Shown: positions 1 through 64,000 of the stretch, in pieces
How positions within the stretch are numbered: the stretch's first letter is position 1
Layout of the letters: each line of letters opens with the position of its first letter
Source: Morchella semilibera
Lineage: Eukaryota; Ascomycota; Pezizomycetes; Pezizales; Morchellaceae
Direction of reading: 5' to 3'
Length of the DNA stretch: 64,000 nt
Assembly (NCBI GenBank): GCA_009192285.1
Contig: CM018603.1
Span: 6,817,613 to 6,881,612, forward strand
Program-made: the position numbers and the translations under genes
Notes under the pieces: generated by a model
Seen by the model: only the letters and a program-made list of their open reading frames with translations
Databases searched by the model: none
What the model was told of the DNA's origin: nothing

Positions 1-955
1 GGCACCAGAAAGAAAGCTGCGTGTAATCAGCTCACAACGTTTCACCCCCCCCCCCCATATGGCTAGAGAATAGTAGGAAGCCGAGAATCAGCATCGTATT
101 ACTAACCAGATCGGTGATTTAAAAGCCAGACTTAGAGAAAGGCAAAGCCCCGTGGTCTTACTCATCCTCTCGGTGTGAAGACGTAGAAGTACAGATCAGG
201 GAGATAAGGCTGTTAGAGTATGAGGAATAACCATCTAAAAGAGGCCTATAGTAAAAGATTAGATGGCTAAACTCAAAGTTTAAGACCCACAGTTACTTTT
301 TTGCCCCCCATTCGCGTGCTATGGTCTTGAAGAGAAAGAGAACAATCCCATCAAGCCTACGAGACCCTGCACTCCACATGTAACTACCCTTCGGTCCATG
401 TTACGGGACTGATTCTAAGGGGGCTCGAGGAGTGTGTACACTCCTCGGAGTTTATGTATTGAATTTTGGTTTTTGGGCACATGTGAGAGAGTACATACGC
501 ATATCCTGGCAAGACGATCTTGAGTATTACCCAAGAGGGCATGACGGGTAATGCTGAGCGTTGACGGAGGGCGGCCTTTATATTATTATTATTATTATTA
601 CTATTTTTCGGTAACTGGGATAGTGTATGATACCACATCACATACAAGGGGCCACAAATTTGTTCCCTGGCAGCGCTGCGTCGCATGTGGCCCTTACAGC
701 TTGTGATTTATGGGTCAATGCCCGCGGCACCTATAATCTACTTGCCGTTTTCTGATATCACGACTTTGTTGCTCGAGTACTTTTAAAGGAACAGCGTATA
801 CCACCGTGTGTGTACCCATGGCCATTTGTCATCATGTACCCGTGAACTGTCTCATCTCCTGTGCATGTACGCCGTATATCAACCTTAGTGTATCCAAGTG
901 CTAGATATCTGAGGATACTACGATGTAGATGTACCCCTTGGGTTGGCGAAAAATG

Positions 956-1042
956 CTGCCCACCCTAAAGTAAGTTGGTGGAGCCTTGTGTCATCAATTA
1001 ACTTTACACCAAAATTTTAACCCTCTATTATAGGGTGGGCAG
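956..1042. repeat. 87-bp inverted-repeat element (MITE-like)
   Basis: The ends are perfect 12-bp inverted repeats: CTGCCCACCCTA at 956-967 and its reverse complement at 1031-1042. The interior is AT-rich and non-coding. No clear target-site duplication was found, so the superfamily cannot be assigned. Confidence 0.6.
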
Positions 1043-1549
1043 AACCGCCAGACTAAAAAAATTGAATACATGTAGGTTAGTAGGTCTGTAAGCTAGCTAG
1101 TAATTCGACAGATCTGCCACCAGGGCGGCGAGTAGCTCAGCATGTCTGACAAGCTGCAAGAGGGTGGCAAGCAGGGCAGCGGGTAGGTACATATCTATGC
1201 AGGTCAGCGCGCAGCCCTGCAGTGGGGTTGGCCAGCGGGTCGCCAGGGTGGTCGCCGACTAGGTGGACGAGTACCTCCCCATGTCCCAGGCTAGGCTACG
1301 TGGGATGTACTCACCCACCTACCCGCCAACGTCCCTGTCGGATATAATTAATGGCGAGCACGGATATAAGTAGCCAAAATGTCTTATCTTTCCCACCACT
1401 GAGCTATATACCTTCTTTCCTTGCTTTCTCTATCTAGGAATGTTTTGTTCAGCTTGTGCTATTAACAAAAAGGTATCCCCTTATAGATACAGTTTCCAAT
1501 GTTCCTAAACCCCAGCAACAAACGTCTCAACTCCTCCACTTAGCAGCTA

Positions 1550-1650
1550 ACTATGTACTACGGGTGTATGGGTAGGTCTGTAGACACCTACTGCTGTTGC
1601 AGCCGCGGCCACTGTCTACAGGCTTACCCCTACACCCGTAGTACTATGTA
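1550..1650. mobile_element. Short MITE with target-site duplication
   Basis: ACTATGTA is present directly at 1550-1557 and again at 1643-1650, flanking a hairpin of about 85 bp. The arms (about 1557-1586 and 1612-1642) are inverted copies of roughly 30 bp with a few mismatches. The outermost 12 bp, ACTACGGGTGTA, match perfectly. An 8-bp duplication is typical of hAT-superfamily insertions, so a non-autonomous hAT-derived element is the best guess; the superfamily is an inference. Confidence 0.75.
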
Positions 1651-2668
1651 GCCAGCTGGGGGGGGGGGTGCTGGGCGCGGCGGACAAACCACAAACCCTC
1701 CCACAGGTGTCATAAACGCTCATGGAAAGATTCGGTGATAATAAATACATTGACTAGCCAGAGAGCTATTACACTGGGTTAATGAGTTAAACCAAAAAAA
1801 AAAAAAAAAAAAAAAAAAAGGAGCACCATTATTACGCCGCCGATATGGCATAGCGCATCATGAACCATCACTCGGATGCCAAGAAATATCGTCGCATGAT
1901 GAGCTATGTAGCAAGGCTAAGAGCACACACCGGGAAGGAAAGAAATCCAAAGACTACCCCCCCCCCGTTCCATCAAACCAGAGCTGAGAAAGGGGATTAA
2001 GCCAAAGTGAAAAACTTGCCGGACCCTTAGATATGACTCAAAGTCGTAAAGACTCAGTTTAAGTAGCCAATTAAACAGGAGGGTTCAATTCGATCAAGAA
2101 ACGAAAAGAGGGTTTAAGTTAGATATACAGTTCTTACTCTTACCCCTTCCACGGATAGGGACGGAGTTAGTTCCTTTTGTCCGTTCCTCGAGCCTCGCGT
2201 GTGTAGTAGGAGCCGGGCAGAGCCGGGGTTTTGCCTAATTCCCAGTGGCTTGAGCCACAGAGCTAACGAATAGAGTATCTGTTCCGCAACCAGTGCATAT
2301 ACTACATGTATATATAGAATGCGAGTGACTGGTGGATGGATCATAGTCTATCACTCGCATACCAAGAAACACTTTGCTAACGAGTTGAATTTTATATACG
2401 TAGCTGTTTCAGTATTGCTGTATCGTTAGCCCTGCATGCGAATGTGTAGATGTGAGGGTTGGGTCGGGTTGTTTAGGTCATGGGGTATCACTCGGTGGCC
2501 AAGACTTTTGAACGGGTTCTTTTGAGCGGGTTCTTTTGAGCGGGGACGGTGGATATAATAGATATACTCGGTAAATTTTGGCCTCTATGTATCCATCACA
2601 TATTGAGAACGACCTTGGATAAGCTATAAATAGAGGGTCACGTTTATAAACAGTCACGATCATGATCA

Positions 2669-3915
2669 CTACAAGTCAACCTCAAATCGACTTATTCCAT
2701 AACGCATAACACGTAGATGAACAACATAAACGCTACTAAACAAAGGACCAGCCCTCTCCCAACCTTCACCCGCTCCACCATCTACATCGCAGATAAAATT
2801 TGCAATGATGTTTGGGTTTAGTGCGCTCGACTGCCCGCCGAAGTTGCTGTCGCTGTTGGTGGGGAGGAACGAGTTCTCGGTGGCGGGGCGACCGTCGAAG
2901 CCGCCGCCGAACTTCATGGTGGGGTCCGTGCAGATGCCAAAGTTGAGGTTCTTGCTTCCGGCGGCGGCTAGAAACGGATGTTAGAAATGTATTTTGGGAT
3001 TAGTAGGGAGAGGGGGCGGGCTTACCTGCGGTGGAAACGCCGTCAGTGCAGGGCTCAGCATTGGCAGCGGCTACGGCGGCTACGGTGGCATCGTCACAAG
3101 GAGGAGTGGGGGTTGCGCGGGCAGCGGCGGCGGTGATAGTAGCATCATTGCAAGATTCCGTCACTGATTTCGCAGCGATAGTGGCCGTGGCCTCATCACA
3201 AGGATCGGTAGGAGCTGCCGCCGCCGCCGCAACAGTTGTAGAGGCGTCATCGCGAGGGTCAGCCGTATTATCGACCGAAGCAGTAGCAGGAACCGAAATC
3301 GAGTGCTTGACACCTGACTTGGGCGTTATTATTATTGTGCGTGTGGATATGAGGTTCTGGAGCGCCCTTGGCCACCGCGCTTGCTGTAGCTGTAGCTGTA
3401 GCTGTGCTATGCCTGCGGTGAGGTTTTGCGGCGCGTTTAACCACCGCGCTTGTGTGTCTACGATGAGCTTCCGGAGCCCGCCTCACCACCGCACTAGCCG
3501 TATCTGTTGCTACTGCCGCCGTAGTAGTATCCGCAACACCCGTCGTGTCTGCTACTGCTGTCGTGTTGGTCGCCGCCGTTGTATCCACCGCCGCCGTTGT
3601 ATCCACCGCCGCGGTGGTCGTATCTCCCGCAGCGGCATCCTTAGTAGAGACAGCCGCGGCACCCGTGGTAGTAGCAGCTGCTTCAGACGCCGACGCCGAT
3701 TTGCGCCTGCGATGTGGTTCTGGGACTCTCTTTACTATCCCTATCTCCGGGGCACGTTTGACCCGAGAATTATTGTTATGAATGTGGATATGGGCCTCGG
3801 GGGAGTGCTTGACTTGGGCATTGTTATTATTGTGGGTGTGGACGTGCGGCATGGGAACGGCGGAGACTATGACGGCTGAGGCCATAAGGGCGGAGAAGGC
3901 GAGTGTGAGCTTCAT
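2669..3915 (-). CDS. Secreted His/Asn-rich repeat protein with kexin sites (frame broken)
   Basis: The start at 3915 is chosen because the next residues (MKLTLAFSALMASAVIVSAV) form a clean signal peptide; an upstream in-frame Met adds non-signal sequence. The mature part has three His-x-His-x-His-Asn(3-4) blocks (HVHTHNNNN, HIHIHNNN, HIHTHNNNN), dibasic VKR/VRR sites each followed by APE, VPE or AAK, and a Thr/Ala-rich linker. Exon 1 runs 3915-3026, the intron 3025-2968 (GTAAG donor), exon 2 2967-2669. Exon 2 encodes a domain with FGICTDP, FGGGFDGR, SALNPNIIANFICD, a pattern I recall from fungal secreted proteins. The reading frame breaks near 3285-3295: the first frame stops at 3268, while the frame leading to the C-terminal domain resumes with VKHSISVPA. 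One surplus G, or a 7-bp insertion relative to the first repeat copy, explains this. Function unknown; kexin processing is inferred. Confidence 0.6.
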
Positions 3916-6900
3916 GATGGGCGGGAGGAATTGGAAATGTCTATCAAAGACTAGGTTCAAAAGAAGAAATGGAGAAGAGAAAATAAAATGAGCACAGCTA
4001 GGTAAAGTTAGTGATCAATGGCTCAAGATAATTATTTACCAATTAATTGGAAGTGGTGAACAAACCTCTTGAAAAGAAGGATGGAATGAGAAACGTGGCT
4101 GTTGGGGAGAATAACTATTGGAAGGAAAGAGACTCCTACTTATAATTATAGGGAGTTGGCCTGCAGCTGGCTAATAGTACATGTAACAGCTTCTACGATC
4201 GTTAGTAGGTGTTGAATTCTCTTTTCAGAATATTTACCTCGTAACAAACTCCCCTTCCCCTCGAGCTCCCCACAACTCCGTGCGCGTTTAGATTACCATA
4301 TCCCTACATATGCACGGTTTTTCTATATAGCTGGCACCATTCTGTTAGATGTAGCTTAAACCCACCGAAAATTAAGTTAGCTACAAGCTGGTATTGGACC
4401 CTCTGCAAGTATTGTAGACGAAAAAGGTCAGTAGTAGTAAGAGAGACCGGTGTTTCGATGTCGTCTGAACTCTTGGTACTGCATAAGTCGCAACTATATC
4501 ATCTCCTTGGCAACTTCCTCACTGCCGCCACAACCATCATATACATAGGCCGCAAGGGGCGTTGTGTCAGGAACATCAGGCAGCATGCATTCCGGAAGCG
4601 AGCCGAGACAACGGGGAAAGCTTGTCTTGTCACAACCGCCCAAGCACAGGGATCATTGAAACCAAGTATGTCTCCGACATCCCACAGCCATACATGTATC
4701 TACATGTAGTGTTGCCAGATTCCGGATTCCGAGACTGACACTCCGAAATGACGCCAGTAATTGAGGGGAAGAATAGCCCGCTAGACCCCCCCCCAACAAT
4801 CGGTTGGGAAGCTGTCAATGTGGGATTTGGCACTGTATTGGTCCTTTCCAAACATGTTTGAATCTTCTGTTCTCCCCCAATTATGGTGTCTGACTAGCGC
4901 TAGCGTGTGTGTCAATGGGGATTTTCAAATCACTCGGGGTTTGAGGAAGCTTCCCTTGGGGCTTCTCGAGCCCTGGCTGCTCTTTGAGTTGCCGACATTG
5001 ATCTGGAGGGTTCGGGTGCCCACCGGTTGGAGCAGTTGGGAAGGGGAGGTGTGAAAGTTATTCAGAAATGCCTCATTTCAGATTGTGATAGGTTTGGAAT
5101 TCACCTAATTCCGTTGGTCTCCGTTTGGGGCTAGGGATGATGAGTGACCGAGTGATTGTGATAGCACGGAGGCTATGTTTTTGGCAAATGTAGTTTAGGC
5201 TGGGTAAATTGGTCTCTGAGGGTCCCGAGAATTTTATTACTAACATAATTCTGCTAGTTACTAAGGTGATGAGATTCGGGCAAGGTCCTCTTGGACGTAT
5301 AAGTACCATATTCCGACTTAAACCGCAAGGAAATCATGAATATGCTTGACACTAATGGTAAAGTGCCCGTACCCTATGAAGCCCTGGGGTTGACCGTCCC
5401 ACCTGGAAAAAACCGCTGCTGGTAAAATGTACCTATGTGATTGCTCCAGCATCGGAACATAACTTTGACGTAGGCTCATCTAGTTGCCACCGAGCTATTC
5501 TCGGTCGTCTTCTTGAGGAACCAGCGGGCTAGAGTGGGGTTTGTGGTTACTCAAAATGCAAAACCGGGACAACTTAGGCCCTCGGAAACATAAGACTCGA
5601 TCGAGATAATCGGTCACAACAGCACCGTTGAGGGCAGGCTCCAGGAGACTCGAAAGTAGTTGCAGTCATGAGTAATTCTAAAGGCTAGTAGGAAGAGAAA
5701 CCACCCGCCCGGGGGTAGTCTAACTTCTGGACGATTTTGGCCTAGAGTAGCCTTGTCATGGTCTATCACTCGACTATTGGCACGTCGCTTACTAATGACT
5801 ATGATTTTGATGGACCACTTTGGATCGACGCCAGGCCTGCTCCCAGCCCTCCTACGGGGTGATAGCAAGCTGTCCATACATTAGTACGAAAACAAGTAGA
5901 CAGGAGTCCAACCCTAGTCTATATTTGCACACAGCCGGCTCCCAGTATAAGAATACGGTCAGGCCCAAAAACCCGGATCCTTATAAAGTGGGTGCATGTC
6001 ACAAGAATGACGTAAAATAGTAATTTGGGACCAGTGCGATCCACTAGGGCTATGCTCACCATATAGGCTCTACAAGCCTTTCCCTCCCTTGAATTTGGTA
6101 TGAGCTCGTTAGTATTAGTCCAATTTATTTAATAATTACTTGCTAATATAATAACCTCCATCTTCCGAGTTTCTAGCACCCTCGAGCCGCTCAACAAAAT
6201 TCCCTCTGTAATCCAAAGAAGTACCCCGTGTCCTTCTAGATTATAATTATACCCGTACGTCAGGACTCTGATATTCTCGCAGAATTCCTCTTTGGGGAGA
6301 AAATCTTTGAGCCATATTGAACGTGTTTCTCTATGTTGCCATGATCCCGGATGCATAGCCTAACATGATGCTTATCATATCCACTCAACTGCAAAACAAG
6401 AACAATGATCTAGGGCTACTGACTCAGTCACATTTTTCCCTCTAGCTGGAGTATAAAGGGGTGTCAAATCATAGAAGTATGAGTCGACTTCAATCTCTTC
6501 CTTCCTGAATGAGAATTGAACGGCAACCGAATGGCACCCCCGATTTTTTGGCCGTAAGGAGTGTGTAGATACTTGCGGATAGAGCAATGCTGTTTGTGTT
6601 GGACTAGAACACGTCGGGTAGAGTGGGGGGCCACTTGGATGTAGACTATGGACCTATCAACTGTCAGAAGGGAGCCAAGTAGTCCCCATTTTTCCGTCCT
6701 GGGGGCATGTTTTGTATTCTGGAATACATATTGGTAACTCTAAAAGTACTCATATCGACGTTGTTTACTGGAAATGGCGCTAGTACATACATCAAAGTGC
6801 CCTTGTATATTTTCTGCGAGCCCGGATACCTTCCCCGAACTCCTTCTATGTCTCTTTACACCCCGCCGCTCCAAACGCACATCCCTCGTCTTAATGGGGA

Positions 6901-8412
6901 CCTTAGGGCTGTACTTTTGGCTTCACAGTCTTAGATATTATGAACCAGAGCCTACATTAACGCCATGCAGTAGGAAAAGCTGCGCAAGCTTGTCTTTGAC
7001 AAATGCTAATTTGCCGAACTGGAAGTGGATTTGATGCATTTACAACGCGCAGGAAGTTGTATCATGGGGCTGGCAGGGTTTCACGTATTTGGGTTGATGT
7101 TTTATCCCGGGTACCCGACGTTTGTATTACATGTAGTAAGTTTGTATCGATACTAGTGTAACTATACTAGGAAAGAGGATATATAAAGAAGATATCAATG
7201 ACTTTTGGGGTTACTCGGAGACCATGGCCCCAGCACTGGTTGTTACCAATTATCATCGTGCAACAGCATGTGTATTGGAGGCTCTAATATTGGAGTTACT
7301 ACTTTTAGAAGTAAGATCTTGATTCTAGAGATATACAGGAATATATTTCCACTACGACGCCATTTGCTCAGAAAACGGAAAGCTGCCATACATGGTACAC
7401 TACATCATGCTGGGAATCAAACGGTACTAGTACCTATATATTAGACATCCCATATGATCATCATCATCACTACCATATTCATGATATTTCTATCTCCCGA
7501 TAATTCTGAAAATCCAAAGCTCACTTCATCCGCTGGTTGAAGCAGGGCTCTTTTGCATTTCAAGAGCATGTAAGGGAGCTAACTTATCCCTTGGACGGAT
7601 GAAATCGTCAAATTCGCCTAGACCGTGCACGCACTGAGTTGGGTATACTCGTCGTTGCCCTTAATGGTCGATAATAACCATAGAGCCAATCAAGAATAGC
7701 TATTAGGTGCTTGCTCAAGGCTAGTATTGGCTCAAAAAGGATAGTTTAGTGGAACGAGAGCTTAATTAATGTGTGATTGTAATTGCTCGGTTGGGTTGGC
7801 ACTAGTACTGGATGCGATATATACTACATGTATTTACCATATAAAAATCGGAAGGCAATATCCGCTTTAAAAATATTTAGGGGCCTTATATGTATATATA
7901 TAGTCTCCTATACTTTTTATGTGATTCAACTAACTAGATTTCGGAGGCCGCTTGTTTAAAGCCCACATAGAGAATATATATATCTGTGCTCTGATTAGAT
8001 CAGTGGAGATATTACTCACAGCGTCGCTCGATATGTAGAACTATTGGGAAGGCCTAGGGTGGGGGTGTGTCAACTCCAGAGGAATTCTTTTCGTATGGGA
8101 ATCAGTAATCCCCATCGTTAAGTTTTTAGTCTAAGCGCTAAATTATACAAATTGGTTTTAAACTCACTGATAGCCATCAAGCACGGCCACACTGTAATTT
8201 TGTAATTTGTGCCACAAAAGACCCTGCCTCGGCTAGCTCGCTAGTAGCTTTACCCGTTGCAACCAACCAACCATACGTACTAGCAACCTGAGCCAACCGC
8301 GCAGCACCTCCCCACCAGACTAGTAGTCGTCACCAACTCACCTCCACCTCCTCCAGCAAGAAAAAGAACCACCTCTCCCTCTCCTCCAGCTAGCTAGCTA
8401 GCCAACTTCAAA
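3916..8412. other. Long intergenic region, no supported gene
   Basis: Only short frames without recognisable similarity or splice logic occur over these 4.5 kb. Several TACATGTA palindromes lie here (near 4187, 4694, 4703, 7128, 7825). The last 200 bases before 8413 are C/T-rich and probably the leader and promoter of the next gene. Confidence 0.5.
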
Positions 8413-9209
8413 ATGGATTTCGCACCCTACCAATCCGAGTCCCCTGAAGCTTCCCGCTCCTACAATCGTCCTCTGTCACCACCTGTCAGAGCATCGGCGT
8501 ATTCACCAATACCAGCTTCGTCACAGCTGCCACCGCCCATATTACCGCCCGGCGGTGGCTATAGACCGAGTGGATGGGGCCCCGGGGATAGGGAGACAAT
8601 TAATCAGTTTGAGACCAGCTTGCCGATACGGTAGATGACCCCTTTGTGTAGAAGGGACTCTTGGGTACGTTTTGATTGATGGAGTGGGGTGCTAACGGGA
8701 GCGAATAGACTTGATTGGGAGGCCGTCATGGCATATGTTTTGTTACCGCCTGCAGGGGGCGTGTTGTTATTGATCATGGAGCATAAGAGCGACTATGTCA
8801 GGTGTGCCATTGTCCCCTTTCCCGAACAGCTTAATGGAGATATGTGCTAACCACTGGCTCAACAGATTCCACGCATGGCAGTCATCGCTACTCTTCGCGG
8901 CCCTTGTGGTAGGCTCCCTGTCGGTAATGTTTCGGATGTAAAGCTTATTGAATAGGTCCTACATGCCCTCCTTATGTTCTCGGCATTCCTGTCTTATACA
9001 CTCTTGCTCGTTGACTTGGGCCTCATTGCTTGGCTGAGTTTACACGCGTATAGAGACGCGGATACACTGGACAGGTTTCTATACCCTTTCCTTGTCCTAT
9101 GCCTATCGATCGAACAACCGGCTAATAGATGGCTTAATTACTTTTTTTTAACAGATGCGAAGTACCCTTCTTTGGACCGCTCGCAAGCTCAATTCTGGAC
9201 GATGAGTGA
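8413..9209 (+). CDS. DUF4870/Tic20-like small multi-pass membrane protein
   Basis: Five exons can be joined: 8413-8630, 8709-8801, 8866-8908, 8956-9074, 9155-9209. This gives 175 residues in a continuous frame with GCTAAC/CTAACC branch sites in introns 1 and 2. The N-terminal 65 residues are Pro/Ser-rich and probably cytosolic. The rest follows a conserved fungal pattern: FETSLPIRLDWEA, YVLLPPAGGVLLLI, EHKSDYVRFHAWQS, a hydrophobic pair, then LHAYRDADTLDR, EVPFFG and the acidic end SILDDE. Three to four membrane segments are visible. The family is generally annotated as DUF4870 or Tic20-like, with no established role in fungi. The uninterrupted match at every junction makes the model confident; function is not. 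Confidence 0.85.
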
Positions 9210-11530
9210 GAGATGACGCATTTCCTTTTTGCCTATTTTTCTCTCCTTTTCTCAACCTCTATCTCTCCTTTGTTATCCTTTCCCTTTATTTTTGTTTTCC
9301 TATATTTTTTTTTCTATGAAGGGAAAAAAATAATTCATAATACCATGCGCGTGAATAATCTAATGGTACGTACGGGAAAACTAGACCGTGAAGGATGGTC
9401 AGTCTATAGGATGGAAGGGAATCTCAGGGCAGCCCCCCACCGGAGCGGGGAGGAGGGGAATGCGGGGGAAAGCTAGGAAGAGGAACAGGGAAGAGGGGAG
9501 GCTTCATGGAAACTTATTTCTTGGGGGTCTTGTCTTCTGGCTGGTTTGGTTCTGGTTTCTCTTTTTATGCGGCTCTTTTTTCTGTCTATCTCTCCGGGGG
9601 GGATCTAAACGGCGTACCTATATGTGATCGACTCTTTAGCTTGATTTTCTTTTTCTTCCATACGTAACGGAGTGGGTGGGGATTGGGAGGTAATATTGCG
9701 CTTTTGGTTTTTGCGCTTGTACGTTGTTCCGCTTGCCCACCTCTGTCCTACCCAGTAATCGCTATGCATCTCATCTCATCTCTATAGTTTACGCCACAGC
9801 ACTACACCACCACCCTGGAGGGGGGGGGGGGGAGGGAATCCTGATAGAATTCTACATATATACCATCATATCCACACATATTTACTTGGTGCTACGTATA
9901 CACACAGATATTTCCCCCACCTACCAACTCACCGCCGCTCCCACACCGCCGTTTTGGGCGGGTCAGATGAGATGCGGTATGCAAAGTTGATGATGTGATG
10001 TGTGTATCTAGCGGGTGAGCGCTCGCATCGCCGTTTTAGTTTCAAAACGGAAGGTCGAGTGACAGCACGTGATGTGGGGCGTGCTAGGATCAGGTTGTCG
10101 GTGTGGGGTTGAATGGGGAGGAATGCCTGATTACATAGATTGGGGCGATAAGAGATAAGGAGAACGAGGCTGCGCGGGCTATGCCAGGCTTTGGCCCTCG
10201 GAGACTTGTGTCAATGATTGAGAAGTCCTCTTTTCTGGGTAGTGGTTGGGTCACGTGTTAACCACCAGCAAGGTGAGAGAGGGTGGGTGGGAAGGTTCAG
10301 GGTGAACTCGAGCCTTGGAAGTTTTAAGTGTTCCGGGGAGGGACAGGGAAATATCTTATCATGTTATCTGGATAAGAGTTTATTGTCCTCGGACTATCGG
10401 ATTTTATTGCTTGGGATGTTCGTTTTGCACGGATTAGAGTTTGGTGCATTTAGGGGTAGGTGGAATACTGGATACGTCAAAAGGATACATGTATTCATGG
10501 ATGTAAATCCCGCTAGAGTTACGGCGGCCATGTCTACATATTAAAATCAAAACGCAGATGTGGCTCTATTGATGGTGTGTTTGTGAGGAGGGGGAGCATC
10601 TTTGCTATCAGGAACGGGATCGGTTCCTCACCTCATGGAGTATTTCGCTCAACCTTCCCATGATCGAGAAGTTGAATTCTCTATTGTTTCTTCATTTAGC
10701 ACGACTAATATACTCTCCGCTATGTGATTTGGAAGGAAGGAAAGACAGGCATGGGCACCATTCACTGTAGGTACAGATCAATTTGTTTAGAGATTGGATA
10801 AAAGAGCCCCCCCCCTTCCCTGGTACATGTATCTAGACAAACCCCTGAGGGTATGGTTAAACGGAGGGTACTATGATCACCACATGTAATGTCACCCAAA
10901 TTCAGTATAAATTCCTAGGAACAGGTGGTACTATTTGTAGGAATATGGAGAAGGTTTTTTTTTTAATTGTCAGGATCCACCAAATTGTTTTTCAAGCTTA
11001 TGAGGAGTTAGTCGTACCCCAGGATGACCATACCCCCCAGGAGTGCGTCTATTTACATGTAGTACATGTAGTATACTAGATGTAGTACATGTAGTCAATA
11101 CAAAGTCTATTACGACGTGCGCTTGAATTCAAGGAAGGTATAAGACTAGGAAGAGGGCAGGCTCTTCCATAAATCAGCACACGAGGCGATATCAAATATT
11201 CGTATCTACTCTTCAGCCGATAGAGTCGATTTCACGTTGCTACTGATATATATGTAGCCAATTTAACCGTTGGCCTTCACATGCTTGATCTGATTCCGAA
11301 TCACAAACCCTAACCCACCACCACGGAATCACGTGCAAATCAGCCTAGTTATCATTTGGGACGTCACCCATCATGCCGCATCACTCACCCACTCACTCAC
11401 TCACACCCGGCACCCCCTCACTGGAAATCACCCGGTTATCGACTAAAACAACCTCTTCTCCTTCCCCTTCTTTTTCCACCACCAACAACAATAACACAAT
11501 TAGACTAGGGCTACAATTACAGCTACAGCT
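9210..11530. other. Intergenic region, no supported gene
   Basis: This holds the 3' side of the upstream gene (pyrimidine-rich, 9210-9330), a G-run near 9821-9833, and a cluster of three TACATGTAG motifs at 11050-11095. From 11280 the sequence turns C-rich with CACTCACTCACTCAC repeats and leads into the seipin promoter. No coding region is recognised. Confidence 0.5.
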
Positions 11531-12607
11531 ATGGTAGATTCCACTGTTTCAAATTGCTTGCACGGATATCAACTGGCCATAGCTAACTGAGCCTACAGGA
11601 TGCACTACTTGCTCCCCTCCGGGCAGCAATCTCCCGCCCCGCAAGGCGCGCATATATCACAACCTTTTTGCTGACCACATCGGCGACATTCCTGCTGCTG
11701 GTGGCGGCCGGAAGCTATATAGCCTTTTATATGAACTATATCCCACACCTTAGTCACCGGCACCCCCTAAACCTACAATTCTCGTTCGTCCCTCTCCTCC
11801 CCCTTCTCAAGCTCCAACCAAGCTAACCCCCCCTCTTCTCCCCAGTCCCAGGCAGTATCCTACAGTTCTCCTACAGCTCCCACCCTCCTCCACAAAGCCC
11901 AACCAGCACTACACCATAACCCTAAATCTACACCTCCCCACCACCTCCACAAACTATGCCATCGGAAACTTCATGGCCGACCTCACGCTCCTCAGTCCCA
12001 CGAGGCACACCCTCTCGCACGCGCGCCGCCCAATCATACTTACGCACCGCTCGCCGCTTCTCGAGACGCTCGACACGCTAGTGCGCGCACCGCTGTACCT
12101 GACGGGCATGCGCACGCAGTCGGAGCATCTATGCATCACGCTGCTGGACGCCTCCTTCGAACAGGCGCTCGGCAGCCTCAAGCTCGTCCTCGAGGCCGAG
12201 CAGCTCGGCGTCTACGACGCCACCATCGAGTTCCGCGCACGCTTCGAGGGCCTGCGGTGGTGGATGTACAACCGCCGCATCACGACGTTCATCTTTGCGA
12301 CCGCCCTGTTTTGGGTGTTTGAGGTTGTGGCCATGGCGCTGGTGTGGTGGGCTGTTACGTCCTGGTTTGGGCGGCGCCGGCGCCGGCGGAGGGCGGGCGG
12401 GAGGGCGCTGGCGGCGAGGAGGACAGGGAGGGTGAGGAGGGGGGCGAGATGTATGCGGATGATGAGGGGAGTGAGGTCGAGGTCAAGGCGGAGAGCCCGG
12501 AGGTGACGGTGGATTCTGGGTTTGGTAGCATGAGTGAGAGTGCGAGCTCGTCGAGGGCGAGAGCCGCGGATATGACGCAGAGGAGGGGGAGGAGGAGTAG
12601 GGATTAG
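11531..12607 (+). CDS. SEI1: Seipin, lipid-droplet assembly protein (one-base frame break)
   Basis: Seipin is an ER protein that organises lipid-droplet formation sites. Proposed exons are a bare ATG at 11531-11533, then 11599-11783, then 11846-12607 (acceptor could be six bases later). The protein has a short N-terminus, a first membrane segment (about residues 22-45), NYIP and PLNLQF entering the lumenal domain, the signature TNYAIGNFMADLTLLSPT, HARRPIILTHRSPL, and a second membrane segment ending VWWAVTSWFG. After this the original frame becomes an Arg-run and stops at 12506. One extra G in the GGG of the Phe-Gly codons (near 12367-12372) would open an acidic tail (GGEEDREGEEGGEMYADDEG, then VDSGFGSMSES) ending at 12607, with total length 317 codons. 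The acidic tail is typical of fungal seipins, so a deleted G is likely. Confidence 0.85.
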
Positions 12608-13652
12608 ATATGGCTAGTCTAGTTCGTAGCAGTAGTTTAGTTGGGTATGTAGCTATTTATTCCTATGTAGTGCTCATTCTGGGAAAAATAGGTTGTTAGA
12701 TTTTGGCTGTTTAAACTTTGCAGGAATTGAATCCATTTTTTTTCTTATAACTACAGCGGAAGCTCGCTACGAGGGTACTGACTATAAAGGTAATCTCTTT
12801 ATCAGGGTACCACCCTTTGGTCCCCTTTTTGCTATAAGAATACCCATTGACCTACCTATATCAAATGCTTTCCTGGAGCACCTTTATAAAATGTAGGGTT
12901 AGGGTATTTTGAGGAGTTTTCAGTAGTTTATATATCACCCCGTAGCTTGATATATATATGACCCATCCCTAGCACCAATCATCATGCCATACTATTATTG
13001 TACTTATGTCTTTGGACGGGCCTAATATTCCCCCCCTATGCACATGTACCTACACTGACAAACAACAAGCTTCCCCGCGGCCGGGCCCCCTTCCTTTCGC
13101 TCCCCAAAATTAAATGGTAAGCTCCCTCCCTCCCTCCCTCCCCTCCCTCCCCTCCTATAAGGGTACCGCTTTTTCGGTCCCCGAGTCGCCGCACGTAGTA
13201 CTACTAGTGCAATTGACTACCGTAGACGTAGTAGTAAGTAGAATAAATTCAGGTCCATTTTATTTTTTGTCTATAAAAAAAGGAAAAAAACGTTTATCAG
13301 TCAGTTGTATATGCTACATATCCGTTTCCCCCCCCCATTTCCCGTTCCGCTTAACAATGATATTGATATGATATGATGATATGATGATGATATGCCGTGG
13401 CCATTTTTATCCCCCCACCCCCCAAACTAACGCACATATAAAGAGAAAAACGAGAAAACAAACATGCAAAGAAGAGATTATAATAACGGATCGCCTCCGT
13501 ACACGCACAGACACACATAGACCGCACACACACACACACACACACGAGATCAGAAAACACAACCAAGTTTAAAAAAATAAAAAAAAAAAAAAAAAAAAAG
13601 CTAAAATAAAAAAAACTAAAAACTAAACTATCCATAACTACCTACAAGTACC
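12608..13652. other. Convergent intergenic region with low-complexity tracts
   Basis: This lies between the 3' ends of seipin (+) and PEX14 (-). It contains a degenerate copy of the ACTACAGCG inverted-repeat family at 12750-12778, TCCC repeats near 13120-13155, a CA run at about 13525-13546, and a long poly-A at 13577-13599. No gene is supported. Confidence 0.5.
12750..12890. repeat. Degenerate relative of the ACTACAGCG hairpin family
   Basis: Positions 12750-12778 read ACTACAGCGGAAGCTCGCTA followed by CGAGGGTAC. They align over about 29 bases with the left arm of the hairpin at 31710-31741. Downstream pieces (GGTACC near 12808, GCTATAAGAATACCC near 12831) resemble the opposite arm, much eroded. 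Probably an old Tc1/mariner-pogo-type MITE fragment; assignment is tentative. Confidence 0.4.
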
Positions 13653-14972
13653 CTACCCACTACTCGCGCCCTCTCCCTGCGTCTCCGGTGCCGGACTCGC
13701 CGCCGCCCCCAAAGCAGCAGCAGCAGCAGCTTTATTTGCAGCTGCCATCTGCCACGCCGGAATCGCCGGGCGACCCCCGACACCGCCGAATGGCAGCGCC
13801 GGCGCCCCCGCTCTTTGCCCCCCCTGCCCCCGTGCCCGAGCCAGACCCCAACGCCTGCCCGCCCTGCCCCGTACCATTCACCACCCCACCGCCACCATTG
13901 ACAGCACTTGGGTCCAATGGCGGCGTCCCGCCCACCAATCCCGTGCCCGCAAACTGTGGCCGCCCAGCGCCGGTCCGGTTCATGACCAGTTGCTTGAGGC
14001 TCTTTAGCTCCGAGCCCAGGTCTTCGAGCGCCTTCTTCTGGCTCTCCTTTTGGCCCTCAAGGGCCTTTGGGATGAGGTCGCGGAGGCCGCGGACTTCATC
14101 GCCGACACGTTTACTCTCGTCTTCACGGCGCTTGCCGGCGTCTTTGAGTGACTGGATGACGGACTCGACTTCAGCGAGGGCCGCGTCGACGCGCGTCTTG
14201 CGCTCCTCTTCGGCGGTCTTGAGGGTTGCCGTGTCGGCACGGAGGGTGTCGAGGAGGGCAAAGGCTTGCGCGAAGGAGGCATCGATGCTGGCTTTGTCGG
14301 TAGCGAGTTGGGGTGGCGTGGGTGGCGCGATGAGGGGTGTGATGTAGCGGCGGGCGAGGTGGTAGAGAGTTAATGAGGCGGTGGTGGTCACGGTCGCGAG
14401 GATGAAGTAGTCTCGCCAATCGCGGGCGCGGGGGGGGAGTCTGGTAAGTGTTAGATGGGGAAATGGATGGGTGTGGAGAAGATGGGGGGGGGGGTTACTC
14501 TTGTGGGGCATAGCGGTATTGCGGAGGAGAGAAGTAGCCACCGGGGGGGTAGAGCTGGCCGGTGGGTGGTGGAGCTAGGGGGGCAACGGCGCCGGGGCCT
14601 GCAGGGACCAGTGCGGATTGAGCCCGGAGGAGGGCAGCGTCGATTTCTTCCTGGGTGAGGTTTTTAGACTGGAGGAAGGCGATGCGTTTCTCGAGGGGGG
14701 AGGCGGCGACTGCTGGGTCGGCAAGGACTGGCAATAGGTTAGTATTTTAGCATAATTGGGGAGGAATTGATCGAAGGTTAAGGATTGGTGTTGTTGACAG
14801 TTGGGCTAATTGGTTGTAGGGGAGCTTGATATTGATGTGCACTTACAGTTGACCTGTGATTGGCTAGAGGGTTAGCGTGATGTCTTAAATTGAAGAGGGT
14901 AAGGTAAAACATGTGTGTGTAGGGGGAGATAAGGAAGTCACTTACAGCAGAGGCGATGAGGTCTTCTCGCAT
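13653..14972 (-). CDS. PEX14: Peroxin-14, docking component of peroxisomal protein import
   Basis: Pex14 docks cargo-loaded Pex5/Pex7 at the peroxisomal membrane. Exons on the minus strand are 14972-14946, a 7-nt micro-exon 14853-14847, 14727-14499, and 14440-13653. Spliced, the N-terminus reads MREDLIASAVNFLADPAVAA then SPLEKRIAFLQSKNLTQEEI, the conserved Pex14 domain that binds Pex5 and Pex19. Next come a Pro-rich stretch, RDWRDYFILATVT with a membrane segment, LIAPPTPPQLATDKASIDAS, and a coiled coil (about residues 150-240). The frame in use stops at 13732 after a non-conserved tail, but the adjacent frame carries the family's C-terminal IPAWQMAAANK and stops at 13653. Removing one base from the C7 run at 13818-13824 joins them and gives exactly 350 codons. 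An insertion error or recent frameshift is likely. The gene is divergent from NDC80. Confidence 0.92.
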
Positions 14973-16100
14973 GGTGATGGTGGTATGTATGTGAGTGAGT
15001 GAGTGAGTGTGAGGGAAGGAGGAAGGAAGGAAGGGAGGGAGTGAGTGAGTGAGAGTGAGTGAGTGAGGGAGATGAGTGTAGGGGTTCTAGAAGCTCTGGC
15101 TAAGGGTTGGTGTGTACGGACAGAAGGGGGTCCAGGGGGGGTGGTCAGGATAGGAGTAGATTGATGGCAGTTATAGAAGTAGTAGTTATAGAAGTAGGAC
15201 TGTAGGAGGTGTCGTAGCTGTGTGTGCTCAGGACGATCCCGTCTACTTGTATTAATAAAAGGTTGTCGTTGTTGTTGTTTTAATGTTGTTATTCCTGGTA
15301 TTAACACAATCCAGTCCACAGTTCCTCAGTCCTTGGGGGTGAAGATGAAAGAACAGACTTCAAGGGAGACAGACAGACAGAGGCAAGCAATTAAAAACCC
15401 TCCCCCCGTGCGTTGTATTTGTGTGTCCCGAGAGCGTGTGAACAGCAGCAGCAGCAGCAAAGCAAAAGCAGGCCGAGCCGAGGTTGGAGAAAAACACCTG
15501 GTCGACGATGAGAGGATGCTGGGGAATATACACAGAATGGGGGTATAAGTATCCAATTATACTACAGATGGCATATTGAGACTGTCTGAGAGCTTTGAGG
15601 GGGTATTCTATGTATTTCTTTTTGATGCTGACGGTGATGCTGTTTTTGCACTGTTTTGAAGTCACTTACAATAGAGTACATGTACTTACTAAGCAAGGTA
15701 CTGTAAGGGTACTGATGTAATCTGCTGCTATCTAATCTTGATCTGACTCTCCCGTTATCTGATGGCTGATTGCTGCTGTCAACAACCACAAAAACAAAAA
15801 CAACAACAGCAAAGTCCAGCCAACAAACCAACCAACCAACCAACCAAACACATCTTGAGAACTTGAGAATTGAATATCATATACCCAGATACATAATACT
15901 GACTGACTGGCTGGCTGGCTACGTTTGACGACACAGCACGAACGGAATTCACAAACAACACCACAAAGAGGCATTCAGGCATACGTTAGACATACGTATA
16001 GACAGACAGTAGACAGCAGACAGAAATACAGAAAACAGATACAGAGAATAGCAGACAAAACAGCCCCACAATATACACAGATACAGTCACAGACATCGTA
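14973..16100. promoter_or_regulatory. Divergent PEX14/NDC80 upstream region
   Basis: Shared upstream DNA of two divergent genes, about 1.1 kb. It carries a GAGT/GGAA-type microsatellite at 14993-15067 in the PEX14 leader, a CCAA run at about 15820-15848, and AGACAG-rich sequence at 15995-16050 next to the NDC80 start. No promoter element is assigned with certainty. Confidence 0.4.
14993..15067. repeat. GAGT/GGAA microsatellite in PEX14 leader
   Basis: Imperfect tandem GAGT and GGAA tetranucleotides occupy this stretch, just upstream of the PEX14 start codon. On the coding strand it reads as ACTC/TTCC pyrimidine-rich DNA. Confidence 0.7.
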
Positions 16101-18375
16101 ATGTCTCAAGATCCAAACCTTTTCAGCGCCTTCAAGCGTCCCCGCGATGTAAGCCCCCCCCCCCCCAATACTAATAATACCCCTCCTCTTCCACCCCCCA
16201 TACTAACACCCCACCTTCCTCCCCCCACCCCTAGACTCTCTCTGGCATCCCAACTGCATCTCAAAGTAACGCATACTCCTCAATTCCCCAACCTGCCTCT
16301 GCCCTCCGCCGTTCCAATTCTAAATCACGCCCTCCCGTCTCCAGTAGTCGCATGTCCCTCGCCCCACCAGCAACCTACTCCCGCCCCTCTGATGCCGACT
16401 TGATGTCAACAGCGCGGCGCGACCCTCGCTCTGCTCGTCAATCCTATGCGCCCCCCTCTACCTCCACCTCCTCGCAACCTGTACCCCCCTCCACCGCTCG
16501 CCGCTCCTCCGTCATGCGCCGTTCCTCCGTCGGTGGTGCGGCCCTCGGTGCGCTCAACAGCTTCTTTACCTCCTCTGCCAGCGCCCTACCCCAGCGTGAC
16601 CCCCGCCCCCTCAAGGACCGTACTTTCCAGGCAAAGATCGCTCAGGAACTTCACGAATACCTCCTCACGAACGGATTCGAGCTCGAGGCCGGCCACTCCC
16701 TCACCCCCACGGCGCTCAAGTCGCCCACGCAAAAGGACTTTACAATGATCTTCCAGTGGCTGTACCACCGGCTGGACCCCAACCACCGCTTCCAGAAGCC
16801 CATCGAGCAGGAGGCCCCCCCAATCCTCAAGGCCCTACGCTACCCCTTCGCCCAGTCAATCACAAAGTCCCAGCTCACCGCCGTCGGCTCCGCAAACAGC
16901 TGGCCGAGCTTTCTGGGAATGCTGCACTGGATGCTGGAGCTCATCCTGACCACGGAGCGCTACCAGAGCGGCGCGTATGACGACGCAGCCGCTGCAGAGG
17001 GCCACGATGTCGGTGCCGACCGCATCATCTTTCGCTACCTCACCAGCTGCTACCGCGCGTGGCTGGCCGGCGACGACGACCACGACGAGTTCCTGGACGA
17101 GATGAGCGCGGCCTTCGACGAGCGCGCGGCCGTCTACACCTCTGAACTCTCCCGCCTCGACGCCGAGAACGCCGCGCTCCGCGCGCAACTCGCGGCCCTC
17201 AACGACGGCGAGGAGCCCCTCAAGAAGCTCCAAGACTCCCGCCTCCTCATCGAGACCGACACTAAAAAGTTCCTCGACTACTGTAGCCGGCTGGAGCACC
17301 GCATTGCAAAAACCACAGACACGAACGCCAAGCTGCGCGACGAGCTCTCCACCGCCGACAACGAGCTCTCCGCGGCCGAGGCCGAGAAGGCGGAGCTACA
17401 GGCCGCAGTCGACCGCCAGGGCCTGACACCCGCCGACATTGACCGCATGAACAGCGAGCGGGAGAAACTGACCAAGGGGCTATCGGCGCTCTCCGTACGC
17501 ATCAGCGAGACACGGCAGAAGCTTCTCGAGCGGGAGGCGGCGGCGACCAGCGCGCTGGAGGGCCTCGAGCGCGCTGTGGCGCGATACAACACGCTCGCAT
17601 ACCAGATCGGGCTGTTGCCGTCGAGCGCGCCGAACGCTGGGGGGCGCGAGTTCGAGCTGACGATCGTGCCGCTGGCCGGCCAGGAGGACACAAAGTTGCT
17701 GGTCGACGCGGCGACGGGGTACCAGCCCGCGGGGTGGTGGGGCGCGACCTGCGCCACGAGGTGCGCCCCGCGCTGCTGAAGCTGAGGACCGAGATCGCGG
17801 CGCGCATCCATGAGGTGCAGGACGAGGCGATCCGCACGCAGGAGACGATCGACCGCGTGGCCGAGGCGCTGGCCGAGAAGAACGACGAGGTGGATACGCT
17901 GCATGCGAGGGTGCAGAGCGCCGTCAGCGAGTACCAGGAGATCAAGGATAACATCTCCGTCGAGGGGAACGCGAGTAATGCCGAGATTGAGAAGTTGGAG
18001 AAGGAGCTGGCGGGGATGAGGGTGGGCATGAGGGAGGGTGTGTTGGCGGTGGAACAAAGAGTACAGGGGGTCATGATTGAGTATGTTTGCACCTTTTTTT
18101 ATTATACCTTTTTTTATTATACCTTTTTTTATTATACATATTTCTTTTTTATATGGAAATCTGGTTATGGATCAAACACTAACAAGGCCAATGATCACAG
18201 ACGCGACCAACTCGCTCACGCCGCCCAAGCCCTCCGCGAGCGCTTCCACGGCGAGGTCGACCGCATGCTCAACGAGGTCATCAAGTTCAAAGTGCACATC
18301 CAGGACACGCTGCAGAGCTACGAGCAGCTCGTCGAGGGCGAGCTCACGGGAAACGATGCCCTCATGGAGGGTTAA
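16101..18375 (+). CDS. NDC80: Kinetochore protein Ndc80/Hec1 (one-base frame break)
   Basis: Ndc80 is the microtubule-binding subunit of the NDC80 kinetochore complex. Exons are 16101-16148, 16235-18080 and 18201-18375. The N-terminus MSQDPNLFSAFKRPRDTLSG is a basic, Ser/Thr-rich tail. The calponin-homology region follows with RDPRPLKDRTFQAKIAQELH, LKSPTQKDFTMIFQWLYHRL and NSWPSFLGMLHWMLELI, then a long coiled coil. The frame breaks at 17731-17734: VDAATGYQPAG runs out of frame and stops at 17779, while VVGRDLRHEVRPALLKL continues one frame over. One more G in the GGGG run restores continuity and gives exactly 690 codons, a normal length for the family. Intron 2 (18081-18200) holds three perfect copies of a 15-bp T-rich repeat. 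Confidence 0.93.
18091..18135 (+). repeat. Three tandem 15-bp repeats inside NDC80 intron 2
   Basis: ACCTTTTTTTATTAT is repeated perfectly three times, starting 10 bases after the donor. A partial fourth copy (ACATAT) follows. Confidence 0.9.
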
Positions 18376-19018
18376 ACGAACGGCTAATTTAGAAAAAGAA
18401 AGAAAAAAAGACTTTTTCTTATTTTTTTATTTTATATCTATTATATAACGTCCTTTTTTACGGCTTTTTTCTTTTCTCTTTCTTCCTCTTTATTGTTAAT
18501 TACTAGGGATGGGTGTTTACGGTTTAACTTACTTGTTCTTTTCTTTTTCCTAGTCTGGAGCTTTTGTACTGGCGGTGGTGAGTAGTGAGTGGTAGTTAGT
18601 ATTTCCCAAAGATGTAATGTCAGGCAGGGGGGGCTTTGGTGCCAAATACATACATACCCACGGCATTTTCCTGGTAGGTAATACTCTAAGTATATCGCAC
18701 CCAGCAATGCTACTCTATCTGCGTGTATGTGTGCCTACGTGTAGGCATGTCCGTCGTATTCGCCCGCTGTGGTGCTGATGGCGCTACATGTAACTGTCCT
18801 ATGGCGGTTAGTTTCGGGTACTTGGTTCGATAGGTTACTTACATGTCTCTCTTATCCGGCCACATAATCGGTATATGTGACCCGGACCCAAACCCCCGGG
18901 ACCGGGACCGGGACTGTAATTGATCCCTGGCCCTGCCTGCCCCTCCTCTGGAGGGGTATGACACGAATTCTATATACATACATGTATATATGTATATAGT
19001 CCCGTCCTACCCCACAAT
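18376..19018. other. Intergenic region, no supported gene
   Basis: The first 130 bases after the NDC80 stop are T-rich (probable 3' UTR). The rest holds TACATGTA motifs near 18787 and 18977 and a GGGACCGGGACCGGGAC run at about 18897-18914. Nothing coding is recognised. Confidence 0.5.
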
Positions 19019-19024
19019 ATGATA

Positions 19025-20288
19025 ATGGCACCCAGCTCAATCATAATCGTAGGCTCCGGCGTGTTCGGGCGTAAGCCACCTCCCCATCCCCCCTCTTCCG
19101 CCAGATTCCCACCTACTGACACACCCCCGCCCCAGTCTCGACCGCACTAGAGCTGATCCAGCGGCGGGCCTTCGCCAGCACAAAGATCACCGTGATTGAC
19201 CAGCACCCGTTCCCGGCGCCGTACGCCTCGTCCATAGACTCGTCGCGCATCATCCGCGCCGACTACAAAGACCCGCTCTACGCCGCGCTCGCCGCCGAGG
19301 CGCAAGAGCACTGGCGCGGCGAGCTCGGCGCCTGCGGACGCTACTCCGAGAGCGGGCTGGTCCTCGTCGGCTCAGACTCCAACTACGTTGCGCAGAGCCT
19401 GCTCAACGTGAGGGCGCTGTTTGGGCCGTCCCTGGTGCAGCACCTCCCTGACGCTGCTGCGATCCGCGCTGCGTGCGGAACGGGTGGCGGGTCGGGGGCG
19501 AGCGGGTATATCAACCGTGCGTCGGGGTGGGCGGACGCAGAGGCCGGGATGCGGTATCTGCGCGCGCAGGTGGAGGCGCAGGCGGCGGCGGTGGAGTTTG
19601 TGGTCGGGGAGGTTGTGGGGCTGGTTGGTGGGGAGGGGGGCCGGGTTGAGGGTGTTGAGCTGCGGGGCGGGGAGGTGCTGCGCGGGGGGTTGACGGTGCT
19701 GGCGGCGGGGGCGTGGACGCCGGGGTTGGTGGATTTGAGGGGGAGGGCGGTGCCGACGGGCCAGGCGGTGGGGTATCTGGATATTACGGAGGAGGAGGAG
19801 GAGCGGTATAAGGGCATGCCCGTGATATTGAACCTCACGACCGGGTTGTTTGTGATGCCGCCGCGCGGGGGCGTGCTCAAGGTTGCGCGCCATGCAGTCG
19901 GGTATACCAGCGCCTCTGGCCCCGTCACGGGCCGCGGAATCCCGAAGGAGGCAGAGGAGGAGCTCCTACAGGCAGTAGCTGAGATACTGCCGGGGCTTGC
20001 GGGGAGGCCGCTGGCGAGGACGAGGATGTGCTGGTATACTGATACGCCCACGGCGGATTTCCTGGTGTGCTACCATCCGCAGAGGGAAGGGCTGTTCCTG
20101 TGCACGGGGGGCAGCGGGCATGGGTACAAGTTCCTGCCAGTGCTGGGAGAGAGGTGGTCGATATATTGGAGGGCATGAAGGGTGCACGATTTGCGGGGAA
20201 ATGGGCGTGGAGAGAGAGCGTGGAGACTGTGGTGACGGCGGATGGGAGTAGGGGCGGCCTGGGGCAGGCCGAGTTGGAGGTCGAGTGA
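19025..20288 (+). CDS. FAD-dependent amine oxidase, sarcosine/fructosyl-amino-acid/saccharopine oxidase family (one-base frame break)
   Basis: This is a DAO-superfamily flavoenzyme that would oxidise a secondary amine and release hydrogen peroxide; the substrate cannot be read from sequence. Exons are 19025-19070 and 19136-20288; an in-frame Met at 19019 is an alternative start. The dinucleotide-binding start SSIIIVGSGVFGLSTALELI, SSRIIRADY, YSESGLVLVG, a GxGAS-like substrate loop, RMCWYTDTPTADF and GGSGHGYKFLPVLGE are all typical. Cys314 in CWYTDTP matches the position of the covalent-flavin cysteine of monomeric sarcosine oxidase. The frame is lost near 20153-20157 and stops at 20178, while VVDILEGM...FAGKWAWRE runs one frame over to 20288. 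One extra G (AGG to AGGG) joins them and gives 400 codons. No peroxisomal SKL end is seen (ends LEVE). Confidence 0.87.
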
Positions 20289-22590
20289 TGACCTATGAAC
20301 TTAGAATAGTGGTGTTTTTGCGGCCTGAAAAATTAGAGTGCAGTCAGATCTATGTAGTTATCCGTATGCCGAGTGCCCTCTAGAATCGTGGCAATGGTAG
20401 ACCTTCAGGTGGCTGACTTCCTAAACTCTCCCCTCACGTGGAAGAGGGCCAAATCTATGTGAATGCTAGGTTAGAGCCCAACTCGAACCTAGGCAGTCGG
20501 CAAAAGGGTTGCAGAAGTAGCTGCTAGCATACTTAGCTTTCTTAGAACAGGGCGTGGAAGGCCTCTCTCCACATCTCCTCTAGTATTCCCGAATCGTACC
20601 AGATATGACGGGCACCGAGTGAGTATATTATATATAAAACATAGATTACTGATTGGATCAAACCAAGAGATGGGACGAATAGGTGGGACGAATGAGTGGT
20701 ATGACGGTAGGCTAATATGAGCACTGCCTTGGTCATCACGTGACCGGTCTGAATATTGGGTATACGCAGCAGCCAAAAGGTTTGCGGTTGAAAATACAGA
20801 GGTAGTATTTTAACAAACCGGAACGGTCTAGTTTGTTTACCCAGAATGTTTGTACCTTTTTTTCTGGTTGCTATGCCAAAAGTCCGGTTGCTATGCCATT
20901 CTCCAGGAGGGAGTCTGGCGGGGTTATTTAGAAACCCAAAAGTTAATTATTACCCCAGACCCTACCACCACACTAACATCACAGTGGGTTGACTATCTGG
21001 GGCGGCCTATCAAAGCAACGTTAGTCTCCGTTCCGGGAAGAATGGGCGGGGAAAGATGAGGCTGTGATTATTCGTTGGCTGATTGTTCAAGAGTGGCGTC
21101 TCTTCTCGGTAAGGTGACTTGAGAGGGGGCGGGGGAGGGGCGGCTTTCGGGACACTTCAAGATCTAGAAGTGTTCATTCCCTTTTATCCGATTCGGGGCA
21201 TTGGAGAGGTAGCAGAGGCGCATATCATATGCAAGGCTGAGGGTGATTATGGTGGGAAGGCGCATTGTTCGCACAATGGGCATATGTGCGTAACCAGCGA
21301 GTGATACCGCATGACGATCACCGCGCTCACTTCACCCACCACCATTGTTATAGCCTAGGGTGGAGAGTTCTTACACGTATACCGTAGTCCTAAGTAACTG
21401 GTTTGTGGTTAACAAGAAGGGTCACTCCGGATTCTCTACCGAACTGAAAAACGACCCACGCGAGACAGACAAGTCCGCCTGCAGCCGCAGGAGGAGAACC
21501 GCACTAATACAAATATACCCCCCGGAACTTTCTTTATCGGCCCAATTACCCTAAGGATTTCATCGCTTTTCAAACTCAAATACCAATCAATGTCCTCCTT
21601 CGTTCAAAACCCCGAGAATATTCCCTCTACCGAAAGAGCTCGCAAACGGCCGTGCGAAGATGAGCCCCATGAGAACATGCATACAGACAAAGGGAGCCGG
21701 AGGGGTGGGAGCTTAGAAGGAGAATGCCTAGAGGACGCCGTTATCGATAGCGCCAAAGATCATTTTAATGAGGACTCATTGGGTGGTGAACTAAATTAGG
21801 AGGAAGGCGCCCAGATAAAGGCAAACACACGCTAGATACTTTAGAAGAGCAACAGCGGCCCCAAAGCGTTTGAGTTTGGGGGGGGAAGCCTTAGGAAGAC
21901 TGACACATAGAGAGAGGCAAAGAGAGAGATAATCCACTGGTCGCAGATGATGAAAGACCTAGGACGCATGCGGAGGGCTCGGGGAGTGGAACCCGCAGCG
22001 ATATATCCAGAACATGGCCCCGAATCAGAGAATGTGCCTGCAACTTGGCACAAACAGAAGCTTCTTGATGCCCTTATTAGGACCGATAGCTCGTTCAGGG
22101 TGCTTAAGCAGCATAACGTTAATCTCTACCCTGGGTGAAACGGTCAAAGGCAAGTTGCCTTACTCAATCCGAAAGTACTTTCAAGTCATTTTCAGCCATT
22201 AGTGAGTAGTACTCCCTGTGCCAAGTCGAAAAATATACATAGAAATATTGGATGAAGATTCAGAAAGTAAGGATTTCGTCCGATCGACTGCGACTTGAGG
22301 ATGAGTTAGAATTCACGGGTCGTTGAGCTTTGATTGGAAAGGGGAAGGGTGGCGAAAAAGATGGTTTCAAGAAGCTCTGCCGCCTTAGGCCTGCCAAATG
22401 AGAATTTTCACCCCGTCTCACAGAGATAAATTCAGTACAAAGGAGGACAGTGTATACTACGTTAAAGGCTTTAAAGAACAACAATGCAGGTTATATACAC
22501 CCCTCCAAATAGAGTATATATATAGGGGATTCGTTTTCATTTATGTATGTATATGCCTTCTACAGTAATATTGGAGAGAAAGCGTATGTA
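20289..22590. other. Intergenic region, one doubtful small frame
   Basis: No convincing gene. A 69-residue frame at 21590-21799 starts MSSFVQNPENIPSTERARKR, is hydrophilic and unidentified. It could be a relic 5' part of the decayed NACHT gene downstream, but nothing links them. The remainder is featureless. Confidence 0.4.
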
Positions 22591-22914
22591 GTGATGGACA
22601 CGAGACGGGACGGGCGAGACTTGGGTTGGCTCGTCTCGTCAAAGTCTCGAGACTTTTGGTCATGTGACTTTGTTTCTAGGGAATCTCTATAATCATGATA
22701 GTTTATGCAAATTAAAAGCTGATCAAAAGTTGGAAATCGTAGCTGGGGAGCACATTTGGGTATGGATATGAGTCCTAGAAGTCTCGAGACAAGTCCCGAG
22801 ACATTCAGACCTAATCTTGTCTCATCTTGTCTTGTCAACCGGCCTCAGGTCTCGTCTTGTCTTGCTGAAAGTCTCGAGACTTAGTCTCGAGACAACTTGT
22901 CTCGTGCCCATCAC
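22591..22914. mobile_element. 324-bp hAT-like MITE with GTCTCGAGAC palindromes
   Basis: The ends are 16-bp inverted repeats with one mismatch, GTGATGGACACGAGAC at 22591-22606 and the reverse complement of GTGATGGGCACGAGAC at 22899-22914. Inside are four copies of the palindrome GTCTCGAGAC (22644, 22781, 22871, 22884) and many CTTGTCTCGTC-like repeats. The sequence TAGTGATGG at the left end resembles hAT termini. No clean 8-bp target duplication was found, so it is old or mis-bounded. It lies directly upstream of the NACHT pseudogene. Confidence 0.7.
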
Positions 22915-22939
22915 AATAAAAATCTTGCCAACAATCTTC

Positions 22940-25722
22940 AATCATCTCTCACCTGAAGATTTGGGGGGAAATCAACAATAGACTTTTGAGAGCCTTTGAA
23001 AACTTTTTGAGTGGGTCGCCTCCCGATATAGTGCTCAACCCATTATATGCATTGTGGACGGCTTAACTGAATGCGGGGGGGCAGAGGGAGAGGATCATCC
23101 TACCAAAATCTTTTATGACTTACTGTCAAAGCCCCAGTCCAACCAAAATTTCAAAATGATTCTCTACAGTAGAGCAGTGGGGTTACTTCCCTCACATGAG
23201 TTGAGATTGTATCCATATCTATTGATCCGGATTCATCAAGAAATGGTCGCTAAAAATGGGCTTGAGTAGTTCTTTATGGGCGCCAATTACGAGGAATTTC
23301 TCTAGTGATGGACGGTCTCAGGAGCGAGGATGACAGTCTAGCCACCCAAGAGGCTATCGATTATATCAAAACCTCCCTCGTACCACCAATGATGAGTTCG
23401 CATGAATCTTTGAAGAAGCCCCCACATGTTCAGAGTTTTTCGGTGGGTCCTTTTTGCGAGGCTTCCTTTGAGTAGAGCGTGTTCATATTTTCAGATTTTG
23501 AGTTCAAATTTTGAGCTCTTGGCGGGCTATCCACACAAAAACTACATGTAGTCGCCAAGAACTAAATACTTAGACTCAGAGGTTGTTGGCAGATACACTC
23601 TAGTCCTAAAGAGCTCAGGACAGCAATTGCCATACAGCCCAATCAGACTTGATATAGAAAGATACCTCACATCGACATTTGGCAACTTATTCACCATCCA
23701 CATAATCAGCAAGGGACTATATTCTTACTGAAGTTGGCAACGAGAAAAAGTGGGCTTGGAGCCCCTCTTCGGCTTGCAGTTGATTGTCTAAGGTACCTAT
23801 CGTGCACGGAACTTAAGGATGAAGGGAAAAACGAAAGTCTCCCCTCCGAACGCCTCAAAGAGTTATTCGGAAAACACCCCATCTGGAGTGTGCCGCAAAA
23901 TAGTGGCCTTGTCACATTCGGGTGGAGGAGAGGGCCGGGGATCGAGCGTCAGATTCGTTTTGGAAACTTGCGCAGTCCAACATAAAACTCAACTTTGCTC
24001 AAAAGTCCACCACCTCTCATTTGAGTCACGTGAAGATTATACACCGTTAACACCGCTGCAAATCTAGGCTCGCTATGGATTCCCTATATGCTTGGGGCGG
24101 TTTCTGATGCAGATTTCTGACAAGACCGATGCCCATGCTGAGGAGACCCGTGGCCCTGCGATGGTAGAGGGAATATTAAACAACAGAGAGGCGGTGGTTC
24201 GAGTTCCCACCGAACTCGGGTTTAGTGCCAACGCACCCGCACCGATCGCCGTAACCCGTACAATAATTTAGGAACTCTTTGGAAGCACATCTATCCAATG
24301 TAAACATCGTGGAGGCTATTTAAAAAAATTTAAACCCACGCCCAGTGTAGGCCTCGGGCCAGTCATTGGTGGGTTTGCAGTTGACACGAATCTCGGGCCA
24401 ATCACCAGTTCCGTCCTTTATCAAGCGGCAAGGAATCTTGCAGATGTCATGAAGTGTTTACTTGAAAGCTTGCGATATTAGTACCATCGACGCCGCAGCA
24501 GCAAATATTGGGTCTGGAAAGGAAATCATTGACGCATTATTGAAACACAATTTTAAACGCAGCTATGATATGAATTGCTGTACCAAACACGACGTGCTGA
24601 TAGCAGCGGCAAAGAATACGAGATGTGGGGTAGAAATTATGAAACCTCTGTTGACCACAGTCGGATAGACCGAGGAAGTTTTAGAGGCCGCAGCATGCAA
24701 CCACTGGTGTGGCATCGAGATGATTAATATTCTACGAGAAAAAGTAATTTTCATCAAGATCGCAGCTAGCGATGAGGACTGGAAACGAAGTTATGCGCTC
24801 TCTATTTAACAATCCCATGGCCGATACCGGAGGGAGCACTATTATCAGTAGAAGTTAAAGCGGATGCAACAAACAACACCGCGTCTCTCCTAGTGATGGC
24901 AGCACAGAATTGACGTGATCTTAGCCAAATAGAACTCTTTCCTTGTAGCAAACATGACATCAGCCACGAGATCACAAAAGATGTCATGCTAGCGGCGGTG
25001 AAGAACGACAAATACGGCGAGGAGATTATGTAGCTTCTATTATCAAAGAAGCGCAAACTCGAGGTTACTGGAGACGTTTTGGCAGCGGTAGTATACAACC
25101 AGCACTGTTCTCGTGGCCTTGCTCAAGTATTGTTGGAGTAATAAACATATCAAAATTACAAGACAGGTCTTGAGGTCATGCAGAGCGATTCACTACTCGG
25201 ACGGTCTTAGCATTTTGTCGCCTTTATTAGAAGCAGTAAAAATTGAGGTTACTGAGGGGGCCTTGAGAGAGGCAGCATCTTAAAACTATGAGAGGTTTCT
25301 AACGCTACTGTCGAAGTCACCAGGGGTCTGCGATACAGAAATTACCGCTGAAGTACTGATGGCTACAGTTAGCAACATAAGATGTAGAAAAGACCTGTTA
25401 AAGATCGTTTTGAACAAAGCTGGCGGTATTGAGATCACTGATATTAGAGTGCTTGCAGCGGCGGCTCAGAACAAGGACTGTGAGGATAACATCATAGGAG
25501 TTCCTTTGGGCAACAACGGCAAAACCAAGGTCACCAAGAGTGCTCTGGTAGCTGCAGCTGGTAATCCATACCATCGCAGGGATATTATACAATTTATATT
25601 AAGCAGGGGGAGAGATATGGAGATCACCAAAGAGATTGTGGAGGTAGCAGAAGGAAATATCTTCGAAGGCGGGGGATATTATAAGAATACTACTCAACGC
25701 CGAAAATATACGTTTCAAGGTT
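22940..25722 (+). pseudogene. Decayed NACHT NTPase with C-terminal ankyrin-like repeats
   Basis: Fragments in several frames preserve the order of a fungal STAND/NLR protein. Near 22996-23180 a frame reads KLFEWVASRYSAQPIICIVD followed by GLTECGG and FKMILYSRAVGL; the IIDGLxEC pattern is the NACHT Walker-B region. From about 24450 to 25690 come repeated units such as ITKEIVEVAEGN, LAAAAQNKDCEDNII, DVLIAAAKNTRCGVEIMKPL and SALVAAAGNPYHRRDI. These match the ITEEVVxAAAGN-type repeat found behind NACHT domains in Pezizomycotina. Stops and shifts occur throughout (for example at 24666, 24808, 25279), far more than the single-base breaks of the housekeeping genes, so this is a true relic. Repeat-induced mutation is possible but not shown. 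Confidence 0.75.
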
Positions 25723-26977
25723 AATGAGCGTTCCGTTATCTCGGCCGTAACTGCGCATGTACGACACTTATTAAATTTATCAAGAAGGAGATCCTGAGAG
25801 TATTTTGCTAAGAGCGGCAAGCAACGAGTTTTGCGGGGATGAGGCCATGGAAAAGCCGAGCTTTTGATCAACAAAGAGGCCCCAGAGGCAATGACTCTGA
25901 ACCTCAGATTTGAGCCAGCCCACACGCACACCAGAGGGGGAGATTTGGGGCGCAAAAGGAGGCGTTACAAGAAACCAGGATTCGCTACTAGAGATACTGA
26001 TGGGTCCTCTTTAGGATCGCAGACGTGCGCCAGAGATAGGCCTATGACGTCTTGGGACGATATATGTAAGTTATCCTTATTTCCCTCTTAACCTCTGGAA
26101 GCAGTGGCCCGGTGGGTGAGCAACACGACCAATCTAGGGTTGTGATATTCACGTAGTTACACTTGTTTCGATTTCTCAAGGTCTATATGCGCTCCTGAAA
26201 GGGTTGTCCTAACCGCATTTATGTTTATTACCAGCCGGATATATAACTGAATAGGTATATGTACTCCGGTGTGAAGGGTAAGTGTACATAGTAGGTTAGT
26301 TCTGGGTTTTTGTGGAAGATCAAAGGATATAGGATATACCAGGGCGGCTTTTATATGGAGGATAAGAAGCTATTAGGACTATTATATATTCCTACGCGCA
26401 CTAAAATGTGCTCTATTCTTAACGCTCGTCCATTGACTAAGTAAAAGCGGGGGTGGGAACAGTATTATCTAAAGCAATACATATCAAGTCATAATTTACT
26501 TGACTCTACCCAAAATATGGGGCCTGATCATTGACCCTGCACCGAAGCCTTACTTCTTATGGATTAGTTCGAAATTTGAACTAACCACTGCCAATGATCA
26601 AACGTCCCTTTTTCTGACCATGCAAATTCAGTAGCTTCATGTTCATAGAAGTAACGATCGGGTGAATGTCAGAGATTGATCTCCCTATTCACAATTCGGA
26701 ACTGGAGAATGATTGGGTTTGGGGGCTGGTGAAGATCTAGCTATATAATTCTAACCGTCCTTGCTCTTGGTCAGTTTTGGATACTAACTTCAATTCAGCG
26801 GAAGCCAGCACGGCTCTAAGAACGGGATGAAAACCTATACTTAATGCCCAGCCATCTCATGATTGGCCACTCCCAATCATTGGCTATCATGCCCCGCAAC
26901 ACCATACCACCTGCCCACTCGACCCGCAAAACAATACAACTTAGAGCTGTATATCTGACCGCCAGAAAAACAAAGAA
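25723..26977. other. Intergenic region, no supported gene
   Basis: Only short unidentified frames occur. The stretch after 26800 is probably the promoter and leader of the F-box/ankyrin gene. Confidence 0.5.
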
Positions 26978-28027
26978 ATGCGACCCCACGCGGGGACAAC
27001 AAAAAGCCCTACTCCCACAACTCTCCTCTCCCTTCCTCTCGAACTTCTATTTCTCATCACCTCAGACCTCCCCGGTGCCTCTATCTGCGCTTTAGTCCGC
27101 ACCTCCCGTCGCCTCAACGCTCTCTTCACTCCATCCCTCAGAAAGTTCATTCCCCCGGACCGCATCTTCACCCACGCCTCCACAACAATCTCATGCACAA
27201 TCCACTGGTCTGTCCTCCGCGGCCACGTCGGCCTCTTCAAGCTCCTCACCGCAGACTACCATCCGCCCTGCTGCCGCAACGAGACCACAATTCCACTCCT
27301 ACATCTTGCCGCCTTCGGTGGTAATGTTCGTATCATTGAGTATCTCCTCGACAACGCTGGCCTCGCCGACAGACTAAATCAGCGCGAGAACAATGTAGAT
27401 GGGTGCACGCCGTTACACCTTGCTGTACTCGGTGGGCATGAGGATGCTGTGCGATTCCTGATTGAGAGAGGTGCAGACGTAAATGCGCTTGATGCGCGGT
27501 CGTTCCCTACGTTACTAGCATCGAGCACACGGCTGGCAAATACGCACTGGAACCCGCAGGTGTTCAAGCTACTAATTGATTCTGGAGCACGTATCAACAG
27601 CCGCTATGGGGTTCTGGGGACCACGGCGCTCCACGAGGCCGTAATTCGGCGGAATATCGACATGCTGGAGATATTGCTAGACAAAGGGGCTTCAGCAACA
27701 ATCCGGAGGTATAGTGGTGACACTGCACTGGAACTAGCCCTCTATAAAGACTATGCAGAGGTTGTGAAGTTTCTACAGAAGCGCGGACTGGTGCGGAAGC
27801 TGGAGGGGAAGTTTTATGATGAGAGGCCACCAGTTCAGGTGGGGTTTAAGGGCGGGGTGGAGTATTGGCGTTTAGCTTGCGGGAAAGGGTGGAGGAATAA
27901 GGTGAGGGCTGTGGCGAAGGCGCTGGTGGAGAGGAATAACCCCCATGCGGGACAGTGTGCTATGGCAGAATATGAGGCGAAGGCGAGAGCGAGAATTGCT
28001 AGAAAAGCGAAGGTTAATAGAGCTTAG
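26978..28027 (+). CDS. F-box-like/ankyrin repeat protein
   Basis: A single-exon frame of 349 residues. Residues 15-55 (LLSLPLELLFLITSDLPGAS, then LVRTSRRLNALFTPSLRK) look like a short fungal F-box, which would recruit Skp1 of an SCF ubiquitin ligase. At least five ankyrin units follow, including PLLHLAAFGGNVRIIEYLL, TPLHLAVLGGHEDAVRFLIE, TALHEAVIRRNIDMLEILLD and TALELALYKDYAEVVKFLQ. The last 70 residues are basic and unassigned. Ankyrin repeats are the likely substrate-binding surface; the target is unknown. No introns are needed. Confidence 0.85.
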   Translation: MRPHAGTTKSPTPTTLLSLPLELLFLITSDLPGASICALVRTSRRLNALFTPSLRKFIPPDRIFTHASTTISCTIHWSVLRGHVGLFKLLTADYHPPCCRNETTIPLLHLAAFGGNVRIIEYLLDNAGLADRLNQRENNVDGCTPLHLAVLGGHEDAVRFLIERGADVNALDARSFPTLLASSTRLANTHWNPQVFKLLIDSGARINSRYGVLGTTALHEAVIRRNIDMLEILLDKGASATIRRYSGDTALELALYKDYAEVVKFLQKRGLVRKLEGKFYDERPPVQVGFKGGVEYWRLACGKGWRNKVRAVAKALVERNNPHAGQCAMAEYEAKARARIARKAKVNRA

Positions 28028-28798
28028 CGTGGGTTAGGGTACTCAGGTGTGTAACATGATGATACATGAGGGGGTTCATTCTGTATTTTGATCATTTTTG
28101 TTCGCTTTATTTTCTTTTCTATTACATGTATTTACTATTAGTCAAGGACTGGTTCCAGTAGGTTTGACTTAATGATAGGTAATAATATACATTTCTTTCC
28201 TATCACAGGTCAATGATATATCGATACTGCATGTATATTTAGTATTTGTTTACGACAAACCCTTGGCAAGACATGACAGGCTCATTCCCAGGGGCCAGGG
28301 CCAGATCGATTAAAGGCTTAGAAAGGGTTTATCACAAAAGAAGTCATGCGAGGTGATCTGAGGCAACGTACTAGCCTACGAGGGGTGAAGTTGGAACGGC
28401 CAGGGTATCAAACTGCTGTGGCTGGGCGTCTTGGGCGTTCCAACTTCACCCTCCGCACGCTTGTAGTTAAAGTGAGAGTGCCTTAAAATCTTGTATAAGA
28501 GGATCGATAGTCTATGGGAGGTAAAGAATTACAAACTTGGCCTCACGACCGCCGCCCTCAAGACCTATGTTCTCACAAAACACGCGTAAAGGAAAGAAGG
28601 AAAGAAAGAAATCCAACAAAAAGAAAGAAAAATGCTACACCAAGCGCCCATACAATATGCATGTACAATCACGGGAATAAAACCAGACCTAAGTCTCACT
28701 GAGTATCGCATCTAAAAGCACCCATAAGCCCAGGCCCGGTTCAATGCCCTTTATTCAGACCCTCTCCCCATCTAAAAACCTATCCCCCTTATCAATGC
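28028..28798. other. Intergenic region with a strong inverted repeat
   Basis: Convergent spacer between the F-box/ankyrin gene (+) and the ETF-QO gene (-). It contains the perfect 16-bp inverted repeat at 28383-28451 described separately, and purine-rich GAAAGAAAG repeats near 28590-28635. No coding sequence is recognised. Confidence 0.5.
28383..28451. repeat. 69-bp element with perfect 16-bp inverted arms
   Basis: GGGTGAAGTTGGAACG at 28383-28398 is exactly mirrored as CGTTCCAACTTCACCC at 28436-28451, with a 37-bp spacer. It could be a tiny MITE or a structured transcript end; no target duplication was recognised. Confidence 0.7.
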
Positions 28799-30707
28799 TT
28801 AGGTCATATAGTACTTTGGGCCCTCTCCCCCCTGGGGCGTCGTCCAGTTGATATCCTGGCTTGGTGCCTTGATATCACACGTTTTGCAGTGAATGCAATT
28901 CTGTGCGTTGATCTGGAATCTCACGCCATTCTTCTTCGTCGCGTCCTCCACGTATTCATACACTCCGGCTGGGCAGAACCTGTTCTCTACTCCCTTGAAT
29001 CTCGGCCATTCCTTCTCCGCGTGTTTGTCCCAGTCCGCAACTTGCAGGTGCACTGGCTGATCCTCCTCGTGATTTGTACCAGTTCGCGAGACAGATGTGA
29101 GGATGTCGAAGGACAAAACTCCGTCAGGCTTAGGGTATGTGATGGGGGTTGACTTGTCCGCAGTCTTAGTAGCAGCATAGTCAGGGCCCGGGTGTTTCAG
29201 GGTCCATGGAACGCGGCCTTTCAGTACATAGGCCTCAAGTCCGGAATACAAAACCCCGCCAAAAAGTTTGAGCGGGGAGTGGAAACTAGGTCTCATATTG
29301 CGAACCTCCTTGAGTTCTTTCCAGATGCTGCTCTTGCGCAATGCGTCTTCATAGTTGTATAACATGACTGTTCCGCCAGTCTTGTTGGTCTCCAGTGCCT
29401 CGAAGCAAGCTTCAGCAGCCAAAATTCCAGACTTCATAGCGGTATGAGTTCCCTTGATCTTTGGTACGTTGAGGAATCCGGCAGTGTCGCCAATGAGAGC
29501 TCCACCAGGGAAGGTAACTTGGGGATGGACTGGAAGCCGCCCTCGTTAAGAGCACGGGCACCATACGAGATGCAACGACCGCCCTCGAGGACAGAGGCAA
29601 AGAACGGGTGGTGTTTCATGCGTTGGAATTCGCCATAAGGTGATAAGTATGGGTTAGGGTAGTCCTGCGTCACATTAGCATGCTACGGGGATTACCACCA
29701 GCTTCACGAGAACATACAAGACCGACAACAAGCCCAAGCGACACTTTGTTCTCTCCAAAATGATACATCCAGCTACCACCATATGTATTTGCCGGTAGTG
29801 GCCACCCCAAAGTATGACTGACTTGCCCCTTCACAAACTTCTCGGGCTTGACCTCCCATACCTCCTTCAACCCAATACCGTATGTCTGTGGCTGGGAGTT
29901 CTTCCTCAGATCAAACTTCTTGATGACCTTTTTTGTCAAGCTCCCATGGCACCCCTCTGCAAACAATGTGCATCTTGCATGGAACTCCATACCCCGCTCA
30001 AAGCTCGGCCTCGGCTTCCCATCACGCCCGATACCGAGGTCATTGGTCGCCACACCCTTCACACTCCCGTCGGGGGCGTATAGGACCTCGCTCGCGGCAA
30101 AGCCAGGGTACACCTCCACACCAATCTCTTCAGCGCGTTCGGCCAGCCACTTTGTCAACTCATTGAGAGAAACAATGTAGTTGCCGTGGTTGTTCATCTG
30201 CGGAGGCCCAGGCATGGGTATGGCTTTGTTCTTAGTAAGAAACCGCATGCGATCTGACGTAACCGCCGTAACATTCTTGAATCCGCTCTCGTTGTCCGGG
30301 CTATTCCAGTCCGGGAGGAGCTCATTGAGGGCACTGGGTTCGATTACGGCGCCAGAAAGAATGTGTGCTCCCATATCGCCAGCTTTTTCAAGTAGCAGAA
30401 CACGGAAGTCCTCGTTTCCAGCAGCATTGGCTTGTTGTTTCAAGCGAATTGCAGCGGAGAGACCAGCAGGGCCGCCACCGACAATACAGACATCGACCTC
30501 GTCAGACTCACGCTCAAATTGAAGGGCATCGTTATAGCGTATTGAGGCGGCGTGGAAGGGACGTAGAGCTGGAAGTCGTAAGGCTGTAGCAGCAGGCAAC
30601 GAGGAACGTATTCGGGGGATTTTACGGGGTATCGACAGTAATGAGTGTGCTGGCGAAGTAGCGACTTGTCGAATAAGTAGTGAAGAAACTCTTCGTGATG
30701 CAGCCAT
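28799..30707 (-). CDS. CIR2: Electron transfer flavoprotein-ubiquinone oxidoreductase (one-base frame break)
   Basis: ETF-QO passes electrons from ETF, reduced by acyl-CoA and other dehydrogenases, to ubiquinone at the mitochondrial inner membrane. Exons on the minus strand are 30707-29718 and 29664-28799, with a GTATGT donor and GCTAAT branch. The N-terminus is a basic, Ser/Arg-rich presequence. [20 protein letters not shown] is the FAD-binding loop; [20 protein letters not shown] spans the splice junction; FCPAGVYEY and [12 protein letters not shown] near the end are the 4Fe-4S ligands. Near 29517-29518, after FQSIPK, the frame goes wrong and stops at 29412, while [20 protein letters not shown] is intact one frame over. 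One missing base (AAGTT where AAGGTT is expected) accounts for it, and adding it gives 619 codons, the usual family length. Confidence 0.95.
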
Positions 30708-33700
30708 TTTGCGGAATAGTGTGAATTGAACGAAACAACACTAGAATACAAACTTCACAGGGGGCGGGAGTCAATTGGTTTTGAATGTCCTCTCCCTCGG
30801 TAAAGACTGAGTCACTATCCCTCGCTCGATGGATGTTCTGTTTAGGTTCTCGGGTTTTGTTGGGTTAGGCCTCTTTTTTTTTTTTTTTTTCTTCGTTCTT
30901 TTCCTCATCACGCACGTCAGGGCGCATGTGAGAGCCGGGGATAGCCACACTTAGACCTTCCCCACTTCCTTCTCCGAGATCTCATTACTATTCCAGATTA
31001 GCCAATGAACGTAAAGATATTGTAACACAGAGTGTGCTTTGTCAAATTCCTTTAAAGTGATACTCATCTCTATTTACACAAAAATAACAATAAAAAGCTC
31101 TAAAGATCGATTGTTGCGCCCAAATGTGTCATGGAGTTACTAAGATACAAACCCTAACCCTAGCCCTTATACATAAGTCATTCAAGCCAACATATATCCC
31201 AAAGAATTATGGTGAGCTGGCATAGTAAGACTTCTATCATGCGCCATTATACCATCTCGGGCTAACGTCGTTTCCGAACATCCGCCATATCCCTCCTCTG
31301 TCACTCGGTACTATATCTTCGGTCATGAATACACCGAACTGCTGATATATGCGCCTCAGCTACGTGAATGGCAAAGGATTTTGGTAAGCTCAATTGCGCA
31401 GAAACGGAAGACACGGTAATTAACATTGAAATATCTAGAGGCGAGCGATAGGTCAACAGAAGGTACATGTATATATAGCCGCTTAGACAGGGCACATCCT
31501 TCTAATGTGTGTCCTTCCATCGGTAAGCATTTTGGCTATGTTGTGTTATACAATATACCAATATATATTCGCATCCCGTAGCCTGTGGTGAGTGACAATC
31601 CATGATTTAGCGATGGATTACCGGAGTCAAATTACTCACGCTTCGTAAAGTCTTTGGTTTTGCTATCCTTTCTATATGTGTTTAGGTAAGTGATACCTTA
31701 AGTGAAATTACTACAGCGAAAGCTTAATGCTATAACGGTACGCTCAGGACCAAAGGTACCGTTATAGCAAGCTTTCGCTGTAGTGCTCAGTTTTAGCAAC
31801 CCTTGCCAGGAAGACATAGTACGAGTGATAATACATGGACAGACAATAGAACCACATCACTACTACCACCGCCAAAAATACTTCTCAAAATCAGTTGCGG
31901 GATCTTCAACCAACAGACCCAACATCCCCTACCCAGTTACAAACGTGTGATCTGGCATGGCTCTATGTCCTGTCGTTGCGACAGTCACTGTTTGTAACGG
32001 ATTACCCCCCACATCCATATCAATGAGGGGCCTCTCTCTTTGTTTTGAACGTTTCAAAATAAGATGCACACAACCGGTTACCAGAACACCCTCGGTGACT
32101 CGTGCTAAATACAGTGCCCGAGAATCTGTTATCGCCGTCGGTCAACACAGGGTGGATCCATAGAGACAACAACAGTTCTTTGTGCATACTCGTGAGTGGT
32201 ACAACAGCACTCTGTAACGCGGTCCAGGGTATCATGTAATGGGCTCGGACGTTCGACTGCAGGGAGACATTAACGGGATGGCACATCACTTCAACTTAAG
32301 GCTTGCCCGAGGACTCTTTCGAAGGACCTCGTCGTTGTTGCTTTCGTGATGTGATGTGGCGGAATCTGACACGCTGTACAACAATACGTAGCGTACATGG
32401 TATCGAGTGATATATTATGAAGGCCTCTTCGGCTCGTAGACTGATCTAATAAGGAATGTTTTAATTAGGGCCGACCAGGTGTCTGGACCAATTCTAATTA
32501 AGCCACTTTAAATTAGCGATTTTGATGGGGGGGGGGGGGGGGTTTCTCCCCTGGAACATCTAGAAGCACGATGGACAAGCAGGCATCTATCGGCCGGCGT
32601 GTGCTGTACGCACATAAAAATGCGAACTAAAGTTACTCCACACATGCTAACCTGCAAAACAACAAAACACACCGGGAGTATTATTTTTTTTTTTTTTTTT
32701 TTTTCCCTCGTTGTCAAGCAAACTATTTTCCTAAGCTAGCCGCTACTACCACGGGGAACGCGCACCCTTCCGTCTTAAGCACTAGAAAATAAATAGGACG
32801 ACGTGATGTGTGCTAGACACCGCTGAGGAGTTAACCTAACCTCCAATTGAACAGGTTTACCGTGACTGTTGACCGGTTACAGTCGGGTCGGTTGACGAGC
32901 GGTTACAAAAACCAGGGCCCAAATTCAAGGGCTCAACCAGTTAGATGTCTTTCGCGGGAGCGCTGTTGCCGTTTTTCTGTGAAACAGTTCCCCTCGGCCC
33001 AGATCCGAGACATGTCGCTTCACTTCCCCCCAAAATGATATCACCGAGCGAGCGAAGCAAACATGGAAATGATTTCAGCGCCCCTTATTTTTTTAATACA
33101 AGGCTAGGAAAAAAAAAACAAAGAAAATCCCACCCGCCTGTGGAGTAGAATGCTCCAGGATTAGAGTGTTTCCAGTTCGGTCCCCCCCGAAATCAAAACA
33201 AGAATTAAATGGGAAGAGGGGCGGAAAATACTGTAGCCAGCGAGTTGATCAAGAGGGGTGATTTCTGGTGATGTCCATCGTTGACTTATCTATCTGCCCC
33301 GCACATAGTTTACTTTGCGTTCGCGTGTACATGTCAATGAAGTCTGTGCATGCGGTTCTACCCTGCCTACCTAGTACAGATCTGAGACGCCTTACATTAA
33401 ATGCCGACCCCATCAAATAATTAATTGGGTTCCCCTCCCACAAAAGAATTGCTGTATGTGTAGACAAAAAGGAAACCACCCCGCATGCAAAGAGTGCTAA
33501 AATTGAGTGCAGCAGAGTTATCAAAAAAAAAAAAAATTTATTTCGTCAAGCGTAACAGCAAAGACATAACAACGTAGCAGACGAGCGATCTGACAAATTG
33601 ATAGTGGTTTTTTGTCCTCTTCCTAGCTCCATAAACTAAAGTAATGATAATAAAAAAGCATTCTTAAACACCACGATACGGGGCTCTGCCCGTGCCGGTT

Positions 33701-34080
33701 TTCTTTTTTCTCCTCCTTCTGGTAGTACAAATCGCGATCCCAATCTAGAAAAATGACAACAGGACAGTAAGGGGCACCAGCAATCATTCCCAACTAGCAA
33801 AGGGGGAAAAGAAAGTAAATAATACACTGCGCGAGACCGACCCTAGCCAGGCTATGTCGTTCGCTCGGAGAATCATTATTCGCCAATCATAACTGGCCCA
33901 ATCCAAACTCGTACAGGAACAAATGGAGTGAGAGAAGAGCAGTGATCTATGCACCATCGTGAGGGGAAGACAAGACAGACATCAAAATATACAAAATTCA
34001 AGTCGCAACGCATAATAGAACCACCCAAAGATTTAGAATAGGAAAAAAAAAAAAAATTGAATTCGGATAAGAGATTGATT
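30708..34080. other. Long intergenic region with hairpin element and homopolymers
   Basis: No gene is recognised over 3.4 kb. It contains a poly-T run near 30876-30892, a short telomere-like AACCCTAACCCTAGCCC at about 31150-31166, the hairpin element at 31710-31784, a run of 16 G at 32527-32542, and a poly-T run at about 32684-32704. Confidence 0.5.
31710..31784. mobile_element. 75-bp hairpin element (MITE-like)
   Basis: The left arm, 31710-31741, begins ACTACAGCGAAAGCTT and ends GCTATAACGGTAC. The right arm, 31756-31784, is its inverted copy lacking three bases. The loop is only 14 bp. The terminal ACTACAGCG resembles Tc1/mariner-pogo-type ends with TA targets; this is a tentative inference. 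A degenerate relative lies at 12750. Confidence 0.7.
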
Positions 34081-35354
34081 TCAAAAGTCTAAGAGATCAT
34101 CCAGCTCGTCAAGTTCGACGCTTTCTGGACTGCCAAGATGTCTCTCGAGTTCACCACCCCAGCTGCCTAATCCGAAACCGAGCACGGAATCGGTGGCGCT
34201 GTTAGGTTTCTCTTGGTCTCGGTTGTGGTTTTGAGCAGCATCTACTCCAGCGGCACCCTCCACCTTTATATTAGGAGTTATTGGTGTAATTTGTGTTGGC
34301 CCCACCATAGGGCTACTGGGGACTGGAACAGCTTGCGCTGGAGTTCCATATCCCAAAAGCATTGCTGCTGCATCATTTGTAGAAGATTCAATGTGGCGAT
34401 CTTCGCTCACGTCTGCCTCATATTCTCCACGTGACCTTTTTTTATCAGAATCCTTGTTCTGGTCAATTTCCCTAGATGCAGAGCGACGCACAATGAATAT
34501 GGCTGACTGACTGAACTCCCGTTCATCGCCTTCGAGAACTGGCGTAGAAAGAGCACTTTTGTTATCTAATGAAGAGGGCGAGGTAGTCCTCTCGCGCTCA
34601 ATGATGCTAGCCCTAGATGTGCTCAAGGTGCTGCTGGTCTCCTCAGAGGACTCATTATCGGATTCATCATGCAGACCCAAGTCAATTTCAGGACTAGGTG
34701 ACATCTCAGTTCTCCTCCTGTTATCTTCATCGTCGGATAGTGCGGGCGACACAACACTCCGTCTTGGGGGAAGATTGTCGTTTTCATGTTTTGGGATTGG
34801 TTGATGTGGACAAGTTGTAAGGTAGAAGTAGATGCGCCTCGGGTGGGTAGTGATTAGCTGTTTAGCGATGATACAAGGCGTTGAAGGTGTTTTGTCACGT
34901 TTGAGAAACGAATTTAATCGCGAGGAAATGATCGCGTGGGGATTAGCCGAACTGTGGGGAACGTCAGCATTGCATGAACACCAAATTTCAGAACACTGAG
35001 CAGAACTTACTTCTCAACGATGTTAACAACGCCTGCGAGTTCGGCAGCCAATTCTTTAACAGTATGAGGTCTATTTCCCGTCCGCTCAAGGACATCTACA
35101 ACCCCAGAAACAATATCATCATTGATACCTTCACGACTGATTCTATTGTCTGGTGGCGGCGAAGGAGGGAGGTTACTGCCGTAGCGATCCTGACGAGATA
35201 GAGTGGCTGGAGGGGAATATTCTCTTTTGACTTTTTTCTGGGGTGAGTCGCTTTTTGCTGGAGAAGCGGAGAGTCTTCTGGCTGCTGTACTTTGTGGGAG
35301 TTGTATTCCAAGAGAGGGTAGAGATAACGACTTTCTGCGAGTATTGTAGCCCAT
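34081..35354 (-). CDS. Gds1-type winged-helix protein
   Basis: Exons on the minus strand are 35354-35011 and 34951-34081, giving 404 residues. The N-terminal 60 residues are basic and low-complexity (MGYNTRRKSLSLPSLGIQLP, SPQKKVKREYSPPA). The conserved domain spans about residues 75-170: VVDVLERTGNRPHTVKELAA, then across the splice SANPHAIISSRLNSFLKR, PCIIAKQLITTHPRRIYFYL, HQPIP. This is the Gds1 winged-helix pattern. The C-terminal half is acidic and Ser-rich, ending ESVELDELDDLLDF, which resembles an acidic activation segment. It is probably a nuclear DNA- or chromatin-associated regulator; yeast GDS1 is linked genetically to mitochondrial function, but the role here is unknown. Confidence 0.82.
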
Positions 35355-37358
35355 TGTTCTTTTGGTAGGAGAGGGGTAAAATTAATGTTCCAGAGTCCGA
35401 GTGTCGAAAGCAGTTTCTCTACAGCCGAAGATTCACTGGTAACTTGTAGTAGGATTGAGTGTAAAGGAAAAGATGGCGGTTTGCTATTTTTTTTTTTTTT
35501 TTTTTTTTGAAGAAAGAAGACAATCTATCGGGGAAGGCAGCCAATTACGCCTGTCGACACCTACTAGGTAAGTCGGATAAAAATGCGGTGTGGTGGTCGT
35601 ACAAAGAATAATAATATGTTGTAGGTAAACAGCAACACCTGTTAGGCGCGGGAAAGGGAAGGGAAGGAGTGACCCAAAGAGAAAAAAAATGGCGTCGCTG
35701 GGAAATACTGGCGACAATAGCGGCGAGAAACCGGCAGTTGACAAATAGGTGCGATATGAAATACTACTAGTATTGTTGAAAGAAGATGTTATGCAGGTGC
35801 TTGCTGAATTTTTAATCCGTCTGACAATATTACGAGCAATAATCTGGGTCTTTGCAGAAAGATAACCAACTGACACTGGTAGAAGGTTTGATTTGTGTGT
35901 ATTGTAGAGGTGGAGAAGTGTAGGAAAGAATAGAGGGGGAGAGAAATGAGCGTGCTGCTGTAAATTCCTCGATCAGGAGGATTTGAGGATGACGGGTGGT
36001 AGGTAGATGGTGGAGTACATCATCTTGGATTTTTTTGGAGCCGTTACTAAGGTTGGAGATTTGAGGCGCAGAGGAAAACAGGGTGCGTGCAGCAAATGAT
36101 ATCGCTAGGATTATCGATTTGGTTACCAGTGAGGGGTGGTTGTCTGAGGTTTTTTTCCTTCCTTTTTCCCTTTCCCACTTTCTTTTTCCCGTCGCTCTGT
36201 TTCGTGGTGTCACGCCGCTTGGCCTTTTCCCCTCTGATCGTGTTTTTTTTTCTTGGACCAACGGTAAACCGAATTTTCCACAGGCACAACCCAGTTCAGT
36301 CATCCCAGCAACCACCCCAGTCATGGAACCCACGCCAGAACCCACCCAACCCACAGCACCAAAAGTTCGTTTTGTAGCCTGGAGAAACTCCGCCAGGCGA
36401 CCGCCCGGCAACCCTGAGACCGACCGCCGTTTGCCTTTTCCGGCCGCCAGTTGCGAGGAGGCAACCACAGAACAAGTGGCCAATCAGAGGTGACGCGGCC
36501 CCTGTCTATGAGGAGTCATGCATATGGTTCAAAGAACCTCCTCCAAATGCGGAAAGGCCGAAAATATGCTTCTCCGGCCATATCGGAAAATAAGTTACCC
36601 TCCCTCTTGCTTCCTCTACCTTGTCACCCCACAGCCTTACCTCGATATGGGATGGCCCGATATCACGCATTCCAGGCGGTTGTTGTGTCGCTAAGGGCTG
36701 CATGCGTCGCAAACTGCCCCGTGCCGAAGGTTCAACCCTAGAGCAAACCTACCGTTGGGTCAGATTTCTTCGTTTGTTCATTCTATGCTGTGGTGCCCCT
36801 TGTTTTGGTATGCGATAAGCCTGCCCCATCGGTTATGTTTATGTTTATCAAACATACCTGGGTCCTGGGGAGCATGGGAGGTCGAAAAAGTTATTTTCGT
36901 ACCCCTAGATAAATCGAATCGGCCGGGATAAAAGTTGTACCGTATCGGCGCGTGTATTTACGAAGGCGCCGGGGGGAGTGATAGCCACGACTATCACTCC
37001 CCAAGTGGATAGATCGCCACCACAGATTCTCCGGCTGTTCCAGGTAAAGCCCGACGTCAGAACATATCGTCATGCTGGTGCTTTTGCCTGATAGGCAGAA
37101 ATATATCACCATGACCCATTTTTCAGCCCCTTGCAAGAAAAAAAGATTATTTTCTGCCTGCTTCACATGTCAATTTTTGAGAATGCATTTTATTTCTGAA
37201 TATGTTAGCGAATCCTGTTAATACCCGTCGACTCACCGTCACCTGATAAGATAGTCATTTCCGGTGTAAAACATACCTTAAATTACTCTACATATTATAA
37301 TTGAAGAGATGTTACCAAAACCCATGAGTCAATGACTGCCGCCTTCAAATTATAAGTT
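35355..37358. other. Upstream region of the Gds1-like gene; no supported gene
   Basis: A poly-T run lies at about 35489-35509. Frames are open on both strands at 35830-36493 but show no recognisable domain or conserved composition, so I leave them uncalled. A perfect 12-bp stem with a 6-bp loop lies at 36973-37002. Confidence 0.45.
36973..37002. repeat. Perfect 12-bp stem-loop
   Basis: GGGGAGTGATAG at 36973-36984 pairs exactly with CTATCACTCCCC at 36991-37002 across a six-base loop (CCACGA). Its function is unknown. Confidence 0.75.
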
Positions 37359-38726
37359 TTATGGGGACGACTTAGCTGGTCTTGCTTCGATCCAGTACGT
37401 TGTCCCAAAGTGGTACCTTGAAACTTTGTCAATCACGAGGCCACTTTCCTTCAATATACCTTCGACGTCTCTGTTCCACCAGCATCCCCATGTTTCGGCA
37501 TGTTTAGAGGCCAAAGAGTCAAGGACATTGTTGAGAAAGTCGTAATGTGATCTTCCATGCTCCAGCAGTACAATTTTCCCGTCTTCTTTGCAGATCTTTC
37601 CAAGGTTTCTTAGTAGGTCCACCGGTGAGTGATGGGAACACAAGCCCATTGATTGAATGACTGTGTCATAGCCCTTTCCTGTTGGTGGCGGAGCGATAGG
37701 CTCAGCAGCATCCTGGACAATAAATGAGACATTCTGGTACTTGGGATACTTCTCTGTACAGTATACACCGGCATCAGCTCCAAATATTCGAGATGGAAGA
37801 GAAAGTCGGCATACTTTGAAATTTCTTTCTTGCCTCCTTGAGCATGCCTGCGCTGGTATCAACCATAGTGATTGAACTGCACTTTTTTACTGGATAATAA
37901 TCAACATTCCTTCCAGTCCCCGCCGAGACTTCCAAAACATTGCCCTTGAAATCCCCATGTAAAGGATCATATTAGCAACGTCTTCCAACTGAATAGATAT
38001 CCCTCATGATCTATCAAAGAAATCATAACGTTTAGGCATCCCTTAAGGGGGGGGCAAATAATACTCACCTGAGCCCTCTTGCCCAAGGCCCTCCTCAACA
38101 ATGGCATGCCCATGAAAAACTCACTCGCCCATATTTCGCGGTCATAGTCCTTTGCAATGCCCTCAAAAACGTGTGACTTATCAGTCTGGTCTTGCTCCTG
38201 TGGAACATACTCGGGAATGTTCTTGAGCGAAAAATAAACGTAGGTCCCGTAGGCGGTGAGCGTGTATGCTGCTATCCCTGCCAGTATAAACGGTGCTTTG
38301 TTTCTTGGCTTTGGAGGGGTAGGAAGCTTTGGCGGGGTACTTTGGCTGGCTCTATCAACAATGCGGTTAGTAATATGTCTTAATGAGGATTATTGCATAG
38401 AGAAAAAGACAAGTTCAAATGCGGGAGGTACATTGCTAGAGTCGGTGAACACTGTGACTGTCATTATGGAGGAGCACCGTGCGGTCCTTTCGAGGCGTGG
38501 AATCTCGTGGAATCGAACGGAAGGTGAAATTTTTTTTTCAAAGAGAGAAGAAAAGTAAGAGCAGGAAACTACCTTGATGTCGGCAGCCCTACAGCTGGAG
38601 AAGAGGCCCCTGGCACAGTTTTTTGAGCTGTAAGATGCGATCGGGGAGAAGATGTTGCGGGAGGGATGATAGTTGCCCGCGCTCCAGCTTTGGAAGCTTT
38701 CTTTTAGAGCGAGTAGTGGTGCTCAT
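37359..38726 (-). CDS. OMS1: Mitochondrial Oms1-like SAM-dependent methyltransferase
   Basis: Exons on the minus strand are 38726-38593, 38351-38069, 37944-37815 and 37753-37359, giving 313 residues. After a short basic presequence and a Pro-rich stretch there is one membrane segment (FILAGIAAYTLTAYGTYVYF). Then come FEGIAKDYDREIWASEFFMG and the SAM-binding motif I VLEVSAGTGRNVDYYP with VDTSAGMLKEARKKF. YDTVIQSMGLCSHHSP, GKIVLLEHGRSHYDFLN, ETWGCWWNRDVEGIL and YHFGTTYWIEARP follow, all typical of the Oms1 family of mitochondrial inner-membrane methyltransferases. The end of exon 1 is uncertain: a second donor at 38572 would use another frame with a more presequence-like composition, but that frame needs a one-base change near the start. 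The substrate is not known from sequence. Confidence 0.82.
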
Positions 38727-40633
38727 GGTTCTCTAGAAAGCCCTCCAATTGGTCTCGAGATAGAAGGTAGGGTGTGGTGTCGTTGAAGTAGCAGAATCCT
38801 ACATGTAGGTACCCAAGCAAAAAAATTCTGAGTGAAAAGACAGAACTCAACCTTGCATGTAAAGATGTAAACACTTCATATAAGGAAAGCGCACTGAGAA
38901 TAGAAAAAGAGTCTAGTGAAGTTATTGGCTTGAAGTCAGCTTACAGAGGATCAGGAACGATACGTTCGGGAAGATCTATAGGTTCGCCAAGACATGAGGC
39001 TTGGATTTCAAGGGTTAGGGGAGAGCTTCTTTTTAACGATGCCTTTAACCATACATGTACCTATCAGTTCACCTCAACCAGTCATCGATATATCCTCCTG
39101 GAGATCTATACTTCATAACATTTGGTTAAACATATACGCTACATCCATCTCATCTTCATCGTCAATAAGGGCTATGGACCCCCGCAGCATACTGGGGGGA
39201 GCGCTACACGTTCACCCAGCTAGCGCCTACCTGCCCACGCAAGCTTTGAACTTCGGAACACCTCTAAGGAACCGCCAGTAAGGTTATATGAGTACTGGAT
39301 AAAAGAGTGGGTTCATGGATACATCCCCATGAAATCATATCCTATCACTCGCCATCAACATAGTAGCGAAAGTCATCATCAGCGGTTACACCATACCACT
39401 GTCTTATCTCAAAGTGGTGTAAGGTGGTCCATAGAAGAGATCTATGCATTCACATCATCTATTGAGGGAAATAGAAATATCTCAGCCGGTCAATTTCCTT
39501 TATTATGGGTGTTACTCTCACTCATTTCGACCAACCCCAAGAGAAGGCCAGAATTCGAATTAAGATATACCAGAAAGAATCAACAGAACGGGTGGAAAAT
39601 AACAATACCACCTCTCCATCACACTATGCTGAGTTTGGGAAGACCTACCTTGAATACAGCTAGACCACCTTAGGAGTCAACTATAGAGGAGGCCTTAGCT
39701 TTCGCCATTCTCAACTAAATAAGGCTAAATTTTTCTCTCGCCGACTAGCTGCTCTGGGGGACTATTCATAGTCAAACCAATACACTGCGGCCCAAGCTTC
39801 CAATACAGTTGTTTGCTACCCACCACCGCGTCCAAAAGGGATCAAATATTATGCTAGAAATGTCTATTCTGGCCGCAATCAAGTGGCGCTGGATAACTAA
39901 TACGGAGGCCAACGAAATGGCAAATATAATCGCGATACGCAGATACACATGAGCACATATAACCAGCTCGACTACATAATTTATTGACCAAAGCCTGAAC
40001 ATACTATTTTCTTTCTCTCTCTATTACTTTATGTTTGATTGACTCGCCCGCTATATAAGCCTGGCCGGTGTGAGTATTGTCCATGTGATTGGGCTGCACC
40101 TTATATATCTAGCTGGGGTGTGGTTCTGCGCGCCGAAATATACACAAAACCACATATGAGGACAAGCTAAAGTCTACACAACGCCCCATTCAATCGGGCC
40201 TCCTAAGGTATAGGAAATTGAACAAATGGCCGGCTGGGACCGTCAAGTTAGACACTAGCTAGCTATGAAGGCACTTGCATTGGATCACCTTTATGAGGTT
40301 ATTTAGGAATAATGAGGACGGGAAAAGAGACATCTGCAAGTTTTATTGTTTGTTTGTTTGCTTTATTGGGGGAATGTTTTCTCTGCCTCCAGTAACAACA
40401 AACAACAGGATTTTGCCCTCCTGCGGGGGGGTGGGATCGAACGAGTGAGATACAATGACGCACTGAGTCATGCCGCTTACCCGGCCCACTTCCACACCCC
40501 TCCAAACACCCCACCAAAGGCAATGATTGATAATCCCCACCAAGGGCATCAATAACTCTCCATATATATATATATCGCAGAGCCACTACCACCAACTCTG
40601 CTCACCCCAAACACCCCAATTCCTCACTCCACC
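38727..40633. other. Intergenic region, no supported gene
   Basis: Divergent spacer between the Oms1-like gene and CDC123. TACATGTA motifs occur near 38808 and 39053. A tRNA-like but non-folding sequence lies around 40425-40495 on the minus strand. A short ATATATATATAT run at 40562-40574 sits about 60 bases before the CDC123 start and may act as a TATA element. Confidence 0.45.
40562..40574 (+). promoter_or_regulatory. Possible TATA element of CDC123
   Basis: An alternating AT run 60 bp upstream of the CDC123 start codon, in otherwise C-rich DNA. Position and composition suit a core promoter; this is an inference. Confidence 0.35.
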
Positions 40634-41776
40634 ATGGTCGAACTTGAAATAAGAGACGCCCCCCCAGCACAGGATGACGGCAGCGACATCCTCTCTGCTC
40701 CAAAATCCCTCCACGAGATCTTCCCCCCCGTATCCAAATCCCACATCCTCAACTGCGCCTTCGCCGCCTGGCACCCGCTGTACCGTTCGCTGACGCCCAA
40801 AGCACGCACCATCCCCCTAACGCCCGAGTTCCTGTCCTACCTGCGCGAAGACGGCATCGTGCTTCCCGACGACGAGGAGCAGACCACCACCCTCTCCGAC
40901 TCCGACACCGAAGACGAAACCGAAACCGAAACCGAAGACGAAGACGAAGACGCGGACGAGCGATCCCAGAACCCAACGGCGCGCTTCCCAACCCTGCACC
41001 AGCAGATCAAGACCACACTGCGCGAACTCGGCGGCAGCGTGGCCCCAAAGCTGTCCTGGAGCGCGCCCAAAGACGCCGCCTTCATGACCGCAACCAACAG
41101 CCTCGAGTGCCGCACGCCCGGCGAGATCTACCTGCTGCTGAAGAGCTCCTCATTTATAACGCACGACCTCGAACACGCCTTCGACGACTGCTCCGACCCC
41201 TCCTCCGGCGACGAAACGGTACCGCACCACCTAGTCCTGCGCAAATGGTTCGCCATCAACCCATCGCTCGAGTTCCGCGTATTCGTCGCCTCCCGGCGCA
41301 TCCTCGCAATCTCGCAGCGGGACCCAAACCACTACCCCTTCCTGCAGCGTCTGCAGCCCGCGCTGACAGCCGCCATCACCTCCTTCTTCGTAGCACACCT
41401 GGCGCCCACGTTCCCCGACGCCGACTTTGTCTTTGACGTCTATGTCGCGCACCGCGACAGCGAGCCCACGCGCGTGTGGCTGATCGACATCAACCCGTTC
41501 GCGCCGCACACCGACGCCCTCCTGTTCTCCTGGGTCGAGATCCTGCGGCTGCGCAACGGCGAGAAGGAGGAGGAGGGCCGGGAGGCGGAGTTGCGGCTGG
41601 TGGGCCGCGACGACCCGGAGGCGCGCTTTGCCGGCGCCCAGTACGGCGCGAGTAAGTTGCCGCGGGAGGTGGTGGAGGTGGGGCTCGAGGGCGAGGAGGC
41701 TGTGTGGGAGTTTGCCAGGAGGTGGAGGGATATCGTCGAGAGGACGGAGAGGGCGGCAACGGCGGAGAGGAGGTGA
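40634..41776 (+). CDS. CDC123: Cdc123/D123, eIF2 assembly factor
   Basis: Cdc123 is an ATP-grasp-like chaperone that joins eIF2-gamma to eIF2-alpha to assemble the eIF2 complex in the cytosol. The gene is one exon of 380 residues with an intact frame. HILNCAFAAWHPLYRSLTPK opens the domain; an acidic loop (TEDETETETEDEDEDADE, about residues 97-114) is lineage-specific. Conserved blocks are ARFPTLHQQIKTTLRELGGS, APKLSWSAPKDAAFM, EIYLLLKSSSFITHDLEHAF, LVLRKWFAINPSLEFRVFV and VWLIDINPFAPHTDALLFSW. The Asp and Asn of LIDINP match the metal-coordinating positions of the family. It is convergent with the TRAPPC12-like gene, with a 276-bp spacer. Confidence 0.95.
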   Translation: MVELEIRDAPPAQDDGSDILSAPKSLHEIFPPVSKSHILNCAFAAWHPLYRSLTPKARTIPLTPEFLSYLREDGIVLPDDEEQTTTLSDSDTEDETETETEDEDEDADERSQNPTARFPTLHQQIKTTLRELGGSVAPKLSWSAPKDAAFMTATNSLECRTPGEIYLLLKSSSFITHDLEHAFDDCSDPSSGDETVPHHLVLRKWFAINPSLEFRVFVASRRILAISQRDPNHYPFLQRLQPALTAAITSFFVAHLAPTFPDADFVFDVYVAHRDSEPTRVWLIDINPFAPHTDALLFSWVEILRLRNGEKEEEGREAELRLVGRDDPEARFAGAQYGASKLPREVVEVGLEGEEAVWEFARRWRDIVERTERAATAERR

Positions 41777-42052
41777 TGCGGTTGGTTTTTTTTTCTTTCT
41801 TCTTTCTTTGCCTTGGTTTTCTTTCTTTGGTTTTCTTTGGGTTGGGTGCTACGGGTGATGTTTCTTACTCCTCTTTCTTTGTATGTAGGCTGGTCTCAAG
41901 AATGTATTCTAGTTAACACGACCGCATCCGCATAACTACACGAAAACAAAACAAAAGAAAAACAAAAAAACAAAAAGATATCCCCACCAGACCAAGACCC
42001 AAAGCAGAAAAGAAAACGCCCGAGTGACACCCAAGACGCCCCCGAAAGCTAC

Positions 42053-43373
42053 CTACATCTTAAACGCCCCCGCCCCCACCTCCGCCCTCCCGCCAACCCT
42101 CTCCGCCAGCGCCCTCTTGAGCGTCCTAGCCCCATCACTACACAACTCATACACAGTGGCAAGATTAAACACCAACCCAGCAAAGACAGGCCCGCGCTCG
42201 ACCGCATCCTCCAAGATAGCCCTAGCCTCCTCCAAGCGCCCAGTATACAACAGCGCAACCGCCAAATTGACAGCACGCAGCTCCTCCGGCGCGTCATCAG
42301 CGCCCCTCCACGCCGCCGCCGCAGCATCATACCTCCCGTCCGCCATCTCCAGCAGCGCCGCCACCGCCATCCCCGGCCGCGGAAGCGCCGCCCGCGCAGC
42401 CGCAACATTCCCGACCCGCAACCAGAGGAGACAACGGGCCTCCGCGACGCCGTCGTCGGCGGGGGCGGGGGGCTGCAACGACGCAAGGTGCCGCGCCGCA
42501 GCCGAAAGGTCCCCCATCTCCACGAGGGCGCTAGCAACCCTGACGCCCAGGGCGGCCAGCCGCGCCCTCCACGTCTCTGCCTGCTCCGCGGAGGCGGAGG
42601 CGGCGGCGGCAAGGGCTGCGGACCGCGCCTCCCGCCCAAGGTCGTAGTATGCTGCGATGCAGCGGCGCCAGTCGCCCCAGGATACGGCTTGCAGGCGCAC
42701 GGCGAGCACGCGGAGGTCCCACGGGAGGTCTAGGCCTGTGAGGGCCTTTGCTTCCTGCGCTGCGGTGGGGGCCAGGCCAAGGAGCGTTAGTGCGCTCAGG
42801 CGCACGTGCCAGAGGGCGTAGACCTGTTGTGCTGACAGCGGGACGGCGGGGTCGCAGAGCGTTGCGGCGGCGGAGATTGCGGCGGCGCGGAACTGGCCGG
42901 TTGTTAGGAGGGTGGGGAGGGGGGTTGAGGGTGTTGCTGTGGTGGCGGTGGTGGGAGGAGGGGCGGCGGGAGGGGGTGGAAGAGGGGTGGGTGGCGGAGG
43001 GTTGTGGTTGCGTCTTTGGGTGGGGGGGTCGGGGTGGGGAGGGGAGGGGGGGATTGCGAAGGCGGTGGCGGGCGTGGGGGGTGCGACGGGGGAGGTTAGT
43101 GTTGCGAGGACGGGGGGCGGGCTGTTGGGTGTTGGATTAGCTTAGTCGGCGTATATAGAGAGAGAGTGGGGATATAATACTTCTCCTCAAAGTCCAGCGG
43201 CCCCTTTGTCCTCCGGCGCGGTATTGAGACTGGGCCCGTTAGCTATCTGTAATTAATCCTCCACAACATGATAATGATATAAAGACAAGCAGACCTCGGC
43301 GCTCATCTGCAGAGGGGACATTGCGTGTGTGTCCCTTCTTTTGCGGGGCGGAGTCGGGCGGTGTTGCGCTCAT
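42053..43373 (-). CDS. TRAPPC12-like TPR protein
   Basis: Exons on the minus strand are 43373-43295, 43229-43181 and 43121-42053, giving 398 residues with all phases consistent. The N-terminal 130 residues are Pro-rich with a short KGPLDFEE motif. The rest is helical: QQVYALWHVRLSALTLLGLA, PWDLRVLAVRLQAVSWGDWR, RVASALVEMGDLSAAARHLA, EARCLLWLRVGNVAAARAAL, VNLAVALLYTGRLEEARAIL and FAGLVFNLATVYELCSD. The order and spacing match fungal proteins annotated as trafficking protein particle complex subunit 12, a TPR protein of TRAPP tethering complexes in ER-Golgi traffic. The two N-terminal exons are less certain than the last. Very high GC3 is notable. Confidence 0.78.
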
Positions 43374-43596
43374 TGCTGTAGTTCGGAAAAGGTTGTTTGT
43401 GTGTGGTGGAATATGTGGATTGTGATCATTGACGTCGTTGGGGGGGAAATTGCGTGTGGCAGGGAATGGGCAGGGTAACTTGGGTGTGTCTTCTTCTTGC
43501 AGCAACGACACCCGGCACATACAAATAAACACACAGCATTCTTCTACTCGGCACTCTATTCAACACACACGCAACACAACACTCAACACACCCGCA
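43374..43596. promoter_or_regulatory. Bidirectional promoter, TRAPPC12-like and SR/HEL117-like genes
   Basis: Only 223 bp separate two divergent start codons. The interval carries TTGACGTCG at about 43428-43436, a CRE-like core (TGACGTC) that bZIP factors of the ATF/CREB class bind. Regulation by such a factor is an inference. Confidence 0.45.
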
Positions 43597-44694
43597 ATGG
43601 ACACCCACCGCTCCCGCTCCCGCTCCCCCCACCGTCACACCCACACCCACACCCACCGTCACCGCCACCGTCACTCCCGCTCCCGCTCCCCCCCCTCCTC
43701 CTCTCACCACCACCACCACCACCACCACCGCCGCCACCGCTCCCCCGCGCGCAAGTCCACACCCCCCCTCCCCCTCCCCTTCAACGCCCCCCCCCCTGAG
43801 CCGCCACGCCCCCACCCCCCTCCCCGCCGTCTTCCGCGACTACCTCGACATCCAGAAGGGCCTGCGCCTCGACACCCTGTCCGCGCGCGAGGCAAGGGGC
43901 CGCTACAAGCGCTTCGTCAGCCACTAGTATGTGTTGTGCTCTCCCCCCCGTGTTTCCGGAGGCGGCGGACTAATTGGCAGTAATCGTGGAGAGCTCGCGA
44001 GGGGGTGGTATGAGCGCGTTGTGAAGGAGTCGCGGGGGCCCGCCGCCGTCACAACCACCGCCGATACCGCCGTCACCACCGTCACCACCACTACCACCAC
44101 CACTGCCAAGGACCAACAGAAGCAGCAGGAGGAAAACGAAGACGACAGCGGCAGCAGCGAGGACGAACTCGTCGGCCCCTTCCTCCCCGGCAAGGAACCA
44201 AAGCGCGCCACCGCCGCCCGCCCAACCTTCCAAGACCTCGAACTCCAAAAAGGTACCTCCCCCCCCCTCCCCATCACCTCCTCCCACTAACACCCCCACC
44301 AGCCCAAGCCCTCACCGACCACGCCAGCGCCCAGAGCGCCACCCGCGCCGAGCGCAAAGCCGAACGCCAATCGCGCGCCGCCCTCCTCGACGAGCTCGCC
44401 CCACGCGCAGACCCAGGCACGTTTGCGCGGCGGCTCGAGAAGCGCGCCGAACGCGCCGTGCCCCCCGCCGACGACGGCGCCGAGGACGACGACGCGGTGC
44501 TCCTCGGCGAGGGCACCGAGGGTTTCAAGATGAAGAAGGCGGCGCTCGAGCGCAAGAAGAACGACCGCGAGCTGCGCAAGGAGCAGCTGCTGCAGGCGCG
44601 CATCGCAGAGCGCGAGGAGCGCATGGCCATGCACCGCGTCAAGGAGGAGAGGACGATGGCTATGCTTAGGACCCTGGCGGGCAGGTTTCAGTAG
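43597..44694 (+). CDS. Conserved SR-rich nuclear protein, HEL117-like (one-base frame break)
   Basis: Exons are 43597-43926, 43981-44252 and 44303-44694. The N-terminus is Arg/Ser/His-rich (MDTHRSRSRSPHR, RHSRSRSPPSSS, a run of eight His), as in splicing-associated proteins. It then loses frame in a run of ten C at 43787-43796. With one C fewer the sequence continues PPLSRHAPTPLPAVFRDYLD, IQKGLRLDTLSAREARGRY, then across the intron KRFVSHYNRGELARGWYE, the family's signature block. The C-terminus has ARRLEKRAERAV and a basic helix ending RVKEERTMAMLRTLAGRFQ. Corrected length is exactly 331 codons. Fungal relatives are often labelled RNA helicase HEL117-like, but no helicase domain is visible; a role in RNA processing is inferred from the SR region only. 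Confidence 0.75.
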
Positions 44695-45954
44695 CTGGGG
44701 GAGTGGGGGTTTATAGTTTTAGTTTTTTTTTTTTTTTAGTTTTTTTTTTATTATTTATTTAGTTAGTTTTTGCTGGTTTGTTTTTTTGCTGGTTTGATGT
44801 GCTCTGTTTTTTGTTTGTTTTGGCAGATATGTAGTGGCGGTGTGTTGTGGACGGTGCGCGCGGTAGGTCGCAGAACGTCTCCTTACAGCCGGGCAGCCGG
44901 TGGATTAAGGGCCCCCGGAGCCAGCTCTGTATGTATCATGTATGTGTGTATGCATATCCCACTCTCCACACCAAGCGGTCCACCCACAACCCAGCCCGCA
45001 ACCCACCACCCAAGAGATAGCAAGCACGAACCTTCTACACCCATACATACCCGATGGGGGGGCTACACCAAGTACCTACATTCCAAGGAGGGTGGAGGTT
45101 ATACATGCATATACGCACGGTACACCCTACTAGTGAAACAAGTGAGTGCCCACAGCCTGGCTAGGCAATACATACTCCAGCCTCTCGACAAGCCCGGCCC
45201 GGAAAGCTTAGGACAATTGTGCAAGGTGGTGGCATGCCAACGGGGATGGATGATGGCGCGGCGGCAGCAGTACATACATGTAGTAAAGAATACAGATACA
45301 AAGTGGCAAAAAGAAAAAAAATAGGCTTCAGAGGCCATTACCTACCCCCCTTTTTCGCATTTTGTACCTTTAAAGCTCTTTCTTTCGTTTTCCCACGCGG
45401 GTGTACTAATGTTTTTACGCCGTGGTGGATGCGGATGTGGGGGTTTGCTAGGCCTTGGCTGTGATGTGATGTTGGTTACCCCGAGCATACAGTCTCGGGG
45501 ATGGGGGTAACAATGTAACCGTGGGGGTACGGTATTCAGTCAAGGATACCGGTTTGAACCAGCATCGTAAGTAGAATGCCCTATCGATACCGCATCAATA
45601 CCGTATTCTTACAGAATCACTAGTCAATGCCCATTTCCGGTACTGTACTTAACTACCCAGGCCATTTACCCAGTGTAGCTGCCTTGTAGTTACGAGCATA
45701 AGAAACCTCTCTTGTTACGCTGGGGCCTCAATCAAGTCTCGAGCTGCGTCGAGTGATGGGCTGTGATGCTCCTGCTCAATATCACATATCCCGTAAGACT
45801 CGACGTTCTGTGGAACGTATATAGATATTCACTATATATATAAGCTAAATAAATATAAACAGAGCCCCCCAAACATCATCATAATCACCATCTACCTAAT
45901 TCATCAAACAACTATTAACCTAACTGCATCATGAACTCGCACTCGCACTAATAT
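44695..45954. other. Intergenic region, no supported gene
   Basis: T-rich 3' UTR sequence (44716-44790) is followed by about 1.1 kb of non-coding DNA with a TACATGTAG motif near 45285. Convergent with the NACHT-ankyrin gene. Confidence 0.5.
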
Positions 45955-48900
45955 TTATACTACCTGCTTCTGCTTCTGCTTCTGCTTCTGCTTCTGCTTG
46001 CCCCCGGCCCTCTTCCCCCCTCCTCCTCTCACTGCTGTATGACTAGCTGGCTCCGGAAGCGCCGGATCAATGACCCTCGCCACCCTCTCCAGTCCCTTCT
46101 CCAGCGCCGTCTCCACCGGCGTCTTCCCATCTGCATTTTTCGCCGCCCCGTCCGCCCCAGCATCCACCAGCAGCCTCGCTACTGCGACATGCCGCGCCCC
46201 ATGCAGTGGTGTCTCGCCGCTCTTGTCGCGCGCCTCGATGTCCGCGCCCTTGTCCAGGAGCACCTTCACGACGTCCTCGCAGCCATTGTGGGTAGCGCGG
46301 TGTAGTGCGGTGTGGCCCTGCTTGTCTTGCAGGGTGATGTCGGCGCCCCTATCGATCAGCAGGACTGCTATAGTGTTGCGGCCAGCCTCGCAGGCGAGGT
46401 GGAGCGCTGTCTCGCGGAGCACGTTCTGCGCGTTGATGGGCGCGCCCTTGTCGAGGAGGGTCTTGACGAGGGTGTCGCTGTTGTCGTCGACAGCGAGGTG
46501 TAGCGCCGTGGATTCGTCGGAGGTGCTCTGGACGAGGATGTCGATGCCGCTGTCGATGAGGAGCTGTGCGGCCGCGCGCTGGCCGGCAAAGAGGGCCGAG
46601 TGGAGCGCCGTCTGGTTTTCTGTATCGACGGCCGAGAGGTCTGCGCCGCAGTGGATGAGGTGTCTCAGGATTTCCACGTGGCCGTGCTTTGCCGCCCCGT
46701 GGAGCGCCGTGGACCCGTCCCAGTCCCTGGCGGCGGTGTCGACGCCGTTGGAGGTGAGCATCTTGACGATGGCGTCGCAGCCGTATATGGCGGCTTCGAG
46801 CAGCCCGCTCTTGCCACCATCGTTTTTGAGGGATTCCTCGGCAAACTTCTGGACGATGACTCGCTGCACTTCCTCGTGGCCGTTGATTGTGGCTAGTTGT
46901 AGTGGTGTGCTGCCGAATTCGGCGCGGGCTGAGATGTCGGCCCCGCGGTCGATGAGGAGCCGTACTACGGCGGTGTGGCCGTCGCCGGCCGCGAGGTGTA
47001 GCGATGTCCATTGGCTCCCGTTTCGGGATGAGATGTCAGCTCCACTATCAAGGAGTAGATTCACCACGGCAGTATGGCCGTGCAGAGCAGCCCGATGCAG
47101 AGGGGCGCGGGAGTCCTTGTCAATGACTGATATATCGGCTCCGTGCTGAATTAGTTGCTTAGCAACCTTCTCATGGCCATACCTAGAAGCTAAATTTAAA
47201 GGTGTCTCGCCCTCTTTTGCTTGCATTGAAACGTCGGCGCCTTTCTCAAGAAGCAATCTTACTATCTCTTCGTGACCCTCATTGGCTGCTAGGTGCATCG
47301 CAGTGTATCCAGTATCATCCTGGATAGAAATTTCGGCTCCTTTGTCGATAAGTAGCTTCACAACTTCGTAGTTCTGAACTCTGGTAGCCTGGTGAAGTGC
47401 TGTGTGGCCTTCGTGAGTTTGGGTCGAAATCTCGGCCCCGTTATCAAGAAGCAATTTCACCACACCAAAGTTGCCCCACAAGGCGGCTATGTGTAGGGCC
47501 GTCCATCCCTCTTCTTCCTGAGCTGCTATGTCAGCCCCATTGTCGATGAGTAGTTGCACTAGTGAGGCGGGGCCATCACGAGCTGCTGCATGCAGTGCTG
47601 TATAGCCTCTACTATCTTGCAATGATGGATTGGCTCCTTTCTTTAGGAGGGCCTGCACTGCCTGGGAGTGTCCTAATGAGGATGCTAAATGAAGTGGTGT
47701 AACATCCTTTGGATAGTTCTGACAATTGAGGTAAAAATTGAGATAGAAATTTTCAATCTCATCATAGCAGCCTTCCACTTGGTAGTATGAAGCAACGTTG
47801 CCAGGGCTCTCGCAGAGTTTGAGGACCATATCAACTGATAAAGTCTCATCGCAACGCACAAGATGATGACGTAGATAACGCACTGCGTAGAGCAGAAAAG
47901 GGTTCGACTTGACCCGGGCCATAAAAGAGACTTTATCAGAACAGGGTCCTTTTGCAAGGATATCAAAGGAAAGGAAGGTGGTGCAGGCCATGGCAAGTGT
48001 AAATTCTGAACCCTGGAGCACCGAGTTCTCTAAGATGTATTCCTCAACGGTGTAGTGGACTAGACGGACAGTGTTTCCGTTTTTGTCAAACATGGCTAGG
48101 CCGGCACAGACATCGAGAATCGTTGTCATTTCTACAAGCAAGTTGACCTCATCGAGCTCATATCGACCTGGCTCAACTGATATTGCAACACGGAGCTCCT
48201 CTAGCGTAAGGGGGCGCTGGGAGTTGACTAACCACGAAAGAACGGCCATCCCTAGCTTTGCCCGCACAAGAGTCTGGCTGCGGATCGTTTCCATAGCTCT
48301 ACTATACGTGTTGTCCAGGGTCTTCCATCGGCTGAGGAGATCTTTAGCTTCTCAAGTGCGGATAGTATTTGTCTCCCAGTCGTCTGCTGGCACAAATACT
48401 CAATGTGGAAGTGTACCATCAAAAACCTAAGAAGAGAATGAGAATTGCCAGTAAAGGTTTATTTATCATCGCAAAATTTACTTACATCCCGTGTGCACTT
48501 TCAGTAAGCTCAGTGATAATCCGTTTCTCACATCTTGCCTGTTTAATAAGGCGTTTCGCTTGTAGGTCATTGTCAATGGTCTGACGAATATAGGTGGCAA
48601 TATCTTCATCGTGTGCCGACAGTTCAATCTTTTGAGCTTCACGAAAGGATTCTTGGATATCACCTGGATGCTGACGACTCGTAACAAATACGTTGGCCCC
48701 ATCATCCTTCATACGATGAAACAATTTAAGAAGCTCTGTCCGCTGCTCTCTTTGGTCACACTCGTCTAGCGCATCAAAGATTAAAAAGGCTTGGTTGAAT
48801 GATTTAAAAAGAATCTTGAGGATATTATAGAGTTCCTCAAACGTTGGCCTGCCCCCAACTGAGTTCTCCATGCACCTATCGTAGAGCTTTTCAAGCTCTT

Positions 48901-50059
48901 TTGGGAGAGTACTTGTCTGAGATGCAAGTTGTTTGACCAAGCTAGCTAGGGTGAGGAGGGGTGTTTGCAAATCCTTCTCTTTGAAATCAAAATATACGTA
49001 GGCTACCGCATAATCTTTTGCGGATGCTTGGGCCAGGAAATAGTCGATTATGAAGGAACTATAATTGTTGCTTTAGTCACCAGGAACTCAAGAAATACTA
49101 TTATAATATGGCATACCTCAAAAAAGATTTACCAGCCCCGGCTGTCATGATTGAATTCTAGTCAATAGACGTTCTCTAAAATATGACCAAGTTCGACAAA
49201 CATACGGATGCCATATCCCCAAAGCAGCTGAGATCTAGATCCTAGCTGAGATGCTTTCTCAAATGCTTTAAACTCAGGCGTCTCGAAGATCCACCCTCCA
49301 GTGTTTTGATGCCGCCTGCTAGTGATGTGAATCTGCTTCGTGACTGTATCATAAGGATGCAACCAATGGAGGGTTTTCTGATATTTTTTCGTCTGTCTTT
49401 CCACTAATGTGCATGTGCTGGTATCAGTAAGGAGTTCGCTGTCATAGATTAACTCAAATGCAGGTTCCTACACAAACGGGTTTTCTTCTCTTCCTCCGCC
49501 TGTGTCTGGAGATCCCGGATGGCTAGTTCCGTTTTCCCTACAGATTCTCTAATCTCAGTCGATAAAGACCTTGGGTTGACTGCATTAGCATTGGTTTGTT
49601 CTGAATTTACACACAAACTCACAAATGATCAATATTCAACGCTGTGGCGAAGAGCCCTCTCTGTCTTTGAATTCGATTTATATATTGCTGAGTATCTGCT
49701 TGTTTAAGTGGCCATTTGAGACGATGCAGGAACCTTCTGAGTCGTCCCTGGTCAGACCGCGAGCTTTCCAACACACTCTTAAGACCAGTCAACATCTCGA
49801 GACATTGCGGAAGAGGCCCATCAACGCCATTTGTTCTTTCGCCGAGCTTCCGCAGTACCGTTGAGTGTGGGTTCTTTGTGGCTACCTCTTTAAGGGCGTT
49901 AAGGACTTGACTAAGTGAGTTTAGCTCACCTAAGAGCTCCTTAATCTCCGCTGGTGCTCCCTTTACTCCTGTGTAATATCTATAGCTTATGTCGGCAACT
50001 TGTACAGCTGCTGTGGCCAAACCAACAATGCCCGACGCAATTCCTATAGCCTCAGCCAT
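45955..50059 (-). CDS. NACHT-ankyrin STAND (NLR-like) protein (one-base frame break)
   Basis: Fungal STAND proteins of this type act as intracellular sensors in non-self recognition. Six exons on the minus strand: 50059-49623, 49569-49478, 49403-49206, 49141-49117, 49058-48486, 48426-45955. Residues 1-140 (MAEAIGIASGIVGLATAAVQ, GAPAEIKELLGELNSLSQVL) are a Helo-like/PigL_N-type N-terminal domain. LLWGYGIPGAGKSFLSSFII, assembled over two splice junctions, is the NACHT Walker A; AFLIFDALDECDQREQRTEL is Walker B; NVFVTSRQHPGDI follows. After a winged-helix-like linker come 16 full ankyrin units plus a partial one (for example HTALHRATHNGCEDVVKVLL), then a (KQ)n tail encoded by a CTTCTG hexanucleotide run. 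The frame breaks at 48343-48345: one more A in AAA joins EYLCQQTTGRQILSALEKL to DLLSRWKTLDNTYSRAMETI and gives 1,266 codons. The small exons make the 5' model moderately certain. Confidence 0.82.
45960..45999. repeat. CTTCTG hexanucleotide repeat encoding a (KQ)n tail
   Basis: About six tandem CTTCTG units, in frame within the last exon of the NACHT-ankyrin gene. They encode alternating Lys and Gln immediately before the C-terminal Val-Val. Confidence 0.85.
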
Positions 50060-51629
50060 TTTCTTCTCTAGGGCTTAACTAGAGTGCTAAAGCCTGACTG
50101 TATGCGTGTTAAGTATTGCCCTAATAAACAGAGAGGCCTAATAAGTGAAGGACGGCCCTGCGGAAGATTAAGCTTGCAGTCGGGATTATCCCCGATGGAC
50201 TTAGATGTCCTACCCGCAAGTGATATTGCGGGGTTTAAAGTGGAGGGGAGAGTTGGAACTGGTAGGTGCTCGTGAGGCGCCATTTCCCTACCTTAACTAC
50301 ATGTATGTACCTACTGTGCATGTGGCTAAGTTAGGCATGCTGAGTTACATGTATGCAAAAGTCCCGGATACTACCGAGCCTGCCTGCATAGCCAAAACCC
50401 TGTACGAGGCCACCAGTCTTGGTGGCATGCAGCCGATTGAAGCACCATAGGCTATGCAGAAACATGGCTCTTTATGTCACTTGTGACGTTAACTAAATCT
50501 GGGTTTATGGGGTACGGTTCTCACGGGGTATGGTGCAACGCCTAGTAACATCAAGATTGACCACAGAGAGTGCAAGGCAAATAGAATAGAATTCTCTGTG
50601 CATAATAAGTATTTCTGTCAATTCCCCCCAACTCTATATGGTCGTTTCCGACGTTCTCGGTCATTACACCACACCCCGTGAGAACCATACCCCCGTGAAG
50701 AGGTCTACTACAACAGTGCAAGAGTTTTGTAGCTTTTGTAGAAAATGCTAATAAGACTTTAATTTTGTATAGGGCTTGGCAAATTTCGCTCTGGGCAATG
50801 TATCATGGCTTTTGGTAATTGTAAATGTAGGTATGGGGGTTATGGTTTGAATAACTTGTAGTATACCTACATCTGCATATTCCTAGTACCTCAATCATTT
50901 AGAGGTGTTGTTGTGTTGTGGGTAAAGATCATATTTTGGTAAATTTTGGATGATTTATGTCACCGTGGTGCTTGAGAAACACCCAATTCTAAGAATCACA
51001 TGTAAGACCAACCTTACGCCGCCTCAGGCCTTGCAGTGGAGAAGAATTCCACGATGAAGTCTCTAGGGTCTCCCCTACTACGACATATCGGTTTTATAGT
51101 AAGATTAAGAAGATTCTTCTTGGTCCTACGCAAGTATAGTAGAAAAAATTGAATTGTGTGTGGTTGCTTCGCTCATGGTCATCAGAAGGTTTCTTTGTAC
51201 ATTTCCTCCAGGCTTCGTTTACCGTAATGAGAATAAGAAAGCATAGGAGAACAAGGGAATATGATCATTGACCCGCCTCTCGCTAAGGGAATTGAGATTC
51301 CACGTTGGTAGGAGGCAAAGTGACAGAGGGGAAATAGAAGAAAAACAGTGCACGCCATGTGAATGTAAATCGCTCGTAGGACTAAGAAACGCAAAGGATA
51401 TAAGTAGTAAAGGATAAATAAAAAAAACACGCTAATAATCATGTTTCAAGAAAAGGGTTAGTAAAGACCTACTAGGATATAACTTTATAGGTATAAGATA
51501 GGATTCGGTTTAAACCCGTTCCCTACCAACTGAACAAACAAGACTTAACCATTGCATCACGAGATATGGAAATGAATTCAACCAGAACACCCACATGCCC
51601 CTATATCCCAAAATGGTATTATATGCTAC
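50060..51629. other. Intergenic region, no supported gene
   Basis: TACATGTATG motifs occur near 50299 and 50348. A tRNA-like fragment on the minus strand at about 51487-51563 lacks a foldable cloverleaf. Nothing coding is recognised. Confidence 0.45.
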
Positions 51630-54600
51630 TTAGCAAGGTTGGAGGTAATTGCTCGGCACTAGACCAGTTCTACCCTGCACGCCAACAATTTCCGACTCCC
51701 ACCACCCGTCCTCCTGTTGCGTCAAAATGGCCAATATATCACCTTTCGCGAAAGATAATTCCACATCAATAGTAGCTTGGTATGGATATATTGCTCTTGC
51801 TATAGTAAGGAATTAGTAACAAGATTTTTACCCAGAGGTTCTGGGTTACTCACCATAGAGTAAGATAGGCCTTCCTTCTCTACTGTATTTCCTAGTGGTA
51901 TCGACAACGCTCTTGCTCCTAGGCCGAACGACCTGTCCCTGATATGCTGCAACAGCCCCCATCTGGCTACCACCTTGACTACCCTCATAGTAACTCTGCC
52001 TTGAGGTATTCCCTTCATAACCACCCCTAATACTCTCCGCATTCCTCCCTCTTGATCCATAACTGTCATTTCTACTGTGATGGCTTGGAGCAGGTGAATG
52101 GTTCCTGTAACCACTAAGAGCAACCTCCTGTCCAGACGGCATTGGTGACATAGAGCGGTGCGAGTATGCAGTGTATTGGCCCTTTGAATTTGCTGTACCT
52201 GGACGAGATTGTGTGTAAGGATTAGGAGAATTTCCGCGCGAGTAACTATTCATCGGTTGAGGTTGGGGCGAAGTATTGCGGTATCTTTGGTCACCATATA
52301 ACTGCGGACGTGGGCTAACACTTCGGTTCGTCGGAACAGGACTGATTGATCTGTTGTTTTCCTGCCGATTTCTGGGTACATCATGGGAACTCTGACGGGA
52401 CTGTGCACGATTACCAGTATAGTCCATAGTGTTTGCCCTTTGTCGCCCAGAATTGCCACGTAATGAGTTCTCTGCAGCAACAGCTGGCATCTGTGGAGGC
52501 CCATCAAGCATCTGGTCTCTTTGATTGATATATCTCTGGGTTGATTCAATCATTTGAGCAGAAGTGAAGGCTGGAGGCGGAAGACCAAGAGCACTTGATT
52601 TTGGTGGGGCATATCCTGGAAGGGGTGTCCCGCGCTGAGAGCTCGCTGTTCCAGGGTTCGAGTTTGGTGTAGGGGTCGTGCCTGGGACAGGAGTGGCCAA
52701 CCCAAAATATCTGTCTGCGGTATTTCTACTACCAGTCGAACCTTTCGTCACCCCCTTCAACTCTGCCAAAGCTTGTGCAATAGGGTCGAGGTCAGGAGCC
52801 TCTTCCTCCTCTTCTTGTGGCTTTTGCAAAGTTCTATCCTTAATTGCAGGGGTTGACACATCAAAAACATTACCTCCAACATTCAACGCTAGACTAGCTC
52901 TAGGGTCAATAGGTTCAGGGCTCTCATGACGATCATTGCCGATCATGAGGTCTTGCCGGCGTCTATTAGAAGACCCACTTTCATATCCCCCTCTACTCTG
53001 GCCGCCTTGTGAAGCAATCGTGTTCTTAGTGACTGTCCCCGGCGCCCAAGTATTGCGATTGCTTCTCGTACTTGCAGAGCCGATCTGCCTTTGAGCCTCA
53101 ATGCGGCGCTGTTGAGTTGCCTGCTGTTGTTGCGCTTGCTGTTGTTGCGCTTGCTGTTGTTGCGCTTGCTGTTGCGCTTGCTGTTGCGCTTGCTGTTGAG
53201 CTTGCTGTTGAGCTTGGTGCTGCTGCTGGACCTGTTGTTGTTGTAGCTGCATCTGGCGATTTGATTCCTTTTCACTTTTGCTCTTCCTTCTAAATGGGCC
53301 ACCACTACTGAAGAATCCACTCCTGCGTTTTTGAGCCGGGTCGTCCTCCTTTTTGGTGATTTGTTGTTGTTTTGTCGGCGACCCTCTTCGATCACCACCG
53401 GCACTAGGAGGAGGCACAACGTCGCCGAGGCTCGAAACAGATGTCGGGTTCGAATAGTCGCTTCCTGAGGCATGACTACTAGGCGGTCGGGCAACTGGAC
53501 TTCCACTCGAGCTGGCAGCGTCAGAAACAAGGGCACCTGGGCGACAGTACATGGTCATCCCGTCCAGAGGATACTCATTATGGGGTGTTGACTGACGTTG
53601 AGCATTTTCTCTCTCATACTGCTGAGATCTTGATGTAGTAGATGAACTCAGAGCATACTGTGTATCACGGCGAGACCTTGAAGAAGGTGTTGTATTCTCA
53701 AGTATCTCCCGGGTGCCTGGGGGAGTGTGTGGCTCTGCGGGCCGGAGGCGTTGGTCGCGACTATTGCGACGGCTGTGTTCCCGACGTTCGAGTTCCCGTC
53801 GTTCAAGTTCCTTCCTTTCTAGCTCTTGCCGTTCAGACTCTCGGCGCTCATGTTCATGACGCTGTCTGTCTCGAGATCTAGCGCTTTGAGACTGGGCCTG
53901 TAGTTCGGGGGTGGATTTACTCTGGATACGGGACATTACCTCGGATGGTGGTGTAGACCCAGATTGAGAAGAAGATGTCATTGAAGGATTTGGGGAAGAG
54001 GATCTGTATGCTGGATTTCCAGCTCGAGTGAAATGAGCCACGCTAAAACTTTCTCCCCCAGCCTCAGAAAGGTCATCGTCTGAGCCATCGCCACGACTGA
54101 AGTTGATGTACTTAGGGGCATCTTAGTACTGTTAGTATTCGGTTTCGAGTGGGGTAAGTCTGCCTTACCAGGAATATCTTGTCCAGTCCCCCTATCCAAT
54201 ATAAAGGAGGTGATATCCTTTTCAACCTCACAATCTTCCAGAGACATTCGAACTTTTTCACAAGACTGTCTATGATCAGCATAATCATATTCCAAAGGGT
54301 TGTTTTGGCACTTACCTCATCATCATGCACACAAACAGTAGATGATATATTTGCGAAGTTCCACAGGCTAACTTTGAGGAAATCAATTCTTTCCTCTTCG
54401 AGATCTTGGAATTTCTGTCCGCACAAGGATAAGTACTAGAGTCTGGCGTTTGGCAGTGCTAAACTCACATCACAAGCAGCCTTCCAGTCCCTATTCCATC
54501 GCGTTGTAGTCTCCTCTAATGCTTTTATAGCGGTTTCGTATTCTGCATTTGAGCCAGCTAGGGCAGCTTGAGTCTTCTCGAGTCTAGCCTTGTTCTTCCG

Positions 54601-55301
54601 CTCTTCTTGGCCCATGACCATGTGCCCTTGGGCAATGTACCCCTTGATCTTCAAACAATCTTGCTCATATCGGTCTCTCGTCTATCATGATATTAGTATT
54701 GCTGCCTGCTGCTGAGAGGCGATGGAACGAATGACCTTGTTTACTTGCTGGGTCTGCTGCATTTTGAGCTTTAGAATCTTCTCACAACCCCCTTGCACAA
54801 TTTTCCGCCTTTCCCGCATCGTACTAGAAAATGCCGCCAATGGCTCTTCTAGTTCCGTTTTCATCTGACTGGCGATACTTTGGTGTGCTTTTCCCATGCC
54901 TTCTACCTCCAATCTCAAGATATCCATCGATCCCTTCAAGGTTCCAGTCTCACTGGAGCCTAAGGGCTTCTTAGCAAGGGCCAGTAATTTCTTAGCGAAT
55001 TCCTCCTCAATAGCGGCACGAGCTTAAATATGTCAGAAGCAATTTTCCACATGGCGAAAAGGCTGAGTCAACAATTACCTGTGTAGAAGGCCTTCAATTC
55101 GTCGCAGGTTGTTTTGGCATCATGCATGCGCTGGAAGAGAGGACCGACGCCGGCGTCATCTTTACCCCAAAAGTTATTCGCAACTATGAGAGATTACATG
55201 TATGTATTAGATTATATTTAGGGTTTCGACTGTTTGGAGTGAGCCCGGAGGAGGGGAAGCGCACAAGATAGAGTAGTTGATTCTGTTGGAGCAACAGACA
55301 T
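51630..55301 (-). CDS. F-BAR and SH3 protein of the Cdc15/Imp2/Hof1 type
   Basis: This class bends the plasma membrane and scaffolds the contractile ring during septation. Exons on the minus strand: 55183-55079, 55022-54736, 54681-54469, 54414-54316, 54265-54169, 54121-51854, 51799-51630. The first coding exon is unresolved; an ATG at 55301 is the nearest candidate. ANNFWGKDDAGVGPLFQRMH starts the F-BAR domain, followed by KAFYTARAAIEEEFAKKLLA, SSETGTLKGSMDIL, KTRDRYEQDCLKIKGY and FQDLEEERIDFLKVSLWNFA, then SCEKVRMSLEDCEVEKDI. The middle 600 residues are disordered, Ser/Arg-rich, with a long Gln-Ala tract (about 53100-53250) and EIQ-like charged repeats. The last exon encodes an SH3 domain: RAIYPYQATIDVELSFAKGD, DGWWESEI, TGLVPSNYLQPC. 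At least 1,079 residues. All phases join without repair. Confidence 0.88.
53100..53250. repeat. Gln/Ala codon repeat in the F-BAR gene
   Basis: Tandem CTGTTGTTGCGCTTG-type units (plus strand) encode QQQAQQQA blocks on the minus strand, in the disordered middle of the protein. Such tracts often vary in length between strains. Confidence 0.8.
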
Positions 55302-56276
55302 AGCGCAAGTTGTGTGCAAGATGTCTGTGGTTAGTACTGGTGGTGTTTAAACGTGAAGTCGTGACAGTCGTAATAGGAAATAAGGGAAGGAGTAGATTCG
55401 AAACAAAGAAACACCCCAGGTATATGCCTTAGCAAAGCGTTCTGTTTAATGGGACACGATCGTAGTGAGGGGAAGAGAGATAACGGGGCTAAGAGGAGAC
55501 GAGCGAGGCCCAAGAGCTAGGTTGTGATGTTTACTGCCTATTATTGCAGCCCGGGCCACAAAGGTTGGTGATGTTGCCGTGGAAACAGCTAAGTAGGGGA
55601 TGTCTCCAGCGATTCCTTCAGCTTCAAAAGCGCACACAGTATGTGTTATCCAGTTTCCCTCAGTAGATGCCAGAATAATTCATTAGCCACAGGCCGCCAC
55701 ACCTCACTATCCACCACCACCACCATAATGCAAAGATTGTGAGTGAGTAGAGAGCAGGCGCCAGTTCCAGTCCCAAATCAAACTTCAGTGTAAGAAAGAA
55801 GAGAAAGAAAGGCTACGGTAAGCTGCTGCAGACTAGCTTGAGGAGAAGGTGAAGAAAGGTCAACACCGCATCATCGGGTTCGCTTCCTTATTCTCTTTTG
55901 TCATTTCCATCGCACTTCCTGCCTCTACACTTGCCTCCATTACTTCAGATATCTCTTCTTGTCTTCTCACCAACGCGGAAACCCCTGTTGACCCCTTCAC
56001 ATCGTGATCAGTAGCAATAAGGAAAGAAAGAAAGAAAAAACGATTCCGAATTCTAAAGACGTACGAACCTACCGGCGCCCCCCCCCTCAATCCCTCCCTC
56101 CCCTCCCTCCCCTCCCTAGCAGCCTCCTCACTCGTCCCGCTTTCTACTCTTCGTCTAACACCTTCCTCCTCCCATACCCACATTGTACCCGTCTCATCCC
56201 TTTGCATATCCCCCCTCCTGCATCTGCTGCCCGCTCTTGCGAATAATGAGCATCGGACCTCTCTGTCGCCAATAGA
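55302..56276. promoter_or_regulatory. Divergent F-BAR/NOT1 upstream region
   Basis: About 1 kb between the two divergent genes. A pyrimidine-rich block (CCCTCCCTC repeats, 56085-56125) lies in the NOT1 leader, and GAAAGAAAG repeats lie near 56020-56040. No specific motif is assigned. Confidence 0.4.
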
Positions 56277-59200
56277 ATGACAGCGCAGAATAGTTCCACG
56301 CCTCCAAGTAATAATACCACTTCTAATACCTACAATTACCCTCATCAGAATATAGCACAACTACAACAATCGCAGACAATATCTGACCAAACCTCTGGCG
56401 GATCTCCCCATCTTCTTCTGTCACAGCAATACAGGAACGCCAGTCATCGGAGTAACTCTGACTTCCACCCTTCATATTCCTCTGTGAACCCGTCCTCCCT
56501 GGGCTTCTCGCTATTTTCATCCGCTGAGCCAACATCGCGGCATCATTCTGTTAGCTCGTCCAACCACCCCATCCATCAGCAGCATCTATCACCTCAGCTG
56601 CTGCCCCCCTCGTCTTCCACGACGCCACAATCAAATATTTTCCCGGGTTCGGTTGCGAAGCCCGCTGGAGGCGGTGCTGGGAGTGGGAGTGCGGGGTCAC
56701 CGTATTTGGACAATCTAGCTATTGCGCAGGCCCACCTTTTGATATCTACTACGAACGAAAAGAATTACGACGTGAAAATCAAGGAGATACGGAAGGTTTG
56801 TATTACTTTCTCTATTAGATTTTAGTGCTCGGCCTGCTGTCATACACTATTGGCATTGCCTGCAGCCGCTCATTTGCTGACCGCGAATTGATAGCTCCTG
56901 AACGGAAGCATGGAGGCCAACCAGAAAGTCATGCGGAAAATCATTACGACTAATTATAGCTACATCATGTCATCGTCAAGCAGCCGGTCATTCGAAAATT
57001 CGCCTAGTAGCAGTCATCGAGTGCTTGCAGAGAATATAAAAGAGCTGGCTAGTTTACCACACGAGGTTAAAGAAAAATTCGTTGATGTGATCACACCGGT
57101 GACCCCTGATGGAGAGGTGTTTAGAGATTTTGACGTGTCTACATTTTTCAATCATTTCGGCCTAGACTCTTTGCAGAAATGTGTATTGGCTGTTGGCTTG
57201 AAATCCAGCCCCCGAGTTGACTTGCGGAACAAAGGTTAGGATCTATGTCTATTCATATCGTTAATTCTTTCTTATTTTTGGTGTTATAGGTCAAGATATC
57301 GTGAGCAAATCATTTCGGTCAATGCTGGAGATTCTTGCGAATCCCTCTAAGCATTCTGAAATGACAGCCGAAGCAGTTGCCCTATTTGTCGAGCAAATGC
57401 TCTCGGAACCCGTCTATCAATTCCTTGATAATGTTGAAAAACTTAATCTTTCGTATGCTGCAAGATCGCGGTACAAGAACAACGTATTACCTCAAGAGGT
57501 TTTTAACATTACAGAACCTATCGAAAAGCTCCGACAGCAAGAATCCCTAGTTCAAATATTCCAACAAATAGGGCCCGAGAGTACAGCCTCTCTAGAGAAG
57601 TGCAGGGAGGTGCTAAAACGAAAATGGAGGGTCCAAATATCTGAGAGCGAGGTCACGGACGTTTTGGTACTCATGGCCACAGGCCGGAATGCAATCGCGT
57701 GGCATGCCGACGTTTTTGTGCAGGCTTTACAGCAAGAGAACCTAGCCCAATCATTTGATTGGGAGAGAGTTATTGACGGTCTGGACCGGGAGGACTTTAT
57801 ATTGGATGGCCCGGAGGGGCTCCATGTCATACTGAGCGCTCTCCAGCATGGAACTAGCAGCGTAGAGTTTCCAATTTATAAACTCTGGGGCGGACGGTGG
57901 GAGCACCCACGAGCGCAATGGTCGGTATTAAGAGGCTATATCAAAACGGACGCTTTGGATGTTACAAGGATTCCCGGGATAAGGAAGGTCTTTTCCTCTG
58001 CCGATTTCGCCACAGCCAGCAGCGCCCTTAAACTCATGGTCGCTACCTTCGAAACACATAAATTCATCTCCTTTGACGCAGTCGATGTTCTGTTTTATTT
58101 GGCTCTAGATGAAAACGTTCCAGGGGATATACAACAAGCAGCACAAGCAGAAATGGAAAAAGCTGCGAAATTTACACCAGAACTTCTACTTTGTGGTGCA
58201 TTGATGATTCCAAAACCTTGGCCTCAAACGCTTGATCGTATAGTTTCAAAATTGCTTGACATTTTCTTCGAGGGACACACAAGTCACCAACTGGTTTTTT
58301 GGAGATTATGGCAAGTTGATAAGCCATTTGTCACTAATCGATTCCTCGAATATCATGCCGCCAACAACCTGAATATCACCCGGATTCTTGACATTTCGCA
58401 AGACCTGCGATGTTTAAGCGACCTTTTAGAAGCTCAGAATGCCATCTTTGTATTGGATGTTGCGTCATTGGCGGCTAGGAGGGAATATCTTAATCTTGAA
58501 AAATGGCTCCAGGAAATGATCAACAAATACGAGGGAGAATTTGTGATGCAGTGCTATAGATTTTTGCACATAAAAGCCGATGCAGAATACACGCAGGCAA
58601 GAGAAGGCGGCAAACCAACAATGGTTAGTCTCCGAGTAGGACCTGTGCACACATTTCTTACATTGCTTGACAAAAAGTAAGCCTTTCCCGCGTTGTTATC
58701 CCCATATCCACGATGCTAATCTGCTACCAGTCAACCCCCAATGACCCAGGAGCATCAAGAGAGAGTCACGGAATGTCAGCGCCTTTGCATTCAAGCTTAT
58801 CCCCGTCTAATTAACCTCGGCTCTGGAATGGATGCCATCATACTGCAAAATAACGCTGAAAGCAATGGGTTTCCGCCTCATGTTGACAAAGATATGCAGC
58901 AAAACTATAAAATGATGTATAGTCAAGAGACTGAGCTCAACGAAGTGGTTCAATATCTCCAAAAGCTCAAGGTCTCCACTGTTCCCCGAGAACAGGACCT
59001 CTTTGCTTGCATGATTCACGGTTTATTCGATGAATATCATTGCTACCCCTCATACCCCCTCCAAGCCCTCGCTACAACTTCTGTTCTATTCGGAAGTATC
59101 ATTTTATACAAGCTCATCGACAGTATTCCATTGCGCGTTGCTTTGGCAATGGTATGGCAAGCAGTACGCGATCACGAACCCTCGTCTACGATGTATAAAT

Positions 59201-62200
59201 TTGGCCTCCAAGCACTTTTGCACTTCAAGGACCGATTGAAGGAATGGAAAGAATACTGCAAACTGTTGGCACAGGTTCCTGGACTCCAGGGGACCGACAT
59301 TTGGAATATTGTGCAAGATGTCATTGCTGGTACTGCTGATAGACAGGTTGATTCACAACCCGTTAACGGAGGTTCAGACCCCGACGACCCTCCTCCCGCA
59401 TTGACAAATGGCAACTCCTCCGTTCGACCCCCGTCTCCCGTTCAGCCATCCCACCCACATTTCCAATCTGTCAATGCAGATCCACCACTCAGAGATCAGT
59501 TACTCTACAAGGATCCCGATATCGAGGTACAAGATAAAGTCTTGTTTATTGTCAACAACCTTTCACACACAAATTTAGATAGTAAACTTAAGGACCTCAA
59601 AGACGCTTTACAGGAGGAACACCACCAATGGTTCGCTGACTACTTAGTTGTCAAGCGCGCGAAGATGGAACCTAATTATCACCCATTGTACCTGGATCTG
59701 TTGGACAAATTTGGTCACAAGGGGCTGATGGCAGAAGTCCTTCGAGAGACGTATATCAATATCATTGCCATGCTCAACGCAGAAGCCACAATGCAAAATG
59801 CCAGCGAGAGGACATATTTGAAACAACTTGCCAGCTGGTTAGGAGGATTGACAATTGCGAAGGATAAACCAATAAAGTTCAAGAATGTGTCTTTCAAGGA
59901 CCTTATTATTGAGGGGTATATCACCGAGAGACTCAGTGTCGTTCTCCCATTCACACGCAAAGTCCTTGAACAATCGACAAAATCCACAGTGTTCAAACCT
60001 CCGAACCCTTGGTTGATGGCTATTATTCGACTTCTGGCAGAGCTTTACCAACATGTTGAGCTTAAGCTTAACTCAAGGTTCGAGATTGAAGTTCTCTGCA
60101 AAAACTTAGGGTTAGACATCAAGACAATTGAGCCTGCGACCGATATCAGAGAGACCAGAGATAGGCCTACTGTGAAAGAGGAAGCGTTGCCACCAATAGA
60201 GGAACTCTCTTTGCAGCCGCCTCAGGGCTTTGCACCGATCACCGATCCAGTTTCCTCGGGCTACGCAGAGGATGTAATAATAAATTCTCTAATCCAACAT
60301 CCTGCTTTGAAACGTATACTGCAGACTGCAATTGATCGAGCAATCCGGGAAATTATTGGACCAGTTGTTGAGAGATCTGTCACGATTGCCAGTATCTCAA
60401 CTTCTGAACTTATCCAGAAGGATTATGCCACTGAAGGCGATGAAAATAAAATGAGGGGTGCCGCGCATAATTTGGTTCGACATCTCGCCGGTAGTCTTGC
60501 ACATGTAACTTGTAAAGACCCACTGCGCATGAGTATGACGAATAATATCCGTTCCTTGCTCGCTCAAAATGGATACAACGAGGCATCGGTTTCGGATCAA
60601 ACAGTCACCATGTGCGTTAACGACAATATCGATCTTGCTTGCAACATTATTGAAAAAACAGCACAAGATCGGGCGATCCCTGAAATTGATGATAGCTTAG
60701 CTCAAGCCTATCAAACGCGTAAACAACACCGGGAAAGAAGGCTTCAACATCCGTTCATGGCGGCAAACATCCCTCGAATTGCCTTTCACCTCCCGGACCA
60801 GTTCAGGTTAAAGCCTGGGGGAATTACACCACAGCAAATGAGTGTTTACGAAGATTTTGGCCGGGGTTCAAGGATAACAAGTCATGAAGCTGCAGCAAGG
60901 AATTCCTTCACTGACCCTTTCCCGCCGGAGTATATGTCAGGCGGGGCACAATCAACTGGTATTGACATACAACGGGCTCAGGAACCGCCTGCCAGTCTTC
61001 ATCAGCAACTTCAAATCGACCCGAAAGAACTAAATAGTAAAATTGGGGTGAGTAGTACTTAAGTCTTTGATTATATTTAGTAGATACTAATAATTTAGTC
61101 CCTTTTGAGCGAGATGCGAAGAGCTGCCCGAAGTAGTGATGAAGAGCACCTCGAAGACATCAGCACAGAACATCTTATCTTTCATTTCTGCAATACAATT
61201 CTACAGAGTATTTCTGTGAACCACCCACTCCTCACGCGCCCCGTAAAAGATGGTTTATGTTCAGCTGTGGCTTCACAAATTTGCCAAATCCTGTTCACCG
61301 ATGGGCAGGATCAAACTCAGTTAGAAGTAGAGGCATTGGTTTATCTCCTGCGGAAGGTCTGCGAGCTATCGGCAAGTACCAGGCAGGACGTTGTGCTGTG
61401 GCTTGCTCAGCCACGAGAAGACGAGGTATGAATTATAACCAATTTTAAGATGATATCCACTAATAATGTAAAGCGACTCTTTAATGCCCCTGTTACCGTC
61501 ATGCTCTTGAAGACGGAATTGATTTCTGTTGCTCACTTAGATACCACCATTGCTAAGTCCCTCAATACGAGAAGACCGCGTACGTTAGAGTTCTTATCAA
61601 GGGTGATGAAAGAAACCGTTCTGGGCCCGAACCCGCTGGCCCTGAGATCCGATTTCGCGGCATCTCTGGATGCTTTGGGCCATTGGTTGAAACAGGAGCC
61701 AACAAATAAGGTTGCCCTGGATCTGGTTAGAGATATTCAAGGACCTGAAGAGAAAGACGAGCAAGATCAACTCGATCTCGAGGACCGCGAAAAGAGAGAT
61801 CAGATGGAATACATCTTCACCGAATGGATGCAGCTCTGTCAACATCTTTCTACAACGGAAAAGAATTACTCAGCGTTCATTATGCAGTTGCATCAGGGCA
61901 AGGTCCTTGCAGACATGGAATCTTCTTGCGAGTTTTTCCGGACCTGTATTGAATTCTGTATCGGCGAGTACGAGCAGACTACCGTCAATGGTGGAAGTAT
62001 TCAGACAAACTGTTATATTCCAATTGACGCATTAGCGAAGCTTGTCATACTGCTAGTCAAATATCAAGTGGAAGACGATTCCAAAGGTCAATTCTTAGAC
62101 AAGGCGGATTATCTCAACAGCATCCTAGCCCTGGTTGTTTTCGTGTTCAATTTCCACCACGAGACACGCGGGGAGCATTTCTCTCAGAAGGTCTTTTTCA

Positions 62201-63354
62201 GATTCTTTTCAAGCATGCTGTACGAATACCACTGCATCGAAAACCAGTTGGGAGCATATCAAGAAAGGATATTAATGGTTTTCTCTGAGTGTTTTTTAAC
62301 CATCCAACCGGCCTTCTTCCCAATGTTCAGCTTCCATTGGATGACCTTGGTTTGCCATCGATATTTTATGCCAAAACTCCTGACGCTTGAGGGTGATAAG
62401 GGCTGCTCTACATTTGCGAAGATATTAGAGACTATGTTGATATACATCGGCACTCTATTAAAGGAACTGCCCATCCCCCCAGTCGTCAAGCTTCTCTACA
62501 GGGGTGTGCTCAGGATACTTTTGGTCTTACACCACGACTTCCCGGAATTCCTTGCTGAGTGGCACTTCTCGATTTGTGAGGTCATTCCAGTGCACTGTAC
62601 TCAACTACGCAATCTCATCTTGAGTGCGTACCCTTCCACTCTTTCGGACCTCCCGGATCCATTTACTGCAGGTTTGAAAGTGGATCGCCTTCCTGAAATT
62701 CGTATCGCACCCAAGATCTGCGGAGACGTCCTAAAGCCTCTCATCAGAAGCGGAGTCAAAGAGTTGGTGGATTCTTGTTTAGCTTCCGCCGAAGAGCCTA
62801 GCAATGCTGCAATTCGTGAGATCTTGGAAAGGCTAGAGACTGAACCAAGGAAAGAAGCAGGATTAGGCTTTACTACTGTCACTATCAATTCGAGTATCCT
62901 CAATAGCCTTGTTCTGTATGTTGGTATGGAGGCAATTAAGGATATGAATACGAAGGGGGTATCTTTCCAGACGACAAGTCCCCATGCGGCTTTATTCGCA
63001 AAACTAGCTGCGGATCTGAGTCCCCAGGCACGTTATTTCTTCCTAAGCGCTATTGCGAACCATCTTCGCTATCCAAACAGCCATACCCATTACTTCAGTT
63101 ATCTACTATTGTTTTTATTTGGGCCTGTTCAAAACAAGTCTACTGAATCGGACGTCCGCCAGCAAATTACGCGTGTCTTATTGGAACGGTTGATTGTTCA
63201 TCGACCACATCCATGGGGTCTGATCATTACTTTGCTTGAGTTGCTCAAGAATCCAACTTACGACTTCTGGAACCTGCCGTTCATTAAATCAGCACCAGAG
63301 GTGCCTAATCCCTTTCTTGACCTGATTCCACGATTCACTTGTGCTGATCCCTGA
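56277..63354 (+). CDS. NOT1: Not1, scaffold of the CCR4-NOT deadenylase complex
   Basis: Not1 assembles the CCR4-NOT complex that shortens mRNA poly(A) tails and represses translation. Six exons: 56277-56795, 56895-57234, 57290-58676, 58731-61047, 61099-61425, 61474-63354. They sum to 2,257 codons with every phase correct. Residues 1-150 are Ser/Gln/Pro-rich. The N-terminal HEAT region spans to about residue 750. YKFGLQALLHFKDRLKEWKE (about residue 890) is the TTP-binding region; DPDIEVQDKVLFIVNNLSHT to about 1240 is the CAF1-binding MIF4G domain; LKRILQTAIDRAIREIIGPV to about 1420 is DUF3819; the C-terminal NOT module has FPEFLAEWHFSICEVIPVHC and ends in LELLKNPTYDFWNLPFIKSA. Intron 5 is taken as 48 bp (acceptor before CGACTC) rather than an implausible 24 bp. 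No defects were seen. Confidence 0.96.
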
Positions 63355-64000
63355 GACAGATTGAGAGGCTATTTGGTGCTTTGTTCCAACATATCAATAA
63401 CTCTTCATCACCCCCTCGTCAGTAAATCATGCATCAATTCATTTACATTTCGAAGCTCCTGTCTATTATTTTTATTTTACCTCTTGATAATTGGTCTCAA
63501 CCTGGCGTAAATACAAAAAAAAGTATGTTTGTGTAATTACATGGGGCTTTCCGGCAAGGTAGGCAGGTTTGAGTGGGGTCTGTGAAAGGGGGGATGGGGG
63601 GCTCATTTATCTTTTTAATGTATCTTATGGTTTGTTTTTACTGCTTTTTTTGTCATGGAGTTATGTTATTTGTGTTCTGGGTTCCCTTCACCAGTAACTT
63701 TCCCATTCTACACTGTGATAGTTATGTCACTGCGTCATTTTCACATTCCAGATGTTACGCCACAAGCGATTTCATGCGGAGGGGATTCGGAAGTGTTTTA
63801 TTTTTTACTTTTACATTTTCTTCTTCAGGTTTGCTATGTCGAGCATTTTATCTTATTTCTCGAAGGGTTTAAAATAGGGACAATAGGGGTCATGAAGGGA
63901 ATTGGTGACATCAAAATGGGGGTTCGGGGACAGCGTGTATTATATTAGCATACTGATAATTGCGGTTCGAGAATGATAAGGACTTTTTGAGAGCTGAGCT
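63355..64000. other. NOT1 downstream region
   Basis: T-rich probable 3' UTR followed by unannotated sequence to the window edge. No gene is supported. Confidence 0.5.

Follow-up and report, generated by a model that had tools for sequence, protein, structure and literature searches.

Within a 64,000-nucleotide stretch of a morel scaffold (the window; C1:6817613-6881612, in an assembly of 56,756,124 bases and 23 contigs), eight genes appear to change reading frame by a single base. Are these genes broken in the fungus, read by the cell in some unusual manner, or misrepresented in the deposited sequence? A preliminary description favoured the last of these, and attributed the frame switches to likely assembly error, mostly at homopolymers, in keeping with unpolished long-read or homopolymer-prone sequencing.

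Long open frames served to train a coding model, and an HMM that allowed for introns and one-base frameshifts was run without hints as to where the sites lay. By coding score on each side, a one-base change of best frame is seen at, or close to, the suspected place in seven of the eight genes, namely those for the secreted repeat protein, seipin, PEX14, NDC80, the FAD oxidase, ETF-QO and the NACHT-ankyrin protein (Table 1), and a favoured coding frame is retained on both sides of the break at seven of the eight sites. The HMM called five of the eight on its first pass, at 3296 (as an extra base in the secreted protein gene), 12370 (seipin), 13790 (PEX14), 17745 (NDC80) and 20138 (FAD oxidase), and five after retraining, at 3296, 12370, 13800, 17745 and 29516 (ETF-QO). 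Four sites are thus common to the two passes and six are covered jointly; the FAD oxidase site was found only in the first pass, the ETF-QO site only after retraining, and the SR and NACHT-ankyrin sites in neither. Of the artificial single-base changes that were introduced, the HMM recovered 6 out of 12 placed in the window and 34 out of 69 placed in other loci, and at some settings it gave introns in place of shifts at the ETF-QO, FAD oxidase and NACHT-ankyrin sites. Direction was judged against frame, and a base is lost at five sites and gained at three. The statement that each of the eight genes switches once therefore holds by coding score for seven of them and not for the SR/HEL117-like gene. 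The supporting argument that a single-base change restores an exact multiple of three codons is circular, as this is true of any one-base frame switch, and it adds nothing.

Retraining also yielded one extra call, at window position 24455. This weak call, of a putative extra base in a low-GC region, received a three-frame look.

Table 1. Genes of the window with a suspected one-base break, and two intact control genes (window positions).
Gene	Position	Strand	Break or remarks
Secreted histidine/alanine-rich repeat protein	2669..3915	-	gains one base near 3285-3314
Seipin	11757..12607	+	loses one base near 12367-12372, downstream of the matched seipin domain
PEX14, candidate start	13653..14746	-	one-base gain inside about 13790-13824, in a run of 7
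NDC80	16235..18375	+	loses one base near 17731-17745; PF03801
FAD-dependent amine oxidase (fructosyl-amine/sarcosine oxidase type)	19025..20288	+	loses one base near 20147-20157
ETF-ubiquinone oxidoreductase (ETF-QO)	28799..30707	-	loses one base near 29515-29518
SR/HEL117-like gene	43597..44694	+	possible one-base gain, C10 run 43787-43796; weakest of the eight
PigL_N/NACHT/ankyrin protein	45955..50074	-	loses one base near 48340-48346
CDC123/D123 homolog, intact control	40559..41776	+	one open frame, GC-rich; PF07065, E 2e-109
NOT1, intact control	57265..63354	+	three long exons; CNOT1 and Not1 domains

Alignment to 2gmh_A shows that the two pieces of ETF-QO cover residues 295-344 and then 345-581, with one base shared between them and no residue lost; the other frame change of this gene, near 29665-29716, is due to an intron. 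The FAD oxidase behaves similarly against 4rsl_A, in that the first piece ends at 387 and the second covers 388-414, albeit with a weak match (E 0.86), and again one base is shared. At this gene the retrained HMM gave an intron at 20065-20113 instead of the shift. The NACHT-ankyrin gene carries PF17111, NPHP3_N, GPIID_WHD and ankyrin repeat domains, and the coding score supports its break, with a score of only 3.6 before the site; a paralog (L029:9720-10000) keeps an open frame across the equivalent site. The claim that the conserved protein continues one frame over is borne out by these three, for the FAD oxidase with a weak second piece and for the NACHT-ankyrin protein by way of the paralog. 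Other frame changes within PEX14 (at 14441-14497), ETF-QO and the NACHT-ankyrin gene are ordinary GT..AG introns, as judged by translations and the HMM. We note that the second NACHT gene (L029:9114-10000) lies about 19 kb past the window, and that it shares 50% identity with the window copy over 189 residues upstream of the break.

For NDC80, the NDC80_loop profile matches from 4 to 71 in one frame (29.5 bits, with a cut-off of 27) and from 77 in the next frame with 23.0 and 24.6 bits, under the curated cut-off. Because 65 bases separate the two stretches for 5 profile positions, the alignment alone is compatible with an intron, and the frame change in this gene is argued mainly from coding statistics. 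The structure 9n9g_1 aligned as far as query residue 482, and the second piece gave no NDC80 match among solved structures. Seipin has a strong domain match (PF06775, E 2e-41) and coding scores of 16.0 before and 23.6 after the site, in different frames. In PEX14 the Pex14_N domain (PF04695) lies within 14498-14746 and the coding score agrees with the HMM, as it does in the secreted protein gene, where it likewise shifts frame. The SR/HEL117-like gene gave no useful Pfam match. Its coding score prefers the same frame before and after the C10 run, in a stretch of low complexity, and the case for a possible break depends on the missing ATG in that frame together with a family motif. No frameshift was called by the HMM in either control, CDC123 or NOT1; the open pieces of NOT1 are 470, 779 and 639 aa long and the HMM gives introns only.

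The same defect was sought elsewhere in the genome, in 26 loci outside the window (101.0 kb of predicted coding sequence); twenty of these were 10 kb loci spread over the genome (82.7 kb coding). The twenty spread loci yielded 8 HMM calls; by eye, two of these are in SMC2, one is in ankyrin repeats and five are in transposon-like frames. The SMC2 condensin gene (L003:2470-3900; C1:2.70 Mb) is on the same scaffold as the window, 4 Mb away, and has two one-base breaks. One is confirmed by pieces that meet at residue 180 of 4rsi_A; the other, the first in the gene, is likely, judging from the downstream piece, the HMM and reading by eye, and the upstream piece (L003:2470-2583) gave no SMC2 match among solved structures. 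No HMM calls were made in four flanking loci (13.8 kb coding). By call counts the window looks modestly enriched for breaks: host-gene calls number 5 in its 29.2 kb of coding sequence versus 3 in the 101.0 kb of the 26 other loci (P 0.017), and all HMM calls number 6 versus 8 (P 0.072). Match tables for Cpn60_TCP1, HSP70, tRNA-synt_1 and Sugar_tr, which hold the best candidates (for example the best 9 of 161 for Sugar_tr), contain no recognised break among the matches listed. A gap in a CCT gene on C23 that resembled a frame break was rejected, as the HMM reads it as an intron. The changes in transposon-like frames (L005:4932, L008:4830 and 7085, L009:6565 and L016:3648) may reflect real decay, a programmed shift or error.

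One explanation is that the indels are real, in which case some or all of the genes would be pseudogenes or truncated alleles of the strain that was sequenced. The clustering of calls in one patch would fit this, as would the presence of a secreted repeat protein and a NACHT-ankyrin gene, both of kinds able to decay, and the position of the seipin break downstream of the matched domain. However, the genome holds a single match for each of NDC80, ETF-QO and seipin, and the NDC80 stretch has one DNA copy. The locus is like a set of pseudogenes in having broken frames, but these are single-match core genes in which the coding signal is kept on both sides of the break, and SMC2 elsewhere is also hit; we consider real indels very unlikely. 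Pex14_N has two matches in the genome, and the second (C4:1064689-1064823) possibly corresponds to a PEX14-like paralog of filamentous fungi.

Unrecognised short introns could also produce such frame changes, and several further frame changes in the same genes are indeed introns. One HMM setting preferred an intron for ETF-QO, another did so for the FAD oxidase, and both did so for the NACHT-ankyrin gene; as far as alignment goes, an intron could lie in NDC80, seipin, PEX14, the SR/HEL117-like gene and the secreted protein gene. No intron fits ETF-QO or the FAD oxidase, however, because the pieces share one base and the residues are complete relative to the known protein, and the NACHT paralog shows the same continuity. 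We give introns next to no credence as the source of the breaks.

The sequence context of the breaks was also compared with that of coding sequence in general. Runs longer than 4 hold only the PEX14 site (a run of 7) and the SR site (a run of 10); at the other six the run at the site, or no more than 3 bases from it, is 2 to 4 long, which is near chance, as a run of at least 3 is found at 43-63% of random coding positions and one of at least 4 at 15-23%. Runs of 7 or more are present at two of the eight sites versus about 1% of random coding positions (P 0.003), and four of the eight lie within or close to a run of at least 4, a marginal excess (P 0.048). The suggestion that the breaks are mostly at homopolymers is thus partly right, holding for two of the eight sites. 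Six runs of at least 16 bases occur in the window and six in 23 other loci, so that long runs are not generally collapsed in the assembly.

Programmed +1 and -1 frameshifting is known in Euplotes and Ty elements, and a protein that continues in another frame, with both flanking frames looking coding at seven of the eight sites, is what would be seen if the genes were translated by the cell in their present form; but the morel breaks go in both directions and no motif common to them was found, an in-frame XXXYYYZ heptamer is absent from the break at all five base-losing sites, the NACHT paralog is read without a shift and NOT1 and CDC123 are open, all of which makes programmed frameshifting extremely improbable. 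The FAD oxidase has one in-frame heptamer 41 bases upstream of its break, and seipin has one that is out of frame. It is equally hard to credit that translational frame changes in core genes are tolerated or exploited by the morel, with a concentration in the GC-rich genes of one chromosomal patch.

Six of the eight broken genes have a G+C content of 57-69%. The genome as a whole is 47% G+C, and GC-rich gene islands (about 60-69%) occupy window positions 11500-20300 and 40600-44700; these hold five of the eight broken genes, with the sixth (57%) nearby. There was no HMM call in two equally GC-rich neighbours (40634-41776 and 42053-43373). G+C content alone was rejected as the cause of the breaks, as GC-rich sampled genes are comparable in extent (10.3 kb in bins of at least 60% G+C, versus 9.0 kb in the window) and the SMC2 break sites are at 42% and 45% G+C.

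The scaffold count, the total length, the longest scaffold (7,341,407; C1) and the N50 (2,999,225; C3) agree exactly with the values tabulated (Table 1) in the report on Morchella crassipes M10M26 (PMC7014384), an assembly with the accession WBVU00000000. According to that report the genome reads are from PacBio RSII (P6-C4) and Illumina, the runs listed (SRR10230725-SRR10230733) take in PCR-free Illumina libraries as well as RNA-seq of the parent strain, and assemblies from ALLPATHS-LG, DBG2OLC and FALCON were merged by Quickmerge, scaffolded with SSPACE and closed with GapCloser (PMC7014384). The words pilon, polish, quiver and arrow are absent from its main text, which refers to an earlier pipeline (PMC7014384); the same group's earlier paper on M. 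importuna describes the use of Pilon and Quiver (PMC6164635), and both may also have been used for M10M26. Of the proposal of unpolished long-read sequence, the long reads are therefore confirmed by the report, and the lack of polishing is uncertain.

Taken together, the breaks are very probably places where the M10M26 consensus still carries a one-base insertion or deletion error, to judge from the sequence, and the genes are most likely whole in the living morel. We infer that the cause lies in the consensus. Assembly error, as proposed in the preliminary description, is well supported because the affected genes include single-match core genes, conserved residues continue across several of the breaks, bases are both lost and gained, no common slip site was found, the distant SMC2 gene has the same defect, and the assembly is a merged one; the homopolymer link and the absence of polishing are the weaker parts of that proposal. 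Several observations count against consensus error: six of the eight sites are in short runs about equally common by chance, and the defect is rarer elsewhere, the 101.0 kb outside the window giving 8 HMM calls, of which 3 fall in host genes and 5 in transposon-like frames, with none in the flanking loci and no recognised break among the matches listed for the four conserved families. The intron readings by the HMM at the ETF-QO, FAD oxidase and NACHT-ankyrin sites, the 65-base gap in the NDC80 alignment and the possible use of Pilon and Quiver also weigh on that side.

A merged assembly would be expected to be patchy, and the patchiness could result from the merging of assemblies with unequal base accuracy or, alternatively, from poor short-read correction in GC-rich stretches. 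The Drosophila Quickmerge assemblies, made by a similar recipe, are reported to average 180 indels per 100 kb when unpolished, 32 once polished with Quiver and 16 with Pilon (PMC5100563). The eight sites in the window's coding sequence amount to about 27 per 100 kb, and the three host-gene calls elsewhere to about 3, a figure that rises to 6 for a recall of one half; the morel rates are thus at or under the published polished rates and would be consistent with residual errors, although this is a rough comparison, as the Drosophila figures are whole-genome averages and those for the morel are from coding sequence in part of one genome. Long-read indels are reported to occur mainly, but not only, at homopolymers (Kastor, PMC12007338). 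The morel breaks resemble the cases described there in being one-base indels, both deletions and insertions, that split conserved genes and include non-repeat sites, but differ in being patchy along the scaffold and in that only two of the eight are in runs longer than 4 (PMC12007338).

These observations amount to a data-quality warning on the scaffold, rather than a biological novelty. Automatic annotation would truncate NDC80, ETF-QO, PEX14, seipin, SMC2 and others, and the truncated annotation could lead morels to be wrongly credited with gene losses. Were the bases real, it would be remarkable, since kinetochore and condensin genes of the core set would then be broken or recoded; no result favours that.

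Two further features of the assembly were noted in passing. The ITS4 primer site has no exact match anywhere in the assembly, and nuclear ribosomal DNA may be absent from it, withheld or altered. In addition, scaffolds C9 and C10 (2,071,371 and 2,071,177 bases) have their genes in common, at coordinates that almost coincide, as do C12 and C13 (1,576,628 and 1,575,470 bases), and telomere-like repeats are present at the start of both C9 and C10. These pairs were rejected as an independent estimate of error, as they do not cover the window and are identical in all six stretches compared (9,465, 2,000 and 1,500 bases for C9 and C10; 9,978, 1,500 and 1,500 bases for C12 and C13). Two scaffolds, together about 3.6 Mb, are thus probably present in duplicate in the published assembly, and this doubling may inflate its gene and chromosome counts.
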